Positions 1 to 64,000 of a DNA stretch of 64,000 nucleotides are shown piece after piece. This stretch comes from Streptomyces phaeolivaceus. GTDB lineage: Bacteria > Actinomycetota > Actinomycetes > Streptomycetales > Streptomycetaceae. Made by a program: the position numbers and the translations under genes. The notes below the pieces were generated by a model. That model ran no database searches. It saw only the letters and a program-made list of their open reading frames with translations, and was not told where the DNA came from. The stretch covers positions 5,518,001-5,582,000 of the forward strand of contig NZ_CP045096.1 of NCBI RefSeq assembly GCF_009184865.1. Direction: 5' to 3'. Numbering within the stretch: the stretch's first letter is position 1; each line of letters starts with the position of its first letter.

Positions 1-37
1 GGCCATCAGCTGGACGCCCCGTCAGGTCGGCCCGTCA

Positions 38-154
38 TCACGGCACCCACCGGGCCGTCGACCGCTTCTGCCCGCGGAGCGTGAGCGACGGCCTGCCACG
101 CAGGAGAGGGAACACCCTGGTGAATGGCGAGCGGAATCGTGGGCCTGCGGCCAT
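38..154 (-). CDS. Short ORF downstream of leader copy 1, probably a remnant
   Basis: A 38-codon frame starts at an ATG with a good Shine-Dalgarno (GGAGG, 9 nt spacing) and stops inside the window. It lies about 46 nt downstream of a copy of the conserved leader described at 201-241, which is where a gene start sits in the other copies. The peptide is basic and matches no family I recognise. It may be the truncated start of a gene that once followed this leader, or a frameshifted gene continuing off the left edge. Confidence 0.2.
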   Translation of the reverse strand: MAAGPRFRSPFTRVFPLLRGRPSLTLRGQKRSTARWVP

Positions 155-200
155 GGCGGCATACCTCCGGGCAGTGGCGACGGGCACAAGGCCCCTGCAC

Positions 201-241
201 GCCGACCAGACTTCCCGGCACACCCCACGTCCCTTGACGTG
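201..241 (-). promoter_or_regulatory. Conserved leader element, copy 1 (hairpin + 24-nt box)
   Basis: On the minus strand, positions 224-201 hold a box beginning GGTGTGCCGGGAAGTC, identical over 24 nt to three other copies in this window. One nucleotide upstream is a 6-bp hairpin (CACGTC, loop AAGG, GACGTG; 241-226). It is preceded by GTGCAAAGTA, close to GTGTAAAGAA in copy 2. Compared with copy 2 the stem keeps pairing through a compensatory A-U to G-C change, which points to an RNA structure. The downstream gene is missing or degenerate. Confidence 0.7.
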
Positions 242-623
242 TACTTTGCACTCTATCTGCTGCCGGCGCTCCCAAACAGCCCTGCACGGAACGGTGTGGG
301 CCGTGGCCCCGCATACCCGCTCACCCCCGGCCTGGTCCGCCTGGCGATCATGCGCGACGCCCGCCGACGCAGTGGCGATCGCGGCAAAAGCCGCTACCCG
401 CGGCGACTCCCTCCCGCCCAGACGCTTCTGCGGCCATGACTCCCTCCTCCACGAGGCGAGAGGTACACCGGTTGCGTGTCGGCGGCGCGGCAGCGGACTG
501 CACAGCGGTCGGCCCGGTACGCGTCTGATGCTCCGCTTGCCGACCCCCGGCCGCGCTCCAGCTGGGTCGATACGGCCGACTCCGGCCGAAGCACGCCATG
601 GAGCGGCTGTGCCGACGAGTGCG
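242..623. other. No convincing gene
   Basis: Open frames here have poor codon bias and no recognisable domain. The stretch separates the end of the leftward SulP gene from leader copy 1. I see no strong terminator, repeat or RNA gene in it. Confidence 0.5.
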
Positions 624-2129
624 TCAATGGCTGGCTGACAGCTCGCCGCTGAGCTTGCCGTGCAGGTGGGCGCTGGGTTCGTTCAGGCCGGTGATCTCGA
701 CCTGCTTGCCGCGCTGGGCGTACTTGGCCTCGATGGCGTCCAGGGCGGCGACCGAGGAGGCGTCCCAGACGTGGGCCGAGGACAGGTCGATGACGACCCT
801 CTTCGGGTCTGTGGCGTAGTTGAACTGGCCGACGAGGTCGTTGGAGGAGGCGAAGAACAGCTCGCCGGTGACCCGGTAGACGACCGCGCTGCCGTCCGGG
901 TCGATGACGGAGGTGACCTCGGCGAGATGCGCGACGCGCTTGGCGAAGACGACCATGGCGGTGACCGAGCCGACCACGACGCCGATGGCGAGGTTGTGGG
1001 TGGCGACCACGCACGCGACGGTGATCACCATGACGGTGATCTCCCCGGCCGGCATCCGGCGAAGCGTCTTCGGGGCGATGGAGTGCCAGTCGAACGTTGC
1101 GAACGACACCATGACCATGACCGCGACCAGGGCGGCCATGGGGATGTCCGAGACGACCGGGCCGAAGACGACGCACAGCACCATCAGGAACGCCCCGGCC
1201 AGGAACGTGGACAGGCGGGTGCGGGCGCCGGACACCTTCACGTTGATCATCGTCTGGCCGATCATCGCGCAGCCGCCCATACCACCGAAGAAGCCGGTGA
1301 CGATGTTGGCGATGCCCTGGCCGATCGACTCGCGCGTCTTGCTGGAGTGGGTGTCGGTGATGTCGTCGACCAGTTTGGCCGTCATCAGCGACTCCATCAG
1401 GCCGACCAGCGCCATCGCGAAGGCGTACGGGGCGATGGTGGTCAGCGTGTCCAGGGTGAAGGGCACGTCGGGCAGGCCAGGGACCGGCAGGGAGGACGGC
1501 AGGGCGCCCTTGTCGCCGACGGTCGGCACCGCGATGGCCGCGCCGACGGTGATCACGGTCAGGATGACGATGGAGACCAGTGGTGCCGGGATGACCGTGG
1601 TGACCTTCGGAAAGAACACCATCAGTGCCAGGCCGGCCGCGATCAGCGGGTAGACCGGCCACGGCACGCTCGTCATCTCCGGGACCTGGGCCATGAAGAT
1701 CAGGATGGCGAGGGAGTTGACGAACCCGACCATCACGCTGCGGGGGATGAACCGCATCAGTTTGGCCACCCCGAGTGCCCCGAGGATCACCTGGAAGACC
1801 CCGGCGAGGATGACCGCGGCGACGAGGTAGCCCAGGCCGTGCTCGCGGTTCAGAGGTGCGATCACGAGGGCGACGGCGCCGGTGGCGGCGGAGATCATGG
1901 CCCGGCGCCCGCCGACGACGGCGATGGTGACGGCCATGGTGAAGGAGGCGAACAGGCCGATGGCCGGGTCGACACCGGCGATGATGGAAAAGGAGATCGC
2001 CTCGGGGATCAGCGCGAGCGCGACCACCAGGCCGGCCAGTACCTCGGTACGCCAGACCTTCGGATCACGCAGCCAGTCCGGTTTGAGAGCGCTCAGCCGC
2101 GCGGCGGGAGACAGTACGGGAGAAGACAA
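624..2129 (-). CDS. SulP family inorganic anion transporter with C-terminal STAS domain
   Basis: 501 aa. The first 390 residues are a multi-helix SulP permease core; a family-typical segment near residues 38-60 reads VALALIPEAISFSIIAGVDP. Residues about 405-495 form a cytoplasmic STAS domain with a VVIDLSSAHVWDASSV core. SulP proteins move sulfate, bicarbonate or related anions across the membrane, often by Na+- or H+-coupled transport; the substrate here cannot be read from sequence. The start is a TTG with only a weak AGG upstream. The gene diverges from the MerR regulator at 2570, and the MerR-type operator between them could control both. Confidence 0.9.
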   Translation of the reverse strand: MSSPVLSPAARLSALKPDWLRDPKVWRTEVLAGLVVALALIPEAISFSIIAGVDPAIGLFASFTMAVTIAVVGGRRAMISAATGAVALVIAPLNREHGLGYLVAAVILAGVFQVILGALGVAKLMRFIPRSVMVGFVNSLAILIFMAQVPEMTSVPWPVYPLIAAGLALMVFFPKVTTVIPAPLVSIVILTVITVGAAIAVPTVGDKGALPSSLPVPGLPDVPFTLDTLTTIAPYAFAMALVGLMESLMTAKLVDDITDTHSSKTRESIGQGIANIVTGFFGGMGGCAMIGQTMINVKVSGARTRLSTFLAGAFLMVLCVVFGPVVSDIPMAALVAVMVMVSFATFDWHSIAPKTLRRMPAGEITVMVITVACVVATHNLAIGVVVGSVTAMVVFAKRVAHLAEVTSVIDPDGSAVVYRVTGELFFASSNDLVGQFNYATDPKRVVIDLSSAHVWDASSVAALDAIEAKYAQRGKQVEITGLNEPSAHLHGKLSGELSASH

Positions 2130-2472
2130 CGAAGCAGCTACCTGTCGTGCTCGGGCACACCCCTGGGGCAGGAAGGGGCGCGCAGAAGACGGCGAGGAAG
2201 GCCGGGGCCGGCATTCCGCGGCGGCCCGCTTTCGGGCCGGAAGTCGGGGAGAGCCGACGGCGCGATCGCGTGTGCGTCAGGCTCTGGTCAGGGGCGAAGG
2301 GTCACGGCGGACAGGCGGCGGCGCCAGGCACCACGGACTCGCGCACGCGTCTCTCCTGCAAGACTCGGATTCTTCGCCGGGGGCGGCATCGGCCCCGACA
2401 CGGAGACGGCCGGGCTGGGAACCCACACCGCAGACGAGGAAGTGACGGCGCTCAGGCCGACCCTCCGACGAG

Positions 2473-2496
2473 ACTCTACCCTAACGTTAGAGTAGA
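2473..2496. promoter_or_regulatory. MerR-type palindromic operator
   Basis: A 24-bp dyad centred on TAACGTTA, with arms CTCTACCC and GAGTAGAG, has a single mismatched pair. Long dyads of this kind sit in the 19-20 bp spacer of MerR-regulated promoters, and this one is 74 bp upstream of the merR-like start. It is probably the regulator's own operator and may also act on the divergent SulP gene. Confidence 0.7.
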
Positions 2497-2569
2497 GATC
2501 GGCGGCTGGATGGGACGCAGCGCTGTCGACAACGAGAAAGGCCAGGTCGGGGACGTGGACGGCAAGCAC

Positions 2570-2971
2570 ATGCAGATCGGTGAGGTCGCCGCGCGAACCG
2601 AGCTGTCCCTGCGCACCATCCGGCACTACGAGGAGACCGGCCTCGTCGCCCCCTCGGCCCGCTCCCAGGGCGGCTTCCGTCTCTACACCGAGGCCGACGT
2701 CGCCCGCCTGATGGTCATCCGCCGCATGAAGCCCCTCGGCTTCACCCTCGACGAGATGCGTGCCTTGCTGGAGGCCACCGACCGCCTCGACTCCGTCAAG
2801 GAACTGCCGCCCAAAGAGCGCGAAGAGCTCCTGGACCGGCTGCGGGGCTTCGAAGAGGCCGCGCAACAGCGCGTGGCCGATCTGCGCACCCAGCTGGCCC
2901 GGGCGGAGGAGTTCGCGGCCACACTGCGCCGGCGCCTCCCGCGGACCGCCGCGCCGGTTCGGACCCCGTAA
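2570..2971 (+). CDS. MerR family transcriptional regulator
   Basis: 133 aa from the chosen ATG. The N-terminal winged helix begins MQIGEVAARTELSLRTIRHY, and residues 5-70 carry the usual MerR HTH and wing. A dimerisation coiled coil follows (about 75-125). No cysteine effector motif is visible, so it is not an obvious metal sensor. An in-frame ATG at 2510 and GTG at 2555 are alternative starts; 2570 was chosen because it begins exactly where the family begins, although no strong ribosome site precedes it. The dyad at 2473-2496 suggests autoregulation. Confidence 0.85.
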   Translation: MQIGEVAARTELSLRTIRHYEETGLVAPSARSQGGFRLYTEADVARLMVIRRMKPLGFTLDEMRALLEATDRLDSVKELPPKEREELLDRLRGFEEAAQQRVADLRTQLARAEEFAATLRRRLPRTAAPVRTP

Positions 2972-3431
2972 CCGATCGGAACGAGCAGGGCTCGGCTATC
3001 ACCCCCACCACTCGCCATCCTTGTCATCAGTTCGTCGGCCCGCCCCCACGGAACGTGGTCGAGAAGCTGGACGAGCTTGGCTCACAGGATGGAGATGGCC
3101 GTTCGGCGGACCGTCGGCCCACCCGGACACCGGTGCCCAGACCCGTGGCTGAGGACTGGGCAGCCGGGCCGCCACCGGATCCGCCACGTTCAGCGCACGG
3201 TCTCGCTGAACGTGAGAACACACGGAACGGCAAAGGAGCCAGGTCCGCTGCGGCCATCGCTGATGGCTCAGCAGCTGCGGCAGCTCCAGCCGCTCCGGGG
3301 CGCCGTCCGTCTGCGGATCATAAGATGAGCCTCACAATCCGGATCTGATCTGATCTGAGCGCTCGTCAGGGCGGCCCCCGCACGAGAGCCACAGCAGCCA
3401 ACGCTCACGCCGACAGAGGAGGGGGACAGCC
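2972..3431. other. Intergenic region, no gene seen
   Basis: Frames here lack protein-like composition. The right end holds a strong Shine-Dalgarno stretch (AGAGGAGGGGGA near 3415) for the gene at 3432. The promoter of that operon probably lies in the AT-richer part around 3320-3360, where GATCTGATCTGATC is a short direct repeat. Confidence 0.45.
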
Positions 3432-3917
3432 ATGGGCGCGCCCCGCCTGAGCAGCACACCGTTGCCGGGAATCGGTGTCCGCTACGACCTGACAACACGG
3501 GAGCACCGCCGTCTCTCCGTGATCGCCCATCGGGACGGGCCGCGCACGATCAGTGCGTACCGGGAGGACGACCCCGACGCGTGCGCCATGTCCGTACGGC
3601 TGACCGCCGAGGAGGCGGCCACCCTCATCGACGCGTTGATGCCCGCCCACCACAACCCCAACCTGCTGTCCACCACCGGCCTGGGGCTCGTGGCCGAACG
3701 CATCGAACTGACCGCCGCATCGCGCTGGAACGGGCGCCTGCTGGGCGAGACCCGGATGCGCACGGAGACCGGCGCCTCGATCGTGGCCGTGCTGCGCCGA
3801 GCCGAGGCCATTCCCTCCCCCACCCCCGACTTCCGGCTCGCCGGCGGTGACACCCTCATCGTCATCGGCACCCGCGAGGGCGTGGAGACCGCCGCCGCGA
3901 TACTCGGGCGGGAGTAA
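3432..3917 (+). CDS. RCK_C (TrkA-C) regulatory subunit of cation:proton antiporter (CpeA/KhtT-like)
   Basis: 161 aa. The N-terminal 85 residues are the KhtT-type N domain and residues about 95-160 form an RCK_C fold ending in the typical DTLIVIGTREGVETAAAIL. Proteins of this kind gate a partner antiporter. In Bacillus KhtT and Streptomyces CpeA the RCK_C domain binds c-di-AMP. The ATG is preceded by a strong ribosome site. The antiporter gene starts 6 nt after the stop, so the two are an operon and very likely a complex. Assignment to the c-di-AMP-binding group is inference from architecture and context. Confidence 0.85.
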   Translation: MGAPRLSSTPLPGIGVRYDLTTREHRRLSVIAHRDGPRTISAYREDDPDACAMSVRLTAEEAATLIDALMPAHHNPNLLSTTGLGLVAERIELTAASRWNGRLLGETRMRTETGASIVAVLRRAEAIPSPTPDFRLAGGDTLIVIGTREGVETAAAILGRE

Positions 3918-3923
3918 CCCGTC

Positions 3924-5177
3924 ATGCACTCCTCCGCAGTCTTCCTGATCGAGTTCGGCTGCATCATCCTGGTTCTCGGGCTGCTCGGCCGGTTCGCCGG
4001 GCGCTTCCGGTTCTCCCCGATTCCGCTGTACCTGCTGGCCGGACTCGCCTTCGGCAACGGTGGGCTGCTGCCGCTGGGTTCCAGCGAGGAGTTCGTGGCC
4101 ATAGGCGCCGAGATCGGCGTCATCCTGCTGCTGCTCATGCTGGGCCTGGAGTACACCGCCAGCGACCTGGTCACCAACCTCAAGACCCACTACCCCGCCG
4201 GTCTCGTCGACGCCCTGCTCAACGCCCTGCCCGGCGCGGCACTCGCGCTGCTGCTGGGGTGGGGCCCGGTCGCCGCCGTCGTCCTGGCCGGCGTCACCTG
4301 GGTCTCCTCCTCCGGTGTCATCGCCAAGGTCCTCGGCGACCTGGGCCGCCTGGGCAACCGCGAAACCCCGACCGTCCTGAGCATCCTCGTCCTCGAAGAC
4401 CTCTCCATGGCGGTCTACCTGCCGATCCTCACGGCCCTGCTGGCCGGGACCGGCCTGGCGTCAGGCAGCGTCACCCTCGCCATCGCCCTCGGCGCAGCCG
4501 CCCTCGTCCTGGTCCTCGCGGTCCGCTACGGCCGCCACATCTCCCGCTTCGTCTCCAGCGACGACCCCGAGAAACTCCTCCTCGTGGTCCTGGGCCTGAC
4601 CCTGCTGATCGCCGGGCTCGCCCAGCAGCTGCATGTGTCCGCCGCCGTGGGTGCCTTCCTCGTCGGTATCGCGCTGTCCGGCGAGGTCGCCGACGGCGCG
4701 CACAGCCTTCTTGCCCCGTTGCGGGACCTGTTCGCCGCCGTGTTCTTCGTCTTCTTCGGCCTGAACACCGACCCCGCCAGCATCCCTCCCGTCCTCCTGT
4801 CCGCCCTCGCCCTGGCCGCCGTCACCGCCTGCACGAAGATCGCCACCGGCTACTGGGCTGCCAAGCGGGCCGGCATCGCCGCCAAGGGCCGCTGGCGAGC
4901 CGGCGGCGCCCTCGTCGCGCGCGGCGAGTTCTCCATCGTGATCGCCGGACTCGCCGTCGCAGCCGGCGTCGAACCCTCTCTCGGCCCGCTGGCCACGGCC
5001 TACGTCCTGATCCTCGTCCTCCTCGGACCCCTCACCGCCCGCTACACCGAACCACTGGCCACACGCCTGCTCAGGCATCGCCGCGCACAGCTCGCCGCGA
5101 AACCCGACGACACCACACCACTGACAGCGAGCGCGCACGAGACCATCAGCGATCAAGATGCCGTCGGACACGCGTGA
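3924..5177 (+). CDS. Kef-type (CPA2) cation:proton antiporter, CpeB/KhtU-like
   Basis: 417 aa with about 12 hydrophobic segments and no C-terminal TrkA-N domain; the regulatory domain is supplied in trans by the preceding gene. LEDLSMAVYLPIL near residue 155 and RGEFSIVIAGLAV near residue 335 are typical CPA2 signatures. It should exchange K+ or Na+ for protons and so help set turgor and cytoplasmic pH. Translation is probably coupled to the upstream gene (6-nt gap). It converges on nhaA, whose end is 74 nt away. Confidence 0.9.
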   Translation: MHSSAVFLIEFGCIILVLGLLGRFAGRFRFSPIPLYLLAGLAFGNGGLLPLGSSEEFVAIGAEIGVILLLLMLGLEYTASDLVTNLKTHYPAGLVDALLNALPGAALALLLGWGPVAAVVLAGVTWVSSSGVIAKVLGDLGRLGNRETPTVLSILVLEDLSMAVYLPILTALLAGTGLASGSVTLAIALGAAALVLVLAVRYGRHISRFVSSDDPEKLLLVVLGLTLLIAGLAQQLHVSAAVGAFLVGIALSGEVADGAHSLLAPLRDLFAAVFFVFFGLNTDPASIPPVLLSALALAAVTACTKIATGYWAAKRAGIAAKGRWRAGGALVARGEFSIVIAGLAVAAGVEPSLGPLATAYVLILVLLGPLTARYTEPLATRLLRHRRAQLAAKPDDTTPLTASAHETISDQDAVGHA

Positions 5178-5251
5178 TCCGGTCGGGGCGGTGCGGTCGA
5201 CAGCGCGATGGGATGGCTCGGTGGTGTCGGCGAGTGAGAGGTAGGCACCGT

Positions 5252-6568
<1,317 letters not shown>

Positions 6569-6617
6569 CCGGGAGAACCTCCACAGCATCGGAGTGTGGG
6601 CACACGCGCCCTGCGAC

Positions 6618-6658
6618 GCCGACCAGACTTCCCGGCACACCGCGCGTCGATTGACGCG
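6618..6658 (-). promoter_or_regulatory. Conserved leader element, copy 2, upstream of nhaA
   Basis: The 24-nt box (6641-6618 on the minus strand) is identical to copies 1, 3 and 4. A hairpin CGCGTC-AATC-GACGCG (6658-6643) ends 1 nt upstream of it, the same geometry as copy 1 with a compensatory base pair. The upstream GTGTAAAGAA also matches copy 1. The box ends 49 nt before the nhaA ATG. Confidence 0.75.
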
Positions 6659-6793
6659 TTCTTTACACACTAACCGGGGCCGCCACGTGTATGCGCCCTG
6701 GGCGCGACGGCCTACAGAGACCTGCTGTGATGGTCGTCACGGCAGCGGAACGGAGATCGCTGCCCCGCAGCGTGCGGCGAGCAGAGCCATGGC

Positions 6794-7876
6794 CTATTTG
6801 CGAACCTGAGACGGCTTCGACGGCCAGTCCAACAAGCGGGCGCCGATCACGGCGGTCTGGAGCGTGTAGCGGTGCACCGGTTCGGACGGGTCGGCACCGG
6901 TGAGCTTGTGGATGCGTTCCAGGCGGTAGGTGAAGGCGCGCACACTCAGTGACAGCCGCCGGGCCGCCTCCGCGGACACACAGCCGGAGTCGAAGTAGGC
7001 GGTGAGGGTGTCGAGGAGCGGCTGAGGGCCGCCCCGGGCTCCGCGCAGCGGGCCGAGCGCACTTTCGACCAGGTCGGCCATGGCCTGCCGGTCGCGGGTG
7101 AGGACGGGGTAGACAAGAAGGTCGGCGGCGTGCAGCACGGGTTCGTCGAGTTCGAGGCGCTCGCCCAGGTCGAGGGCGTTGAGGGCCTCCTCGTAGGACT
7201 GGACGACGCCGGCCGCGCCCGGCTGCGGGCGGCCGATTCCCACCTGGCCGCCGCCGGTGGCGGCGAACGCCTGCTTGGCGAAGTGGGCGAGTACCTCGCT
7301 CTGGTCACCCGGGGCGATGCACACCAGCCGGCCGTCCTTGGTGGTGAGCAGGATGCTTCGGTCGCCGAACCGGCCGATCAGTGCGTGCTCCACCTCCCGG
7401 AGCACGGTGTCTCCCTCTTCGTACGCGCCCGTGCCGCGTGCCACCGCGACCGCGTGCTCGTACGACAGCCGCAGCCCGTAGCGTTCGGCGCGCTGGGCCA
7501 GTCGGCCCAGGTCGCTGCGGCCGTACAGCAGGTCGTCGATGAACTCGCGACGAGCGGCTTCCTCCTGGCGTACGGCGAGCCGCTGCGCCCTCTCATAGCC
7601 TTCGGCGAACGCGTCCACGGCCTGCGCCGCAGCCCCCAGCGCGTCGTCCACGGACATGCTCTCGCCGGTCGGCCAGTGCGCCCGGGTGGCTGCCATGTGG
7701 GCGCCGACCAGGGCGCGCAGTCCGATGCCGGCCTCTGCTGCCTGCTCGCCCAGCGCACGGCGGGACTCGAGTTCGTCCCGGGTCAGACGGCGACCGGTCG
7801 CCGAGGCGTCCGCGAGGATGCGGGCGTACCCCTCCAGGTACTCCTCGTAGTCCTCGGACACGTCCCGCCCCGCCAT
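6794..7876 (-). CDS. PucR family transcriptional regulator (RsbR-like N domain, C-terminal HTH)
   Basis: 360 aa. The N-terminal 110 residues resemble the RsbRD-type helical domain found in actinobacterial PucR proteins. A GGDEF-like middle region spans about 150-260. The C-terminal 60 residues contain the PucR HTH (LLDTLTAYFDSGCVSAEAAR followed by a segment ending in YRLERIHKLTG). The ATG has a GGGGGGA ribosome site. A dyad at 7959-7973, 83 bp upstream of the start, recurs before three other genes here, so this protein is the obvious candidate to bind it and to autoregulate. The inducing signal is unknown. Confidence 0.85.
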   Translation of the reverse strand: MAGRDVSEDYEEYLEGYARILADASATGRRLTRDELESRRALGEQAAEAGIGLRALVGAHMAATRAHWPTGESMSVDDALGAAAQAVDAFAEGYERAQRLAVRQEEAARREFIDDLLYGRSDLGRLAQRAERYGLRLSYEHAVAVARGTGAYEEGDTVLREVEHALIGRFGDRSILLTTKDGRLVCIAPGDQSEVLAHFAKQAFAATGGGQVGIGRPQPGAAGVVQSYEEALNALDLGERLELDEPVLHAADLLVYPVLTRDRQAMADLVESALGPLRGARGGPQPLLDTLTAYFDSGCVSAEAARRLSLSVRAFTYRLERIHKLTGADPSEPVHRYTLQTAVIGARLLDWPSKPSQVRK

Positions 7877-7958
7877 GTGGGTCCCCCCGACGTTTGATGC
7901 GTTGTTGACGTCTTTCTAGCGCATGGCCGCGAACATCACCCGGTACGAGTCAGGTCAT

Positions 7959-7973
7959 TGCCTGTCTCCGGCA
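7959..7973 (-). promoter_or_regulatory. TGCC-N7-GGCA dyad, copy A (PucR gene)
   Basis: On the coding strand the site reads TGCCGGAGACAGGCA, preceded by AAAAAG. It matches three other 15-bp sites at 10586, 13949 and 25009. Position relative to the PucR start codon is -97 to -83. Confidence 0.6.
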
Positions 7974-8056
7974 CTTTTTGCAGGTGGGGACATGCCGACT
8001 ACGGGCAAGGTGTCACTGCCGTACGGAGGGGCAGGGACGCCGTCTGGTCAGCGCAT

Positions 8057-8129
8057 GGAGCAACGTAACGGGCGGGCGATGGTCATCCCCCGTACGCTGC
8101 TCCTAGGTGTGCCGGGAAGTCTGGTCGGC
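8057..8129 (+). promoter_or_regulatory. Conserved leader element, copy 3, upstream of STAS gene
   Basis: The 24-nt box is at 8106-8129, 28 nt before the ATG at 8158. Upstream is a long imperfect hairpin. GGAGCA (8057-8062) pairs with TGCTCC (8098-8103), and the inner CGTA and CGGG arms pair with CCCG and TACG. It ends 2 nt before the box. The hairpin sequence differs completely from other copies, but its position is the same. Confidence 0.7.
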
Positions 8130-8157
8130 GGACACATCCGTCTGCCCGGAGGCTCTG

Positions 8158-8496
8158 ATGCCCCTCTTCCGCCACCGCCGCCGCCCCGCTTCGGTCCCAC
8201 CATCGGGCCTTGAGGTGGTCCGACTGCGCGGCGACCTCGACGCCCGCAGTGCTGCGCGGACGGGCCGGCGCCTCCTGCGGGTGATCGAAACAGGACCGGA
8301 TGTCCTGGAGGTGGACCTCACCGAGTTGCACCACCTCAGCCCGGCCGGCTGCGCGGCGTTCTTTGCCGCCGTCCGAGCCGCGCGGGCACGCGGCACACGG
8401 CTGATCATCACGCATCCCAGCGACCAGGCGCGGACAGCCATGCGGCAGATCGGCCTGACCTACGTCCTGACGCACTGGGAAACGGGAACCCGCTGA
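8158..8496 (+). CDS. STAS domain protein (anti-sigma factor antagonist-like)
   Basis: 112 aa. The STAS fold covers residues 20-108, with VLEVDLTELHHLSPAGCAAF carrying the serine position used for phosphorylation in SpoIIAA-type antagonists. The ATG at 8158 has a GGAGG ribosome site; the upstream extension only translates the leader. Such proteins release sigma factors by binding anti-sigma kinases. The neighbouring antiporters and second STAS gene suggest a stress-sigma circuit, but no partner kinase lies next to it. Confidence 0.8.
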   Translation: MPLFRHRRRPASVPPSGLEVVRLRGDLDARSAARTGRRLLRVIETGPDVLEVDLTELHHLSPAGCAAFFAAVRAARARGTRLIITHPSDQARTAMRQIGLTYVLTHWETGTR

Positions 8497-8583
8497 AGCG
8501 TGTCCCGTGCAGCGCACCATGCCGGATCGCGGCAAGGTCGGACGGCCGTCAGTGCGCGGAAAGAGCCTGTCAGCACGACGTAA

Positions 8584-8628
8584 GGAACGTGTAGGGTTCC
8601 CCGCGGTGTGCCGGGAAGTCTGGTCGGC
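8584..8628 (+). promoter_or_regulatory. Conserved leader element, copy 4, upstream of CPA1 antiporter
   Basis: The box at 8605-8628 is identical to copies 1-3. A hairpin GGAAC-7 nt-GTTCC (8584-8600) ends 4 nt upstream. The box lies 41 nt before the ATG at 8670 of a Na+/H+ antiporter. Confidence 0.72.
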
Positions 8629-8669
8629 GGTTGTGGGAGAACTCTCTTCGCCGATCGGGGGTCGTGGTC

Positions 8670-9911
8670 ATGCTGCTCGTCGTGGTCTTCGGGGTGGCCC
8701 TGCTCATCGCGGTGCTGCTGTCAGGTCTCGCGGCCCGGACCGTGCTGTCGACCTCGCTTCTCTTCCTGGTCGGCGGCGCGCTCGTCAGCGACGGTTTCCT
8801 GGGCTGGATCCACATCACTCCGGACAGCGAGATCGTGTCCGTGACGGCCGATCTGGCGCTGTTCGCGGTGCTGTTCACCGACGGCATGCACGTCTCCTTC
8901 CCCAAGCTGCGCGAGAACTGGCGCAACCCGGCCCGCGCTCTCGGCCTCGGCATGCCCCTGGCGTTCGTCGGCATGGCGCTGATCACGCACTACCTGGTGG
9001 GCCTGGACTGGACGACGTCCTTCCTCGTCGGTGCCGTGCTGGCGCCCACGGACCCGGTGTTCGCCTCCGCGATCGTCGGCCGCAAGGAAGTCCCCTCCAA
9101 GCTGCGGCAGTTGCTGAACGTCGAGAGCGGCATCAACGACGGCCTCGCCCTGCCCGTCGTGCTCATCCTGATCGCCGCGGCCGGACCGACCTCCGGGCAG
9201 GCTGAAGCGTCCTTGGGGACGATCGCGCTGGAGCTTGTCCTGGGACTGGTCTTCGGTGTCGTCCTGCCGTTCGTGGTGATCGAGCTCGTACGCTTCCGGC
9301 TGCTGGGCGCCGAGCCGAAGCTTCAGCCGCTGCTCCCGCTGGCGATCGGCGTGATCCTGTACGCGCTCTGCCACCTCACGCACGCCAACCCCTATCTCGC
9401 CGCGTTCGCCGCGGGTGCCGTGCTCACCGCCCGGTCGCTGGAGGCGAAGGAGGCGTTCGAGCCGCTCGGGGAGGCGCTGGCGGAGCTGGCCAAGTTCGCG
9501 GCCCTGCTGGTGTTCGGCGCACTGCTGACGCCGTCGCTCTTCGGTGACCTGTCCTTCGGCGGGTACGTCGCCGTGGTCCTCGCCATCGTGCTGATCCGGC
9601 CGGCCTCCCTGCTGCTCTCCCTGCTCGGTACCCGTTTCACCCGCCAGGAGAAGCTGGTCGCGGCCTGGTTCGGGCCGAAGGGCTTCGCGTCCGTGGTGTA
9701 CGGGCTGCTCGTACTGCAGGCCGGTATCCCGCAGGGCGAGGAGGCGTTCACCCTCATCGCCCTGTGCATCGCCTTCTCGATCGTCGCGCACAGCTCCACC
9801 GACGTGCCGATCGCCCGTCTCTTCCACGTTGACGACCTCGCCGGAATCCCGGCCGGACGCAAGGACGCCGACACGCCGTCCAAGGAGACCACCGCAGATG
9901 CGCGCGCGTGA
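8670..9911 (+). CDS. CPA1 family Na+/H+ (cation:proton) antiporter
   Basis: 413 aa from the ATG at 8670, which has GGGGG 9 nt upstream. A TTG start at 8631 would give a longer protein but has no ribosome site and abuts the leader box. There are about 12 membrane helices. Signature segments are GAVLAPTDPVFASAIVG near residue 130 and LLNVESGINDGLALPVVL near residue 160, the conserved aspartate core of NhaP/CPA1 exchangers. It would extrude Na+ or K+ against protons. A short charged C-terminal tail replaces the long regulatory tail of some relatives. Confidence 0.9.
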   Translation: MLLVVVFGVALLIAVLLSGLAARTVLSTSLLFLVGGALVSDGFLGWIHITPDSEIVSVTADLALFAVLFTDGMHVSFPKLRENWRNPARALGLGMPLAFVGMALITHYLVGLDWTTSFLVGAVLAPTDPVFASAIVGRKEVPSKLRQLLNVESGINDGLALPVVLILIAAAGPTSGQAEASLGTIALELVLGLVFGVVLPFVVIELVRFRLLGAEPKLQPLLPLAIGVILYALCHLTHANPYLAAFAAGAVLTARSLEAKEAFEPLGEALAELAKFAALLVFGALLTPSLFGDLSFGGYVAVVLAIVLIRPASLLLSLLGTRFTRQEKLVAAWFGPKGFASVVYGLLVLQAGIPQGEEAFTLIALCIAFSIVAHSSTDVPIARLFHVDDLAGIPAGRKDADTPSKETTADARA

Positions 9912-10072
9912 ACGCGGTCGTGTCGGCCACTCGTGGAGCCGCCGTACCGGGAGTTGGGGCGCGGACCGGCGCTGAAGGAGCCGGGAGACCCGGCACGGAG
10001 GCGTCACGGGTGTGACGCCGGAGCCTGACCAGACCTGCTCACCCGGCGGAGACAGCAGGAGGTCCACTCTCG

Positions 10073-10486
10073 ATGACCGGATTCTGGAACGCCGACGCCC
10101 CTGACGGTCAGCCGGTACGACTGACCTACGTCTCCACCGCTGCTCCGGGTGGTACGGCCGAGTTCATCCTGCGCGATCCGTGCGGCCGTGTCATCGGCCG
10201 ACTTCGTTTCCGTGCCTGCCATGAGTGCCGTACTGGGCGCATCCTGGACCTCTGGGTCTGCGATATGTGGCAACGGCAGGGACTGGGGCGCGGACTCGTG
10301 CGTTCCCTGTTCGCCCACCGTCGCGGCTACCGGTGGAACACCACCCTGCAGAGCCGCCCGGGGCGGGCCTTCTTCGCGGCGATGACACGGGAAACCACAC
10401 TGAGCCTGCCCCACGGCGGCCCGCTCTGTCCCCACCTCATGGGATGGCTCCGGCGTACCTGGCGCCGCCTGCTGCACGCCTACTGA
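10073..10486 (+). CDS. GNAT-like acetyltransferase
   Basis: 137 aa. The segment ILDLWVCDMWQRQGLGRGLV carries the acetyl-CoA-binding Q/R-x-x-G-x-G/A motif (RQGLGRG) of GNAT enzymes. The C-terminal part is shorter and less typical than most members, so the protein may be a divergent or minimal version. The ATG has a strong AGGAGG ribosome site. The substrate is unknown and neighbours give no direct clue. Confidence 0.7.
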   Translation: MTGFWNADAPDGQPVRLTYVSTAAPGGTAEFILRDPCGRVIGRLRFRACHECRTGRILDLWVCDMWQRQGLGRGLVRSLFAHRRGYRWNTTLQSRPGRAFFAAMTRETTLSLPHGGPLCPHLMGWLRRTWRRLLHAY

Positions 10487-10585
10487 AAGGGCGTCTCAGC
10501 GCAGCCGGGGGCACGTCATCACGTCTCGTGGCCGAGACGTCGGCCAATTCCTGACAGCAACCGGCAGGCGGACCGTAGTGAACAC

Positions 10586-10600
10586 TGCCGGAACCTGGCA
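10586..10600 (+). promoter_or_regulatory. TGCC-N7-GGCA dyad, copy B (Rv1733c-like gene)
   Basis: Reads TGCCGGAACCTGGCA, extended by CAC and GTG into a longer palindrome. It lies 121-135 bp before the ATG at 10721. It differs by one base from copy C at 13949-13963 read on its coding strand. Confidence 0.6.
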
Positions 10601-10720
10601 GTGCAACCGGTATGGCTGTGCGTGCACCATGAAGGATGGGGAGATGGGCTGGGCAGCGGGCCCTTCTTGCCCCAGCAGGCTGGAAGCAAGTTGCCGGTGC
10701 TCACGAAGGGGTGTCGGCCG

Positions 10721-11302
10721 ATGGCGACGGCGCGGTGTGCCAGGGTGTGGTGGTGGCGGTGGCGGCATAATCCGCTGCTGCGGCGCAGCGACGTCATCGA
10801 AGCCTGGGTCATCCTCGCTGGATGGGTGCTGGCCCTGGTGGGCGGTCTGTTCGTGGGGCTGGCGGCGGCAGACGCGGTCGAGCGGTCCGCGGACCGGCAG
10901 CGGGTGGAGCGCCGCACGGTGTCGGCTGTACTCGTCGAGGACGCCAAGGGCAAGGTGCCCGCCAGGGCAGCGGGCGATCCGCGGGTGTGGGCGACGGTCC
11001 GCTGGACCGCGCCGGACGGTTCGACACGCACCGGCGAGGCCCGGGTGTCGGCCACGAGCCCCGTCGGCAACCGGGTCACGATCTGGATCGACAAGGACGG
11101 TCACCTCACTGCGGAGCCCCTGACCGAAGGGCAGGCACGATCCCATGCGGCTGCCGCAGGGTTGCTGGTCGCGGCAGGTGCGGGCGGCATCGCCCTGGCC
11201 GCGGTCTCCGTTATACGCATGTACCTGAGCCAGCGGCGTTTGGAGCAGTGGGCCGTGGAGTGGGAGCGGATCGACACGCGGTGGGGGAGGAAGGCCGGCT
11301 GA
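10721..11302 (+). CDS. Rv1733c family membrane protein
   Basis: 193 aa from the ATG at 10721 (AAGGGG 10 nt upstream). The layout is the family's: an Arg/Trp-rich start (RVWWWRWRHNPLLRRSDVIE), a first membrane helix (about 30-50), an extracytoplasmic beta-rich domain with WATVRWTAPDGSTRTGEARV, and a second helix (about 145-168) followed by a short basic tail. In Mycobacterium tuberculosis Rv1733c belongs to the DosR dormancy regulon; the biochemical role is unknown. The upstream dyad places it in the same candidate regulon as the flotillin operons. Confidence 0.85.
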   Translation: MATARCARVWWWRWRHNPLLRRSDVIEAWVILAGWVLALVGGLFVGLAAADAVERSADRQRVERRTVSAVLVEDAKGKVPARAAGDPRVWATVRWTAPDGSTRTGEARVSATSPVGNRVTIWIDKDGHLTAEPLTEGQARSHAAAAGLLVAAGAGGIALAAVSVIRMYLSQRRLEQWAVEWERIDTRWGRKAG

Positions 11303-11384
11303 CCGGGCCAGTTGATCAGCGAGACCCAGGGGCGACGAAGGCCGACTCCCATCCGGTCGGAAAGGATCAAGGGCCAGGGCCCCA

Positions 11385-11738
11385 TCACGGCCGACCGCTG
11401 ATGCCCTGTGCCTGATCGACAGTCTGTGCTCGCATTGCTCGCCGGTAGAACCGCTCGCCCAGCTGCGATCCGGCCACGAGCCCTCCAGCGAACATCAGCA
11501 GCCCACCCTGCACCACGGAAGCGAAAAAACTGGCGTCCTCGGTGTCCAGATCGCTCCACCGCAGGAGCGGGCCGGTCAGCCCGCCGAGCCAGATCACCAG
11601 CAGGGCGACGCCCCGGACGCGGATGGCCCACGGGGTCGTACGGCTGCGGGTGCGTTTCGGCGCCCACCCTCGCAGCGAGGCGATGGCCACGGGCAGCGCG
11701 AAGGCCGACCAGCCGACCAGCCAGAACCACAGCAACAC
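11385..11738 (-). CDS. Small membrane protein of unknown family
   Basis: 117 aa with three hydrophobic segments (about 1-20, 42-58, 70-90). The GTG start has an excellent GAGGAGG ribosome site at 8 nt. It follows the flotillin gene by 75 nt with a strong hairpin between, so it may be a partially attenuated third gene of the NfeD-flotillin operon. I do not recognise the family. Confidence 0.65.
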   Translation of the reverse strand: MLLWFWLVGWSAFALPVAIASLRGWAPKRTRSRTTPWAIRVRGVALLVIWLGGLTGPLLRWSDLDTEDASFFASVVQGGLLMFAGGLVAGSQLGERFYRRAMRAQTVDQAQGISGRP

Positions 11739-11758
11739 CCCTCGTACCTCCTCGCGTA

Positions 11759-11792
11759 CGAGCCCGGGCGGTTCCAGGACCGCCCGGGCTCG
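11759..11792. terminator. GC-rich hairpin after flotillin gene
   Basis: A perfect 14-bp stem (CGAGCCCGGGCGGT with its complement, loop of 6) lies between the flotillin stop and the next start on the minus strand. There is no U tract, as is common in Streptomyces terminators. It could terminate or attenuate transcription into the small membrane gene. Confidence 0.6.
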
Positions 11793-11813
11793 CTTCTCCG
11801 GTCGATGCCGGCG

Positions 11814-13247
11814 TCAGCCGGTGATCTCGACCTTCCCGTTGGCCCCGGCGGGTGCTGTCGTCGCGGGCTGCGCGCCGCCGACCCGGCCGGTGATGCCCTT
11901 CAGCAGCTCGGCGAGGTCGACTCCGGTGGTGGAACCGAGCAGTTCCAGGCCCTGTGCGACGTTGTCGGCGACCGTGCGCGAGAGCTGACTGGCGCCGTCG
12001 GTGGAGATGACCGTCATCTTGTCGATCGCGCTGAGCGGCTCGGACGCCTTGGCGACGACCTGCGGCAGCACCTCCACCAGCATCTGCAGGACAGCTGCGT
12101 CGCCGTACTGGGCGAAGGCGTCGGCCTTCTTCTGCATGGCGTCAGCCTCGGCGGCGCCCTTGGCGCCGATGGCGGCGGCCTCCGCCTCACCCTCGAGGCG
12201 GACGGCGTCGGCGAGCGCGGCGCGCTGCGCCTTCTCACCCTCACCGGTCAGCCTCGCCCGCTCGGCGGTTGCCTCGGCCTCCTTGACCAGCGCGATACGG
12301 CGGGCCTCGGCCTCCTGCTCGGCCTGGTAGCGGGCGGCGTCGGCGGGCTTGCGGACCTTGGTGTCCAGCTCCCGGTCGGTCAGCGCGGCCTGGCGTTCGG
12401 CGACCTTCTCCTGCTCGCTGAGCACTTCCTGCTGCCGGGCTGCCTCGGCGAGCGGTCCGGCCGCGGCGGCGCGGGCTGCGGCCTCGTCGGTCTCGGCCTT
12501 GATCTCGGCCTGCTTCAGCGCGAAGGTCCGCTGGGCGATGGCGATTTCCTCCTCGGCCTTCAGCCGGGCCTGCTCGGCGGCGCGCCGGGCGACGGCCTCG
12601 GCGATGTCGGCCTCCTGCTTGGCGCGGGCGGCCTCGGGGCGGCCGAGGTCCTCCAGGTAGGAGCCCTCGGTGGTGATGTCCTGGATCTGGAAGGCGTCCA
12701 GCACCAGGCCCTGCCCGGAGAGGCTGGCCTCGGCCTCCTCGGCGACCTGACTGGCGAAGGCGGCCCGGTCACGAATGATGTCCTCCACGGACATCCGGCC
12801 GACGATCGCGCGCAGTGCGCCGGAGAGAACTTCCTGGGTGAAGCCGACGATGCCGTCCTGCTGCATCAGGAACCGCTGGGCCGCAGCGCGGATCGAGTCC
12901 TCGGTGCCGCCGACCTTGACGATGGCGACGCCTTCGAGGTTCGCCTTGACACCGCGCAAGGTGACCGCGCCGCGTACCGCGATGGGGATGTGCCGCGAGG
13001 ACAGGTCCAGGGTGAACTTCTGCTGCACGAACGGCACGACGAACACCCCGCCGCCGACCACGACCTTCTGCCCGCTGTTGTCGGTGAACACCCGCCCGGT
13101 CTCCGGGTCGGTGGCCTGCTTGCCGCGCCGGCCGGTGACGATGAACGCCTCACTCGGACCCGCCACCTTGTAGCGGGTGACCACGACGAGGCCGAGCAGG
13201 ACAAGGAGTACGACGACTCCTATCACGGCGAAGACGACTGGACTCAT
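11814..13247 (-). CDS. Flotillin-like SPFH (band 7) protein
   Basis: 477 aa from the ATG at 13247 (GGGGAAAG ribosome site). It has one N-terminal membrane helix (2-24), an SPFH domain (about 30-200), then a long Ala/Glu/Lys/Arg-rich coiled coil (about 205-390) and a Gly/Ala-rich C-terminal flotillin domain. This matches FloT in order and length. Flotillins scaffold membrane microdomains and affect membrane fluidity and signalling. The NfeD-like gene immediately upstream is the usual partner, as in Bacillus yuaF-floT. Confidence 0.9.
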   Translation of the reverse strand: MSPVVFAVIGVVVLLVLLGLVVVTRYKVAGPSEAFIVTGRRGKQATDPETGRVFTDNSGQKVVVGGGVFVVPFVQQKFTLDLSSRHIPIAVRGAVTLRGVKANLEGVAIVKVGGTEDSIRAAAQRFLMQQDGIVGFTQEVLSGALRAIVGRMSVEDIIRDRAAFASQVAEEAEASLSGQGLVLDAFQIQDITTEGSYLEDLGRPEAARAKQEADIAEAVARRAAEQARLKAEEEIAIAQRTFALKQAEIKAETDEAAARAAAAGPLAEAARQQEVLSEQEKVAERQAALTDRELDTKVRKPADAARYQAEQEAEARRIALVKEAEATAERARLTGEGEKAQRAALADAVRLEGEAEAAAIGAKGAAEADAMQKKADAFAQYGDAAVLQMLVEVLPQVVAKASEPLSAIDKMTVISTDGASQLSRTVADNVAQGLELLGSTTGVDLAELLKGITGRVGGAQPATTAPAGANGKVEITG

Positions 13248-13356
13248 GATGTCTTTCCCCTCAGCCCTCCCAGGGGACGGCAGATCGATACGGTTCAAGT
13301 GGATGAAAGGGCGGGGCCGGTGCAACGGCGCCCGATGTGAAGAACGGGGCCGCGGG

Positions 13357-13872
13357 TCAGCGTTCCACCGGGCGTACGGAGACCGCTGTCTGCGACAGCG
13401 CCTCCTCCACCCAGATCTCGGCGCCTCGCGGCACCGGGCTCGGACTCTTCGCCGCGAGCTTGACCGGTTGTCCGGCCAGGTGGACCAGCACCTCGCCGTA
13501 GCCGCCGACCGGAATGGCCGTCACCACGGAACCCGCGGCGCCGATCAGATCGTCGCCGCGCGGGGCAGCGCTTGACCGGTCGTTCAACAGGGCCCGGCTG
13601 AGGTGGTAGGCGAGCCAGCCCGTGGCAGCTCCTGCGGGCACGCCGACCGCGGTGGCGCCCACCGCGCCGAGCCCGGTGGTGCCCAGGACGATCGCTCCGG
13701 AGAAGCCGAGCATGGACACGAACCCGGCGATGACCGGAAGCGACAGCCACCCGTCGAAAAGGCCGTCGAGCGCGTCGACGCCGCCGAAGAGGCCCTCAAG
13801 GACACCGTCGAAGACGAGGGACAGAGCGAGGAGTACGACTCCTGCGATGCCGAGACCCAGAAACCAGGTCAT
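13357..13872 (-). CDS. NfeD-like membrane protein (YuaF type), flotillin partner
   Basis: 171 aa. Helices lie at about 3-22, 45-65 and 70-92. The C-terminal 70 residues form the NfeD OB-fold (DLIGAAGSVVTAIPVGGYGE and a following LVHLAGQPVKLAAKS strand pair). The gene starts the operon and is followed after 109 nt by the flotillin gene. NfeD proteins sit in the membrane with flotillins. The dyad at 13949-13963, 77-91 bp upstream, is the candidate operator. Confidence 0.85.
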   Translation of the reverse strand: MTWFLGLGIAGVVLLALSLVFDGVLEGLFGGVDALDGLFDGWLSLPVIAGFVSMLGFSGAIVLGTTGLGAVGATAVGVPAGAATGWLAYHLSRALLNDRSSAAPRGDDLIGAAGSVVTAIPVGGYGEVLVHLAGQPVKLAAKSPSPVPRGAEIWVEEALSQTAVSVRPVER

Positions 13873-13948
13873 CCGCGTTCACCGCCCCTCTCCCACAGTC
13901 ACCCCGCTGGTGACCGCCATACTCACACGTAGATCCCGCCGAAAACAC

Positions 13949-13963
13949 TGCCTGGTTCCGGCA
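13949..13963 (-). promoter_or_regulatory. TGCC-N7-GGCA dyad, copy C (NfeD-flotillin operon)
   Basis: On the coding strand reads TGCCGGAACCAGGCA, preceded by GTAAAGAT. Copy D at 25009 shares the preceding GTGAAGAT, so conservation extends beyond the dyad. It is 77-91 bp before the NfeD start. Confidence 0.65.
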
Positions 13964-14144
13964 ATCTTTACGCTCTCTTGATGGCGTCCTCCCCGCAGCC
14001 TGGCCGGAGTGCGGTGGGAACCTGGCCGACGGCAGTTCCGAAGGACAGCCGTGTCCAGACCAGTTGCTCGCGTACTACCGCCCCTGTTCAGCCGAGCAGC
14101 CGAGAGCCGCGCCGATCGGGTCGGGAAGCGCCACGGAGCCAGGT

Positions 14145-16088
14145 CTACGGCATGGCGGGGTCGGCCGGCCTGGGATGGCGGCCGAGGAGTTCGGCGAGTC
14201 CCTGCCGGGTCGTCGCCAGCACGACCCGGTCCTCGGGGCGCAGGACGTATCCGGGGTGCAGTTCCCAGAGCAGCCCGGGGGGCCGGTCGTCGCCATCGGC
14301 CGGATGGGCCGCGGCGAGATCGGGGCGCCGGTCGGCTGGCGCGGCGGCGTCCAGGGCCAGAACGCGCCAGGACCCGGGGCGGAAGGCTTCGGCGACCGTG
14401 CGGCCCTCCAGTTGCGGGTGACCTGCGACGACGAGGGCCGCGACGAGGAGGACCTTGCGTTCGACGGGGATCGCACCGAGGATCTGGCGGCCCATCATCG
14501 CGCCGGCGAACGCGGGGGCCGCAAGGCTGGAGACGCTGCGGCTGCGGGTGAGGGCCTGCGGGTGGGCGGCTCGCAGGGTGCGGTAGACGGCGGTGGCGAA
14601 GTCGTCGTCGTACAGCCGCAGCGCGACACGCAGGTCGGGCTTGACGGAGCGTGCGTACAGGGCGGCTTCGAGGTTGGTGGTGTCGGAGCTGGTCAGGGCG
14701 AGCAGGGCGTGCGCGCGGTGGATCTTGGCGGACTCCAGGACGCCCTCCTCGGTGACGTCCCCGATGACGGTGGGGATGCGCAGACGACGGGCCAGAGGGA
14801 TGCCTCGCGCCCCGGGGTCCGACTCCACACAGACCACGGGGATGTCGAGCTCCTTCAGCCGGGCCAGCACGCGGGTCCCGATCTTGCCGAGGCCGAGGAG
14901 GACGACATGCCCGGACAGGCCGCGCGGAGGACGGCGCAGGGCGGAAGCGCTGCGGAATGTGCCCAGGCCCTCCAGCACGGCCGCCGTCATCACCGGCAGC
15001 AGCAGCAACCCGGCCAGCCCGGAGAGGAGTTGCATGATCTGACGGCTCAGCGGCTCGCCGAGCGCCGGGTCGTCGATGGCGAACAGGTCGAGCAGAGTGA
15101 GGTACGTGGCGTGCACCAGGCTGTCGTCGGTGGTCAGCCAGGAGGCGACGGCGAGGCCGAAGACGCGCGAGCAGGCCGAACAACGACCAGCGCAGCCGAC
15201 GCGAGAACAATTGCCCGAGCGAGCCTCGGTTGGCCAGCCGCCCACTGGGCAGGAGCGGCCCGCTGTACGAGACGGCCTCCAGTACCACCGTGCCGTGTCC
15301 GGTCGCAGCGGTCACCGCCTCCTCGCTGGGCAGGAGTCGGGGCGCCTCCGCCCCGCTGCGGTCCGAACCCTCGGCCCCGCAGGATCGTTCGCCGTCGCCG
15401 ACAGCAGTGCCAGCGTGCACAGGCCAGGGTCGAAAGCTTCACCGCGACGCGGCGGGGTGCGTTCGACCGCTCGCAGCAGCAGCCCATCCGCCTGAACCAC
15501 CTTGCTGGTGCCCGCGACGGCCGTGGCGGCCAGCGCCGGAGCGGCGGTGTCCGCGTCGGACAGGACGGTCGTGGAGGTGTCCAGAGCCACCGGGTCCAGC
15601 CCCGGTGAGGCGACTACGGCGGCTTGGTCCAGCAACTCCTCCAACTGCTGGCCGAGCTTGCGGTTGTACAGCCGGATCACCAGCCGCACCTGCGGGTTGA
15701 GGCGCCGGGCGATCAACGCGGCGCGGATGTTCACCTCGTCGTCCTCATGCACCAGGGCGACCGCCGTGGCCCGAGCCACACCGGCCGCGGCCAACACCTC
15801 GTCGGTGAGCTCCGACGCCTCCAGCACATGCCCGTTGTCGGCGGCGTCCGGTGCGCTGCCCGCGGCCCTCGTCATCACCGAGGACACCCGTCCGAAGAGT
15901 GCCGTCGCCCGGTCCCGGCCGGTGGGCGACGTGCCCGGCGTGACACCGCCCTGGGCGGGAGCGACGAGCGTGACCTGCTCGCGGTAGACGTCGCGCAGTT
16001 CGTCGGACAGCCGGTGAGCCAGCCCGTCATCACCACAGACGATCATGTGCCCGCTGCGGGGAGGCATCTGGCGCGGGAGGGAAGACAT
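14145..16088 (-). pseudogene. Two-RCK ion channel/NAD-binding protein, broken by two compensating frameshifts
   Basis: An intact gene would encode about 645 aa: TrkA-N domain 1 (MIVCGDDGLAHRLSDELRDV), a two-helix pore region (LTLLDLFAIDDPALG near the filter position, then LLSGLAGLLLLPVMTAAVL), and TrkA-N domain 2 (GHVVLLGLGKIGTRVLARLK) with a C-terminal RCK_C. The first part (16088 to about 15380) and last part (about 15170 to 14145) share a frame, but roughly 200 nt between them are coding in another frame. In the first frame a stop occurs at 15312. A one-base loss in a G-run near 15375-15380 and a one-base gain near 15165-15172 would explain it. It is either a real lesion or two sequencing errors. 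Confidence 0.75.
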
Positions 16089-16353
16089 GGAAGATCACTT
16101 TGCCGCAGTTCGGCAGCTGCTTCCATGCCTACGGAACAGATGCCGCAGGTGGGGGCTGCGAGGCGGAGAGTGGATCGCCAGTTCCGCATGACGGCTCTGC
16201 CTCCGCGCAGCGGGTGGTGCGGCGGACCGCTGTCTCGGCCCGAACGGCTGCGCGGCTTCGCACACCGACGCCTGCGGCGCATCAGCCCGAGCCGCCGTTG
16301 AGCCCCGGTAACGGCAACCCCTACCGAAAAGCCGACCGCAAAGACGCGGCAGC

Positions 16354-16701
16354 TCAGACACCGAAACCGGTTTCCGCATCGACGACGGTGTCATGTACCC
16401 GAAGGACCTGATCAGCCCCCGTCATCTGAAGGACCCGCTGCAGGGAATCGGGGACACTCGCCAGTACGAGCACGGCGCCGCTCGCCGCCGCCTGCCGCCA
16501 CGCTCCAAGCAGCACACTCAGTCCGGCCGAGTCGCAGAACGAGACGTCCGACAGGTCCAGGACGATGAAGCGATCGCCCCGCCCCAACAGCTCCCTGAAC
16601 TGTGCGCGGAACACCAAGTCGGTCCCATAGTCCATGTCGCCGCTGACCCTCGCTACCAGGCAGCGACCCGAGGTGGTCATCTCGACCGAAGGGTCAGTCA
16701 C
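16354..16701 (-). CDS. STAS domain anti-sigma factor antagonist
   Basis: 115 aa, typical SpoIIAA/RsbV length. The phosphoacceptor motif is DLSDVSFCDSAGLSVLLGA near residues 50-67, with the expected serine in DSAG. The GTG start has AGGAGAG at 5 nt. It should bind a serine kinase/anti-sigma factor when unphosphorylated and free a sigma factor. No kinase gene is adjacent. Confidence 0.88.
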   Translation of the reverse strand: MTDPSVEMTTSGRCLVARVSGDMDYGTDLVFRAQFRELLGRGDRFIVLDLSDVSFCDSAGLSVLLGAWRQAAASGAVLVLASVPDSLQRVLQMTGADQVLRVHDTVVDAETGFGV

Positions 16702-16812
16702 AAGCGCTCTCCTAGCCGTTTTGGTAGGGAGAAGACGGCGGAATCGTGAGGGGAGCCCATACTTCGCGGCTGAGGTAAACAGCGACTTCCGCGGGCATCG
16801 CCGCAGGATGTG

Positions 16813-17004
16813 TCACGGACCGCCTCGATTCCACCGGCCGGTCAGCAGCGCGATCCCAGCCGCCGCCAGGCTCAGGATGCCGAACAGCAGAACCGGAAGT
16901 CCGGGCCCCGGCAGCACCCACATCACCGCACCGCAGAGAGTGAGCAACGCGCCGACGACCGTGAGCACACCTACGAGGGCGCGCCCCGTGAAGGGTCTGG
17001 ACAT
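16813..17004 (-). CDS. Small two-helix membrane protein with PGPG motif
   Basis: 63 aa: helix 1 about 9-30, turn VLPGPGLPVLL, helix 2 about 34-55. This resembles the short actinobacterial PGPGW-type transmembrane proteins. The ATG has GGAG at 8 nt. The gene is preceded by leader copy 5, whose box ends 30 nt before the start codon. That is the best evidence that it is a real, regulated gene. Function unknown. Confidence 0.65.
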   Translation of the reverse strand: MSRPFTGRALVGVLTVVGALLTLCGAVMWVLPGPGLPVLLFGILSLAAAGIALLTGRWNRGGP

Positions 17005-17034
17005 GTGGCGGCTCCAGGGAAGGGGGCAGTCAAT

Positions 17035-17077
17035 GCCGACCAGGCTTCCCGGCTCACCTGTGGCGCATTATAGCCAC
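17035..17077 (-). promoter_or_regulatory. Conserved leader element, copy 5 (variant), upstream of small membrane gene
   Basis: The box at 17058-17035 differs from the other four at two positions (GGTGAGCC, GAAGCC) and keeps the rest. A hairpin GTGGC-8 nt-GCCAC (17077-17060) ends 1 nt upstream, the same spacing as copies 1 and 2. The hairpin loop contains TATAAT, so part of it might instead be promoter sequence; the other copies argue for an RNA element. Confidence 0.65.
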
Positions 17078-17201
17078 CTCAGATAGAAACACGATGGCCA
17101 AGTCCACGAGAGAGGGGTGGGTCCGACGCCGACAGCGGTGGGCAACTCGAAGTAACCGCTCCCGCGCGCCGGCGCGGATCGACCGGACAGTACGCGTCAG
17201 C

Positions 17202-20200
17202 TCACTCCTTCTCCGGGACCGGGCGGGCCGCGTGGCGGGCAGTGGGGTTGGCGATGAGGTGGCGTGGGTCGGCGGCTCGGTTGATCGCCGACTCGACGGC
17301 GGCGATCCGGTCGGCGACCAGGCCCAGGGCGCCGACCGCGCGGGCGAGCGTAGCGAGATGGGGGTCCCGTCGGCTGAAGGCTGGGGGATGGTCGTCATCA
17401 GGGCCACTGAGCGCCTGCGTACGGACGTAGGCGGTCTGCAACTCGGTCCAGCGGGCGTCCTGTTCGGGCGTGAGTGTGCCGCGCAGTTCGGCGAGTCGGA
17501 GCAGGTTGGCCTCGGCGCCGGTGGTGAGGGTCTGGGCCTCGGCGGTGTAGTGGTCGTCGATCAGCGCCGCCAGTTCGGTGTGGTTCATGACGGGCTGGAC
17601 GCGCTGGGCGATCTTGTTCATGTTGCGGTAGGAGCCCTGGAGTTGGAAGGGCGGCTCGACGCGGGTGGCGTCGGCCTGCGCGGCGGAGGCGATGTACGCG
17701 GCGTTCACCGCGAGGACCGTCGCGCGAGCCGTGAGCAGGTGGCGCAGGACGGCCAGGACGCGCTCCAGTTCGGCGGGTTGGTACGTGTGGGTGAGGCGGT
17801 CGGCGTGGGCCGTTGAGTCGCCCTGGGCGAGGCGGACGAGCAGGTCGAGGTCGGCGCGGTCGCGTGCGGCGAGCGGGGCGAGGACCGGGTTGGCGGTGAG
17901 GGCGTTCTCGATGAAGCTGAGTGCGAAGGTGTCCTCCTTGCCGGTCAGGACGTCGCCGAGGTTCCAGACGTCGGCGCGGTTGGTGAGCATGTCGGGGATG
18001 CGGAAGCGGCTGCCGGACTCGGTGTAGGGGTTGCCTGCCATGCAGACCGCGAAGCGCTTGCCGCGCAGGTCGTAGGTGCGCGGTTCGCCGTCCTTCACGC
18101 CCTCGATGCGGCGGGTGGTATCGCAGAGCGGAATGAACTTCTGCAGCAGTTCGGGCGAGGTGTGCTGGATGTCGTCCAGGTACAGGAGGGTGTTGGTGCC
18201 CGCCTCCAGTGCGAAGTTGATCTTCTCGACTTCCTGGCGGGCGGTGGCGTTCGGGGCCTCGGCCGGGTCGAGAGACGTCACGGCGTGGCCGAGGGCGGGG
18301 CCGTTGACCTTGACGAGGATCATCCCGAGCCGGTCGGCGACGTACTCCATGAGGGTCGTCTTGCCGTAGCCGGGCGGGGAGATGAGCAGCAGCAGGCCGC
18401 CTGTGTCGGTGCGCTTGGACTCGCCGGTGGTGCCGAGTTGCTTGGCGAGGCTGTCGCCGATGAGCGGGAGGTAGACCTCGTCGATGAGCCGGTTGCGGAC
18501 GAACACGGACATGATCCGCGGGCGGTACTCGTCGAGGCGGAGGCGGGTGCGCTCGGCGGCCACCAGCGCCGTACGCAGGCGCTGGTACGCGCGGTGCGCG
18601 GGCACTTCATGGGCGCGGAAGTCACTGGTGCGGGCCAGGAATTCGTCGACGTGGAGGGTGAGCGTGCGTCCGGTGATACGCGGGTGGGTGCCGAGCAGGC
18701 CCTCGACGGTCTCGGTCACGGGTGCGTCGGACTCGTAGCGCGGCAGGTCCGGGCAGAGCTCCGCGGCCACCGCCTCGGCCAGATCGCCGGGGGCGGTGTC
18801 CGTTCCGGTGGCGGTGGTGTACGACGTCAGCCATGCCTCGACGAGTTGCCGGCGGGCGGCCGGGTCGGCGAGGGCGGCGAGGTCGTCGTCGTAGGCCGAC
18901 GTGCCCACCGTGCGGCGGAACTTGTCGAGCAGGGTGCGGCTGTCGGCGCTGATGACGAAGCCGTCGGGGCCGGTCGTCAGCTCCTCGAAGAGGTAGGCGG
19001 CCGCCGCTCGTGTGCCGATCTCCCGCGCGAGTTCGGCCACGAGGTCGTCGATGGCGGGCGCGAGACCGAACGTGTCACGGGCGCGGGCCAGGGACACCGC
19101 ACGCCGGGTCCAGTTGTCGCGCTCGTCGGCCGTCGTGTCGTGCGCCCAGAAGAGGTGTGCGGCGGCGCGGGCGGCCGGCTCGTGACGCAGGAGTCCGGCG
19201 CTCTCGTGCAGGCGCAGGAGTGCGGTGAGGATCAGGGCCGCGTCGTGGTCGTGGACACCGCGCTCGTAGCCCTCGTCGTAGGCCACCTCGGCCGTCTGCC
19301 GGACCAGCGCGGGCAGGTCGTCGGCCTCCGCGAGGGCGGCCGGGCCGTGTTCGTCGAGGAGACGGGCGGCCAGGTGTTCGGCCCGGTAGACCTCGGGTGA
19401 CTCCGAGGGCAGCGGGCGGTCCCAGAACGGACGGGTGGCCGCGAAGTCGGGGTCCGTGACCGGGGAGCGGTAGTCGGTGCCGGTCAGCGCGAAGGCCAGG
19501 CCCTCGCCGTGCGGGACGAGGGTGAGGTCGAGGGGTTGGGTGTTGACGGCGAAGCGGTGGGTGCCCAGGCGGAGGGTTCGGCCGTCGTCGGCGTAGAGGT
19601 CGGTGCGGTCGCGCAGGGCTCGCAGCGCCTCCTGGCGGGCGGAATTCAGGCGGCCGCCCAGCTCCTCCGCCCTGCCCTGGTCGCCGAGGCCGCGCAGTTC
19701 GGCGGCGATGCGGCGGACCTTGGCGGGCATCGGGTCGGAGGTGAAGTACGTGGCGACGGCGTCCGCGTCGGCGAGCGTGGCGGCGCGGCGGGTGATCGTC
19801 TTCAGAACGCGGTGCGCCGAGTCGGTGAGGCGTTCGGCGCGGCGGGCCCGGGTGTCGGCGAGGGTCTGCTTGCGGGCGGAGAACGTCTCGTGGATCTCGT
19901 CACGTCTGTCCGCCAGTTCGCCGAGGAAGTCGTCGAACTCGGCAAACTCCGAGAACCGCGCCTCCAGGTTCTCCACCTGCACGAGCAGGCGGGCCAGCTG
20001 CTCGTCGCACGCCTCGGGGCTGTCGGCGGCGGCGAAGGCACCGTTGACGGCCTGCCCGAGCAACGCGGACTCGGCCGCGAACTCGGCTCGCCCCTCGTGC
20101 TCCTGGAGTTCGCGGCGGCGGCCGTCGAGGCGGGCGCGGGCGCGGTTGACGCCGCCCAGCACCTCCGCGATCCGCGCCAGGACGGACGTACGGACGGTGG

Positions 20201-22169
20201 CGTCGCCGATGTCGAGGCCGGTGACGACCTCGGTCACCGTGCGCAGTTGGTCGGTGAGGACCTCAAGGCGGGCGGCGAGGGGTGCGGCCTCGGCGACGGT
20301 GGCGATGGCCTCCGTAGCAGTGGCGAGTCGCTCGATATCGGCCCGGTGGTCGGCGAAGGCGTCCTCGCGGGCGAGGTGGGCGACGGCCCGCTGCCCGAAG
20401 GCGACGAGGTCGGCCTGAGCGGCGGAGGCGAGTTCGTCGATGCGCGCGGCATCGGCGTACCGCATGTCCTTGAGCGTGAGCAGGTGACCTTGCGCCTGCC
20501 GGAGTTCGGTCAGGCCCGCCACCCAGGCGGCGGCGCCCTGGGGGACCTCGCCGCGCAGACGGCGTACCACCGTGGCGATGCGGGCCGCCGCCTCGTCGAG
20601 CGCGTCGGCGGCCTGTCGCGTGAGTGCCTGGAGGGTCTCGAACTCGGCCAGTACCTGCTGAGCGGTGGCCCGCACCTGTGTGAGCGGCTCGTGCAGATCG
20701 CCGAGTTCGGGATCGCGCAACCAGTGGTAGGAGTCGGCGGCACGGACGCAGGCCCCGGCCAGGCCCTCGTACACCGCGCTCGTCGGGGTCGTCTCGGCGA
20801 CGGCGCCCGCGATGGACAGGCAGTCGGAGATGCCGCGGACGAGATCGGCGTTGCCCACGCGGGCCAGCGGGCCGGTGCCGACGGGCCGGGCGGCGTCGTG
20901 GTCGTCGGAGACGTACGGGGAGTTCCAGAGCTGGAGCGGGTGAACGCGTTGCGGCTCGGCGTCGGTTCCCGCAGCGTCCGCGCGCAGCACCATCAGCGTG
21001 CCGTCGTCGAACAGGGCCCAGCCGTGACAGGACAGCGGGGTCGCGACCTCCTTGCGGATCACGTTGTACGGCAGCAGCAGGCTGCGGCCCTCCACGCGCG
21101 CGTGGAACGCGAAGAGGACGTCCTCGCCGTTGGGCGAGCGGACCGCCCGCTCGAATTCCAGCCCGCCGGTGTCGACGCCGTCGAACGTCTTGTACGCCCC
21201 CGTCGCCAGGCAGTACCCGCCGGGGAAGACGATCCCCTGGTCCTCGGGCAGACGGCGGCACGCCTGCCCGATGCCGTCGAGGCGGACGACGGTCCTGGTG
21301 AGCGTGTTGAAGACCAGGTAGCGGTGGACGTCCTCCTTGTAAGGGAGCACGTCCAGCAGGATGAGGGCGCCTACGCGCGCGTACGCGATGTCGGCGTCGG
21401 CGAGGGACTGCAGAGGCTCGGCGACGGGCTCGCTGTGAATGCCCTCGCCCGTCTCGGTGTCGTCCTCGACCTTGACCGTCAGCGTCCCGCCGACCGTCTC
21501 GACGAAGACCTCGCCCTCGATGGAGACGTGCGGGTGACGGCCCAGGACGTGGTCCTCGCGGGTCGACTCCGTCCACGCGAAGTCGTGGGAGGGCGGGAAG
21601 ACGTGGTCGCGTTCGCCGCGTGCGTCCAGGAAGGCCGCCCGGCCGTCGTCGGTCACCGCCCAGCGCAGGACGCGGATGTCGCCGGCCTTCTCACCGGTCT
21701 GGAAGACGGCGAGCACCTTGCCGTCGACGCGGCGGAGCCGGAGGAGGTGCGCCTGGCGGTAGTAGCGGTGCAGAGCCGCGAACTCCCGTACGAAGGCGGG
21801 GTCGTCGAGCAGGCCCGGCACGGCGTGGTCGGGTAGCCGGTTCAGGCCCCTGTCGTGCAGGGCGAAGACGTCGCCGACGGTCGTCTCCGGTTTCAGATCG
21901 AGGAAGACGTTGTGGCCGAACAGCAGCACGTCACCGACGGTGACGATGTCGCGGGGCACGCAGGTGTGCTCGGTGCGCAGCCGCTCGGTGCCGCTCAGCT
22001 CCAGCCGGGTGGAGCCGAACTCCTCGGTGCGGCGGACGTCGAGTGCCTCGGCGCGCCGGGCGAGTTCGGCGGCCTGGGCGGCCAGCCGGTCGCGCAGCAC
22101 CTCGTACGTGCCCGCGTCGAAGGCGGTGGCCGGCGCGTCCTGCCTACCGGTGTCCGGGCCGGTGGTCAT
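17202..22169 (-). CDS. Giant AAA ATPase of the 'DNA repair ATPase' family (DUF3686-like N region)
   Basis: 1,655 aa from the ATG at 22169 (GAGAGGGA ribosome site). The N-terminal 430 residues look like the DUF3686-type beta-rich region. Residues about 480-900 are helical with coiled-coil character. Near 1258-1450 is an AAA module: Walker A PPGYGKTT (about 1262), Walker B LLYLDDIQ (about 1330), then a sensor-type AGNPYTESGSRFRIPDMLTN. The family is annotated as ATPases possibly linked to DNA repair, without a proven reaction. It follows the second flotillin gene by 88 nt with a hairpin between them. A flotillin plus giant ATPase pair suggests a membrane-scaffolded machine; that is inference. 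Confidence 0.82.
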   Translation of the reverse strand: MTTGPDTGRQDAPATAFDAGTYEVLRDRLAAQAAELARRAEALDVRRTEEFGSTRLELSGTERLRTEHTCVPRDIVTVGDVLLFGHNVFLDLKPETTVGDVFALHDRGLNRLPDHAVPGLLDDPAFVREFAALHRYYRQAHLLRLRRVDGKVLAVFQTGEKAGDIRVLRWAVTDDGRAAFLDARGERDHVFPPSHDFAWTESTREDHVLGRHPHVSIEGEVFVETVGGTLTVKVEDDTETGEGIHSEPVAEPLQSLADADIAYARVGALILLDVLPYKEDVHRYLVFNTLTRTVVRLDGIGQACRRLPEDQGIVFPGGYCLATGAYKTFDGVDTGGLEFERAVRSPNGEDVLFAFHARVEGRSLLLPYNVIRKEVATPLSCHGWALFDDGTLMVLRADAAGTDAEPQRVHPLQLWNSPYVSDDHDAARPVGTGPLARVGNADLVRGISDCLSIAGAVAETTPTSAVYEGLAGACVRAADSYHWLRDPELGDLHEPLTQVRATAQQVLAEFETLQALTRQAADALDEAAARIATVVRRLRGEVPQGAAAWVAGLTELRQAQGHLLTLKDMRYADAARIDELASAAQADLVAFGQRAVAHLAREDAFADHRADIERLATATEAIATVAEAAPLAARLEVLTDQLRTVTEVVTGLDIGDATVRTSVLARIAEVLGGVNRARARLDGRRRELQEHEGRAEFAAESALLGQAVNGAFAAADSPEACDEQLARLLVQVENLEARFSEFAEFDDFLGELADRRDEIHETFSARKQTLADTRARRAERLTDSAHRVLKTITRRAATLADADAVATYFTSDPMPAKVRRIAAELRGLGDQGRAEELGGRLNSARQEALRALRDRTDLYADDGRTLRLGTHRFAVNTQPLDLTLVPHGEGLAFALTGTDYRSPVTDPDFAATRPFWDRPLPSESPEVYRAEHLAARLLDEHGPAALAEADDLPALVRQTAEVAYDEGYERGVHDHDAALILTALLRLHESAGLLRHEPAARAAAHLFWAHDTTADERDNWTRRAVSLARARDTFGLAPAIDDLVAELAREIGTRAAAAYLFEELTTGPDGFVISADSRTLLDKFRRTVGTSAYDDDLAALADPAARRQLVEAWLTSYTTATGTDTAPGDLAEAVAAELCPDLPRYESDAPVTETVEGLLGTHPRITGRTLTLHVDEFLARTSDFRAHEVPAHRAYQRLRTALVAAERTRLRLDEYRPRIMSVFVRNRLIDEVYLPLIGDSLAKQLGTTGESKRTDTGGLLLLISPPGYGKTTLMEYVADRLGMILVKVNGPALGHAVTSLDPAEAPNATARQEVEKINFALEAGTNTLLYLDDIQHTSPELLQKFIPLCDTTRRIEGVKDGEPRTYDLRGKRFAVCMAGNPYTESGSRFRIPDMLTNRADVWNLGDVLTGKEDTFALSFIENALTANPVLAPLAARDRADLDLLVRLAQGDSTAHADRLTHTYQPAELERVLAVLRHLLTARATVLAVNAAYIASAAQADATRVEPPFQLQGSYRNMNKIAQRVQPVMNHTELAALIDDHYTAEAQTLTTGAEANLLRLAELRGTLTPEQDARWTELQTAYVRTQALSGPDDDHPPAFSRRDPHLATLARAVGALGLVADRIAAVESAINRAADPRHLIANPTARHAARPVPEKE

Positions 22170-22198
22170 GGAATCCCTCTCAGGAAGTCGGTGGAGCA

Positions 22199-22239
22199 CG
22201 GTCCGGAGCCGCCGTCCCCTGTGCGGCAGCTCCGGACCG
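22199..22239. terminator. Intercistronic hairpin between flotillin and giant ATPase genes
   Basis: Arms GGTCCGGAGC and GCTCCGGACC (plus imperfect inner pairing) form a stem between the flotillin stop and the ATPase start. There is no U tract. It may lower ATPase expression relative to flotillin, or protect the upstream mRNA. Confidence 0.45.
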
Positions 22240-22257
22240 CAAATCATGGGCCGCCGG

Positions 22258-24294
22258 TCAGACCTTGGCGACGCTGCCGTTCAGGGCGGTGAGCGAGGCG
22301 TCCGCGAGTCCCAGCTCGCCGGCCTTGTCGAGCAGCTGCCGCAGCGCGGCCGAGTCGGCCCCGCCCGTCTTCATGAGCTTCATCAGCAGCGCGGAGACGG
22401 TCAGTTCCCGCACATCAGCCGTCGATACGGAGCCGAGGACGCGGCCGAGGTCGTCGGTGAAGCTGGAGGTGCCGTCCAGCCAGGGCTTCGCCAGCGCCTG
22501 GGCGGTCTCGGAGTGCTGGACGAAGCCGTCGACGCCCTTGCCGAGCGCGATCGAGGACACCAGCCGGTCGAGGAAGACCGACTCCCCGCCGACGATGTTG
22601 ATGTCGGCGTTCTCCAGCCCGGTGGCCAGCACCGTGGCCTGCGCCTCGGCGACCTGCCGCTGCACGTCCAGCCCGGCCAGCCGGATGTCCTTCTCCGCCT
22701 CCAGCCGCAGCCGGTACTCCTCGTGGCCGCGGGAGGCGTCGTCCAGGGCGGCCATGGCGGCGGCCTTGTCGGTGAGACCGGCGGCCTCGGCCTTCAGCTT
22801 CCCGCTGATGCCCTCGGCCTCGGCCAGCGCCTTGGCCCGCGCACCGTCGGCCTCGGCGCGCAGCCGGGCCTGGGTCGCCTCGGCCTCCGCGCGGCCGGCC
22901 TTCTCGATGACCTCCGCCTCCTTGTCGCGGACCTGGACGGCCGCGAGGCCCTCGGCGGCGGATTCGGCCTGGACTCCCTCGGCGAGGCGCAGCTTGGCCC
23001 GCGCGTCGAGGTCGGCAGTCTGCAACCGGGCCTCGGCCAGGGTCAGTTCCTCGGCGGCCCGGTGCGTGGCGGCCTGCTCGGCGGCCTCGGCGGCCTTGAT
23101 GTCCTTGACCAGCTTCTCCTGCGCCTGAGCCTCGGCGGCGATGATCACGGTCTCCCGCTCCCGCTCCGCCTCCTCCACGGCCCGCAGCTTCTTGATGGAC
23201 TCCTCCTGCTCGGCGACCGTACGGTCCACGGCGACGCGCTCGCGGATGACCTCGGCGATCTCTCGCTTCTCCGCCTCGACCTCCTTCGACGCGGCGATCC
23301 GCGTCAGCTCCGTCTCCCGCTCCCGCGCGATGACTTCGAGGAGACGGTCCTTCTCGATCCGCTCGGTCTCGATGGCGATGACCCGCTCACGGTTCTTCGC
23401 GGCGACCGCGACCTCACGGGCTTGGTTCTCCCGCTGCACACCCAACTGCTCCTCGGTCCGCAGGAACGCGCCCTGCGACCGGAGCCGCTCCTCCTCCATC
23501 ACCCGCGCCGTCTCGGCCTCCTCACGGGCCCGTACCGTCTCGATCTCCCTGCGCTGCTTGATCTCCGCGTCCGCCTGGCGACGCTCCAGCTCCAGGATCG
23601 CCTCGCGGGCGTCGACGTTCTGCCGGGTGATCTCCTTCTCCTCATGGCGCTGCGCCTCGTTGGTGCGTACGTGCTCCACGGCCGTCAGCTCGGTGATCTT
23701 CCGGATGCCCTGCGAGTCGAGGACGTTGGCCGGGTCGAGCTGGGTCAGCGGCGTCTGCTCCAGGTAGTCGATCGCCGCGTCCTCCAGGTGGTAGCCGTTG
23801 AGGTCGACACCGATGACCTCGATGATCCGGTACCGCAGTTCCTCGCGCTTGGTGTAGAGGTCGGTGAAGTCCAGCTGCTTGCCGACGGTCTTCAGCGCCT
23901 CGGAGAACTTCGCGTGGAACAGCTCCTGCAACGTGTCCCGGTCACTCGCCCGCGCCGTCCCGACGGCCTGGGCCACCTTGATGACGTCCTCGACGGTCTT
24001 GTTGACCTTCACGAAGAACGAGATCCGGATGTCCGCCCGGATGTTGTCCCGGCAGATCAGTCCCTCACGGCCGGCCCGCGTGATCTCGATGGTCTTCACC
24101 GAGATGTCCATCACCTCGGCCTTGTGCAGCACGGGCAGCACGACCTGCCCGGTGAAGGTCACATCGACCTTGCGCATCTTGGAGACGATCAGTGCCTTGC
24201 CCTGCTCCACCTTGCGGAACAGGCGGGCGACGACGAGTACGGCGAGCAGGCAGACGGCGACGAGCGCGCCGATGCCCACGATCATGGTGACCAT
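22258..24294 (-). CDS. Flotillin/YqiK-like SPFH protein
   Basis: 678 aa. One N-terminal helix (4-24), an SPFH domain (about 28-200, with ICRDNIRADIRISFFVKVNK), a very long charged coiled coil (about 210-560), and a C-terminal flotillin domain ending in the family-like ATGLENADINIVGGESVFLD region. Length and order match E. coli YqiK-type flotillins rather than FloT. The ATG is preceded by AAGGA at 8 nt. The YqiJ-like gene upstream supports this, and the giant ATPase downstream is probably co-transcribed. Confidence 0.9.
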   Translation of the reverse strand: MVTMIVGIGALVAVCLLAVLVVARLFRKVEQGKALIVSKMRKVDVTFTGQVVLPVLHKAEVMDISVKTIEITRAGREGLICRDNIRADIRISFFVKVNKTVEDVIKVAQAVGTARASDRDTLQELFHAKFSEALKTVGKQLDFTDLYTKREELRYRIIEVIGVDLNGYHLEDAAIDYLEQTPLTQLDPANVLDSQGIRKITELTAVEHVRTNEAQRHEEKEITRQNVDAREAILELERRQADAEIKQRREIETVRAREEAETARVMEEERLRSQGAFLRTEEQLGVQRENQAREVAVAAKNRERVIAIETERIEKDRLLEVIARERETELTRIAASKEVEAEKREIAEVIRERVAVDRTVAEQEESIKKLRAVEEAERERETVIIAAEAQAQEKLVKDIKAAEAAEQAATHRAAEELTLAEARLQTADLDARAKLRLAEGVQAESAAEGLAAVQVRDKEAEVIEKAGRAEAEATQARLRAEADGARAKALAEAEGISGKLKAEAAGLTDKAAAMAALDDASRGHEEYRLRLEAEKDIRLAGLDVQRQVAEAQATVLATGLENADINIVGGESVFLDRLVSSIALGKGVDGFVQHSETAQALAKPWLDGTSSFTDDLGRVLGSVSTADVRELTVSALLMKLMKTGGADSAALRQLLDKAGELGLADASLTALNGSVAKV

Positions 24295-24387
24295 GGCATA
24301 CGTCCTTGAGGCGTAAGGGAGTTGCAGCGTGAAGAAGAAGAGCCGGGGCGAGATCCGGCGGCGTTGCGGGTCAGGTGGTGTTGCGGG

Positions 24388-24864
24388 TCAGGCGGCGCGG
24401 TCCCGCGGATGAAGCGCGATGTCGTGTGACGTCCGCCGGCGCGGGTCTTGGCTGTCGGCGTCTCGCAGTCCGATCGCGTCGCCCGGCACGGACGGCCCGG
24501 GTTCATCGGGGAAGAGGCGGTGCAACGGCCGTACGAGCACGCGTGCCACCCGCCAGGCGAACAGCGGTGCGGCGATCAGCACGGCGATCCCGGTCAGCGC
24601 GCGCACCGGACCCGAGAGGACAAGCGGATCCAGGAGAACGGTCGCGCAGAGGCTGCCGAGCCAGGCCGCACCCGTCACCAGCGAGAACCCGACGGATACC
24701 GGCACCCCGCCCAGTCCCCAGACTTCGGCGTCCGCGTCGTTGTCGAAGCTGCCGGAGTGGGCAGCGCCCACCGCGACCAGCAGCCAGAAGCACACGACCA
24801 CGATCAGGGCGACGGTGAAGGGGAAAACCGGGTAAGTAGTGGCGGCCTCGAAGAACGTCCGCAT
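24388..24864 (-). CDS. YqiJ-like membrane protein, C-terminally shortened
   Basis: 158 aa from the ATG at 24864 (GGGGGG ribosome site). Three hydrophobic segments (about 15-36, 53-75, 85-108) match the YqiJ/NfeD-like partner of YqiK flotillins. The expected C-terminal OB-fold (about 60 residues) is missing; after residue 120 there is only a polar tail. Either this lineage lost the domain or an old truncation occurred. It is the first gene of the flotillin-ATPase operon, and dyad copy D lies 145-159 bp upstream. Confidence 0.7.
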   Translation of the reverse strand: MRTFFEAATTYPVFPFTVALIVVVCFWLLVAVGAAHSGSFDNDADAEVWGLGGVPVSVGFSLVTGAAWLGSLCATVLLDPLVLSGPVRALTGIAVLIAAPLFAWRVARVLVRPLHRLFPDEPGPSVPGDAIGLRDADSQDPRRRTSHDIALHPRDRAA

Positions 24865-25008
24865 CCCGATCCCCCCGATCGTCCCCGTCTGTGACGGCCT
24901 CAGCGCACACTCCAGGCCCTGGTGCCGGTCACCTGCCGGTGCCCGGCACCGAGGCCGATCCGTGCGCTTCCCTCCCGACCAATCCTGCCTGGGGAACACT
25001 TGACGCGC

Positions 25009-25023
25009 ATTGCTGGCTTCCGG
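25009..25023 (-). promoter_or_regulatory. TGCC-N7-GGCA dyad, copy D (YqiJ-flotillin-ATPase operon)
   Basis: Coding strand reads TGCCGGAAGCCAGCA, one position off the perfect dyad, preceded by GTGAAGAT as in copy C. Confidence 0.55.
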
Positions 25024-25067
25024 CAATCTTCACTCGGTCCTCCATGCCGGTTCCCGCTAAGAGTGCG

Positions 25068-25325
25068 TCAAGATGTTCGCCGGACGAGTGCCCGATGAGC
25101 AGGGCCGGTCAGAGGCACCGCCTGCTCCGGTGCCTCGGTCAGCCATCGCCCGCACCACGCGAACCGACCCGGACGCGGGCGGCCGTCAGCGCTCAGACCG
25201 GGCTGTCCAGGCACGTCGAGCACGACGGTCGGCCGACGGGTCGCGAATGCTCCTGCCAGGTGGCGGCAGACGGCACTGTTGGTGGTGGTGCCCGGCACCA
25301 GCACGACAGTCGGCAACGTGGCCAC
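25068..25325 (-). pseudogene. Truncated alpha/beta-hydrolase remnant
   Basis: The frame begins like an alpha/beta-hydrolase: TLPTVVLVPGTTTNSAVCRH (first strand and oxyanion loop), then RRPTVVLDVPGQPGLSADGR. It stops after about 85 residues, before the nucleophile elbow (G-x-S-x-G). After EQAVP the sequence is no longer family-like. The remaining two-thirds are absent, so this is an inactive relic. Upstream, 25326-25627, I see no other gene; its right end is AT-richer and probably carries the promoter of the gene at 25628. Confidence 0.55.
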
Positions 25326-25627
25326 CGGCTGCGGGCCGACGAGGAGCGCGCTTGTGGCCCCGGCCTCCGTTCCGATTTCGCTACGCCGATGCGGTCACGT
25401 CCCACTCGTGGAGCCGTTCGAGACACCGATCCCGTACACGTCGTCGATACGCCGGGCCCCGGTAGGCGGAAGGCGTTGCCGAGCAGTGAACCAACGCGCC
25501 CCGGCCGTCTGCCGTCTCGTGGGCGCCTGCAGCATGGGCCCCCTTAGGCACTTGAGGTGCGCGCCGCCAACGCGTCCATTTACTTTATTCTCGCGCAGTA
25601 TTTGGAGCCTTCTGGTATCGTCGCGGC

Positions 25628-26431
25628 GTGGAAATCACTCTGCAGCAGGCTGTGAGTGATCTCCGGCGGGTGCTGGAGATCATCCGGGACGTCGCGCGCG
25701 ATGTGTACGCGACCAACGCCGACCGTCATGACCCGTCTCACGGGGACGACAACGGCACTTTTGCTCAGTTGGTCTGGCGGAACATCGCCAACCTCTCCTT
25801 CCAGAAGCTTCACCAGGCAGGGATTCCGGTCCGAAAGGTCGCGGGCGGGGCGATCGAGGTCATCTCCCAGCCGTGGGTCGTGAGGGTCTACAAATTCCCG
25901 CTCACCGCCCCTGAAAAGGTGCGGGACAAGCTCGAACAGCTGAGCTGGGACGGCAGCGCCGCTCGACTTCGGGGAGCAGTGCAGAACAGCGTGGCTCAGG
26001 ACCAGATGGCGTTCGACCAGGACCCCGACTGGGCCGACAGCTTCGCGGAAGCTGTTCGTCAGGGGCATGTTCGGATCGTGCACACGGGTGATCCGGAGAC
26101 GGGTAACTGCGTCATTGAGGTGGGTCTTCCGCGGGACAACCGAGAGGGCGGTTCGCCCTGGCTTGATGGGACGGTCGAGATCCACAATGATCTCCAGCCG
26201 GGCCTTCCGGCTCCGCGATCGACCGTGGACGAACTTGTCGTGCACGGCGAGCTGCCCGACGAGAGCCTCGCAGATCAAGACCACCCGGCGTCTGAAACGG
26301 ATTCCGACGAGGACCGTACCGTTGAAGAGGAGGCCCCCAAGGCGCCTGATCACACTGACCTCAAGGAGAACGATCTGCCGCTTCGCCGGCGCACCGAAGA
26401 CACGCGCGAAGAGCGCGAGAACACAGACTGA
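25628..26431 (+). CDS. Hypothetical protein paired with XRE-ImmA/IrrE gene
   Basis: 267 aa from a GTG with no Shine-Dalgarno. A TATCGT hexamer 8 nt upstream suggests a leaderless transcript. The N-terminal 110 residues are mixed alpha/beta (LVWRNIANLSFQKLHQAGIP). The last 75 residues are very acidic and low-complexity. I recognise no family. The XRE-metalloprotease gene starts 7 nt after its stop, so the two are an operon. Substrate/antitoxin or regulator of that protease are possible roles, without direct evidence. Confidence 0.7.
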   Translation: MEITLQQAVSDLRRVLEIIRDVARDVYATNADRHDPSHGDDNGTFAQLVWRNIANLSFQKLHQAGIPVRKVAGGAIEVISQPWVVRVYKFPLTAPEKVRDKLEQLSWDGSAARLRGAVQNSVAQDQMAFDQDPDWADSFAEAVRQGHVRIVHTGDPETGNCVIEVGLPRDNREGGSPWLDGTVEIHNDLQPGLPAPRSTVDELVVHGELPDESLADQDHPASETDSDEDRTVEEEAPKAPDHTDLKENDLPLRRRTEDTREERENTD

Positions 26432-26438
26432 GAAATCA

Positions 26439-27602
26439 ATGCCGACACCGCCGCGAGGATCGAGAGGCGCTGAGCTCGCCTCCCGTTCCTTCGAACCCGA
26501 AGCTCTGACCACGGCTCGTCAGCTTCGAGGGCTCCGCAAGAACGAGCTTGCCAAGCAGGTCGGGCTCACGCCGGCAGCGGTCAGTCAGTACGAGCTGGGC
26601 CAGAGTCGGCCTTCAAGCACAGTGGTTGCGCAGTTGGCCATGGCGCTGGGAGTGCCCGCCACCTTCTTCGCCACAGGGCACCCGCATCCAACGGTGCCCA
26701 GCGCCGCCCACTTCCGAAGCCTCCGGGCGACGACGCAACTTCAACGGGATCAGGCGGTCGCGTTCGGCAAGATCGTCTGGCGGCTGGTGACGACGGTCGA
26801 GCACTACGTGGAACTCCCCCCTGCGGCACTGCCGCGCCTGGCTCTGCCGGCTGAGCCGAGCAGGGCGGACATCGCGGCTGTGGCCCGCGATGCTCGCGAG
26901 GCCATGGGGGTACCCAGCGGCCCGATCCCGCATGTGACACGACTGCTCGAAGCCCATGGCGCCGTGGTCCTGGAGCTTCCTGCGATGTCCAAGCGGGTAG
27001 ACGCCTTCTCGCATTGGTACGGGAGCAGGCCGCTGGTCTTCCGGAACCCCGCCAAGAACGACAAGGCTCGATCTCGCTTCGACGCCGCGCACGAGGCCGG
27101 GCACCTGGTCATGCACCTCGACGCTGAGCCCGGCAGCAGGATCGTCGAGAACCAGGCGCACGACTTCGCGGCTGAATTTCTGATGCCGAGCGCCGAGATC
27201 CTTGCGGAGCTTCCGAAGAGGCTGGACTGGGAGGCGCTTTACGCACTGAAGCGACGCTGGGGCGCATCGCTCAAGGCCCTCGTCTACCGTGCCCACGCCC
27301 TCGGCGCCTTCCGGGAGACGACGTACAAGCGCGCCATGATGATGCTCTCTCAGCACGGCGACCCTGAGCCTTGCGACCTCGGCCCCCGCGAAGCACCCCT
27401 CCTGCTCGAAAAGGCGGTCCGCCTTTGTGAAGAGACGGGTGTGTCGTTCGACGACCTTGTCGCCCGCTCGGGCCTGCCCTTCGAGCTTGCGAACGAGGTC
27501 TACGCCACGGCGACGATGACGAGGCCGCGCCTTTCCCTGGACGCATCCGAGGAAGGCACAAAGCCAGCCGCTCCTGAGGTGCTCATGCTTTTCCCGAGTT
27601 GA
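26439..27602 (+). CDS. XRE HTH - ImmA/IrrE metallopeptidase fusion
   Basis: 387 aa from the ATG at 26439. Residues about 25-80 form an XRE HTH (LRKNELAKQVGLTPAAVSQY). Residues about 170-290 are the ImmA/IrrE zinc-peptidase domain with HEAGH near residue 220 and the downstream AAEFLMP helix. The C-terminal 80 residues are an unassigned extension. Related proteins cleave repressors or act as regulators in mobile elements and toxin-antitoxin loci. Coupling to the upstream unknown gene and location at the left margin of the accessory block fit such a role. Confidence 0.88.
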   Translation: MPTPPRGSRGAELASRSFEPEALTTARQLRGLRKNELAKQVGLTPAAVSQYELGQSRPSSTVVAQLAMALGVPATFFATGHPHPTVPSAAHFRSLRATTQLQRDQAVAFGKIVWRLVTTVEHYVELPPAALPRLALPAEPSRADIAAVARDAREAMGVPSGPIPHVTRLLEAHGAVVLELPAMSKRVDAFSHWYGSRPLVFRNPAKNDKARSRFDAAHEAGHLVMHLDAEPGSRIVENQAHDFAAEFLMPSAEILAELPKRLDWEALYALKRRWGASLKALVYRAHALGAFRETTYKRAMMMLSQHGDPEPCDLGPREAPLLLEKAVRLCEETGVSFDDLVARSGLPFELANEVYATATMTRPRLSLDASEEGTKPAAPEVLMLFPS

Positions 27603-27621
27603 TCGTCGGGGACAACCGGGG

Positions 27622-27654
27622 TCAGGGAGACTCTTTTGGTCACCTTCTCCCTGA
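27622..27654. terminator. Hairpin between convergent genes
   Basis: TCAGGGAGA (27622-27630) pairs with TCTCCCTGA (27646-27654) around a 15-nt T-rich loop, exactly between the ends of the protease and phosphotransferase genes. It probably acts in both directions. Confidence 0.5.
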
Positions 27655-28479
27655 TCAGGCCAGGTCTGTGGCCAGGTACCGGAGCGCCGGGACGAGTTCG
27701 GGGTGGTCTCCGCGTGAGGCTGACTGCAGCAGTTCGGTGATGACGATGATCTGTGCGATGCGCCCGGGTTCTGTCTTGAGTACAGGGAAGGCGTGCCGGA
27801 CGCGCTGGGCGAATGCGGGTACGAGCAGCGAGTAGGCCAGGAGCATGGCGGCGTCGTAGCCGGCGGGTGCCCGGCCGAAACCTTCCCAGTCGAGCAGGTA
27901 GGGGGTGGTGCTGGTGAGGTTGGCGGTGTGGAGGTCCCCGTGTGCTGTCGTCCAGTCCGTGATGTGGGGGGCCGGGATGCCGAGGAAGCGGGGGACAGCG
28001 CGGTCTGCCCATTCCTGGCGCACGGCCACGCGGTCCGTGGGGACACCGCTCAGGTAGTCCAGGTCGGTGCGCAGGGCATCCCACCATGTGGCTGCCGGTT
28101 CGGGGTCTGAGTGCAGGACTGGGCTGGGGGAGACGGCGGGTTCGTTGACGTACTGGTGGACTTCGGCGCGGTAGGCGTGGCCGTCGCCAACGGCGGTCGA
28201 GGTGTCGTACAGAGGTGGTTTGCGGACGTGTCCGTCGAACAGGGCGGCGGCCTGGCCGTTTCCGTCCCAGATTTTTCCGGCCGCCTTGTCCTCGGGCGCG
28301 GAGAGCAGTCTCAGCCAGCAGTCGCCGTGGTCGGGGTGGTGGGCGCGGCAACTGAGGGTGCGGCCGCGCCAGCCCCAGACCTCCGGACCGGCGACGGTGG
28401 TGTTCAGTTTCTGAGCCGCCTGTGCGAAGGCCCGGTGCATGCGCTGTCGGTCGGTGGGCTTAGCCGGCGGCGAGTACAT
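27655..28479 (-). CDS. APH-fold phosphotransferase
   Basis: 274 aa. The kinase catalytic loop TTAHGDLHTANLT (HGD near residue 183) and metal-binding YLLDWEGFGRAPAGYDAA (DWE) are intact, as in aminoglycoside/choline kinase-type enzymes. The glycine loop is degenerate, as in many distant members. The start overlaps the end of the aldo/keto reductase gene by 20 nt, so it is the last gene of a four-gene run with the peptide and JmjC genes. The substrate may be a peptide, sugar or small molecule; nothing in the sequence settles it. Confidence 0.8.
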   Translation of the reverse strand: MYSPPAKPTDRQRMHRAFAQAAQKLNTTVAGPEVWGWRGRTLSCRAHHPDHGDCWLRLLSAPEDKAAGKIWDGNGQAAALFDGHVRKPPLYDTSTAVGDGHAYRAEVHQYVNEPAVSPSPVLHSDPEPAATWWDALRTDLDYLSGVPTDRVAVRQEWADRAVPRFLGIPAPHITDWTTAHGDLHTANLTSTTPYLLDWEGFGRAPAGYDAAMLLAYSLLVPAFAQRVRHAFPVLKTEPGRIAQIIVITELLQSASRGDHPELVPALRYLATDLA

Positions 28480-29368
28480 CCAGCACCTTTCGCAGCGTGG
28501 GGACGGGGATGGCGGGGCAGCGCAGGGCCCGTTGAGCCTCGGCCCAGTGTGCCGGGGTGGAGGCGGAGAGCAGAATCCGTGTCACTCCTGGGCATGAGGC
28601 CGCGGCGAGGAGGCATGCCTGGGGGATGGTGAGGTCGGGGCTGATGAGTGTGGCGAGTTCGGGGGTGGCCAGGTGGGGGAGTTGGCCGCCGAACAGGGGC
28701 GCTGAGGCGTATACATGCCATCCGAGTTCGGCTGCCTGAGCGATTGGGCCTCCTCCGTCCAGGGCCTGGGTGAACGCGGTGGCGGTGACGAGGGACACGG
28801 GCAGTTGGATGGCCCGCAGGTGGTGGTGCTCCGTGCCGACGGCTTCGGCGGCCAGTTGGTGCAGGGCGGGGATGCTCAGGGTGCCGTTGTCGAAGCCGTC
28901 CCAGGTGGCGACGCCATAAGCGCTCAGGGTGCCGGCTGCCGCTTCTGCTTCGAGAGCGGTGAAGGCATCGCGCAGAGCTTCGTACGGGTCCCCGTCGGTC
29001 TGTTCGGGGTTGTGGGCGAAGACGAGGTCGAGGCGGTCGCGGCCGAGTTCGGTGCGGTTGCGAGCGCATTGCCAGTGGACGTATGGGGCGCTCAGACTGT
29101 GTCCGTGTTCGGCGGCACCGTTGGTGAGGGCTCCGTCTGCGACGGCGTGCCTGGCGGCTCGGCCTGTGACGAAGCCGATCTTGGTGGAGACCGGGATGCG
29201 GTGCTGAGCGAGAGCCGGGGCGAGTAGCGACTGGGCTTGCCCGTTCAGGTAGTTGGGGGCCGTGTCGATCCAGGTGCTGGTCGGGTCTGCGGCAGCACAG
29301 AGGACGGCGTCGGACAGTGCCGACGGGTGGATGCGGTAGGTGCCCAACCCGAGAGACGCGCTCGTCAT
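28460..29368 (-). CDS. Aldo/keto reductase family protein
   Basis: 302 aa. TIM-barrel features: LGLGTYRI at the N terminus, TWIDTAPNYLNGQAQSLLAP with the Asp-Tyr catalytic pair, STKIGFVTG with the lysine, and DLVFAHNPE with the histidine position. NADPH use is expected. The ATG overlaps the upstream cupin stop by 4 nt (ATGA), with a GGAGG ribosome site, so translation is coupled. It lies in the putative peptide-modification cluster. Confidence 0.85.
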   Translation of the reverse strand: MTSASLGLGTYRIHPSALSDAVLCAAADPTSTWIDTAPNYLNGQAQSLLAPALAQHRIPVSTKIGFVTGRAARHAVADGALTNGAAEHGHSLSAPYVHWQCARNRTELGRDRLDLVFAHNPEQTDGDPYEALRDAFTALEAEAAAGTLSAYGVATWDGFDNGTLSIPALHQLAAEAVGTEHHHLRAIQLPVSLVTATAFTQALDGGGPIAQAAELGWHVYASAPLFGGQLPHLATPELATLISPDLTIPQACLLAAASCPGVTRILLSASTPAHWAEAQRALRCPAIPVPTLRKVLDVLAAG

Positions 29369-30561
29369 TGCCGGCCTCCTTCGAGGACGGTGACCGCTTG
29401 GCCGTTCAACAGATCGGAGGCGACCGCCGCAACGTCCGCGATGGGAATACCGGTTGCGGCGACCAGTTCGCCGAGCGAGACGGAGCCGGGAGCGGCGGCC
29501 ATCAGGCGCTGAAGCAGCGGTAGCGCCTCCTTGGCCAGCTCCCATTCGTTGTCGCAGGCTCGGAGGAGTACCCCGACCCCGTCGGGAGCAGGGCTTATGT
29601 GCGCGCGGGTGGTGGTCAGTCGGATGCGGAGGTCCGGTTCTGCGGGGAGTCCGGTGATGTGGGGGAGGCTCGGGCGTAGGCGGGAGAGGTCGGTGCCGTC
29701 GCGCATCGCCGTGTACTGGTCGAGCAACCCGGGGTCTTTCAGGGCGGCGGTGACTTCCTTGCGCAGCCGCTCCAGGTACGTGGCCTGCTGCGCAGGCGTT
29801 GCGTGTACGGGCAGGTCTTCGCGCAGAACGTCGTGGCGGCGCAGATCGTCTGCGAGCCAGGACAGGAGTTGGGCTCCGGTGGTGGTTTGGATGCCGAAGG
29901 TGAGGTGGAGGGAGTGCTCGCCCTCGGATGCAGCCACCGAGTGCCACAAACCACGCGGGAGATACAGCATGTCGCCTGGGTGCAGGACCAGTTCCGCGAC
30001 CGGTTTCTCGGGCGGCGGTTCGGGCTCGTCGGTGTCCTTGTACATGGGGGCGGTGCGGGTGGGGCCGTACAGCTTCCACCGTTTCGCGCCGTCGATCTGG
30101 ATGACGACGACGTCGTGGTCGTCCCAGTGCACGCCGAAGCCCTCGCGAGGGGTGAAGGAGGCGTACAGGTTGGTCTGGACGCCGGTGCGCAGCCACTGCT
30201 CCAGTTCCATGGCTGCGTCGCCGATCGGTGGGTGGAGTTCGTCGACGGCGTCGATGACCAGGGAGGCGCCCTCGGCGAGCCGGGCGTGGAGTTCGGTGGG
30301 GTGCAGGCGCTGCCAGACGGTGTGCCGGCGGGTGGTGACCGGGGCGGTGTAGCGGTGGGCGGGCAGCATCTCGCCGTCTATGGAGAGGCGTAGGCGGGGC
30401 GGTTCCAGGCGGTGTGTGGCGAGGATGGTGTTGATGTCGTCCCAGGTGACCAGGTCGGCCGGGTTCGGGACGGTGGAGGGGATGTGGCGGTAGCGGCGGT
30501 GGAGCACCTGGGCCAGGAACTCGTCCTGGCCCAGGTGGGCCGCCAGGTTCAGCGGCGACAA
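29365..30561 (-). CDS. JmjC/cupin-4 family Fe(II)/2-oxoglutarate oxygenase (ribosomal-oxygenase-like)
   Basis: 398 aa from a TTG with GGAGGAG at 7 nt. The JmjC core spans about 95-230, with HWDDHD (His145, Asp147) and GLWHSV (His207) as the metal triad. A helical region and a C-terminal winged-helix-like domain follow, as in RoxA/MINA-type enzymes. Known members hydroxylate Arg or His residues in ribosomal proteins. Here the gene directly follows a 48-aa peptide gene with a strong ribosome site, so a peptide substrate is plausible. Confidence 0.85.
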   Translation of the reverse strand: MSPLNLAAHLGQDEFLAQVLHRRYRHIPSTVPNPADLVTWDDINTILATHRLEPPRLRLSIDGEMLPAHRYTAPVTTRRHTVWQRLHPTELHARLAEGASLVIDAVDELHPPIGDAAMELEQWLRTGVQTNLYASFTPREGFGVHWDDHDVVVIQIDGAKRWKLYGPTRTAPMYKDTDEPEPPPEKPVAELVLHPGDMLYLPRGLWHSVAASEGEHSLHLTFGIQTTTGAQLLSWLADDLRRHDVLREDLPVHATPAQQATYLERLRKEVTAALKDPGLLDQYTAMRDGTDLSRLRPSLPHITGLPAEPDLRIRLTTTRAHISPAPDGVGVLLRACDNEWELAKEALPLLQRLMAAAPGSVSLGELVAATGIPIADVAAVASDLLNGQAVTVLEGGRQ

Positions 30562-30577
30562 CGCGTCTCCTCCCGGA

Positions 30578-30724
30578 TCAGTCGTTGCCGTCGGTGCGGC
30601 CGGTGCTGCCGCCGTCGGACGGGGTGACGCCCCGCTCGCGGGCGGCCTGGATCCGACGGCGGGCCTTCACCAGCCCGGACGTCGTGATGGTCGTCTCGTC
30701 CGCCGTGTTGGCGGGGTTCGACAT
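30578..30724 (-). CDS. 48-aa peptide, possible substrate/precursor of the JmjC cluster
   Basis: The ATG has AAGGAGGA at good distance, one of the best ribosome sites in the region, and the JmjC gene follows after 16 nt. The N-terminal half is Thr/Ala-rich (ADETTITTSG), then a basic helix (LVKARRRIQAARERG), then a Gly/Ser/Asp-rich tail (TPSDGGSTGRTDGND). No cysteines and no double-Gly leader end are visible. It could be a RiPP precursor or a small binding protein. It is too short for confident family assignment. Confidence 0.6.
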   Translation of the reverse strand: MSNPANTADETTITTSGLVKARRRIQAARERGVTPSDGGSTGRTDGND

Positions 30725-30852
30725 GGTCACTGCTCCTCCTTGAGGTTGGGGACTTCTGGGGTGACCCGCTCCGGACGGCGCTCGACCTGTCCTAGGGGTA
30801 AGGGCGATGGATCCGCCCGAAGCGGGAGTTCTAGAGGGCGTCGTACGGCTCG

Positions 30853-31146
30853 TCACGGTTTCCACCAAGCCCGCCACGGCCGCGTGATGATCTCCCGGTA
30901 CGTGTGGTGGGAGGGGTTGTGGCCGCCGTGCGCGAGCACCCAGTTCTGCGGTTCGGTGAAGTCGGTGCTGGCCGGTGATGTCTCGTTGCAGACCGCGCAC
31001 TGCATGGCGTAGGTGATGGGCTCGGCGTCCGGCTCCCGGTCCGGCTGGAGGGTCCACTCCTTGTGGCAGACCACGGCGCGGGGGCGTGTAGTCGGGGCGG
31101 CCGTATCACCTGAAGCGGGATTCGGCGTGGCGAGTTGGATCTTCAC
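30853..31146 (-). CDS. DUF7848-like small zinc-ribbon-type protein
   Basis: 97 aa, GTG start with GAGAGAC upstream. KEWTLQPDREPDAEPITYAM, the pair CAVC and the downstream WVLAHGGHNPSHHTYREIIT (His-rich) match a small family common beside HTH regulators in Streptomyces. CxxC plus histidines suggests zinc binding. It is in the same orientation as the JmjC cluster and may be regulated with it. Confidence 0.6.
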   Translation of the reverse strand: MKIQLATPNPASGDTAAPTTRPRAVVCHKEWTLQPDREPDAEPITYAMQCAVCNETSPASTDFTEPQNWVLAHGGHNPSHHTYREIITRPWRAWWKP

Positions 31147-31161
31147 GGATGTCTCTCTGCT

Positions 31162-31587
31162 CTAGCGGAAGAGGACGGAGGACGATGGCCGGCTGACCGC
31201 GATGTACGGGTGTTGCAGCGCATCCAGGAGGGCGTCGGTGTCCGTGAGGGTTTCGTCGTCGGGCAGTTCGCACCAGCCGCCGAACCAGTCATCCATCAAC
31301 TCCAGACCAGGGGCCACCAGCCATGAGTTGTTGGAGATAAGCCGTACAGACCGGTCGTTCCAGTGGCCGGTGGTGCCGGTCCTGATCGCGTAGTAGAGAC
31401 GCTCGTTGGGCCCGTCGTACAACACGGGGCCGATCGGCACGCCGGTCGTGCGGAGGTGGGCCAAGGCTAGAAACCCGAGGTCCGCAGGGGTCCGGACGAA
31501 GTCCCAGTGGTCGCCGACTTGAAGCAGGCGCAGTCCGGGTACATCGGTGGCCATCGGGGCGCTGCGCAGCGCGTCACGAACGGACAT
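31162..31587 (-). CDS. Hypothetical protein, Streptomyces accessory family
   Basis: 141 aa from an ATG with GGAGG. MSVRDALRSAPMATDVPGLR begins a compact alpha/beta protein with no membrane segment. LYYAIRTGTTGHWNDRSVRL and SWLVAPGLELMDDWFGGWCE are the most distinctive stretches. Its start overlaps the stop of the next upstream gene (TAATG), so the two are translated together. Function unknown. Confidence 0.65.
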   Translation of the reverse strand: MSVRDALRSAPMATDVPGLRLLQVGDHWDFVRTPADLGFLALAHLRTTGVPIGPVLYDGPNERLYYAIRTGTTGHWNDRSVRLISNNSWLVAPGLELMDDWFGGWCELPDDETLTDTDALLDALQHPYIAVSRPSSSVLFR

Positions 31588-32003
31588 TACGTGCCTCCCA
31601 GTTGCTGGAGGTCGTGGCCGGCGCTGAGGGAATGGGCGCGGCCTGTTGCGGGTCTGGGGGAGCGGATGACGACCAAGCGGGTGTTGGTCGCGGCTATCTG
31701 GCGCTTCCTCTTCGCGGCAATCCGTTTGGGGCCGAGATGGCCGAGTGCGGGGATCACGGCGCCGTAAGTGTCGGGGAGTTCGAGGGCGTCGAGAAGGCCG
31801 ACGAAGGCGGGGGAGCGGACGGCGAGGGTCGCGTCGCGGTCGGTGAAGACGCCGCACAGGGTCAGTTCGTGCCGACGGCAGTAGTCGGCGAGGCAGTCGA
31901 TGAGTGCCGCGTGGCGGGCGAGGCCACCGGTGACGTGGCGTACGTAGCCGAAGACCTGGGGGCCGGTGACCGGGCGGCGTTCCGTGATGAGTGCGTCGTC
32001 CAT
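31587..32003 (-). CDS. Resolvase-like protein lacking the catalytic serine
   Basis: 138 aa from the ATG at 32003; a GTG two codons upstream is possible. GYVRHVTGGLARHAALIDCL and LCGVFTDRDATLAVRSPAFV resemble the N-terminal domain of serine recombinases (Y-x-R start, 'VFTD' strand, 'AF..LLDAL' helix). The Y-x-R-V-S nucleophile position is not conserved and the DNA-binding part is missing. Probably a regulatory or decayed relative rather than an active recombinase. It is divergent from the TPR-HTH regulator at 32122. Confidence 0.55.
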   Translation of the reverse strand: MDDALITERRPVTGPQVFGYVRHVTGGLARHAALIDCLADYCRRHELTLCGVFTDRDATLAVRSPAFVGLLDALELPDTYGAVIPALGHLGPKRIAAKRKRQIAATNTRLVVIRSPRPATGRAHSLSAGHDLQQLGGT

Positions 32004-32121
32004 GGCCACAGCCTCGGCTGTTGCGAACGGCCTTGAAATGACCTCATGTTGTACTTCCGTTGCACTTCACACCCGCCTCGTCACCGCGAGTGCTTCCATA
32101 CGGGACGGAAGGAGGTTGTTC

Positions 32122-33165
32122 GTGGTCAGCGTGCAGCAGTGGACGGGCCGGGAGGCGAGCGCTCTGCGCGCTGCCCTTCGGATGAGCATGCGCGCCTTCG
32201 CCGAACACCTCGGCGTGGCCCTGCGCACGGTGGCCAAGTGGGAGAGCCTCGGTACCGAAACCCAACCCCGGCCCGATACCCAGGCCATCCTCGACACCGC
32301 GCTCGCCCGTGCCGACTCCGCCGCACAGGCCCGGTTCGAGAAGCTGCTCTTCCCGGAGCGGACCACCACGCGGCCGGCGGACTACGAAACCTGGACCGAG
32401 GACATCGAGCGCGCAATCGTCTGTGTCAGCCGCCAGGACTTCCCCTTCGCCTCGACCCTGCTGAACCGCTGGCTCGGCACCCACGACCCGCACGACCTGG
32501 ACGACAAGGGCCTCTACCTGTATGGCCGCTCCCTCGTTCTCCTCGGTGACCTCCAGCGTGACCAGGGGGCGATCCTCGGCCCGCTGTCAGCCGTTCACTC
32601 GTACCGGACCGCCCACGGCATGTTCACCGAACTCGGCATCCCGCGCCGGGTCGCGCAGATCGACCTGTCCCTCGCGGTCGTGCAGGAGATGTCGGGTCGG
32701 CTCGAAGCTTCCGCCCGCCAGTACGAACTGCTCTCTGCGGACGAGCGCCTGAGTCCCCGCGACCGTGCCAGGGCCCGTCTCTGGGTGGGCACGGCGCTGA
32801 GCAAGGAGGGCAACAACGCACACGCCACCCATGCGATGAAGGCCGCCACCCACGCCTTCGAAGAACTGGGCGAGCCGGAGGACTGGTCGGTCGCCCACCA
32901 GAAGCTGGCCCTTGCCCACCGGGGTGCCGGCGACCTGAAGGAGGCCCTGCACAACATCGGCATCGCGCGCACCACCGGCACGGTCGACTCCCCGATGCAG
33001 CGGGTGAGGCTGGACACCGCCTACGGGCACATTCTTCTGTCGGATGCGGCGACCCGGAATGATGGGCTGTCCGTCCTCGATCAGGCGGCACAGATGGCTC
33101 GGCAGTACGGCCTCAGTCACCAGCTGCGCAGCATCGAGGGCATCCGAAAGGGCCAGCAGCGATGA
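32122..33165 (+). CDS. HTH (XRE-like) regulator with TPR domain
   Basis: 347 aa from a GTG with AAGGAGG. An HTH lies at about 8-55 (LRAALRMSMRAFAEHLGVAL, then RTVAKWE). The rest is helical with TPR-like repeats, for example ALSKEGNNAHATHAMKAATH and HRGAGDLKEALHNIGIAR. This architecture is common in Streptomyces and often precedes small metabolic operons. The YdcF gene overlaps its stop by 4 nt and is probably under its control. Confidence 0.82.
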   Translation: MVSVQQWTGREASALRAALRMSMRAFAEHLGVALRTVAKWESLGTETQPRPDTQAILDTALARADSAAQARFEKLLFPERTTTRPADYETWTEDIERAIVCVSRQDFPFASTLLNRWLGTHDPHDLDDKGLYLYGRSLVLLGDLQRDQGAILGPLSAVHSYRTAHGMFTELGIPRRVAQIDLSLAVVQEMSGRLEASARQYELLSADERLSPRDRARARLWVGTALSKEGNNAHATHAMKAATHAFEELGEPEDWSVAHQKLALAHRGAGDLKEALHNIGIARTTGTVDSPMQRVRLDTAYGHILLSDAATRNDGLSVLDQAAQMARQYGLSHQLRSIEGIRKGQQR

Positions 33166-33851
33166 GGCAGGGAGTGCCAGTGCCGGAGCACCAGCAGCGC
33201 CAGATCACCGACGAGCAGTTCCACGACGCGACGCTGATCTGGGACTACCACCAGATGGGACACCAGGTGCGCCCCTGCTCGGCGGCGATCGGCCTGGGCA
33301 GCCACGACCTCGGGGTCGCCACGACGGCGGCCGACCTCTACCGTGCCGACCTCTTCCCCGTCGTGGTGTTCAGCGGCGGCAACAGCCCCACCACCCGCGC
33401 CCGCTTCCCGCGCGGCGAGGCCGTCCACTACCGCGAGCACGCCCTGAGCCTGGGCGTCCCGGACGAGGCGATCCTCGTCGAGCCGAAGGCGGCCAACACA
33501 GGCCACAACATCACCCTCTCCCGGGAACTGCTGGCCGAGGCCGGTGTGGAGGTGGAGTCGCTGCTGCTGATCTCCAAGCCGTACATGGAGCGCCGCTCGT
33601 ACGCAACGTGCCGCAAGCTGTGGCCCGAGGCGGAGGTCGTGTGCGCCTCCGAGCCGCTGGAACTGGACGACTACATCAAATCCATCGGCGACGAGCGACT
33701 CGTCGTCGACATGCTCGTCGGCGACCTGCAGCGCGTGATCGAGTACCCGAGACTCGGCTTCGCCGTCGAGCAGGACGTACCGGGGGATGTACATGACGCC
33801 TACGAGCGCCTCCTGGGCGCCGGCTTCGACAGCCGCCTCATCGGCAGCTGA
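33162..33851 (+). CDS. YdcF/DUF218 family protein
   Basis: 229 aa. AAIGLGSHDLGVATTAADLY and PVVVFSGGNSPTTRARFPRG, followed by EPKAANTGHNITLSRELLAE, are the DUF218 Rossmann-like signatures (family motifs G-x-G and N-T-x-x-N). Members bind nucleotides or S-adenosylmethionine in some cases; the reaction is unknown. It starts inside the preceding gene's stop (ATGA), so expression is coupled. Confidence 0.85.
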   Translation: MRQGVPVPEHQQRQITDEQFHDATLIWDYHQMGHQVRPCSAAIGLGSHDLGVATTAADLYRADLFPVVVFSGGNSPTTRARFPRGEAVHYREHALSLGVPDEAILVEPKAANTGHNITLSRELLAEAGVEVESLLLISKPYMERRSYATCRKLWPEAEVVCASEPLELDDYIKSIGDERLVVDMLVGDLQRVIEYPRLGFAVEQDVPGDVHDAYERLLGAGFDSRLIGS

Positions 33852-33879
33852 CACGACACACGGTGGGCCGGGAGGTGGT

Positions 33880-34674
33880 GTGTGCGCGATCCATCAGCCG
33901 AACTTCTTCCCGCGCTTGTCAACGCTGGCCAAGCTGTATGCCGCCGACCGGTGGATCGTCCTCGACGACGTCCAGTTCGCACGGCGCGACTACCAGCACC
34001 GTGCCCGGCTGGCCGCGCTGGACGACCCCGGACGGCAGCAGTGGCTCACTCTCCCCACCCACCTGCCTCACGGGCGCCCGACCCTGATCAACCAGGCGCT
34101 CCTGGCCGAACCTCGCCGCTCCCGGCGTACAGTCAGCCTGCTCATCCGCCAGTTCTACGGCCGCAGCCGTCACTGGCCGGTAGTGAGCGAGGTGTTGGAC
34201 GTGGTCCTCGACCGGTTCGAGGCCACGGACCGCGTCGCGGACATCGCGCGAACATCGACGATCGCCCTGCTGACCGCAATCGGCTGGAGTGGTGAAGTGC
34301 TGGACAGCAGCACCATCCAGACCCGCCAAGGTCGCTCCGAGCGTCTGGTAGACCTTGCAGCGACCACGAGCAGCACTCACTACCTGTGCGGTACCGGCGG
34401 CCTGCGCTACCTCGACCTTCGGCCGTTCGTGGCCCACAGCATCCCCGTTGTGCCATTCCACCCGCCCGCGAACTCCGACGAGCGCCTCTGGCATAGCTCT
34501 CGGCGGGCCAGCAGCCTCTGGGCGTTGAGCGCGATCGGACCGACGGCCCTGGCGATCCATCTTGCATCCGAACGAGAGGCGCACCGTTCCCAAGACCCCC
34601 TGCAAGGCAGGCAGCTGGTTGGCAGTGCAGAAGATCAGGGGATCGGTGCCGATCTGACTTCTCATCTGTATTGA
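33880..34674 (+). CDS. WbqC family protein
   Basis: 264 aa from the GTG at 33880; GGAGG is only 4 nt away, so spacing is tight. The start CAIHQPNFFPRLSTLAKLYA and IVLDDVQFARRDYQHRARL are hallmark WbqC features (HQPxxxPW-like start, D-x-VQF). WbqC proteins are tied to sugar or lipid-linked glycan pathways but lack a proven reaction. It follows YdcF by 28 nt and probably shares its operon. Confidence 0.82.
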   Translation: MCAIHQPNFFPRLSTLAKLYAADRWIVLDDVQFARRDYQHRARLAALDDPGRQQWLTLPTHLPHGRPTLINQALLAEPRRSRRTVSLLIRQFYGRSRHWPVVSEVLDVVLDRFEATDRVADIARTSTIALLTAIGWSGEVLDSSTIQTRQGRSERLVDLAATTSSTHYLCGTGGLRYLDLRPFVAHSIPVVPFHPPANSDERLWHSSRRASSLWALSAIGPTALAIHLASEREAHRSQDPLQGRQLVGSAEDQGIGADLTSHLY

Positions 34675-34715
34675 GGTCTCCACGTCCTCGTTCACGGCCC
34701 CGCTGGAGGAGAACC

Positions 34716-35240
34716 ATGGACCTGATCACCCCGGCCCAGCGTGACAAACTGTTCAACAGCTTCGAAAGCGACGCCTTCCACCTGGAACTGAGGGACGACT
34801 ACGGGTCTCCTATCGAGGACACGCCCTACGCGCGCTGGCAGCGGGGCGAGCCCGACGACTACACGTGGCTCGACTCCTGGATGACGCTGATGAAGCGCGT
34901 CTCCGGCGAGGGGAAGACCGTCAGGCGCGTCCGTGTGATCACCGAGCCCCACTCCCAGTACGTCGGCTGGGAGCACTCGTTGACGCACCTCAACCAGGAG
35001 GCCGGCGAGGACATCCGATGGCTCCCGCGGCACCGTCTGCCGGAAGGCACGGACTTCCCCGTCGGCGGCAACGACTGGTGGCTGTACGACGATTGTCTCC
35101 TCGCCGTGGGCCACTTCGACCCCGACGGCAGAGTACTCGGGTCGGAACTGATCGAGGACCCGGACACCGTGGCCGAGTGCGTACGCCTACGGGACCTGCT
35201 GTGGTCCGCCGCGATCCCGCACCCCGAGTACAAGCCCTGA
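34716..35240 (+). CDS. DUF6879 family protein
   Basis: 174 aa from an ATG with GGAGGAG. FNSFESDAFHLELRDDYG, then WQRGEPDDYTWLDSWMTL, RRVRVITEPHSQYVGWEHSL and DWWLYDDCLLAVGHFD are the conserved blocks of DUF6879. This family usually accompanies XRE-type regulators in actinobacteria. Function unknown. It is probably the last intact gene of the rightward run from 32122. Confidence 0.85.
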   Translation: MDLITPAQRDKLFNSFESDAFHLELRDDYGSPIEDTPYARWQRGEPDDYTWLDSWMTLMKRVSGEGKTVRRVRVITEPHSQYVGWEHSLTHLNQEAGEDIRWLPRHRLPEGTDFPVGGNDWWLYDDCLLAVGHFDPDGRVLGSELIEDPDTVAECVRLRDLLWSAAIPHPEYKP

Positions 35241-35245
35241 CCGAT

Positions 35246-35473
35246 GTGGTGCCGGCCCTCATCGAGGACGCCGACCCGCGTCCTGACCTGGTGGGCTGGC
35301 AGGCGTGGGCGGAGCCCGTTCTTGGCGCACGGTATCTGTGGTGCGCCAGCTTCAGCGCCAGCGTTCCCCACGGCCTGGTTGCCGTGCGCGCCTCCTCGCT
35401 CGCCTGGCCGGTTCCGGTGCCCCGCCGCACCATGCCCGAGAGCGCCGAGGGCCGTCTCGCCCTTGTCCACTGA
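35246..35473 (+). pseudogene. DUF317-like fragment
   Basis: About 75 codons in good Streptomyces codon usage: PDLVGWQAWAEPVLGARYLW, CASFSASVPHGLVAVRASSL and a short tail. This resembles one DUF317 repeat, whose intact proteins are two to four times longer. A GTG start is possible but has no ribosome site. It begins just after the DUF6879 stop. Most likely a leftover of a larger gene. Confidence 0.45.
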
Positions 35474-35571
35474 AGCTGACGGCTGCTGTCCGAGCGGAGG
35501 CACACACCCGTGCCCGCTGGGTGACTGACCTTCGCCGCGGGATGAATCGGTAGCCACGTCAGTCCTGCCGA

Positions 35572-35600
35572 AACGGCGGCCCACCGGGTGGGCCGCCGTT
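35572..35600. terminator. Bidirectional terminator hairpin
   Basis: AACGGCGGCCCACC and its complement form a 13-14 bp stem with a tiny loop, placed between the rightward DUF317 fragment and the leftward gene at 35614. It ends transcription from both sides and marks a likely module border. Confidence 0.75.
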
Positions 35601-35613
35601 GGTGTGCGTCAGG

Positions 35614-36006
35614 TCAGTTGCCTTCGTGCTCGGTGCGGAATTCGAGGCCGGTTCGTGCGGCGACGATCTTGGCCAGACGCTCGTATTCCGCGTAGTCCTC
35701 GTCCGTCATGGTGGCGTAGATGTTGCTGCACAGGGAGCCGTCGGGGAGCTGGTCGACGTACTTCGTGTACAGGTCGACGAGGGCCTTCTGCATCTCTTGG
35801 GTTTCACGCACCCACTCGCTCTCAAGCCGCCGCTGCGACTTCGCGGCGGTCATCTCTGCCGGGGTGGCGGTGCAGATCAGGTCGTGCTCGGCCGTGGTGA
35901 ACGCGGTCCCGTTGCGGCGATACAGGAGCGACGGGTCGTCGCCGCTGGTGCTGTCCACTTCGGTGAGGAGGACGACGATGTCGGCGCGGACAGAGGGCTG
36001 GGGCAT
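35614..36006 (-). CDS. Hypothetical protein of the mobilisable element
   Basis: 130 aa, ATG with AAGGAA. It is soluble and helical in the second half (EMQKALVDLYTKYVDQLPDG, EDYAEYERLAKIVAARTGLE). It is the last gene downstream of the relaxase (70 nt gap) in the same direction. No family recognised. Confidence 0.6.
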   Translation of the reverse strand: MPQPSVRADIVVLLTEVDSTSGDDPSLLYRRNGTAFTTAEHDLICTATPAEMTAAKSQRRLESEWVRETQEMQKALVDLYTKYVDQLPDGSLCSNIYATMTDEDYAEYERLAKIVAARTGLEFRTEHEGN

Positions 36007-36076
36007 GGGCGGTTCCTTGTGTGGTGTTGTTGTGGCGGTCGGCGCCGGTGATGGCGGCAGCCGGGAGTAGGGGTGT

Positions 36077-37756
36077 TCAGCGCCGCCGTGTCTGGGGTTC
36101 CTGCGGGCGCGGAGCGGTGGGGTGTGCTGCGGCGTGGCCGGTGTTGGCTGCCTGGGCGCGGGGGCCGGGCGCGTGGCGTTCGCCGAGGCGGCGGATGCGC
36201 CAGGTCAGTGCGCGTGCGGGGCTGTGGGCGTCGTCGAGCGTGCGGCGCTGGTTGAGGGCCCGGTCGAGGAGCGCGGTCGGGTTGTGTCCGGCGGCTTCCG
36301 CCTCGGCGAGCACGGTGGCCAGGGCATCCCAGGCCGGGTCGGCCAGGATGCGTTCGGCGTGCTGGGGGACCGCTTCTCGGAGGTGGTGGGCGTAGCGGCG
36401 TTTGGTCTGCGTGCTGGGTGCCCGGCTGGCGAGGCCGGCCAGGACCGGTCCGGTGACCTGCGCGTACGCGGTCTGCAGGTGGATGAGGGTCTGCTCGGCT
36501 GCCGCCTGTTGTTGGGCGTGCTGGCGGGTGCGGTGCCAGTGCATCGCGTAGACGACGGCGGTGAGCGCGACGTCCAGCAGCATCGCCAGCCCGGCACCGT
36601 CGCCATGCGGTGCGGGGTCCTTCCAGATCGCTTGGACGCTGCGGCGCAGGACACGGGCGCTCGCGTGGTCGGCGGCGACGCGGGAGCGGGTGGCGCGTTC
36701 GAAGGCGACGGCGGCGCGTTCGAGTTCTGCCCGCGCTGCGGCGGGGGCGGTGAGCGGGAGCAGGTCGAGTGCTCCGCCGAGCGCGGCCAGCTGGCCCTGG
36801 GCCACCGCGTCGTCGCTGAGGGCCAGGTGGTGGGGGATGCGTTCGGTGGCGTCGGTGGCCTGGTGCCAAGGGTTGCCCGGCCGGACGGCCACCGGTTCGG
36901 GGCCGGTGGTGGCGAGGCGTTGGCGGATCTTGGGCAGGGAGAGGTCGCCGGCGAGGGTGGACCCTGCATAGAACACGGGCTCGCCCTTGTCGTTGGTGTC
37001 ACCGGGGAGAGCGAAGGTGCAGCCGAGCGCGTCGCCGGACGGGCCGAGTTTGAGGCGCACGGTCACCCCGGTCGCCTCCAGCAGGGCGAAGAACTCGGCC
37101 TCGGTAGAGGCGGCGCCCATCGCGCGGCGGACCCGCAGGCGCAGGATCTCGCGGGAGGTGGCGTCCTGGCCCAGGCGCTTGGCCTTGAAGACTTCCTTGC
37201 TGGTGGGGTGCTTGGCTGCGGTGCCGTCGCCCGGCTTCAACCGCCTGAGCCCGTAGTCGACTTCGATCTGGCGGGCTTCCCTCTGCACGGCGCGGATGTC
37301 GTGGTCCCGCCGGGGGCGGCGACCGTCCTGGCGGACGAGGGTGGCGGCGATGTGGATGTGGTCGTCGGCGTGGCGCACGGCTACCCAGCGGCAGGCTTCC
37401 GTGTCTCCGGTGGGGGCGATGCCAGCGGCGGCCACGATCCGGCGGGCGATGTCCGCCCACTGGGCGTCGGTGAGGATCGGGTCCTCGGGCGCGGCACGGA
37501 CAGGGCAGTGCCACACCGTGTGCTTGGGTGCCTTGTCGCCCAGCATCTTCACGGGCTGGTCGAGCTGTGCGGCGAGCTGTGCCTCCACCTCCTTGGGTTC
37601 GCGGTGCGGGCTGCGGCCGGGGTCGGGGGCGAAGTCGTTCCAGGAGGCCACCAGGTGCGGGTCGATGTGCTCGTTGGCCCGGCCCTTGCCGAAGAGGTAG
37701 CCGATCGTGCGGCGCGTGGCCTGTGGCCCCTTGCCGAGAATGATCTTCGGGATCAA
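36077..37756 (-). CDS. Relaxase/mobilisation nuclease
   Basis: 559 aa from a TTG start 4 nt after the mobC stop. The MOBP-type metal site is RHADDHIHIAATLV (His129, His133, His135), preceded by HTVWHCPVRA (relaxase motif). Residues beyond 300 are helical and Ala/Arg-rich, without a primase or helicase domain. A catalytic tyrosine is likely near the N terminus (Y20). It nicks DNA at oriT; the palindrome cluster at 38513-38830 is the best candidate region. Confidence 0.88.
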   Translation of the reverse strand: MIPKIILGKGPQATRRTIGYLFGKGRANEHIDPHLVASWNDFAPDPGRSPHREPKEVEAQLAAQLDQPVKMLGDKAPKHTVWHCPVRAAPEDPILTDAQWADIARRIVAAAGIAPTGDTEACRWVAVRHADDHIHIAATLVRQDGRRPRRDHDIRAVQREARQIEVDYGLRRLKPGDGTAAKHPTSKEVFKAKRLGQDATSREILRLRVRRAMGAASTEAEFFALLEATGVTVRLKLGPSGDALGCTFALPGDTNDKGEPVFYAGSTLAGDLSLPKIRQRLATTGPEPVAVRPGNPWHQATDATERIPHHLALSDDAVAQGQLAALGGALDLLPLTAPAAARAELERAAVAFERATRSRVAADHASARVLRRSVQAIWKDPAPHGDGAGLAMLLDVALTAVVYAMHWHRTRQHAQQQAAAEQTLIHLQTAYAQVTGPVLAGLASRAPSTQTKRRYAHHLREAVPQHAERILADPAWDALATVLAEAEAAGHNPTALLDRALNQRRTLDDAHSPARALTWRIRRLGERHAPGPRAQAANTGHAAAHPTAPRPQEPQTRRR

Positions 37757-37760
37757 CGAT

Positions 37761-38360
37761 TCACCGCCCGTCTGTGATGCGGGCGACGGCGGTGTCCAAC
37801 TCGGCGATGGACGCCTCGACGCGGTCAAGGAGCCGTTGGACGGTGTCGGGGTGGGGCAGGGCGCCGTCCATGTTGAGGTGCCGGGTGAGCTGGTTGAGAT
37901 TGTTGCCGACCATGCCGAGCTGCCCGTTGGCGGCCATCAGCGCCTTCACCAGAGCGCGGTAGTCGGCGACGGCTGCGGTGGGATCGTCGGCGCGGGCAGC
38001 GGCGAGCGCGCATTCGGCCACGTAACCGCCGGGGTTCATGCGGCTGAGAGCGGCGGCGTACTTCACGAGGGCGATCTCGGCATCGTTGTAGCGGGGATGG
38101 ACGCGGCGCTTGCGCAGTTGCTTGTCACGCAGGCGGCGACGCGGCGCGGAGTGCTGCGGCACGTTCGACGACGACTCGCTACCCCCTGTCCCGGTCGGCT
38201 CCCCCGGGCCGACCGACTCCGGCGCCCCTGCGCCGGCTGCCTCCGCCTCCCCCGGGGCGGGGGCCGGGTAAGGACTCCTTACCGGACAACTTGCTGCGCG
38301 GTTGTCCGGGGTGATGGGCGTCTCCTGCCGGTTGGTGTCGTCGTGGTGTCGGTCGTGCAC
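37761..38360 (-). CDS. MobC-like relaxosome accessory protein
   Basis: 199 aa from the GTG at 38360 (GGAGA at 8 nt). The first 80 residues are low-complexity. Residues about 85-195 contain the MobC segment VADYRALVKALMAANGQLGM with NNLNQLTRHLN, a ribbon-helix-helix type DNA-binding protein. The relaxase start follows after 4 nt. It presumably binds oriT next to its own gene. Confidence 0.85.
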   Translation of the reverse strand: MHDRHHDDTNRQETPITPDNRAASCPVRSPYPAPAPGEAEAAGAGAPESVGPGEPTGTGGSESSSNVPQHSAPRRRLRDKQLRKRRVHPRYNDAEIALVKYAAALSRMNPGGYVAECALAAARADDPTAAVADYRALVKALMAANGQLGMVGNNLNQLTRHLNMDGALPHPDTVQRLLDRVEASIAELDTAVARITDGR

Positions 38361-38512
38361 GTGTGGTTCTCCGGGGGTGTGGTCGGTAGAGGAGCTGAGC
38401 CGCCGAAGCGCCGAGCGATGGCAGATGAGGCCAGTGGCCGGAGCGATTCGACGGTCGTGGGAGCTGCGGTAGGTGCCGTCAGGGGCAGGGCTGTAGTTGC
38501 GAGGAGCGCAAC

Positions 38513-38830
38513 GGGGACCGGTCCCCAAAGCGCTGCGGTGCACGGTCCCCAGACAATTGGGGACGGGGACGCGACGCTCATCGGGGACGGTCCCCCTGAC
38601 ACGTCGTCACGGGGACCGTCCCCATTTCACTGCACGGTCCCGGTCCCGGCAGGGACCGAAGGGGCTGTTCCGGGGACGGTCCCCGTTGCTGGGGACGCTC
38701 CGGGGACCGCAATGAAAGTCCCTTTGAGCTGCGGTTTCAGAGGGGACCGGTCCCCGGCAGCCGTCGGTACGGTCCCCGGGACGCGGTCCCCGAGGGGACC
38801 GTGTACGACCGGTTCGGGACCGACGTTCGT
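38513..38830. repeat. Palindrome cluster GGGGACC(G)GTCCCC, candidate oriT/replication region
   Basis: Perfect palindromes GGGGACCGGTCCCC (38513, 38742), GGGGACGGTCCCC (38583, 38672) and GGGGACCGTCCCC (38611) are interspersed with many half-sites (GGGGAC, GGTCCC) over about 320 bp. This density has no coding explanation; the frames crossing it are not gene-like. It lies just upstream of mobC, where oriT or a plasmid-type origin is expected. Confidence 0.65.
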
Positions 38831-38869
38831 AGCCCCACGAAGCTGCGTGAGGAGCGAAGCCGGACCGTG

Positions 38870-39559
38870 TCACGCAGCTCGGTGTCGGTCCATCCGGGCA
38901 GCGGCGAGGTCGACGCGCGACGGGTGGGGAGTTGCACGCACGGCATTGCCCCGGGCGGCTCCGTCAGGGCTCGCCCTGCGTTGACGGCATGGGGAGCCCA
39001 CGGGTGCGTGGCACCAGTCGCACCGGGCACCGAGCGCATCGGGGACGCCCTCGGCGACGGCGGCTTCGCGCGCGGCGCGGGTCGGACGGTAGCGGGCCAG
39101 CTCGGCACGAACGGTCGGCGGGATGCACGACCCGATCTCGCGCAGGCGCTCCTCGACGTCCCGAGGCAGGCCATCGCTGGTGATCTGCCGATGCGTCGAC
39201 GGGGCCGCCATGCCGGCGGCGACAGCGTTCCGGGCACGGAGCAGCTCGGCACGCCAGGCGGCCGGATCGTCGGGGTCGGCAGTTGGAGTGGGGTCGGTGT
39301 GCCGGTCGAGGCGGTCGCGTCGGTGGGCACGCCATCTGCGGGCGACGTCCACGGGCAGGATCGGGTACGGCGAGTCGAGGATGTGGGACCGTATCGCTTC
39401 GCGGACGTCCCAGCCGTGGTCGGTGGCGAAGGGCACGTCGTCGAGCAGCTCCTGCCAGTGGGCGATCTGGTCACGGGCCTCGCCCGTGCCGGTGCGGATG
39501 GTGCGGGGGTCGAGGCGCCCGATGTAGGCGAGGACGGCGGCGACTTCGCGTCGGTCCAA
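38870..39559 (-). CDS. Element-encoded protein with C-terminal zinc-finger-like motif
   Basis: 229 aa from a TTG that overlaps a GGAG-containing junction just after the upstream stop. The N-terminal part is helical (AAVLAYIGRLDPRTIRTGTG) and the middle is rich in Arg/Asp/Pro. The C terminus has GARCDWCHAPVGSPCRQRR, the C-x2-C plus downstream Cys pattern found in proteins of Streptomyces integrative elements. Function unknown; coupled to the rep-like gene. Confidence 0.65.
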   Translation of the reverse strand: MDRREVAAVLAYIGRLDPRTIRTGTGEARDQIAHWQELLDDVPFATDHGWDVREAIRSHILDSPYPILPVDVARRWRAHRRDRLDRHTDPTPTADPDDPAAWRAELLRARNAVAAGMAAPSTHRQITSDGLPRDVEERLREIGSCIPPTVRAELARYRPTRAAREAAVAEGVPDALGARCDWCHAPVGSPCRQRRASPDGAARGNAVRATPHPSRVDLAAARMDRHRAA

Positions 39560-39566
39560 AGGCGGG

Positions 39567-40409
39567 TTACTCCGTTCCGGTCGGTTCGTCGAGGGCGGCG
39601 AGCAAGGCGGCCATGTGCGCCTCGGAGCGCGTCATGCCAGTGGCTGCGGTGGGGGTGCCGCCGGGCAAGGCGTAGAGGTTGGGGCGGCCAGGGGTGGGGG
39701 TGTGCTCCCGAGCGATCCACGCGCGCCAGTCGGCGGCCCACGCGTCGGCAGTGCGGGGCGCCCATGGAGCCCGGTAGGTGCGCCACTTCTCGTCGGCGGC
39801 GCGCAGGGTGTGCTCGCCGAGTCGGTCGAGGTGGCCGTGGTGCTGCAGCCAGGCACGGGTGTCGTCGTCGATCTGCCACTCGGTGGCGGAGATGAGCGGG
39901 GCAGAGCTGCTGCTCTTACCGTTCACCTTCGGTTCTCTTCTGTTCTGGGGGCCGGAATCTGCACCCCCATCGGGTCGGAATCCGTACCCCCCGGGGGCCG
40001 GATTCCGTTCCCCGGGGTCGGATTCTGACTCCCTCTCGAAGTGCTCGGCAGGGTCGGATTCCGGTCCCCCGAGGGTCGGATTCCGCCCCGATGGGGGGAC
40101 CGGATTCCGGTCCCCTTCCCGGGGCTGGTCCGCGAGGAACCGGGCGGCGACCGGGAGGAGGTAGTACGTCTCTCCCCGTGGCCCTTTGCGGTCGGGGAGC
40201 TGCACCAGCTCGCCGCTGGCGATCAGTTTCGCCAGGGCGTCGCGCACGGCGGTGCGGGAGGCGTTGGCGCGCTTCATGAGGGTGGGCACGGACGCGTATG
40301 CGACGCAGTGCCGGTCACGGCACCGGTCGGCGATCAGGGCCAGGACCATGCGGGCGGTGCCCTTGCTGCGGCTGTGGTCCCACACCCACTCGCGGGCGTC
40401 GTAGCTCAT
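39567..40409 (-). CDS. Winged-helix replication-initiator-like protein of the element
   Basis: 280 aa. Residues about 1-95 form a winged helix: MSYDAREWVWDHSRSKGTAR, then LIADRCRDRHCVAYASVPTL and NASRTAVRDALAKLIASGEL. This start is shared by helix-turn-helix proteins of actinobacterial plasmids and elements. Residues about 100-170 are built from degenerate R-N-P and E-S-D-P repeats encoded by the DNA repeats at 39951-40113. The C-terminal part (about 185-245) has a conserved WRTYRAPWAPRTADAWAADW block. A role in replication or its control is likely but unproven. Confidence 0.7.
   Translation of the reverse strand: MSYDAREWVWDHSRSKGTARMVLALIADRCRDRHCVAYASVPTLMKRANASRTAVRDALAKLIASGELVQLPDRKGPRGETYYLLPVAARFLADQPREGDRNPVPPSGRNPTLGGPESDPAEHFERESESDPGERNPAPGGYGFRPDGGADSGPQNRREPKVNGKSSSSAPLISATEWQIDDDTRAWLQHHGHLDRLGEHTLRAADEKWRTYRAPWAPRTADAWAADWRAWIAREHTPTPGRPNLYALPGGTPTAATGMTRSEAHMAALLAALDEPTGTE
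39951..40113. repeat. Direct repeats around CGGATTCCG within the rep-like gene
   Basis: At least seven copies of (T/C)CGGAATCCG-like or CGGATTCCG(G)TCCCC units occur here, each containing the self-complementary GGAATCC or GGATTCC core, at irregular 20-35 bp spacing. They encode the R-N-P and E-S-D-P repeats of the protein. Iterons inside a rep gene are known from plasmids. Confidence 0.6.
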
Positions 40410-40837
40410 CGGGCGGCGGCTCCTAGGTCAGGACGGAGAGGTGCGATCGGCCCTCGTCGGGCGGTGCATAGGGAGGGGGTTGCACACAGCCCCGGCCCGA
40501 AGGGGGGCTGGTGGCGTCGTATAGCCAAGACAGCCACACCCCTGCCGCACAAGTCCAGCATTCCGCCGGGAAATCAGACAGCTGACGGCGAACGTGTGCT
40601 GCGAGGCAGGAACAAAACCATAAACCCAAATCGCCGGTTGCCGAAATAATGCACCGTCAGGTGAAGCCAGAAGCATCACATCGGGAACCCGTTGACTCCC
40701 GCTGAGAGTGCAAGCTACAACACAACACCCCACGTCAGAGCATGCCCTCGGGCTGGCGAAGACACCGCCAATCGGATACTCGGAACCCAGCCCAGAGGTA
40801 AGCCCCGCCCGTTCGCCGGGCGCAACATAGCCGACGA

Positions 40838-40860
40838 TCGCCGGTTAACCAAACCGGCGA
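40838..40860. promoter_or_regulatory. Operator: 9-bp inverted repeat next to XRE gene
   Basis: TCGCCGGTT and AACCGGCGA flank a 5-bp spacer, ending directly at the ATG at 40861. An exact extra half-site TCGCCGGTT occurs at 40631-40639. Probably bound by the XRE protein it precedes. The rest of 40410-40837 shows no gene; it contains a GC-rich hairpin near 40485-40510. Confidence 0.6.
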
Positions 40861-41139
40861 ATGGAAGCTACAAATGGAGCCATGGCAGCACGATCCCTGG
40901 AAATCGGACCGGCCGGAATACGGACCGCTCGCACCATCGAAATTCTCCGCACCGAACGCGGCCTCGCCCAGCGCGAACTCGCCGCCCGCGTCACCGCCCT
41001 CGGCCGACCGATGACCAACACGATGCTGTCCCGCATCGAACGCGCCCAACGCCGCTGCGACATCGACGACCTCGTCGCCCTCGCCCAAGCTCTCCGGGTC
41101 CCGCCCCTGGCCCTCCTCCACGGGATCCGCGCCGCGTAG
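40861..41139 (+). CDS. XRE family transcriptional regulator of the element
   Basis: 92 aa from the ATG at 40861 (or 85 aa from 40882). The HTH spans most of the protein: RTERGLAQRELAARVTALGR, then NTMLSRIERAQRRCDIDDLV. There is no clear ribosome site for either start; with the operator touching the ATG a leaderless transcript is possible. It sits between rep/mob and xis/int and so could switch between them. Confidence 0.8.
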   Translation: MEATNGAMAARSLEIGPAGIRTARTIEILRTERGLAQRELAARVTALGRPMTNTMLSRIERAQRRCDIDDLVALAQALRVPPLALLHGIRAA

Positions 41140-41281
41140 TCCCAGGCGACGCCCACCGAACGGCCTGCCACGCCGAACCACCCCCGAGCAAAGGACCCAA
41201 CACCCTTGCGCCGACCCGCAATACCCCCTGCCCTTCCCCGCTCCCAGCGCACCGCCCACACCGCGCAGGAGGTGACCGCGA

Positions 41282-41494
41282 ATGGCTGATCGCCTCCTGA
41301 CCGTGGCCGAGGCCGGCGACATGCTCGGCACGGGCGAGCGCTTCGTCCGCCGCCTGATCGCCGAGCGCCGCATCCGCTACGTGAAGCTCGGCCGCCCGGT
41401 CCGCATCCCCGAGAGCGCGATCACCGAGTACGTCGAGGCACGCACCGTCGAGCCAGTCCGTCGTGGCCGTGCCCGCTTCGGGCGGGCCGCCTGA
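41282..41494 (+). CDS. xis: Excisionase (Xis), MerR-like DNA-binding fold
   Basis: 70 aa with a strong AGGAGG. LLTVAEAGDMLGTGERFVRR and LIAERRIRYVKLGRPVRIPE are the standard excisionase helix-turn-helix and wing. The stop overlaps the integrase ATG (TGATG), the usual xis-int arrangement. The 140 bp before it are purine-poor and hold no gene. Confidence 0.9.
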   Translation: MADRLLTVAEAGDMLGTGERFVRRLIAERRIRYVKLGRPVRIPESAITEYVEARTVEPVRRGRARFGRAA

Positions 41495-42645
41495 TGGCGG
41501 GGCGCAAGCCGCAACGGCGGCGCGAGTTCGGCACGACTCGCAAGCTCCCTTCCGGGCGGTGGCAGGCCCGCTACATCGGCCCGGACGGGCAGCGGCACAC
41601 CGCACCGGAAACGTTCGAGACCAAGTCCGACGCCCAGGACTGGCTCAACCTCGTTCGCGCCGACATCGAGCGCGACGTATGGCGCGCCCCGGACGCCGGC
41701 GCGGTCAACTTCGAGAAGCACGCACTCCGTTGGGTGGAGGAACGCGGCCTGGCTCCCACCACCGTCGACCGCTACGACGGACTGCTCCGCCTCCACATCC
41801 TGCCCACCTTTGGCGGCAGGAACCTGGACGCGATCACCCCGCCCTCCGTCCGCACATGGCGGGCCGAGCGTCTCAAGGCGACCGGCGCCACCACGGTCGC
41901 CAAGTCGTACCGCCTGCTGAAGGCGATCCTGCAGACGGCGGTCGACGATGAGCTCCTCCGCAACAACCCGTGCCGCATCAAGGGCGCCGGCAGGGAGGAG
42001 GCCGACGAACGCCCCACCGCGACGATCGAGCAGGTCTTCGACCTCGCCGACGCCATGGGCCCGCGCTGGCGCCTGATGGTCCTGCTCGGCGCGTTCGCCT
42101 CCCTCCGTCCGGAGGAACTGGCGGAACTACGCCGTCACAGTGTCGACCTGGACGAATGCTCCCTGCGCGTCACGCTCGCCTCCCCCGAGCTGACCAACGG
42201 CAGGCGCGTCACCGGCGATCCCAAGACCAGGGCGGGCAAGCGCACCGTCTACCTCCCCGACTTCCTGCTCCCCGAGCTGCGCCGCCACCTGCAGTGGTTC
42301 GCGGAGAAGGGGCCCGACGGCCTCCTCTTCGTCGGAGAGAAGGGCGCACCCTTCCGTCGCTCGACCTTCGGTCGCAAGTGGCGCAAGGCGAGGACCAAGG
42401 TCGGCATGCCGGAGAACTTCCGATTCTACGACCTGCGCCACACCGGCAACACCCTGGCAGCCGACACCGGCGCCAAGCTGAAGGACCTCATGGTCCGCGC
42501 CGGCCAGTCCTCGGAGCGGGCCCAGCTGATCTACCAGCACTCGACGGCGAAGCATCAGCGAAAGTTGGCGCAGCGCATCGACCTTGAGGTGCGGCAGCAG
42601 CTACGCAAGCCGGATGCGGTACCTGGGCGGACCACGGAGGCGTGA
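41494..42645 (+). CDS. int: Tyrosine-type site-specific integrase
   Basis: 383 aa. An N-terminal arm-binding domain (about 5-60) and a SAM-like core-binding domain (about 65-160) precede the catalytic domain. The latter carries FASLRPEELAEL (Arg), FYDLRHTGNTLA (R-H box, with Tyr replacing the usual first His), AGQSSERAQLIYQHS and the terminal tyrosine. It integrates and, with Xis, excises the element. It faces outward to the right, so an attachment site is expected just beyond 42645. Confidence 0.92.
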   Translation: MAGRKPQRRREFGTTRKLPSGRWQARYIGPDGQRHTAPETFETKSDAQDWLNLVRADIERDVWRAPDAGAVNFEKHALRWVEERGLAPTTVDRYDGLLRLHILPTFGGRNLDAITPPSVRTWRAERLKATGATTVAKSYRLLKAILQTAVDDELLRNNPCRIKGAGREEADERPTATIEQVFDLADAMGPRWRLMVLLGAFASLRPEELAELRRHSVDLDECSLRVTLASPELTNGRRVTGDPKTRAGKRTVYLPDFLLPELRRHLQWFAEKGPDGLLFVGEKGAPFRRSTFGRKWRKARTKVGMPENFRFYDLRHTGNTLAADTGAKLKDLMVRAGQSSERAQLIYQHSTAKHQRKLAQRIDLEVRQQLRKPDAVPGRTTEA

Positions 42646-42851
42646 CAGGGGGACTTGGCCGACGGCTTCCCAGTCGGGTGGCATGGCCCGTGGGGACCTG
42701 TCTCACGCCCGGCTCGGCAAGAGACGGTCCGGGGGCGAGCCGGTCTCATCCGCAGGCACGACACGCCCCCCCAAGCGGAGGGCTGACTCAACATCGGTGA
42801 ACCGTACTCAGCCCACAGCAGTCACCCCACACGTTCGTCTCGGCCGCCGGG
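42646..42851. other. Gap beyond the integrase, likely attachment site region
   Basis: No gene, tRNA or tRNA 3' end is visible here. By convention attR or attL should lie in this 200 bp, but no direct repeat partner could be found by eye elsewhere in the window. Confidence 0.3.
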
Positions 42852-44174
42852 TCACCAGCCGGTCAGCAACAGGTGGTTGAGGAGGAGGGCTAGGACCGCC
42901 TGGAAGGTCAGCCAGGCGCGGGGACGGTCCAGGAACGCGCCGGCGGTGAGCAGCCAGAGCGCGAACGGCAGCCAGATCCGTTCCGTTTCCGCCTTGCTCA
43001 TCCCGGACAGGTCGGCGGCGAGCAGCATTGTCAGGGCTGCGCAGACCAGGAGCCCCAGTCTGCGCTCGGCGACGGGCGTCGCGTGCCACCGGGCGAGGCG
43101 GGCGCCGGCCCTGCGCAGCCCCGCCACCGTGGCCGGTCCCACGACGAGGACCGTGCAGGCGAGGTTGGCGAACAGCCAGTAGCCGTACGGGCGGAAGCCG
43201 CCGGCGCCCTGGTGGTAGCGCTCGACGAGGAGGTGGTACGCCTCCCACCAGTTGAAGCCTGCCATGGTGAAGGCCACCGGGACGACGAGGAGTCCGGCGA
43301 CCGCGTAGGGGAGGACCTGCAGCCGTCGGGAGCCGAGCAGCAACACCGTGGTGGCCATCGCGGCGAAGAGCGTGAGGCCGTACGACAGGTAGACGGTGAG
43401 GCCGAAGAGGAGTCCGGCGGCGAGCGCGGCGGCCGTCGGGCGGTGGCCCGTCACCGCGAGCGCGAGGAGGGCCGTGGCCCACGCGGCGACCGCCGCGAAG
43501 TACCCGTCCGCCGATGTGCCCATCCAGACAGCCGCAGGGGCGAGGACCAGGAAAGGGGCCGCGCGGCGGGCCAGGGCATCGCTCGCCAGCGTCCGTATGG
43601 TGACGAGGACCGCGACCGCGGCGCTCGCCCCCACCGCGATGACGAAGACACCAGCCCACCCCCCGCCCCCCAGGCCGATCCGGTCGAGAAGGACGAAGGT
43701 GAGGGTGGCGCCCGGCGGGTGACCGGCGACGTGCGGGGGCCAGTGGTCGGGGGAGCCCAGCAGGATGTGGTCGGTGAAGCTCCGCAGGGCGGCGGGGATG
43801 TCGTCGAAGCGGTCGATGACCTGGAGGTACTCGTACCTGGTCGTCAGTCGGCGGGCGATGCCGCGGTGCCAGCCGTCGACGAGTGCGAGGGAGAAGGTCC
43901 ATGCCAGGGCGGTGGCCCACGCGCTCCACAGCAGCAAACGCCAGGGCAGCCTGGCGGCCAGCGGGGGGCCGTATGCCACGACGGTGACGGCGACGCTGAT
44001 CGCGGCGGGCGTGCCGGGGCCGACGTGGGGCAGCCAGTTGGCGTACAGGGGCGGCCAGCCGACGTGCAGGACGTCGTCGGCGCGCTTGATGGCGACCCCG
44101 ACCAACGCGGTCACCACCACGAGCAGTGCGGCGGCCGTGACGGCGTAGAGGTCGCGGCGAAGATCACGGTTCAC
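42852..44174 (-). CDS. Polytopic membrane protein, GT-C glycosyltransferase-like
   Basis: 440 aa with about 11 hydrophobic segments and a large periplasmic-type loop after the first helix containing RFDDIPAALRSFTDHILLGS and HWPPHVAGHPPGATLTFVLL. The layout resembles actinobacterial mannosyltransferase-like integral membrane proteins, but the exact family is not recognised. The GTG start has no clear ribosome site. It is divergent from the SUOX gene, with regulatory site 1 between them. Confidence 0.65.
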   Translation of the reverse strand: MNRDLRRDLYAVTAAALLVVVTALVGVAIKRADDVLHVGWPPLYANWLPHVGPGTPAAISVAVTVVAYGPPLAARLPWRLLLWSAWATALAWTFSLALVDGWHRGIARRLTTRYEYLQVIDRFDDIPAALRSFTDHILLGSPDHWPPHVAGHPPGATLTFVLLDRIGLGGGGWAGVFVIAVGASAAVAVLVTIRTLASDALARRAAPFLVLAPAAVWMGTSADGYFAAVAAWATALLALAVTGHRPTAAALAAGLLFGLTVYLSYGLTLFAAMATTVLLLGSRRLQVLPYAVAGLLVVPVAFTMAGFNWWEAYHLLVERYHQGAGGFRPYGYWLFANLACTVLVVGPATVAGLRRAGARLARWHATPVAERRLGLLVCAALTMLLAADLSGMSKAETERIWLPFALWLLTAGAFLDRPRAWLTFQAVLALLLNHLLLTGW

Positions 44175-44226
44175 GCTCGGAGACGTTAGGCCGGGCGGTG
44201 GCCCGTGGACTCCCGACAGGCGCGGA

Positions 44227-44242
44227 CGTCAGCCTTTCGTCA
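44227..44242 (+). promoter_or_regulatory. Direct-repeat operator site 1 (CGTCA-N6-CGTCA), SUOX promoter
   Basis: CGTCA at 44227-44231 and at 44238-44242, 11 bp apart (one helical turn), the geometry of OmpR-family sites. A -10-like TAGCGT at 44278-44283 follows after 35 nt, and the ATG at 44290 follows 6 nt later, so the transcript is probably leaderless. Confidence 0.65.
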
Positions 44243-44289
44243 TGAGTCGCGCACCCTCAGCCCGGGTGCTCCGGGCCTAGCGTCGGGGC

Positions 44290-45600
44290 ATGGCACGGTC
44301 TCCCTCCTCTCCCGCCTTCTGGCGCAGCCCGCTGCGCGGCCCCTGGTTCACCTCCCTCCTCGGCGTGGCGCTGCTCGCCGGGATCACGGTGCTCTTCGTG
44401 ACGGGGCTGCTGTCGTACGCCGCCTACAACCCGAACCTGTCACCGGTGAACGACAAGACCGGGGACAAGGGGATCCTCGGCTTCTACCTCTTCGCCTGGC
44501 CGACACATCCGCACTGGCTGTACCGGCTCACCCAGGGCGTCCACGTCACGCTCGGGATCGCCCTGGTCCCCGTGGTGCTGGCCAAGCTGTGGTCGGTGGT
44601 GCCGAGGTTGTTCCAGCTGCCCCCGGCGCGCTCGCTTACCCACGCCCTGGAGCGGATCTCGCTGCTCCTGCTGGTCGGCGGTGTGCTGTTCGAGTTCGTG
44701 ACGGGTCTGCTGAACATCCAGCTCGACTACGTCTTCCCCGGCTCCTTCTACCCGCTGCACTTCTATGGGGCGTGGGTGTTCTTCGCGGCGTTCGGGGTCC
44801 ATGTGGTGCTGCGGGCGCCTACGGCCGTCCGCAACCTGCGCCGGATGCGGGGGAGCGGGGAGGGGGAGCGGGGCGAGGACGCGGAAGCGGGCTCGCGGCC
44901 GGCGGCCACGGAAGCCGTTCCGCCACCGGTGTCCGCAGCGGAACCCTCGCTCGTCGCGCCCGACCCCGCCGAGCCCACCGTGTCGCGGCGCGGTGCCGTA
45001 TGGCTGGTCGGGGGCGGCTCGCTGCTGCTCCTCGCCACGAGCGCGGGGCAGAACTTCGACGGGCCGCTGCGGCGCACCGCCCTGCTGGCCCCGCACGGCG
45101 GTGCCGAACCGGGCAGCGGCCCGGGCGGCTTCCAGATCAACAAGACCGCCGCGTCCCGGGGGATCGACCCGGCGGAGACGAGCGAGGACGCGTGGCGGCT
45201 GACCGTCACCGGGCCGTCAGGGACCGTCCGGCTGAGCCGGGCCCAGCTGCTGGAACTGCCGCTGCACAGCGCGGCGCTGCCGATCGCGTGTGTCGAGGGC
45301 TGGTCGACCTCCGACCAGTGGTGGCGGGGCGTACGGCTGCGCGACCTCGCCGCGCTCGTCGGGTACGAGCCGACCTCGGCGCCCGACGTCCTGGTGGAAT
45401 CCCTGCAGCGGCGCGGCGCGTTCCGCCGGGCCGCGCTGCGCGAGAACCAGGTACGCGACGAGCGTTCCCTGCTCGCCCTGGACGTCAACGGCGAGCCACT
45501 GACCCCCGACCACGGCCACCCGGCGCGGATCATCGTGCCCGCCGCGCCCGGTGTGCTCAATACCAAGTGGGTGGCCCGGATGACGTTCGGAGACCTGTGA
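44290..45600 (+). CDS. SUOX-type molybdopterin oxidoreductase fused to cytochrome b-like membrane domain
   Basis: 436 aa. The N-terminal 185 residues carry four membrane helices with histidines (THPHWLYRLTQGVHVTLGIA, GVHVVLR) like a b-type haem module. After a Pro/Ala linker and a fifth helix (about 237-252) comes the sulfite-oxidase fold (about 280-436), with the molybdenum-ligand cysteine in LPIACVEGWSTSDQWWRG. It probably oxidises a small substrate outside the membrane and passes electrons inward; the substrate is unknown. No ribosome site; a leaderless start is likely. Confidence 0.88.
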   Translation: MARSPSSPAFWRSPLRGPWFTSLLGVALLAGITVLFVTGLLSYAAYNPNLSPVNDKTGDKGILGFYLFAWPTHPHWLYRLTQGVHVTLGIALVPVVLAKLWSVVPRLFQLPPARSLTHALERISLLLLVGGVLFEFVTGLLNIQLDYVFPGSFYPLHFYGAWVFFAAFGVHVVLRAPTAVRNLRRMRGSGEGERGEDAEAGSRPAATEAVPPPVSAAEPSLVAPDPAEPTVSRRGAVWLVGGGSLLLLATSAGQNFDGPLRRTALLAPHGGAEPGSGPGGFQINKTAASRGIDPAETSEDAWRLTVTGPSGTVRLSRAQLLELPLHSAALPIACVEGWSTSDQWWRGVRLRDLAALVGYEPTSAPDVLVESLQRRGAFRRAALRENQVRDERSLLALDVNGEPLTPDHGHPARIIVPAAPGVLNTKWVARMTFGDL

Positions 45601-46094
45601 TGAGAGCACCTGGGACGACAAGGCTTCGAGCGCGGGTCGGCAGTCCGTTCCCACTGCTGCTCCTGGCCTGCTCGTTCGCGCTGGCCGGATACGCGGGTGT
45701 GCGGCTGCTCTCCGACGACTGGTTCGCGGTCGCGCTGTGGTTCGTGGGCGCGGCGGTGGTGCACGACCTCGTGCTGCTGCCGCTGTACGCGACCGCCGAC
45801 CGGGCGTTCGTCCGGACGTCGGGCAGGGTCGGTCACCGTGAGGCGGTGGCGTACGTCCGCGTGCCCGCCGTCCTGTCCGGGCTGCTGCTGTTGGTGTGGT
45901 TCCCGCTGATCAGCGGCCGGGTGGCGGACCGTTACGAGTCCGCCACCGGGCTCTCGGCGGACGGCTTCGCCGCCCGCTGGTGGCTGATCACAGCCGTGCT
46001 GTTCGGCGGTTCGGCGCTGTTGCTGGCGCTGCGGGTGCGGCGGCGGGCGCGGCTGCGCAACGCGACGAAAGAGCGCCCGCCCGCCGTCCACTGA
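45600..46094 (+). CDS. Small polytopic membrane protein, SUOX partner
   Basis: 164 aa with four hydrophobic segments (about 18-36, 42-62, 88-106, 124-145) and a basic tail. Its ATG overlaps the SUOX stop (TGATG), so it is co-translated and may anchor or transfer electrons for that enzyme. The last 160 nt overlap the converging methyltransferase reading frame. Confidence 0.72.
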   Translation: MRAPGTTRLRARVGSPFPLLLLACSFALAGYAGVRLLSDDWFAVALWFVGAAVVHDLVLLPLYATADRAFVRTSGRVGHREAVAYVRVPAVLSGLLLLVWFPLISGRVADRYESATGLSADGFAARWWLITAVLFGGSALLLALRVRRRARLRNATKERPPAVH

Positions 46095-46837
46095 TCGACG
46101 GCACGCCAGCCGAGCCGGCGGGCGTGCCGCAACAGCGCCGGAGTACCGAGCCGGGCCCAAGGGAACACGCCCTCGTCCCCGCCTCCGGCCTCGGCGCCGC
46201 ACACGAGGCGGACCTCGACACGCTCGTCCACGTCCACGGGGACGGTCTCGGCGATCAGGAGGCCGCCGGGACACAGCAGTTCGCCGACTCGGGCGAGGAG
46301 GGCGTGTGGGGCGCCGCCGATGCCGAGGTTGCCGTCGAGGAGCAGGACGCTGTTCCAGCGGCCCTCGCCGGGCAGCGGTTCGAACACGGACCGCCGCAGC
46401 GCCTGGCCGCCGAGCCGCAGGGTGTGGGAGACGGCGGCCCGGCTGACGTCGACACCGAGCACCGGCCGCCCCCGGGCGGCGAGTTCCGCGACCAGCCGCC
46501 CCGGCCCGCACCCCACGTCGAGGACGGCGCCCTCGCACCTCCCCAGGGCCTCCAGATCGACGGCGTCGGCGCTGGCACACCAGCGCTCCACCTCCAGCGG
46601 CAGCAACCAGCCGTCGTCGCGGCGCAGATAGAGCGGACCGCGCCCAGTACGCAGGGCGTCGGCGTACGGATCACCGGACCAGGTTCGCCGCACGGGGCTG
46701 TGCAGCGTGCCGCTCGTCGGCCGGTCCTCTGCCACAGGCCCGTTCATCGGCCGGCTTCCTGTACTGGACCGTCCATCGGCAGGCCCCTTTCCCCGTGCGT
46801 ACCTCACCGGCGCGGTCCTCTCTCCCGTTCCGCTCAT
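45932..46837 (-). CDS. Class I SAM-dependent methyltransferase
   Basis: 301 aa from an ATG overlapping the upstream stop (ATGA); an ATG at 46747 is an alternative. SAM-binding motif I is AVLDVGCGPGRLVAELAARG, followed by VLGVDVSRAAV and LLLDGNLGIGG. After GRSFVALRS, where relatives end, the frame runs on for about 45 residues antisense to the membrane gene at 45600-46094, probably because a stop codon was lost. It ends a three-gene operon with DUF2064 and GT2 genes. Confidence 0.8.
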   Translation of the reverse strand: MSGTGERTAPVRYARGKGPADGRSSTGSRPMNGPVAEDRPTSGTLHSPVRRTWSGDPYADALRTGRGPLYLRRDDGWLLPLEVERWCASADAVDLEALGRCEGAVLDVGCGPGRLVAELAARGRPVLGVDVSRAAVSHTLRLGGQALRRSVFEPLPGEGRWNSVLLLDGNLGIGGAPHALLARVGELLCPGGLLIAETVPVDVDERVEVRLVCGAEAGGGDEGVFPWARLGTPALLRHARRLGWRAVDQWTAGGRSFVALRSRARRRTRSASNSAEPPNSTAVISHQRAAKPSAESPVADS

Positions 46838-47451
46838 CGGCCACTGACCGCTCGCAGCCGTGCCAGTTCCGCCGCGAACCGGGTCTGGGGCGCGAGCGCG
46901 GCGACGGCCTCGGCGTCGGCGGCGGTGTCGACGTCCCTCAGACGGGGCAGGTCGCGGACCCGCAGTCCGGCGGCCACCAACCGGGCGCGCTGGACGGCTC
47001 CGGTGACGGGCGTCGACATCGGCACTCCGCGCAGCAGCGCCGGGTCCGGCTCGGCGAGTCCGAGGGCCCAGAAGCCGCCGTCCTCGGCCGGACCGAAGCA
47101 CGCGTCCCACTCCGTGAGGTCCACGGTCAGCAGCTCGGGGGTCACCTGCGGGGTGTCCATGCCGATGAGCAGGGTCGGCCCGTCGCATCCGGCGAAGGCG
47201 GCGGCCAGCCGCTCGTCGAGGCCGCCCGCAACCTGCGGTACGACATCGAAGCCGGGCGGCAGCCAGGGGCCGGGCCGGCCGTCCAGCACGAGGACGCGCC
47301 GGAGGGCAGGCGTCGCGGCCACCGTCCGCAGGGTGTCCGCGAGAGCCGCTTCGGCGAGCGCCGCCGCCCCCGCCGGGGTGAAGGGCGGGGTGAGCCGGGT
47401 CTTCACCCGGCCCGGCCTCGGCTCCTTGGCGATGACGAGGAGCGTGGTCAT
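46834..47451 (-). CDS. DUF2064/TIGR04282 family transferase
   Basis: 205 aa. The start TTLLVIAKEPRPGRVKTRLT is the signature of this nucleotidyl/glycosyltransferase-fold family. GPTLLIGMDTPQVTPELL holds the D-x-D-like motif, and ACFGPAEDGGFWALGL matches the conserved GPA.DGG.Y block. Relatives cluster with GT2 and methyltransferase genes in (arseno)sugar-type pathways. It overlaps both neighbours by 4 nt. Confidence 0.85.
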   Translation of the reverse strand: MTTLLVIAKEPRPGRVKTRLTPPFTPAGAAALAEAALADTLRTVAATPALRRVLVLDGRPGPWLPPGFDVVPQVAGGLDERLAAAFAGCDGPTLLIGMDTPQVTPELLTVDLTEWDACFGPAEDGGFWALGLAEPDPALLRGVPMSTPVTGAVQRARLVAAGLRVRDLPRLRDVDTAADAEAVAALAPQTRFAAELARLRAVSGR

Positions 47452-48188
47452 CGACGTACCCCTCCCGCCGTGTCGTCCTGCCGTGCCGCTGGTTCGTGCA
47501 GGACGCGGCTCATGTCCCGCACCGCCTGCCAGGTGCCCCGCCAGGTGCCGGTGACCTTGGAGGCGCCGGTGCGCGGCAGATACGGCACGTCGTGCTCCGT
47601 GATGCGCCAGCCCGCGTCGGCCGCGCGCACCACCATCTGCAACGGATAGCCGCTGCGTCGGTCGGTCAGCCCGAGGGCGAGCAGCGACTCACGGCGGGCC
47701 GCCCGCAGCGGGCCGAGGTCGTGCAGGCTCAGGCCCGTGCGGCGGCGCAGCATGCGGGCCAGCGCGAGATTGCCGGCCCTGGCGTGCGCGGGCCACGCGC
47801 CCCGCCCCTGCGGGCGGCGCCTGCCGAGCACCAGATCGGCTCGCCCGTCCGTCACTTCGCCGACGAAGGGGACGAGGAGCGAGGGATCGAGTGAGGCGTC
47901 GCAGTCGCAGAAGCACACGACGTCGGCCGTGGCGGCTGTCAGTCCCGCGTGGCAGGCGGCGCCGAAGCCGCGGCGCTGTTCGTGGACCACGGTCGCGCCC
48001 AGTGCGCGGGCGATGCCGGCCGAGCCGTCGGTGGAACCGTTGTCCACGACCAGGGCACGCCAGTCGGCCGGGATACGCGCCAGAACCCAGGGCAGGGCGT
48101 CGGCCTCGTTCAGGCAGGGGAGCACGACGTCGACGGAGGGGCGGGGACGCACCGCATCGATGTCCAATGGTGGAGGAGAGGTCGTCAC
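47448..48188 (-). CDS. Family 2 glycosyltransferase
   Basis: 246 aa from the GTG at 48188. An upstream in-frame GTG at 48197 lies inside the predicted -10 hexamer (TAGGGT, 48201-48196), so the later start fits the leaderless promoter shared by this regulon. GT2 features: VDVVLPCLNEADALPWVLAR, VVDNGSTDGSAGIARALGA, and CFCDCDASLDPSLL with the D-x-D. It likely transfers a sugar to a polyprenol or small acceptor, in a pathway with the DUF2064 and methyltransferase genes. Confidence 0.85.
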   Translation of the reverse strand: MTTSPPPLDIDAVRPRPSVDVVLPCLNEADALPWVLARIPADWRALVVDNGSTDGSAGIARALGATVVHEQRRGFGAACHAGLTAATADVVCFCDCDASLDPSLLVPFVGEVTDGRADLVLGRRRPQGRGAWPAHARAGNLALARMLRRRTGLSLHDLGPLRAARRESLLALGLTDRRSGYPLQMVVRAADAGWRITEHDVPYLPRTGASKVTGTWRGTWQAVRDMSRVLHEPAARQDDTAGGVRR

Positions 48189-48235
48189 GGCTTTCACCCT
48201 ACGAGGATGAAGTTCGCGAATCGGTCAGAGTGTCC

Positions 48236-48251
48236 TTACGGAACGTGGACG
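48236..48251 (-). promoter_or_regulatory. Direct-repeat operator site 2 (CGTCC-N6-CGTAA), GT2 promoter
   Basis: On the minus strand CGTCC (48251-48247) and CGTAA (48240-48236) are 11 bp apart. The -10-like TAGGGT begins 34 nt downstream. The site lies between the divergent GT2 operon and the response-regulator gene (start 48314) and could serve both. Confidence 0.6.
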
Positions 48252-48313
48252 TCAGGAGCAGGGGGTGTCCGCTGGGCGGCGCGGGGGCCGGGCTGGGTGC
48301 GACGCTGGGCCGC

Positions 48314-49141
48314 ATGGAACAGCAGCCACACGAGCCGGGGCGACGGACGGCGGCACGCGTCCTGGTGGTCGACGACGACCCCACGGTCGCCGAGGTCGTC
48401 GCCGGATACCTCGACCGCGCCGGACACACCGTCGACCGTGCGGGGGACGGACCGACCGCACTGGCCCACGCCGCCGAGCACTGGCCGGACCTGGTCGTGC
48501 TGGACCTGATGCTGCCCGGCATGGACGGCCTGGAGGTGTGCCGCCGCATGCGGGCCCACGCCCCCGTACCGGTCATCATGCTCACCGCGCGCGGTGACGA
48601 GGACGACCGCATCCTCGGCCTGGAAGTGGGCGCCGACGACTACGTGACCAAGCCCTTCAGCCCCCGCGAACTGGTCCTGCGCGTCGAGTCCGTACTACGC
48701 CGCGCTCGGCCCGCGTCCGGAGCGGCCCCTCTGGCCCCGCTGCGCTCTGCGGGCCTGACCGTGGACCCGGCCGCTCGCCGCGCCACCAAGGACGGAGTCG
48801 AACTCGCCCTGACCCTGCGCGAGTTCGACCTTCTCGCTTTCTTCCTGCGCAACCCCGGCCGTGCCCACAGCCGCGAGGACCTGATGCGCGAGGTGTGGGG
48901 CTGGGACTTCGGCGACCTGTCCACGGTCACCGTTCACGTGCGCCGACTGCGCGGCAAGGTCGAGGACGACCCGGCGCAGCCTTGCCTGATCCAGACGGTC
49001 TGGGGAGTCGGCTACCGCTTCGACGCCCGAGCCACCTCGACCGACGGCGGCCGCACCGGCATCCAGGCCGACGGCGGCCTCACCCCAACCCCGGTCGTCG
49101 GGGACGAACCGCCCGCCCACCGCCGGAACGGGGAGGCGTGA
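48314..49141 (+). CDS. OmpR-family response regulator
   Basis: 275 aa from the ATG at 48314. The receiver domain (16-130) has VLVVDDDPT, the phosphoacceptor in VVLDLMLPGMDGLEV, and VTKPFSPREL. A winged-helix DNA-binding domain (about 145-245) ends with TVHVRRLRGKVEDDP and TVWGVGYRFD. The C-terminal 28 residues are disordered-looking. The sensor kinase follows with 2-nt spacing. OmpR-type winged helices bind direct repeats with 10-11 bp periodicity, as seen at the four CGTMA-N6-CGTMA sites nearby. Confidence 0.92.
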   Translation: MEQQPHEPGRRTAARVLVVDDDPTVAEVVAGYLDRAGHTVDRAGDGPTALAHAAEHWPDLVVLDLMLPGMDGLEVCRRMRAHAPVPVIMLTARGDEDDRILGLEVGADDYVTKPFSPRELVLRVESVLRRARPASGAAPLAPLRSAGLTVDPAARRATKDGVELALTLREFDLLAFFLRNPGRAHSREDLMREVWGWDFGDLSTVTVHVRRLRGKVEDDPAQPCLIQTVWGVGYRFDARATSTDGGRTGIQADGGLTPTPVVGDEPPAHRRNGEA

Positions 49142-49143
49142 GT

Positions 49144-50256
49144 ATGCGTGACACCTTGCTCATCGCCCTGTTCGCGTTGGTCGGCGCCGTTGCGGCCGGT
49201 CTGTTGGGCGCGGTGGCGCTGTGGCTGCTGCGACGCCGCTCGCTCATCGCGTCTCTCACCGTGGTGGCCGCCGTCGCGGTGACCGCGATGCTCGCCGGCA
49301 CCCTGGCGGTGGCGTGGGCGATGTTCCTCTCCTCGCATGACCTGTGGGTCGTCACCACGGTCGTCGCGATGGCGGCGGTCGTCTCGCTGGCCACCGCGCT
49401 GCTGCTCGGCCGCTGGGTCGTCGCCCGCAGCCGCGCCCTCCAGCTCGCCGCCCGCTCCTTCGGCGACGGCGGCTCCTTCACCGCGCCCGCCGGCCCTGCC
49501 ACCGCGGAACTCGCCTCCTTGAGCGCCGAGTTGGCGGCGACGAGCGCGAAGCTCGCCGAGTCCCGACAGCGGGAGCGCGCCCTGGAATCCTCGCGGCGCG
49601 AACTCGTCGCCTGGATCTCCCACGACCTGCGCACCCCGCTCGCCGGGTTGCGCGCGATGGCCGAGGCTCTGGAGGACGGCGTCGCCGCCGATCCCGCCCG
49701 CTATCTCACCCAGATCCGCACGGAGGTCGAACGCCTCAACGGCATGGTCGGCGACCTCTTCGAACTCTCCCGCATCCACGCCGGAGCCCTCGCCCTCACC
49801 CCGTCCCGGATGTCCGTCTACGACCTGGTCGGCGACGCCCTCGCCGGGGTGTACCCGCTGGCTCACGAGCACGGGGTGCGTCTCGTCGGCGAGCGCGTCG
49901 AGCCCCTGCCCGTGGAGGTGGACGGCAGGGAGATGAGCAGGGTTCTCGGCAACCTCCTGGTCAACGCGATCCGCCGGACCCCCGCCGACGGCACCGTCAT
50001 GGTGGCCGCCGAGCGGTCTCCCGACGGCGTGGTGGTGTCCGTGTCGGACGGCTGCGGAGGCATCCCCGAGGAGGACCTGCCCCGCGTCTTCGACACCGGC
50101 TGGCGCGGCACCCACGCCCGTACGCCCCCGGCGGGCGCGGGGCTCGGCCTCGCCATCGTGCGCGGGATCGTCGAGGCCCACCAGGGTCGCACCACGGTCC
50201 GCAACATCCCCGGCGGCTGCCGATTCGAGGTGGTGCTGCCCGCGGCCGCTTCTTGA
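49144..50256 (+). CDS. Sensor histidine kinase
   Basis: 370 aa from the ATG at 49144 with GGGGAGG at 7 nt; a GTG at 49138 is less likely. Three membrane helices (about 4-28, 36-62, 68-90) have only short loops, so there is little extracytoplasmic sensing domain. A HAMP-like linker is followed by the H-box VAWISHDLRTPLAGLRAMAE, N-box LGNLLVNAIRRTP and G-boxes DGCGGIPEEDLPRVFD and GAGLGLAIVRGIV. It is the cognate kinase of the preceding regulator. Confidence 0.92.
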   Translation: MRDTLLIALFALVGAVAAGLLGAVALWLLRRRSLIASLTVVAAVAVTAMLAGTLAVAWAMFLSSHDLWVVTTVVAMAAVVSLATALLLGRWVVARSRALQLAARSFGDGGSFTAPAGPATAELASLSAELAATSAKLAESRQRERALESSRRELVAWISHDLRTPLAGLRAMAEALEDGVAADPARYLTQIRTEVERLNGMVGDLFELSRIHAGALALTPSRMSVYDLVGDALAGVYPLAHEHGVRLVGERVEPLPVEVDGREMSRVLGNLLVNAIRRTPADGTVMVAAERSPDGVVVSVSDGCGGIPEEDLPRVFDTGWRGTHARTPPAGAGLGLAIVRGIVEAHQGRTTVRNIPGGCRFEVVLPAAAS

Positions 50257-50333
50257 ACACGGACAGCACCACCGGTACCTGAGGGCGCGCGGACGCGCTG
50301 TCAGCGCCGGCCCACGCGCCCCAACACCCCGGC

Positions 50334-51335
50334 CTACGCGTCCCGCATTCCGGCCTGAGCGAACTCCCGCATGCCCTCCGTGAACCCGACCTCCGGCTTC
50401 CACCCCAGCTCCGAGCGCAGCCGCGACGAGTCCGCGGTGATGTGCCGTACGTCCCCGAGCCGGTACTCCCCGGTCACGACGGGCTCCGGACCGCCGTACG
50501 CGTCGGCCAGCGCCGCCGCCATCTCCCCGACCGTGCGCGGCTCACCGCTGCCGGTGTTGTACGCCGTGAGCGCCCCGGCCCGCACATCGGCCTTCAGAGC
50601 CATGACGTTGGCGCCGGCGACGTCCCGGACGTGCACGAAGTCCCGCCGTTGCCGACCGTCCTCGAACACCCGGGGAGCCCGGCCGTGCGCCAGGGCCGAG
50701 CGGAAGAAGGAGGCCACCCCGGCGTAGGGGGTGTCGCGGGGCATCCGGGGCCCGTAGACGTTGTGGTAGCGCAACGACACCGCCGTACCGCCCGTCGTCC
50801 GCGCCCACGCCGCCGCGAGATGCTCCTGGGCGAGCTTGGTCGTGGCGTACACGTTGCGCGGGTCGACCGGCGCGTCCTCCCCCACCAGCCCCGGTGCCAA
50901 CGGGTCTGCGCACACCGGGCACAGCGGTTCGAAGCGGCCCGCCGCGAGATCGTCGAGCGAGCGGGGCCCGGGCCGCACCACACCGTGCCGCCCGCACTCG
51001 TATCGTCCCTCCCCGTACACGACCATCGACCCCGCCAGCACCAGCCGCCGCACCCCCGCGTCGGCCATGGCGGCCAGCAGCACCGCCGTACCCAGGTCGT
51101 TGCGGGAGACGTACTCTGGCGCGTCCGCGAAGCCGGTCCCCAGGCCCACCATCGCGGCCTGATGGCACACGGCGTCCACCCCGTCCAACGCCGCATCGAC
51201 CGCCCGCCGGTCCCGTACGTCCGAGCCCGCGTCCACGGCCACGTCGAACACGACGGGCTCGTGCCCGCCCTCCGACAGCACATCCACGACATGGGACCCG
51301 ATGAATCCGGCACCGCCGGTGACCAGTACACGCAT
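50334..51335 (-). CDS. NAD-dependent epimerase/dehydratase (extended SDR) with Cys-rich insert
   Basis: 333 aa. The Rossmann start is VLVTGGAGFIGSHVVDVLSE, with catalytic YATTKLAQEH (Y-x-x-x-K) and a nucleotide-sugar binding loop RYHNVYGPRMP. Between about residues 112 and 142 there is an insert with YECGRHGVV and CPVCADP, a possible zinc ribbon. A TAGCGT hexamer 6 nt before the ATG and the absence of a ribosome site suggest a leaderless transcript. It probably makes a nucleotide sugar for the GT2 pathway. Confidence 0.88.
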   Translation of the reverse strand: MRVLVTGGAGFIGSHVVDVLSEGGHEPVVFDVAVDAGSDVRDRRAVDAALDGVDAVCHQAAMVGLGTGFADAPEYVSRNDLGTAVLLAAMADAGVRRLVLAGSMVVYGEGRYECGRHGVVRPGPRSLDDLAAGRFEPLCPVCADPLAPGLVGEDAPVDPRNVYATTKLAQEHLAAAWARTTGGTAVSLRYHNVYGPRMPRDTPYAGVASFFRSALAHGRAPRVFEDGRQRRDFVHVRDVAGANVMALKADVRAGALTAYNTGSGEPRTVGEMAAALADAYGGPEPVVTGEYRLGDVRHITADSSRLRSELGWKPEVGFTEGMREFAQAGMRDA

Positions 51336-51385
51336 ACGGCCACGCTAGGGCGCACCGGACCGGCATCCCGCGCCCACGCCCGGCA

Positions 51386-51401
51386 CGTCACGCTTCCGTA
51401 A
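51386..51401 (+). promoter_or_regulatory. Direct-repeat operator site 3 (CGTCA-N6-CGTAA), epimerase promoter
   Basis: The near end of the site is 38 nt from the TAGCGT hexamer (51347-51342) of the leftward epimerase promoter. Relative to that gene it is inverted compared with sites 1 and 2. Confidence 0.6.
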
Positions 51402-51423
51402 GAGTGTGCGAGACCGAGCCGGA

Positions 51424-51439
51424 CGTAAGGATTTCGTCA
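51424..51439 (+). promoter_or_regulatory. Direct-repeat operator site 4 (CGTAA-N6-CGTCA), DM13 promoter
   Basis: CGTAA at 51424-51428 and CGTCA at 51435-51439. A -10-like TTGAAT starts 34 nt downstream at 51474, giving the same promoter geometry as sites 1 and 2. Confidence 0.6.
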
Positions 51440-51522
51440 TCGGCCGTCCCCACCCGAAGGGCCGCCCTTTGCGTTGAATGGACGGGGACGACGCAGGCTC
51501 ACGGAACGGGAAGAGGGATGAG

Positions 51523-52089
51523 ATGGGGCGCGGGCGGTTGGGGCCTTTGGTCGTAGGGGTGTTGGTGGCTGTGGTCGCGGGGGTGGGCGTGGGCCTGTAC
51601 TGGTTCCAGCCGTGGAAGCTCTGGCAGGACGAGACAGTGACGGAGTCCCTGCCCGCCGTCGCGGAGCCCACCGGAACACCGGACGCGGCCGCCGACACGG
51701 CGTCGTCACCCTCCCCCTCGACACCGGTCTCCGGACCCGTGACGCTGGCGAGTGGTGATCTGATCAGCCACGAGCACACGACCTCGGGCAGCGTGAAGCT
51801 CGTACGGCTGGCCGACGGCGCGCATGTGGTCCGACTGGAGAACCTCGACACCAGCAACGGCCCCGATCTGCGCGTGTGGCTGACTGACGCACCGGTGAAG
51901 GAGGGGCGGGCCGGCTGGCACGTCTTCGACGACGGCGCATACGTCAGCCTCGGCAAGCTCAAGGGCAACAAAGGCAGCCAGAATTACGCCGTGCCCGAGA
52001 ACGTCGACCTGTCCCACTACAGCAGTGTCAGCATCTGGTGCGACCGCTTCGACGTCTCCTTCGGCGCCGCCGAACTGGCCGACGCCTGA
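51523..52089 (+). CDS. DM13 domain membrane-anchored protein
   Basis: 188 aa from the ATG at 51523 (GGAAGAGGGA upstream). A single N-terminal helix (about 7-28) anchors it outside the membrane. A Thr/Pro/Ser linker leads to the DM13 domain (about 75-185) with HEHTTSGSVKLVRLADG, VVRLENLDTSNGPDLRVWL and SSVSIWCDRFDVSFG with the conserved cysteine. DM13 is a predicted redox or haem-linked domain, so it could pair with the SUOX enzyme under the same regulator. Confidence 0.85.
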   Translation: MGRGRLGPLVVGVLVAVVAGVGVGLYWFQPWKLWQDETVTESLPAVAEPTGTPDAAADTASSPSPSTPVSGPVTLASGDLISHEHTTSGSVKLVRLADGAHVVRLENLDTSNGPDLRVWLTDAPVKEGRAGWHVFDDGAYVSLGKLKGNKGSQNYAVPENVDLSHYSSVSIWCDRFDVSFGAAELADA

Positions 52090-52261
52090 CGGCACGGCCG
52101 GGGGCAGCGTGGGGTCACCACTGGGTGATGAGCAGCGCGTCCGGTTCGTGCTGCCGCCAGGCTTGAGTGAGACGAGCGAGGCTCGGTCGATGAAGCCCGG
52201 CAGCCCTCGGGTCTGCGCTTGTGATCGGTCGGCGGCGCCAGCAGACGCATAGGGCGGAGCG

Positions 52262-52394
52262 CGAGGGCAACCGGCCCCAGGTCGATCCGGGCGTCCATGT
52301 CCAGGAAGGTGCCGTACGGGTTGACGTTGGACCAGAACAGCGCGGTCATACCGCGCCAGTCCTCGTCGCTGAGCTTCTTCGCCCATGCCATCAC
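52262..52394 (-). pseudogene. Tn3-family transposase C-terminal remnant
   Basis: AKKLSDEDWRGMTALFWSNV and NPYGTFLDMDARIDL match the extreme C terminus of Tn3-type TnpA. Only about 40 residues survive; upstream sequence no longer resembles the transposase. No 38-bp terminal inverted repeat was identified. The remaining DNA between 52090 and 52261 shows no gene. Confidence 0.65.
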
Positions 52395-52453
52395 CGCCGT
52401 ACGGCGCAGCGACCGCCGGGCGCCCCTGCTTGCTGCCCAAACATCGCGATACC

Positions 52454-52591
52454 GTTCAAGCTCTGAGCGGGCCTCTGCTCAGTCTCTGAGCGGGTCCTCC
52501 GTTCAGTCTCTGAACAAGCAGTCAGGTGCGTTCACTCAGTGAACAGAACTCCGTTCACTGAGTGAACGCCGCTCCCGTTTCCTGAGTGAAC
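52454..52591. repeat. Array of six 15-bp dyads (GTTCACTCAGTGAAC type) at about 23-29 bp spacing
   Basis: Sites begin at 52454 (imperfect), 52477 (GCTCAGTCTCTGAGC), 52501 (GTTCAGTCTCTGAAC), 52530 (GTTCACTCAGTGAAC), 52553 (GTTCACTGAGTGAAC) and 52577 (imperfect). Spacing is 23, 24, 29, 23 and 24 bp. The arms are conserved while centres vary. This looks like a multi-site operator, centromere or iteron array left by a mobile element. It differs from the Streptomyces parS sequence (GTTTCACGTGAAAC). Confidence 0.7.
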
Positions 52592-53083
52592 AGCCGGGCC
52601 GCTGTGGGGCGGGAGTGTGCCGCTGGCGATGGTCGACCCGTCCGGCTCATTCCGATCAGTCTGCGCGTCGACGGGCGTGCGCAGGACACACCCACCGGAC
52701 CCTGACTGACGGCACGCAGCCACCAGCCCTCTGCTCCGGTGTGCGCTCTCCGTTCACGGCGAGGCACTGGCGAGAGTCTTCCACGGCCTCGCCGACTGCC
52801 AGCTCCTCTCTCCCGTAGCCGCATCACGGGCCTGGCCCGGCGGGCCTCAACGATGCAGCAGGGTGTCACTCCGTACACCAGCGCGAACTGGAGCTTTGCG
52901 TATGCGACTTCCCCACCCCGGCGCTGATAAGTGGCGCAGGTCACATGAAATGCGTCTCAGTATTCGAGATCATTGGCTGATGGGCCGTCAGGATTCACCT
53001 TCGATGCCCATCTCGGTGGCCCACTTGGGCCACTTAGGGCACGCGGAGGGCACGCACCCCTAAAAATGGTCTAGACAACAAAC
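52592..53083. other. No clear gene; degraded mobile DNA
   Basis: Short frames on both strands lack recognisable domains. AT-richer sequence near 52900-53080 precedes the terminator of the tRNA. Probably decayed element DNA adjoining the tRNA-Gly, a common integration hot spot. Confidence 0.35.
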
Positions 53084-53110
53084 AAACCCCAGGCCGCTGA
53101 CCTGGGGTTT
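53084..53110 (-). terminator. Intrinsic terminator of tRNA-Gly
   Basis: AAACCCCAGG and CCTGGGGTTT form a 10-bp stem with a 7-nt loop. On the minus strand it is followed by TTTGTTTGTTG, a U-rich tail. It starts 5 nt after the tRNA 3' end. Confidence 0.85.
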
Positions 53111-53115
53111 CATCA

Positions 53116-53189
53116 TGGAGCGGGTGACGAGAATCGAACTCGCGCTCTCAGCTTGGGAAGCTGATGTTCTACCATTAAACTACACCCGC
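53116..53189 (-). tRNA. tRNA-Gly (anticodon CCC)
   Basis: The minus strand folds as a full cloverleaf. The acceptor stem is GCGGGTG/CACCCGC and the D-arm contains AGTTTAATGGTAGAAC. The anticodon stem is TCAGC/GCTGA with loop TTCCCAA (anticodon CCC), and the T-arm is GCGAG-TTCGATT-CTCGT. CCA is encoded. It decodes GGG. Confidence 0.95.
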
Positions 53190-53407
53190 GTAAGACGCCG
53201 GTTCGTGCCGGTGTCGGAACGCGTCGTTACTTTACCTCATGTCGGGCCCCGCGTGCTGAACGCATGGGGCCCGGTGGTGTTTCCGGGGTGGGGACGGGGC
53301 TGCGGGGCGCGGGAGTTGGGGCGTACCGTGGAGGTGCGGAAGAGGGCCCGGGTGGGCCTTCGGCGGGATCGGAGTGCCGCCTGGAGGGCCGTCCCAATCA
53401 TCCCGTA

Positions 53408-53641
53408 ATGTGGCGGTTCCTCGTCAGGTCGGCGAAGGTCGACCGTCAGACGCGGCTCTTGGGGAAGGGACTCTTGGACTTGATGGAGCGCACCGTCGTC
53501 CGTTGTGCCGATGGGCACGTGTTCAGCACCGCTTCGTTCCCGATGCAGCAGGCCGAACGCCTCGGCCCCGGTCGGCTCATGCGCTGCCCACGCTGCGCCC
53601 GGTTGCGCAGTGTCGTACCCGTGGCTCTGGAAAAGCGGTAA
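53408..53641 (+). CDS. Small conserved Streptomyces protein with C-x2-C motif
   Basis: 77 aa. RTVVRCADGHVFSTASFPMQ, then RLGPGRLMRCPRCARLRSVV, match a small family often found near dcd in Streptomyces; cysteines and a histidine suggest zinc binding. No ribosome site is visible, so the start is uncertain. Function unknown. Confidence 0.6.
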   Translation: MWRFLVRSAKVDRQTRLLGKGLLDLMERTVVRCADGHVFSTASFPMQQAERLGPGRLMRCPRCARLRSVVPVALEKR

Positions 53642-53749
53642 CGGCAGAAGCGGTAACGGCAGGAGCGGCAGCAGCAGTCGTAGCGACTCAGGCGCGCGGT
53701 TCGTCCGGCTGGTTAGGGACGGTCCGCGCGTCTTGCGTATCCTCGGGGC

Positions 53750-54325
53750 GTGCTTCTCTCAGACAAGGACATCCGGGCCGAGATCGACGCCGGACGGGTG
53801 CGGATCGATCCGTACGACGAATCCATGGTGCAGCCGTCGAGTGTCGACGTGCGTCTCGACCGCTTCTTCCGGGTGTTCGAGAACCACCGCTACCCGCACA
53901 TCGACCCCTCCGTGGAGCAGTCCGATCTCACGCGGCTCGTCGAACCCGAGGGGGACGAGCCCTTCATCCTGCACCCCGGTGAGTTCGTGCTCGCGAGTAC
54001 GTACGAGGTCATCACGCTCCCCGACGATCTCGCCTCGCGGCTGGAGGGCAAGAGTTCGCTGGGCCGTCTCGGGCTCGTCACCCACTCCACCGCCGGGTTC
54101 ATCGACCCCGGGTTCTCCGGGCACGTGACCCTTGAGCTGTCGAATCTCGCCACGCTCCCCATCAAGCTCTGGCCGGGCATGAAGATCGGGCAGCTGTGTC
54201 TGTTCCGGCTCAGCTCGCCGGCCGAGTTCCCGTACGGCAGCGAGCGGTACGGCTCCCGCTACCAGGGGCAGCGCGGGCCCACCGCCTCCCGGTCCTTCCT
54301 CAACTTCCACCGGACGCAGGTGTGA
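53750..54325 (+). CDS. dcd: dCTP deaminase
   Basis: 191 aa, GTG start. [30 protein letters not shown], the catalytic region [20 protein letters not shown] and GYVT-like GHVTLELSN are all present, with the C-terminal [16 protein letters not shown] that closes over the nucleotide. It converts dCTP to dUTP in thymidylate supply; actinobacterial members may also remove phosphate. The PRTase gene follows by 2 nt. Confidence 0.96.
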
Positions 54326-54327
54326 GC

Positions 54328-54840
54328 ATGTCCCAGGTCGTCCGCGAGAACCTCAGCTACGAGGCCTTCGGCACCGCCGTACGCGAACTCGCCCAGACCA
54401 TCGCCGACGACGGGTACGAGCCCGACATCGTGCTCTCCATCGCCCGCGGCGGCGTCTTCGTGGCCGGCGGGCTCGCCTACGCCCTGGACTGCAAGAACAT
54501 CCACCTCGTGAACGTCGAGTTCTACACCGGCGTCGGCACGACCCTCGACATGCCCGTCATGCTCGCCCCCGTCCCGAACGCGATCGACTTCTCCGACAAG
54601 AAGGTCCTGATCACGGACGATGTCGCCGACACGGGCAAGACGCTCAAGCTCGTCCACGACTTTTGCCTCGACGCCGTGGCCGAGGTCCGGTCCGCCGTGA
54701 TCTATGAGAAGTCCCACTCCCTCGTGAAGTGCGAGTACGTGTGGAAGCGGACCGACGAGTGGATCAACTTCCCGTGGAGTGTGCTGCCTCCCGTGCACCG
54801 GTCGGGGGAGGCGTCCAAGGCGAACAGGGAAGCCCTCTGA
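54328..54840 (+). CDS. Type I phosphoribosyltransferase
   Basis: 170 aa. The PRPP loop is KKVLITDDVADTGKTLKLVH, and an upstream IVLSIARGGVFVAGGLAYAL forms the pyrophosphate-binding part. It resembles xanthine-guanine-type salvage enzymes. The gene starts 2 nt after dcd, consistent with a nucleotide-metabolism operon. The specific base cannot be deduced. Confidence 0.87.
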   Translation: MSQVVRENLSYEAFGTAVRELAQTIADDGYEPDIVLSIARGGVFVAGGLAYALDCKNIHLVNVEFYTGVGTTLDMPVMLAPVPNAIDFSDKKVLITDDVADTGKTLKLVHDFCLDAVAEVRSAVIYEKSHSLVKCEYVWKRTDEWINFPWSVLPPVHRSGEASKANREAL

Positions 54841-55947
54841 TCACGTCCGTGAGGCCGTGCCGCAGGCGGCGTCGTCGGTCTCCCGCAGGCGGGCGTCCAT
54901 CGATGTGCTCCGGTCGTACGGGTCGACCTCCGGGCCCTCCGCCGGGTCCGACGTGGCGCGGTCCGCGCTGAAGCCGGGGGTGAGGTAGCCGGTGAAGGTG
55001 TCGCAGCCGCCGTTGGTGGTGTCGACCTTGTAGGAGACGAGGGAGAACGTGCCCGGCTCGATGATGATCTTCGCCGGGTCGTCCCAGCTCATCACGACCT
55101 CGCGGCGCACGATGGTGCGCGCGACCTCGTCGCTTCCCTCCGCCGCCCGCACCACCGGATAGACGTACGTGACATCGGTGGTCACCTCGACCGCGCCGCG
55201 CTCACCCTCCCGGTACGTGATCCGCCCCCGGGTCTTGACCACGTCCCCGACGAGCCGGACCTCCGTGTTCTCGAAGCGGCTGAACAGCAGCAGCGGATCG
55301 TTGTCACGGCTGGGCGCACGGAACGCCGTCGCCAGGAAATCCTGGACGTCCTGCTGATGAGGATTGATCGACGCGATCGCCCTTCTCGGGCGCTCCCCGC
55401 GCAGCACCCCGGGATCCAGACTGGACGCGGTGAGGAAGTCCCGGCTCTCCTGGAGCGCCCGCGCGACCTGCGCCTTGCTCATCCAGCCGGTCGCCCGTGC
55501 CTCGGGCAGTCCGATGCCCGCCGTCCCGTCACCCCACCGCACCGCGGGCGACCCCCTGAACGGCTCGTCCACGGTCGGGAGTTGGGCCGCCCCGTCCGCC
55601 GCCGGCGGCTGATCAGGACGTTCCGACTCCACGGCGAGCGGCGCGCCCCCGCCGTCCCCGCCGCCGAACCAGCCGACCACCCGCCCCGGCGCCACCGCCA
55701 CGACCAGCAGGGCGACCGCGACCAGCAGACCGATCGCGTACCAGCCCTTGCCTCCCCGCCGCCGGGCCGGTGGCGGGGAGCCGCGCCACGGCTCCGGTCG
55801 CGCGGTCTCCTCCCGTAGCCGCCCCGCCACCATGCGGGCCCGCGCCGACGGTTCCTCGGGTGCGTTCGTGGTCCCCGCTTCGGATTCGCGAAGGAAGCGC
55901 TCCCATTCCTCGTCCGGTATGGACTCCCCACCCTTGCCGTTGCCCAC
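54841..55947 (-). CDS. Conserved single-pass membrane protein
   Basis: 368 aa, GTG start. A hydrophilic N-terminal 70 residues, one helix (about 70-88), then an extracellular domain of about 270 residues with SKAQVARALQESRDFLTASS and VRREVVMSWDDPAKIIIEP. Streptomyces species carry this protein beside dcd. Function unknown. It converges with the phosphoribosyltransferase gene with no gap. Confidence 0.75.
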   Translation of the reverse strand: MGNGKGGESIPDEEWERFLRESEAGTTNAPEEPSARARMVAGRLREETARPEPWRGSPPPARRRGGKGWYAIGLLVAVALLVVAVAPGRVVGWFGGGDGGGAPLAVESERPDQPPAADGAAQLPTVDEPFRGSPAVRWGDGTAGIGLPEARATGWMSKAQVARALQESRDFLTASSLDPGVLRGERPRRAIASINPHQQDVQDFLATAFRAPSRDNDPLLLFSRFENTEVRLVGDVVKTRGRITYREGERGAVEVTTDVTYVYPVVRAAEGSDEVARTIVRREVVMSWDDPAKIIIEPGTFSLVSYKVDTTNGGCDTFTGYLTPGFSADRATSDPAEGPEVDPYDRSTSMDARLRETDDAACGTASRT

Positions 55948-56075
55948 GACCGGCCCCCGCCCCTCTCGTGCGACCGGCCCCTCCCCGGGGGCCGGTCATT
56001 TGTCTGTGCATCATCACACAGCCGGAATCGGCTCCATGGGCGGTCCGTGGACCGTGGCCGGCACGTGAGCAGTGG

Positions 56076-56888
56076 TCAGTCGGCCGGGAGGGCCCGGACG
56101 CCCCACCGCTCGAAGTCGTAGATGGTCTCGTTGACACGGAAGCCGTCGATGGCACCGATCCACATGAAGTCCCGGCCCTTGCCGACGGCGGCGCTGTAGA
56201 GGGTCGCCGGGGCGCCGCCGTCCTGCAGTGCTGTCTTCACCGCGGCGAAGGTGCACTGAGCTGCCTGGGTGCAGCCGGTCGCGGTGGCCGCCGCCGCGTT
56301 CGTGAGGTACCAGTAGCCGCTCGTGGCGGCGTCGAGGTACGGGCTCCAGCGGTTCGTCACCGGGGAGGCAGGCGGCACCCACACCAGCGTGGAGTAGTTG
56401 ATGCCGTCGTTCGGGGCGGCCAGGTTCGGGTCGATCTCGAACCTGATGTTCGGCATGTTCGGCTGGCCCCCGCCGTAGCCGACGTTCTCGCCCGTCTGGA
56501 ACACGTGGAAGCCGACCTCTTGCAGGCCCGCCACCGACTTGCCGTAGAAGTCGATCTCGTTGCCGAAGTCGACCTTCTCGCTGGGGGTGGCCAGGGTGGT
56601 GGACTTGTCCGCCACCGCGATACCCAGGCTGCCCCGGCCGTACGGCGGGCGCTGCGCCGCGCTCGGCGCGTCGAACGAGCCGAACGGGCCGTTGCGCAAC
56701 TCGGCCACGGGCGAGCCGATCGTGTTGCGGGTGATCACACCCCAGTGGTCCGAGGGGCGGGACTGTTGGCCGTTCTCGTCCCCGTGGCCGTCGGCCGACG
56801 CGCTGCCGGGGAGGATCGCGGTGGACAGGGCGACGAGCAGTGTGGCCAGGAGCACCGTTCCCCGGCGGATGCCAAAGCGAGCTTTCAC
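56076..56888 (-). CDS. Secreted hypothetical protein
   Basis: 270 aa from the GTG at 56888, chosen because AAGGAG lies 5 nt upstream and overlaps the alternative GTG at 56894. The signal peptide is RRGTVLLATLLVALSTAILP with cleavage likely after ASA. The mature part is rich in Gly/Asn/Thr with NIRFEIDPNLAAPNDGINYS, and has one pair of cysteines near residues 213-220. It looks like a secreted beta-rich protein; I do not recognise the family. Confidence 0.7.
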   Translation of the reverse strand: MKARFGIRRGTVLLATLLVALSTAILPGSASADGHGDENGQQSRPSDHWGVITRNTIGSPVAELRNGPFGSFDAPSAAQRPPYGRGSLGIAVADKSTTLATPSEKVDFGNEIDFYGKSVAGLQEVGFHVFQTGENVGYGGGQPNMPNIRFEIDPNLAAPNDGINYSTLVWVPPASPVTNRWSPYLDAATSGYWYLTNAAAATATGCTQAAQCTFAAVKTALQDGGAPATLYSAAVGKGRDFMWIGAIDGFRVNETIYDFERWGVRALPAD

Positions 56889-57005
56889 ACGCACTCCTTG
56901 TGGAGGTGTTCAGGGTTCAGGACTCGGTCACGTTATCTGACGGTATGTGAATAAATGATGATGATTCATTGCGAAATCGTGTATTTAGTTCATTTGCGGG
57001 CATAC

Positions 57006-57044
57006 GGCAGGGCCCCGGCGCAGCGACTGCGCCGGGGCCCTGCC
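57006..57044. terminator. Strong bidirectional terminator hairpin
   Basis: An 18-bp perfect stem (GGCAGGGCCCCGGCGCAG with its complement, 3-nt loop) lies just after the stop of the Yip1-type gene on the minus strand. It separates that gene from the secreted-protein gene. Confidence 0.85.
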
Positions 57045-57059
57045 CTACGAGAGGCTCCC

Positions 57060-57992
57060 CTAGAACGTGCCCAGCTTGATCAGCGAAAGGATCGCCACCA
57101 GCTGGATCGCCGAGGCGCCCAGCGCCTTCGGCCAGGGGAGGTCGTGGGACTTGGAGACCATCAGGGTCAGCAGGGCGCCCGCGGCGACCCAGGTGATCCA
57201 GCCGAGGATCTGGACGAACGAGGCGTCGCCGCCCGCGAACATCGCGACCACCAGGCGCGGCGCGTCCGTCAGGGCCATGATCAGCATGGAGAGGCCGACC
57301 GTGGGCTGCCAGGCGCCGTCGCCGCCGAGCTGGCGGGCCAGGGTGTGGGTGACCACGCCGAGGACGAAGGTGCTCACCACCATCGTCACGGCCGTGACCA
57401 GGACGATCGGCACGGCGTTCGAGAGCGTCGCGTTGATCGCGTCCTCGCGGGCGCCGTCGAACCCGAAGACGGCCAGCAGGCCGTACAGGAACGACACGAT
57501 CAGGGCCGGGCCCCACACCGAGTGGTCGCGCATCACCAGGAACGTCTGGTTCGGGCTGGTGACGATGCCCTTGAGGAGCGCCTTCCAGGGCAGCCGCGGG
57601 CCGATCGGGGCCGCCGGGGCGTTGCCCGCGCGGTAGGTGTCGCCCTGCTGGTACGGGTCCTCGCCGACGGCGAACATCTGCGTGTGCCCCGGGTTGTTGG
57701 CCGCGTACGGGTCCACGCCGCCGTGCGGTTGCCCGCCGTCGTCGCCGAAGTACTCCGGCTCGCCGTGGTCGCCCTGGCCCCCGTAACCGCCGCGGTGCCC
57801 GCCGCCGTGCGTCTGCGGCCAGCCGCCCTGACCGCCGCCCCGGGCACCGCCGTACGGCGGCCCGGGGGGCGTCTGGGGGTAGCCGTACGACGGGCCGCCG
57901 GCCTGCGGGGCCTGCTGTCCGTACGGAGGGTTGTGCGGTCGCGCTTGAGGAGCGCCGTTGTCCCGGCCGCGTCCGATCCTGAATCCAGCCAC
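57060..57992 (-). CDS. Yip1-domain membrane protein with Pro/Gly/Tyr-rich N terminus
   Basis: 310 aa from the GTG at 57992. Residues 1-125 are low-complexity, rich in Pro, Gly, Tyr and His. Residues about 140-305 hold five hydrophobic segments of the Yip1 type (WKALLKGIVTSPNQTFLVMR, then SHDLPWPKALGASAIQLVAI). No good ribosome site is present. Actinobacterial members are common; function is unknown. Confidence 0.78.
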   Translation of the reverse strand: MAGFRIGRGRDNGAPQARPHNPPYGQQAPQAGGPSYGYPQTPPGPPYGGARGGGQGGWPQTHGGGHRGGYGGQGDHGEPEYFGDDGGQPHGGVDPYAANNPGHTQMFAVGEDPYQQGDTYRAGNAPAAPIGPRLPWKALLKGIVTSPNQTFLVMRDHSVWGPALIVSFLYGLLAVFGFDGAREDAINATLSNAVPIVLVTAVTMVVSTFVLGVVTHTLARQLGGDGAWQPTVGLSMLIMALTDAPRLVVAMFAGGDASFVQILGWITWVAAGALLTLMVSKSHDLPWPKALGASAIQLVAILSLIKLGTF

Positions 57993-58167
57993 GTCATCGA
58001 ACGTACCTGGTCCCGGGCGACCGCGTGCCGGGCCGGGGGCAACCGGCCCGGCTTTGCGGCCGAGCTGTGACATCCCCTAAGGGATCGTCAGGGGCGGGTG
58101 AGGGGCGGCCGAGGGGTCCACCGGGGGACGCGTTCCCGCAGGCCCGCACGGGTCTCGGCGTGAGGCA

Positions 58168-58233
58168 CAGTGGCTGCTCAGTGGCTGCTCAGTGGCTGCT
58201 CAGTGGCTGCTCGGCGGCTGCTCAGTGACTGCT
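58168..58233. repeat. Six tandem 11-bp repeats (CAGTGGCTGCT)
   Basis: Six head-to-tail units, four exact and two with one or two changes, run into the 3' end of the FG-GAP gene. The stop codon at 58222-58224 lies inside unit five/six, so repeat slippage would alter the protein's last residues. Confidence 0.85.
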
Positions 58234-59700
58234 CAGGTACCTGCCGTACGACAGTGCCGACGACGGGGACGGCAGGCCCAGCTTCTTCGGGGTGAGGGCG
58301 ACGGAGCCGGTGACGGAGGTCTTCGGGAAGACCCAGACGCCGCCCGACTTCGCGTTCTCGCCCGGGGCGCCGACGGCCGTGTCCGGGGTGCCGTCCTTGT
58401 CGTAGTCGCCGGTGGCGACGGCCGTGCCGAAGGCGTCGTTCGTCTCCGCGACACCGGGGACGCGGGGGCGGTCCTGGTGGTAGGGGACGGAGGTCGCCTC
58501 GCCGTACTTGTCGACGAGGCCGCCGGCGTGTCCCAGCAGCAACGTGGCCGCGCCCGCCGCCCTGCGGGTGCCGATGGCCTCGCCGGGGGCGCCCGCGACC
58601 AGGTCGTCACGGCCGTCGCGGTTCCAGTCCAGTACGGCGAGGGAGGCGCCGAAGCGGTCGCCGTCCTCGGCGACGCCGTACACGCCGACCGTGTCCTGGT
58701 TGAGGGTCTGGGAGCGCAGACCGAAGGAGCCCTTCGCGTCGCCGTACTCGATGTGGATGCCGCCGCCCTTGGCGTACGACTCCGGGCCGCACGGGTCGTC
58801 GATGTTCTCGTCGGCGATCTCCCGGCACTCACCGAGGGCCAGGTCGTCCAGGCCGTCGCCGTCGAAGTCGCCGACGGCGAGCGCGGAGGCGGCGCCGTTG
58901 TCGGAGTTCCAGGTGTTGGCCATCCGGCGTTCGGCCTCGTCCCACGTCCACAGCCGTACGTGCGACTGGGTGGAGGGGGCGTTGATCGTGTGGTAGGCGA
59001 GGGCGAGGTCGTCCGTGCCGTCGGCGGTGAAGTCGCCGGTGGCCAGGAGCGGGGCCCGGCCGCCCATCGGGGTGGCGAGGACGGTGGTGACGACGAGGTT
59101 CTCGCCGTTGTCCACGGCCGCGCGCATGACGACCTTGTCCCGGCCGCCGATCACGAGGTCCCGGCCGCCGTCGCCGGTCAGGTCGGCCGCCGCGACCGAC
59201 CAGCCGTACGCCGACCTCGCCGAGGGGCCGAGCAGGGCGTTGGATCCCGGGCCGGTGCCGTGCTTCGCGCCGCCTACGACGACCACCGCGCCCGCGTCCG
59301 CGCCGCGGCCGTCGACGTCCTCGCCGGGCGCGCCGACGATCAGCTCCGCGAGTCCGTCGCCGCTCAGGTCCCGCAGCAGGACGGACGCGCCGAAGCGGTC
59401 GCCCGCCTCCGGGCTGCCGGGGACCTCGGCGGTGGCCTGGCTGACGCGGATGCTCCCGTACCGGCCGAGGCCCTTGGCCCCGCCCCAGACGAGGTTCACA
59501 TAGCCGGCCTTCGCCTTGCCGCTCACGGTCCCGTCGGGGACGCCGACGGCCAGGTCCGCGTAGCCGTCGCCGTTGAAGTCGCTGGTCAGGGGGGTGGTGT
59601 CGGCGGCGGGCCGGGCGGTCGCCGGGTGCGGGACGAGGGCCAGCGCGAGTGCTGCCGTGGCCGCGGTGGTGGCGGCCAGGGCGTACGTCCGTCTGTGCAC
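58222..59700 (-). CDS. FG-GAP/integrin alpha N-terminal-like secreted protein
   Basis: 492 aa from the GTG at 59700 (CTGGAG at 7 nt). A signal peptide (about 8-35) precedes seven FG-GAP blades, many with the Ca2+ loop pattern D-x-N-G-D-G-x-x-D, for example DFNGDGYADLAVGVPDG and DFDGDGLDDLALGE. It should fold as a secreted seven-blade beta-propeller, possibly for adhesion or ligand binding. The 3' end lies in an 11-bp tandem repeat. Confidence 0.88.
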   Translation of the reverse strand: MHRRTYALAATTAATAALALALVPHPATARPAADTTPLTSDFNGDGYADLAVGVPDGTVSGKAKAGYVNLVWGGAKGLGRYGSIRVSQATAEVPGSPEAGDRFGASVLLRDLSGDGLAELIVGAPGEDVDGRGADAGAVVVVGGAKHGTGPGSNALLGPSARSAYGWSVAAADLTGDGGRDLVIGGRDKVVMRAAVDNGENLVVTTVLATPMGGRAPLLATGDFTADGTDDLALAYHTINAPSTQSHVRLWTWDEAERRMANTWNSDNGAASALAVGDFDGDGLDDLALGECREIADENIDDPCGPESYAKGGGIHIEYGDAKGSFGLRSQTLNQDTVGVYGVAEDGDRFGASLAVLDWNRDGRDDLVAGAPGEAIGTRRAAGAATLLLGHAGGLVDKYGEATSVPYHQDRPRVPGVAETNDAFGTAVATGDYDKDGTPDTAVGAPGENAKSGGVWVFPKTSVTGSVALTPKKLGLPSPSSALSYGRYLSSH

Positions 59701-59832
59701 GGGGGGCTCCAGGTGATGGCCGGATATCGGGGTGGGTGCTGGCTGGTTCACCTGTGTGACACCTGGAGGCCTCGTGGGGTTGTGCGGGCGGGGTCGGGGA
59801 CCGGGACCGGGGTCGGGACCGAGAGCCGAGGG

Positions 59833-60228
59833 CTACGACCAGAACTCGCTCTCCTTGTCCAGGTCCTCCTGGCACTCGTCGATGTCCGTCATCCTGTCGC
59901 CGACGATCCGGAAGACGAGGCAGCCGTTCTGCTCGATCCGCCTGCCGCCCCGCTCGGCGGTGTACCGGTGCACGGAGACCGCGTGGCCCCGGCCGTCCAC
60001 GCAGATGTGGCTGAGGTCGACGCTGAAGGTTCCGCCGGTCTCCTCGAAGAGCCGCTGGTAGAGGCCGATGATCGAGTCCTGGCCCTTGTAGTCGCCGGAC
60101 AGGAGGTGGCTGCCGGGGACGTGGTGGGTGCAGTCCGAGGCCATCAGGCCGCGGAGGGTGTCCATGTCGCCCCGGGAGAAGGCTTCGTAGCCCTTGCGGA
60201 CGAGCGCTGCGTTCGGGTGTTCGGTCAT
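59833..60228 (-). CDS. SnoaL-like (NTF2-fold) protein
   Basis: 131 aa from the ATG at 60228. LVRKGYEAFSRGDMDTLRGL, then DCTHHVPGSHLLSGDYKGQD and FRIVGDRMTDIDECQED are typical of SnoaL/NTF2-fold proteins, which act as small isomerases, hydrolases or binding proteins. There is no polyketide cluster nearby, so the substrate is open. Confidence 0.82.
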   Translation of the reverse strand: MTEHPNAALVRKGYEAFSRGDMDTLRGLMASDCTHHVPGSHLLSGDYKGQDSIIGLYQRLFEETGGTFSVDLSHICVDGRGHAVSVHRYTAERGGRRIEQNGCLVFRIVGDRMTDIDECQEDLDKESEFWS

Positions 60229-60322
60229 GGGGATCGCCGGCCTTTCCGGGTTCTGTAAGTAATCTTCCTTTTGTTCGATTATCGTCCCGGTTGGGGTGCT
60301 TCGCAGGCTGGCCAGGGCGAGG

Positions 60323-63300
60323 TCAGGGCTGGGTGCGGGCCAGGAGGAGGAGCTGGTTGGAGGTCGGTTGGCCCACGGCGTGGGGGTCGAGCGCGGCCAG
60401 GCTCTGCCATGCGAGCCGCAGGGCTTGCACGGCTTCCTCGTCGGTGCGGCGTGCTCGCAGGAAGGCGATGGTGGCGAGCAGGGCTGAGCGGACGCAGGCC
60501 AGCGTCCGACGGCCTGAGGGAGACCTCCGGTCACGCATCGAGGTGAGAAGTGCGACCGCCCTGTCCAGAATGACCAGCGCCGAAGCGGGCCGGTCGCTGC
60601 TGTACTGAGTCGCCCGCAGGCGCAAGCCGAGTGCGCGGAGGTAGGTGGCCGGATCCTCCGGTGGATTCGGCGACGGCATCGCGGGGGCATCGGTCGCCAT
60701 GGCTGTGAGGAAGTCGTCGAGACTCGCGAGGCCCCAGTCCCGTCCGGGGACGCGATCCCGTCCGGGGACGCGATCCTGTTCGGAGCGGCGGTACCACCAG
60801 GCGTCGGCCAGAGCGGAGAACGCGATGGATGCGAGGCTCAGCTCCCCGGTGGCGGGGTCGTCGTCGAGGCTGAACGTCAGGTCGAGGGTGGAGGAGAGGC
60901 TGAAGGGATCGTCGACGTCGGAGAAGACGCGGTGGAGGGGCGGGATGTTGTTCAGCCCGAGATCGAGGGCGCCGTCGAGATTGACGGCGAGGGGGAACGC
61001 GGCCTCGACCGCCAGGGGGAGGTCGAGGTGCGGTACGAAGGTGCCGTTGGGGCCGCGGCTGAGGCCCGGGTCGAGTTCCAGGGCGCGAGCCAGGGCGTCG
61101 TCGTAGGCCTGGGCGAGGGCGATGGTGAGCGCGCCCCTCTGGGCGTGGATGGTGGGGCCGGAGCTGACCCCCCGGGCCACCGCGTTGGCGAGGTCTGGAG
61201 CGACGGCGAAGGCGGGTTCGACGGCGTGGATCAGATTGAGAGCCTGGGCGAGTGCTTTGTGGATGTCCAGAGGGCTGGGCCCGCGGAGAGCCGGGAGGGA
61301 GTCGCCCCGGACGCTCAGGTGGGCTCGGGCGTGGTCCAGGGCCAGGGCGAGGGTGAGCAGGAGAGGAAGCTCCAGCGGTGCCAGGTCGGGGGAGCCGGGG
61401 ATGTCCTCGGCATGGGTGATCCCGGTGAGGAGGACCCTGGTCCAGGTTTCGATGTGGGTGCGCTGCCCGGCCGGGATCGCCAGGAGCCGGATGAAGGGCA
61501 TGAGGCTCTGGCGGTCGGCGACCGGGAGCAAGCGAGGTGACTCAGGGCTGGCACGGTAGGGCCAAGGGGCTCTGTCAGGCTGGTGGAGGACGGTGCGCTC
61601 GGCGTGCCGGGCCCAGAAGGTGTGGCGGGCCAGGGCGACGGACGTGGCCGTGGCGGGGCCGTGTAGTTCTTCCGGTGTGGGCAGCCGGTAGCCGGTGTCC
61701 CCGGTGACGGTGTTGAGCCAGGCGACGAAGCGTTCGGCGTCGCCCGCCTGCATGCCCACCACGGACCGGTTGTCGGCCTGGAGCGCGTCTGTGGCAATGC
61801 GGTTGTCATGGTGGCGTCCGTCCGCCCTCTCCTCCCGGACAAACTGCCGGTACACACCTTGGGGAACGGGCCGTGCGCACAGGGCCGTGGTGTCGTTGAT
61901 CCGGATCGTCTCTCTCAGGCTTCTGGTGGCCAGAACTCCGACGAGAAGGCGCCGCCGGGCGGCGTCCGTGGGGTCTGTGGGGTCGTCCGCCTGCGCGGTC
62001 GCGATCTCGTCGACGCGTTCTCGGACGTCCGGGTCGACAGTCCTGGCCTGGTCGACGCAGTCGAAGGCCAGCGCCAGGGCGGGAACGGTGTTGCGGTCCA
62101 GGCAGGCGGTGATGACAGCGGTGGCGTCGTTGGAGGCAGACCAGAGGAGGATGGTCTCGCGCCACCAGGGGTCGTCGACATGGGTCGTCAGTGCGGTGGC
62201 GTCGGTCCGCGAGCCGCTGAGCTGGGCCGCCGCCAGGTACTCCTGCAGGGTCAGGTGGGCGAAGCCGTACACGCCGTGTTCGCGTTCGACGAGCAGGCCG
62301 CTCTTGCGTGCCTCGGTCAGGAACACCTCCGCGGTCACCGTGCCGGGGACCTGGCGCAGCGGTCGGCGGATCGCCGTGGCCGCGTCACGCACCGGCCAGT
62401 CCCGGACCCGGGCCCTCATCATGGCCAGCGCCAGGTGCTGCGCGACATGCTGCTTGTGGGTGCCGCCGAGGCCGGTGGCGTCGGTCAGGCCGCGGGCCTC
62501 GGCGCGGCGGTGGAGCAGTACGTCGCACATCTCCGCGTACAACTCGGCTCGACTGCCCGGTAGTTGGCCACGGTAGCGATGGACGTTCGCGGTCATGGTC
62601 AGCAACAGCGGGTTGGCCGCCAGGTCGTACAGCGCCGGTTGACCGCGCAGCCGGGTCAGCAGGTCGGCGGCGTTCCTGTCCGCGATGGCGCGTATCTCCC
62701 GTTCCGTGCCCTGCCGGGCCCGGCTCTCCGTCGCGAACGACCACTGCCGCAGGAAGAGTTCGATCTGCCGCCAGGTGAAGCGCCGTACCTGGAGCACCTC
62801 CGCTCCCGGCAGCGGATTCGTCTCGTAGCCGTGCGGGCGGGACGTCACCACGTAGACGTTGTCGGGATGGCGCTGGATCTGGCGGGCGACCCAGGCCACG
62901 ACCCGGTCGCGGTCCGCCCGGTCGGCGACCTCGTCCAGTCCGTCCAGGAGTACGACACAGCCGCCGCGGTCGAGTCGTCGGTCCAGCCAGCGTGCCGAGA
63001 CCTTGCCCTCGATCCAGCCGGCCGAGACCGCCACCGTGCCGAGCGTGGGAGGCTCGTCGGCCAGCAGAGTGGCGGCGTGGTCGCGGAGGTACAGCAGCAC
63101 CGGCAGTCGGCGCCTCCGCGGCCGCCAGCGGTGTTCGCACAGCCCAAGGGCCGTGTTGCGGGCCAGCGTCGTCTTGCCGGAGCCCGGGCCGCCGATCACC
63201 GCCAGCACCCGGGACGCCGCATCGCGTTCGGCGTCCCGGAGCACCGACTCCAGGCTTCGGCGTTCCCCGCCGGACACCGAACCCAGATACGGCTCCCGCG

Positions 63301-63646
63301 TGGCGTTGTGCAGGGGCTGGGGTGCGACGCTGACGTCCACGTACACCTGGCGCATCCGGAACACGAACTCGCTCTGCGTCGCGATGCCGACCGTCTCCAT
63401 GTCCCGGACGCTGGCGTGGAGTTGGCGGAGGTAGACCCGGCGACCGCCGTGTGGGGTGGCGTCGCCCGTGGCGGCGGGGAGGGCCGCCTCCGAGAGCAGC
63501 AGGCTCAGGACGCCGAAGCCGAAGGCGGCGTACATCCAGGTCCAGCTGAGTCTGCCGTCGTTCAGCACCTGGTTCGTCGCCACGCCGAACGAGAGCAACA
63601 GCCCTGCGCCGCCCAGGATTCGGAGCACCTTGCGTACTCCCGTCAT
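60323..63646 (-). CDS. Membrane-anchored NACHT NTPase with FGE-like segment
   Basis: 1,107 aa from the ATG at 63646 (GGGGGTGGGG upstream; a GTG at 63652 is possible). Two N-terminal helices (about 8-26, 36-55). NACHT core: Walker A IGGPGSGKTTLAR (about 152-164), Walker B CVVLLDGLDEVADR (about 230), sensor VVTSRPHGYE and GFAHLTLQEYLAA. Around 595-655 is a segment reading VPQGVYRQFVRE and NTVTGDTGYRLPTPEEL, resembling the formylglycine-generating/SUMF1 fold. The C-terminal 400 residues are helical and unassigned. Bacterial NACHT proteins of this type include antiphage NLR-like sensors; defence is plausible but unproven here. Confidence 0.85.
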   Translation of the reverse strand: MTGVRKVLRILGGAGLLLSFGVATNQVLNDGRLSWTWMYAAFGFGVLSLLLSEAALPAATGDATPHGGRRVYLRQLHASVRDMETVGIATQSEFVFRMRQVYVDVSVAPQPLHNATREPYLGSVSGGERRSLESVLRDAERDAASRVLAVIGGPGSGKTTLARNTALGLCEHRWRPRRRRLPVLLYLRDHAATLLADEPPTLGTVAVSAGWIEGKVSARWLDRRLDRGGCVVLLDGLDEVADRADRDRVVAWVARQIQRHPDNVYVVTSRPHGYETNPLPGAEVLQVRRFTWRQIELFLRQWSFATESRARQGTEREIRAIADRNAADLLTRLRGQPALYDLAANPLLLTMTANVHRYRGQLPGSRAELYAEMCDVLLHRRAEARGLTDATGLGGTHKQHVAQHLALAMMRARVRDWPVRDAATAIRRPLRQVPGTVTAEVFLTEARKSGLLVEREHGVYGFAHLTLQEYLAAAQLSGSRTDATALTTHVDDPWWRETILLWSASNDATAVITACLDRNTVPALALAFDCVDQARTVDPDVRERVDEIATAQADDPTDPTDAARRRLLVGVLATRSLRETIRINDTTALCARPVPQGVYRQFVREERADGRHHDNRIATDALQADNRSVVGMQAGDAERFVAWLNTVTGDTGYRLPTPEELHGPATATSVALARHTFWARHAERTVLHQPDRAPWPYRASPESPRLLPVADRQSLMPFIRLLAIPAGQRTHIETWTRVLLTGITHAEDIPGSPDLAPLELPLLLTLALALDHARAHLSVRGDSLPALRGPSPLDIHKALAQALNLIHAVEPAFAVAPDLANAVARGVSSGPTIHAQRGALTIALAQAYDDALARALELDPGLSRGPNGTFVPHLDLPLAVEAAFPLAVNLDGALDLGLNNIPPLHRVFSDVDDPFSLSSTLDLTFSLDDDPATGELSLASIAFSALADAWWYRRSEQDRVPGRDRVPGRDWGLASLDDFLTAMATDAPAMPSPNPPEDPATYLRALGLRLRATQYSSDRPASALVILDRAVALLTSMRDRRSPSGRRTLACVRSALLATIAFLRARRTDEEAVQALRLAWQSLAALDPHAVGQPTSNQLLLLARTQP

Positions 63647-63670
63647 CCCCACCCCCGTGTTGCTCGGTCG

Positions 63671-64000
63671 TCAGTCCGGTTTCGTCTCCGTACCCAGTTC
63701 ACACCAGATGTACTTGCCGTCCGTCCCGTTCACCGTGAACCACCCCCAGTCGTCCGCGTAGGCCTCGACGAGGTGGAGGCCTCGGCCGGAGGTGCCCGTC
63801 TCGGTGGGGGTGGTGGCCTTCGGGGGTGTCGGGTCCGTGTCCCAGGCGCCGAGGCGGAAGGAGTGGCCGGACTGGCGGAGCTTCAGGGCCGCCGGGCCGG
63901 TGGTGTGGAGGAGGGCGTTGGTGAGGAGTTCGGAGGCCAGCAGCTCCGCCGGTTCGAGGAGGGCGGGGAGGGTGTGGGTGGTGAGGATGTCGCGGAGCGT
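63671..64000 (-). CDS. ATP-binding (anti-sigma/HATPase_c, RsbW-like) protein, 5' end beyond window
   Basis: The last 109 codons are visible. LLASELLTNALLHTTGPAAL is the N-box, SFRLGAWDTDP the G1-like box, and GTSGRGLHLVEAYADDWGWF the G2 box of HATPase_c_2 proteins, ending YIWCELGTETKPD. It would bind ATP and act as an anti-sigma or serine kinase. It stands 24 nt upstream of the NACHT gene in the same direction, so the two may be co-transcribed. Confidence 0.85.
   Translation of the reverse strand, partial: TLRDILTTHTLPALLEPAELLASELLTNALLHTTGPAALKLRQSGHSFRLGAWDTDPTPPKATTPTETGTSGRGLHLVEAYADDWGWFTVNGTDGKYIWCELGTETKPD

Follow-up and report, generated by a model that had tools for sequence, protein, structure and literature searches.

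Five copies of a box lie in front of ion-transport and stress genes in a 64,000-nt stretch of Streptomyces phaeolivaceus DNA (NZ_CP045096.1, positions 5,518,001 to 5,582,000; hereafter the window). The question raised by this locus is what the box does there. An earlier note, made from the letters alone, proposed a cis-regulatory RNA in which a variable hairpin precedes a fixed single-stranded box.

The element and its copies in the window

The box was found at all five places, four copies being exact and copy 5 carrying two changes (Table 1). None of 100 shuffled sequences held five matches, the mean being 0.01. With up to three mismatches allowed, the genome contains seven matches, one of which carries three; six of the seven, the five in the window and one at 5785171-5785190, look real.

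The element is a 25-nt RNA (positions -5 to +20, GGWGN-GCCG-GGAAGYCUGGU-CGGC-R). It consists of a 4-bp hairpin P1 (GCCG/CGGC), an 11-nt near-invariant loop (GGAAGYCUGGU) and a conserved 5' GG-G. Contrary to the earlier proposal, the fixed box is not single-stranded but is itself the hairpin P1, with covariation. The upstream hairpin fared differently from copy to copy. In copies 1 and 2 it is present, with an A-U to G-C change that is compensatory. In copies 3 to 5 the region holds a -10-like hexamer and is therefore probably untranscribed. The upstream hairpin, a 5' extension in two copies and promoter-like DNA in three, was rejected as a general part; the variable segment is instead the downstream anti-box/Shine-Dalgarno segment.

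Table 1. Features of the five copies and their downstream genes in the window
Feature	Positions	Strand	Remarks
Copy 1 element	200..224	-	GGUGU 224-220; P1 219-216 / 204-201; loop 215-205; position 20 at 200
Copy 1 extra 5' hairpin	227..240	-	ACGTC-AAGG-GACGT; not general
Copy 1 -10-like TAGAGT	250..255	-	18 nt upstream of the common phase, this copy having a 5' extension
Copy 2 element, leader of nhaA	6617..6641	-	P1 6636-6633 / 6621-6618; loop 6632-6622
Copy 2 extra 5' hairpin	6644..6657	-	GCGTC-AATC-GACGC; compensatory relative to copy 1; not general
Copy 2 -10-like TAGTGT	6667..6672	-	read from the sequence
nhaA reading frame	5252..6670	-	PF06965, E 3.9e-132
Copy 3 -10-like TACGCT	8093..8098	+	common phase; predicted TSS about 8105/8106
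Copy 3 element, leader of STAS gene	8106..8130	+	P1 8111-8114 / 8126-8129; loop 8115-8125
STAS-domain protein	8158..8496	+	PF01740, E 9.1e-13 (STAS match in another scan, E 1.4e-12); start 28 nt after copy 3
Copy 4 -10-like TAGGGT	8592..8597	+	common phase
Copy 4 element, leader of CPA-type antiporter	8605..8629	+	P1 8610-8613 / 8625-8628; loop 8614-8624
Na_H_Exchanger-family antiporter	8664..9911	+	E 1.2e-42; start GTG 8664 or ATG 8670
63-aa membrane protein, PGPGW-like	16813..17004	-	E 0.024, below family cut-off; 30 nt after copy 5
Copy 5 element	17034..17058	-	GGUGA, Y10 = C; P1 17053-17050 / 17038-17035; loop 17049-17039
Copy 5 -10-like TATAAT	17067..17072	-	one base off the commonest phase; inside the apparent upstream hairpin

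A gene start lies downstream of each copy, as claimed before, at 46, 49, 28, 41 (35 if the start is GTG 8664) and 30 nt for copies 1 to 5. Profiles bore out nhaA, the STAS gene and the Na_H_Exchanger antiporter, while the PGPGW assignment is suggestive only. The listed nhaA frame extends back through the leader, and translation probably begins at an ATG 49 nt downstream of the element. Copy 1 is an orphan leader, followed by an ORF that starts at 154. The one NhaA similarity of note that follows copy 1 (E 1.7e-4) spans leader-derived residues and the first codons; the earlier view of this ORF as an nhaA remnant is plausible.

Pairing, promoter phase and the outer wobble pair

A scan gave 246 matches, of which 242 were kept after removal of four chance-like ones. 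A second set of 164 instances follows the exact box pattern, in which positions 1-19 are invariant by design and positions -5, -4, -2, -1 and 20 are free. In addition, 296 genomes were searched with a pairing-blind pattern in which the stem is free and the first or second pair is non-canonical on the 5' side. This search yielded 25 distinct places, 10 of which keep all four P1 pairs through a double change. An in-phase -10 box accompanies 10/10 of these places, as against 0/15 of the remainder. The second P1 pair changes from C-G to U-A in four families. In alignment A1, double changes occur in three of the four P1 pairs, 99.1% of the cells pair, and the covariation score was reached by none of 500 shuffles. 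Covariation therefore persists in the larger alignment, and the element has the structured, covarying 5'-leader RNA that is generally expected of a riboswitch.

In both instance sets the conserved feature upstream of the element is the -10. TANNNT occurs at -19 to -17 in 163 of the 242 instances (background, 1.24 per position), and from this phasing the mRNA start would fall at the element in those 163. It is worth noting that ordinary riboswitches do not require a fixed distance from the -10. Such spacing would suit a DNA operator at which a transcription factor binds across the start of transcription, as would the GCCG..CGGC inverted repeat, which double changes keep symmetric. However, one-sided arm changes were found at 0/10 in-phase places; the two met elsewhere (L194 and L195) each break one P1 pair in the 3' arm. 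Different arm types coexist within one genome, as seen in two genomes among the matches listed. The centre of the element is asymmetric, the downstream leaders are complementary to the box, and, in place of the symmetric half-sites of an operator, positions -1 and 20 are anti-symmetric (U.G, C.A), the reverse of a palindrome. We therefore regard an operator as very improbable.

The 5' end also bears on a conserved leader peptide whose translation would control the gene. GGTG is the commonest 5' end, and position -3 is T in 80% of the 164 instances, so that a GTG could start such a peptide. In the other 20%, however, position -3 is A, C or G, so that no GTG is left. Position -1 may be T, C or A, and the compensatory changes of the stem affect codons in both arms. 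A leader peptide was rejected as a general rule and is scarcely credible.

The -1/20 pair is constrained as well. Among the 242 instances it is U.G in 103 and C.A in 67, whereas U-A occurs in 16 against 54 expected and C-G in two against 37 expected. Along the NhaA tree, both positions change in 19 of 62 nearest pairs, 10 of these changes being between U.G and C.A; only -1 changes in nine, only 20 in eight and neither in 26. No convincing link was found between position 20 and downstream k-mers (lowest p 0.015 among many).

A C.A pair would be pH-sensitive if protonated, and NhaA and Mrp respond to alkaline pH too. These facts are consistent with a physical sensor, in which pH, salt or temperature would act directly and pH or ionic strength would shift the balance between P1 and a sequestering helix. 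However, the U.G pair is not pH-sensitive, and both pairs stand upstream of nhaA (52 U.G and 38 C.A among 124). The near-invariant loop and the GG-G also argue for a specific pocket. A purely physical sensor is thus improbable.

Genes, genomes and known systems

Across genomes, the gene that follows the leader encodes NhaA in 134 of 238 cases and another Na+/H+ exchanger in 28, together 162/238. Where NhaA genes have an ordinary span, 59 of 69 carry the box, versus none of 16 with a long span (profile span of at least 1190 nt); seven fragmentary NhaA matches and all two-mismatch boxes were omitted, and one NhaA at a contig edge was counted as without box. Five targets are of the MrpA/NuoL type, two of them with an MbhD domain, and further targets are H_PPase, CitMHS-type, TrkH and TrkA proteins. 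Other targets do not suggest sodium: 12 ABC ATPases (the two scanned were DrrA-like, under the cut-off), four hydrolases, three PPDK-like proteins and single glycosyl-, acyl- and methyltransferases. The targets thus share one ion theme, as is general for riboswitch regulons, with a minority off theme, and the bias toward gene starts held in this larger sample. Together with the covariation, the tie to gene starts and the Na+/H+ antiporters give good support to the earlier proposal of a cis-regulatory RNA leader before ion-transport genes.

The targets unrelated to ions would also fit the same RNA switch being read in trans by an RNA-binding protein or a small RNA, which would bind the P1 hairpin loop and free or block the ribosome site. 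A 25-nt length, short stem and invariant loop are typical of protein sites as well, and 5'-terminal placement would suit a protector or trap of mRNA ends. However, no recurrent nucleic-acid-binding target was present among the 211 of 238 genes that could be placed, contrary to autoregulation. As for a small RNA, one of near-full complementarity should show up as a geneless box on the opposite strand; none of the seven box matches of the genome itself is of this kind, although a short seed could escape such a search. We consider a trans-acting factor unlikely. Among the 27 unplaced genes, one is Crp-like and another is similar by eye.

Within the class, at least 172 of the 246 sampled genomes carry the element with at most two mismatches; in the phylum, the covariance model found it in 80 of 296 genomes. 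True elements score about 35-44 bits with model R1, the searches with which covered Actinomycetota genomes. The box was met in at least 119 stretches; among 80 titles listed, 79 read as Actinomycetota, with Streptomyces and Mycobacterium among the named carriers, and the other belongs to a MAG that bears the label Chloroflexi. The exact box was found in no viral contig and no phage. It is present in 36 plasmid records, whose organism names, apart from one not shown, are actinobacterial; three plasmid boxes inspected precede an alpha/beta hydrolase, another alpha/beta hydrolase and no listed near gene. A phage or mobile origin was rejected on these grounds.

The earlier note had recognised no known riboswitch class, and with E values as high as 10 allowed, no Rfam 15 family coincides with the elements. 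The cobalamin-riboswitch core, considered for a likeness, likewise gave no Rfam match. To our knowledge, Na+ and Li+ riboswitches are few. The Li+-I riboswitch (nhaA-I motif, RF03057) was not matched in the S. phaeolivaceus genome, with the Caulobacter control detected, and it occurs in two of 198 genomes of the phylum. At two loci bearing nhaA-I, R1 found nothing convincing: the best match (9.2 bits, E 0.48) lies away from the nhaA-I site, and the second (8.8 bits, E 0.59) overlaps that site at one locus. According to the part of PMC9646797 available to us, the Li+-I riboswitch precedes nhaA and other cation transporters and is supposed to control ribosome access. The element resembles it in its genes; unlike the element, RF03057 has 55 positions and two hairpins, and the only common letters, UGGUCGG, are taken as chance.

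The Na+-I riboswitch (DUF1646 motif, RF03071) was found in 0/198 genomes of the phylum, including this one, with the Lactococcus control detected. In the accessible portion of PMC9337991, its sodium regulon comprises antiporters, ATPases and osmotic genes, and the phyla named are Firmicutes, Proteobacteria, Acidobacteria and Verrucomicrobia. Its regulon is sodium-related like that of the element, but Na+-I has two extended stems. The dauA motif (SRC-36-1) is likewise an RNA leader of a Streptomyces STAS gene. By its description in the part of PMC11109978 seen, as a three-stem junction enclosing the Shine-Dalgarno before STAS genes, with 57 examples from Streptomyces only, it would differ from the element.

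The rifamycin-associated element was considered for the PPDK/Rph-like, Rgt-like and DrrA-like targets. The dominance of NhaA argues against it, and it is presumably a palindrome, unlike this box; a search of open-licence PMC papers found no paper on it. In the same literature, searched by box letters and topic, no description of the element was found, and the parts of PMC3765725 and PMC10117811 available do not mention it.

Folding of the leaders and a possible switch

Calling of starts and Shine-Dalgarno sequences and removal of redundancy reduced the 242 leaders to 180 for folding. Box positions 13-18 pair downstream with a mean probability of 0.783, compared with 0.466 for leaders of other genes and 0.603 for shuffled boxes. 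The Shine-Dalgarno is paired with the box at 0.333 (0.117 and 0.249 in the two controls), while its total pairing in real leaders falls slightly below that in shuffled ones (0.548 versus 0.605). The probability of P1 is 0.009, versus 0.089 with leaders of other genes; P1 is short, and the energy model does not favour its fold. Because the complementarity of leader and box is specific and in part involves the Shine-Dalgarno, P1 and the sequestering fold would compete. Within the energy model (180 leaders, two controls), the platform and the aptamer fold are thus mutually exclusive, as expected of a riboswitch.

In the window, pairing between Shine-Dalgarno and box is weak in copies 1 and 3 (0.03 and 0.10). 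Four leaders elsewhere have 12-14 nt between the box and the nearest start, which leaves scant space for an expression platform. A hairpin common to all leaders at positions 20-45 was rejected, since it showed only a small excess over shuffles (36% versus 27%), and the 5' GGW showed no association with a downstream complement. A two-layer G-quadruplex from four GG runs was not favoured when G-quadruplexes were allowed in folding.

We propose, with a probability of about 0.6, that the element represents a new, very small translational riboswitch class of Actinomycetota, probably for Na+ or Li+. The aptamer would form the 5' end, or lie close to it, in mRNAs of sodium-extrusion genes and of associated stress genes. 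By default, YCUGGUCGGC, which makes up the 3' half, would pair with an anti-box just upstream of the Shine-Dalgarno, and partly with the Shine-Dalgarno itself, so that translation would be low. The ligand and genes of the preQ1-I riboswitch are unrelated to those of the element. Burial of Shine-Dalgarno nucleotides is described for preQ1-I in the portion of PMC11625349 available.

Under the proposed switch, rising intracellular Na+ or Li+, the most likely ligand, would bind directly and stabilise P1 with its outer U.G or C.A wobble, the loop and the 5' GGWG. Formation of P1, the presumed ON state, would remove the 3' strand from the sequestering helix and free ribosome binding, and proteins such as NhaA, Mrp and CPA antiporters would then be produced. 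More tentatively, and with rather less confidence than in the class itself, about nt 1-25 of the mRNA may be among the smallest natural aptamers. They might sense Na+ (or Li+) directly through a required wobble-shaped U.G/A+.C pair and serve as a main sodium switch of a whole phylum in whose sampled genomes Na+-I was not found.

The swap rule at -1/20 is open to direct test, and the small size of the element suits structural study of how RNA selects alkali ions. The element would define a salt-stress regulon readable from genomes, including Mrp, STAS and CBS proteins, phosphatases and unknown membrane proteins. Present in most sampled genomes of the class, it would account for how these bacteria control sodium extrusion.

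Copies, distribution and relation to known RNAs

The element spans 25 nt (positions -5 to 20) and carries a conserved 5' GG-G followed by a 4-bp hairpin, P1 (GCCG/CGGC), with a nearly invariant 11-nt loop. The five-copy box described in the earlier note was recovered in the window, the G+C content of which is 70%: its 20-mer occurs five times, four times exactly and once with two changes, compared with 0.01 in shuffles. Copy 2 leads into nhaA, copy 3 into a STAS gene, copy 4 into an antiporter of the Na_H_Exchanger family and copy 5 into the gene of a small membrane protein. Copy 1 adjoins a SulP/STAS transporter (window 1-224; locus L001), and only a stump resembling an nhaA start lies behind it. 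The leaders of copies 1 and 2 share 82% identity over 67 nt; copy 1 is an orphan leader, likely left over from a duplication of that of copy 2. Outside the window, the 10.18-Mb genome contains one more good copy, upstream of the second of its two nhaA genes. In another Streptomyces contig (L066), an nhaA leader and a STAS leader are near each other, and genome G100 again has leaders of all three kinds, for nhaA, STAS and antiporter genes (Pfam was used for the STAS gene, in L246, and the remaining genes were assigned by eye).

Copies of the 20-mer in the window
Copy	Position	Strand	Match
1	202-221	(-)	exact
2	6619-6638	(-)	exact
3	8109-8128	(+)	exact
4	8608-8627	(+)	exact
5	17036-17055	(-)	two changes

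The 19-nt core was found in 58 of 61 relatives with up to two mismatches (17 of 61 for the reversed control pattern) and in 55 of 61 when at most one mismatch was allowed; at this stricter setting, 91 of 110 matches are exact. Of 246 genomes in the class, 172 carry the 24-nt form with up to two mismatches, and the reversed pattern matched 17. The covariance model search detected the element in 80 of 296 genomes of the phylum. When each species was represented by a single genome, a scan gave at least 119 stretches, and 79 of the 80 titles listed read as Actinomycetota. Searches of viral contigs and phages found no element. In L045, from a MAG labelled Chloroflexi, the element precedes an amino-acid-permease-like gene (weak Pfam match); either the element truly occurs beyond the phylum or the contig was mis-binned.

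At the gathering score, the only Rfam match in the window was a tRNA, and no Rfam match overlapped the elements down to E 10. The models of the nhaA-I/Li+-I (RF03057) and DUF1646/Na+-I (RF03071) riboswitches had no match in the genome that holds the window, and matched 2 and 0 of 198 genomes of the phylum, respectively. The nhaA-I consensus has 55 positions and two hairpins, and the letters UGGUCGG are common to it and the element. At locus L289, the second-best, insignificant match of R1, the covariance model built here (8.8 bits, E 0.59), overlaps an nhaA-I site. The shared letters and this overlap were taken as chance, while a distant tie between the two RNAs is still conceivable. The dauA motif, as described by Narunsky et al. 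(PMC11109978), is a STAS leader of Streptomyces, as is copy 3, and the two may overlap. Within Rfam 15 and the literature searched, the element is undescribed.

Hairpin P1, the adjoining wobble pair and the 5' end

Covariation in P1 was analyzed by a pairing-blind test, in which the stem was left free in 296 genomes and the 5' side was non-canonical at pair 1 or pair 2. Ten of the 25 distinct places found had all four P1 pairs: the stem is UCCG/CGGA at six, each of them from family f6, and GUCG/CGAC at four, spread over four families. An in-phase -10 was present at all ten and at none of the other 15. One-sided stem changes with a promoter were absent from the 25 places; two such changes in the 3' arm (L194 and L195) were met outside this set. 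An alignment of 54 distinct forms showed double changes at three of the four P1 pairs. The pairing-blind test is the cleaner, since the forms in this alignment derive from matches selected for pairing in at least three of the four P1 positions. Among the two-mismatch matches listed for the 24-nt form, seven carry a compatible double change within a single P1 pair, whereas the two stem changes of another (G227) clash.

The strongest signal was observed at positions -1/20, where 242 instances included 103 U.G and 67 C.A, together with 16 U-A (54 expected) and 2 C-G (37 expected); other combinations include A-A (14), A-G (9) and U-C (9). As wobble pairs, U.G and protonated A.C are isosteric, and a geometry of this kind adjoining P1 is therefore apparently needed. 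Among 62 nearest pairs on the NhaA tree, both positions change in 19, ten of these being U.G/C.A swaps, -1 alone in 9, 20 alone in 8 and neither in 26; the change is thus a recurrent one. A palindromic DNA site would be expected to follow the reverse of this rule. Sequence comparison shows the element to be an RNA hairpin.

The flanking positions were counted by column in 164 instances picked by the core alone. G is invariant at positions -5, -4 and -2; position -3 carries T in 80% and A in 12%, and T, C and A predominate at -1. The upstream hairpin that the earlier note attached to every copy does not appear as a conserved part in these counts; the region holds a -10 hexamer instead. In 163 of 242 instances, TANNNT begins at -19, -18 or -17; other positions average 1.24 occurrences each. 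From this phase, the transcript should start at or adjoining G(-5), so that the mRNA would carry the element at approximately nucleotides 1-25. A minority, to which copies 1 and 2 belong, has the -10 farther upstream and an additional 5' hairpin.

Several variants were also observed. The loop change U12 to G, with the rest intact and an in-phase -10-like hexamer, occurs in L196, L202 and L206 (family f22) and in L197; L202 also carries, farther downstream, the fully complementary 8-mer GCCGACCC. G-2 is recurrently lost in the 5'-end variant GGTAT (G-2 to A; L195, L199 and L200, family f18). A repeat, CTGAAA(C/G)TT(C/T)AG, stands directly before the -10 in five of seven distinct UCCG/CGGA variants of family f6 (L264, L265, L266, L269 and L270), nearly so in L192 and not in L267; it is possibly an operator for a second regulator. 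Divergent element pairs about 120-330 nt apart serve two opposite genes in L056, L109, L204, L205 and L250.

Predicted competing fold and target genes

Three 5-mers are enriched downstream of the box relative to leaders of other genes: CGACC in 62/194 (50/420), GACCC in 43/194 (16/420) and TGCCC in 42/194 (19/420). Among segments of the box, GGTCGG is the one whose complement is most over-represented (22/143, compared with 3.7 by shuffling). When 180 leaders were folded, downstream pairing of box positions 13-18 was 0.783, compared with 0.466 for the box joined to leaders of other genes and 0.603 for a shuffled box, and pairing between the Shine-Dalgarno and the box was 0.333, compared with 0.117 and 0.249. 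P1 itself fell to 0.009 in these leaders; its value was 0.089 when the leader came from another gene. The Shine-Dalgarno is met chiefly by positions 10-12, less by 2-3, and the stretch upstream of it by 13-19. Both P1, by covariation, and the fold that destroys it, by complementarity, have thus been kept by evolution, as a switch would need. Two results count against a switch: the Shine-Dalgarno is overall no more paired than in shuffles (0.548, compared with 0.605), and in copies 1 and 3 of the window it pairs little with the box directly.

The genes behind 238 leaders were typed by similarity to Pfam-typed examples. They comprise NhaA (134), other Na+/H+ exchangers (28), ABC ATPases (12), CBS proteins (11), APC-type (5), hydrolases (4) and PPDK-like proteins (3), with one or two cases each of DUF2254, DUF6653, TrkH, TrkA_N, Na_Ca_ex, STAS, PP2C, SpoIIE and enzymes; similarity left 27 unassigned, some of which were typed afterwards. 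Targets in deeper lineages include MrpA/NuoL-type subunits, CitMHS-type permeases, H_PPase, NfeD and further STAS and CBS proteins. In the 61 relatives, the box was found at 59 of 69 NhaA genes of ordinary span and at none of 16 of long span (profile span of 1190 nt or more; open frames of 633-731 aa). The long-span genes, lacking the element, are therefore probably under other regulation.

Some targets look like genes for the inactivation or export of drugs (PPDK/Rph-like, Rgt-like glycosyltransferase and DrrA-like ABC). They were scanned in L074, L141, L009 and L087, where all matches to the Rph, Rgt and DrrA families were below the curated cut-offs; those in L098, L109 and L251 are similar. 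Such drug-like targets, a minority, do not fit a purely sodium regulon.

The target genes share a sodium/osmotic theme with the Na+-I riboswitch regulon as outlined in PMC9337991, and Na+ or Li+ is a natural first guess for the ligand. The main rival is that the same switch is read by a protein. The best-supported reading, to which we assign a probability of roughly 0.6, is a translational riboswitch for Na+ or Li+. The element itself is a phylum-wide cis-regulatory RNA whose structure has strong support from sequence.
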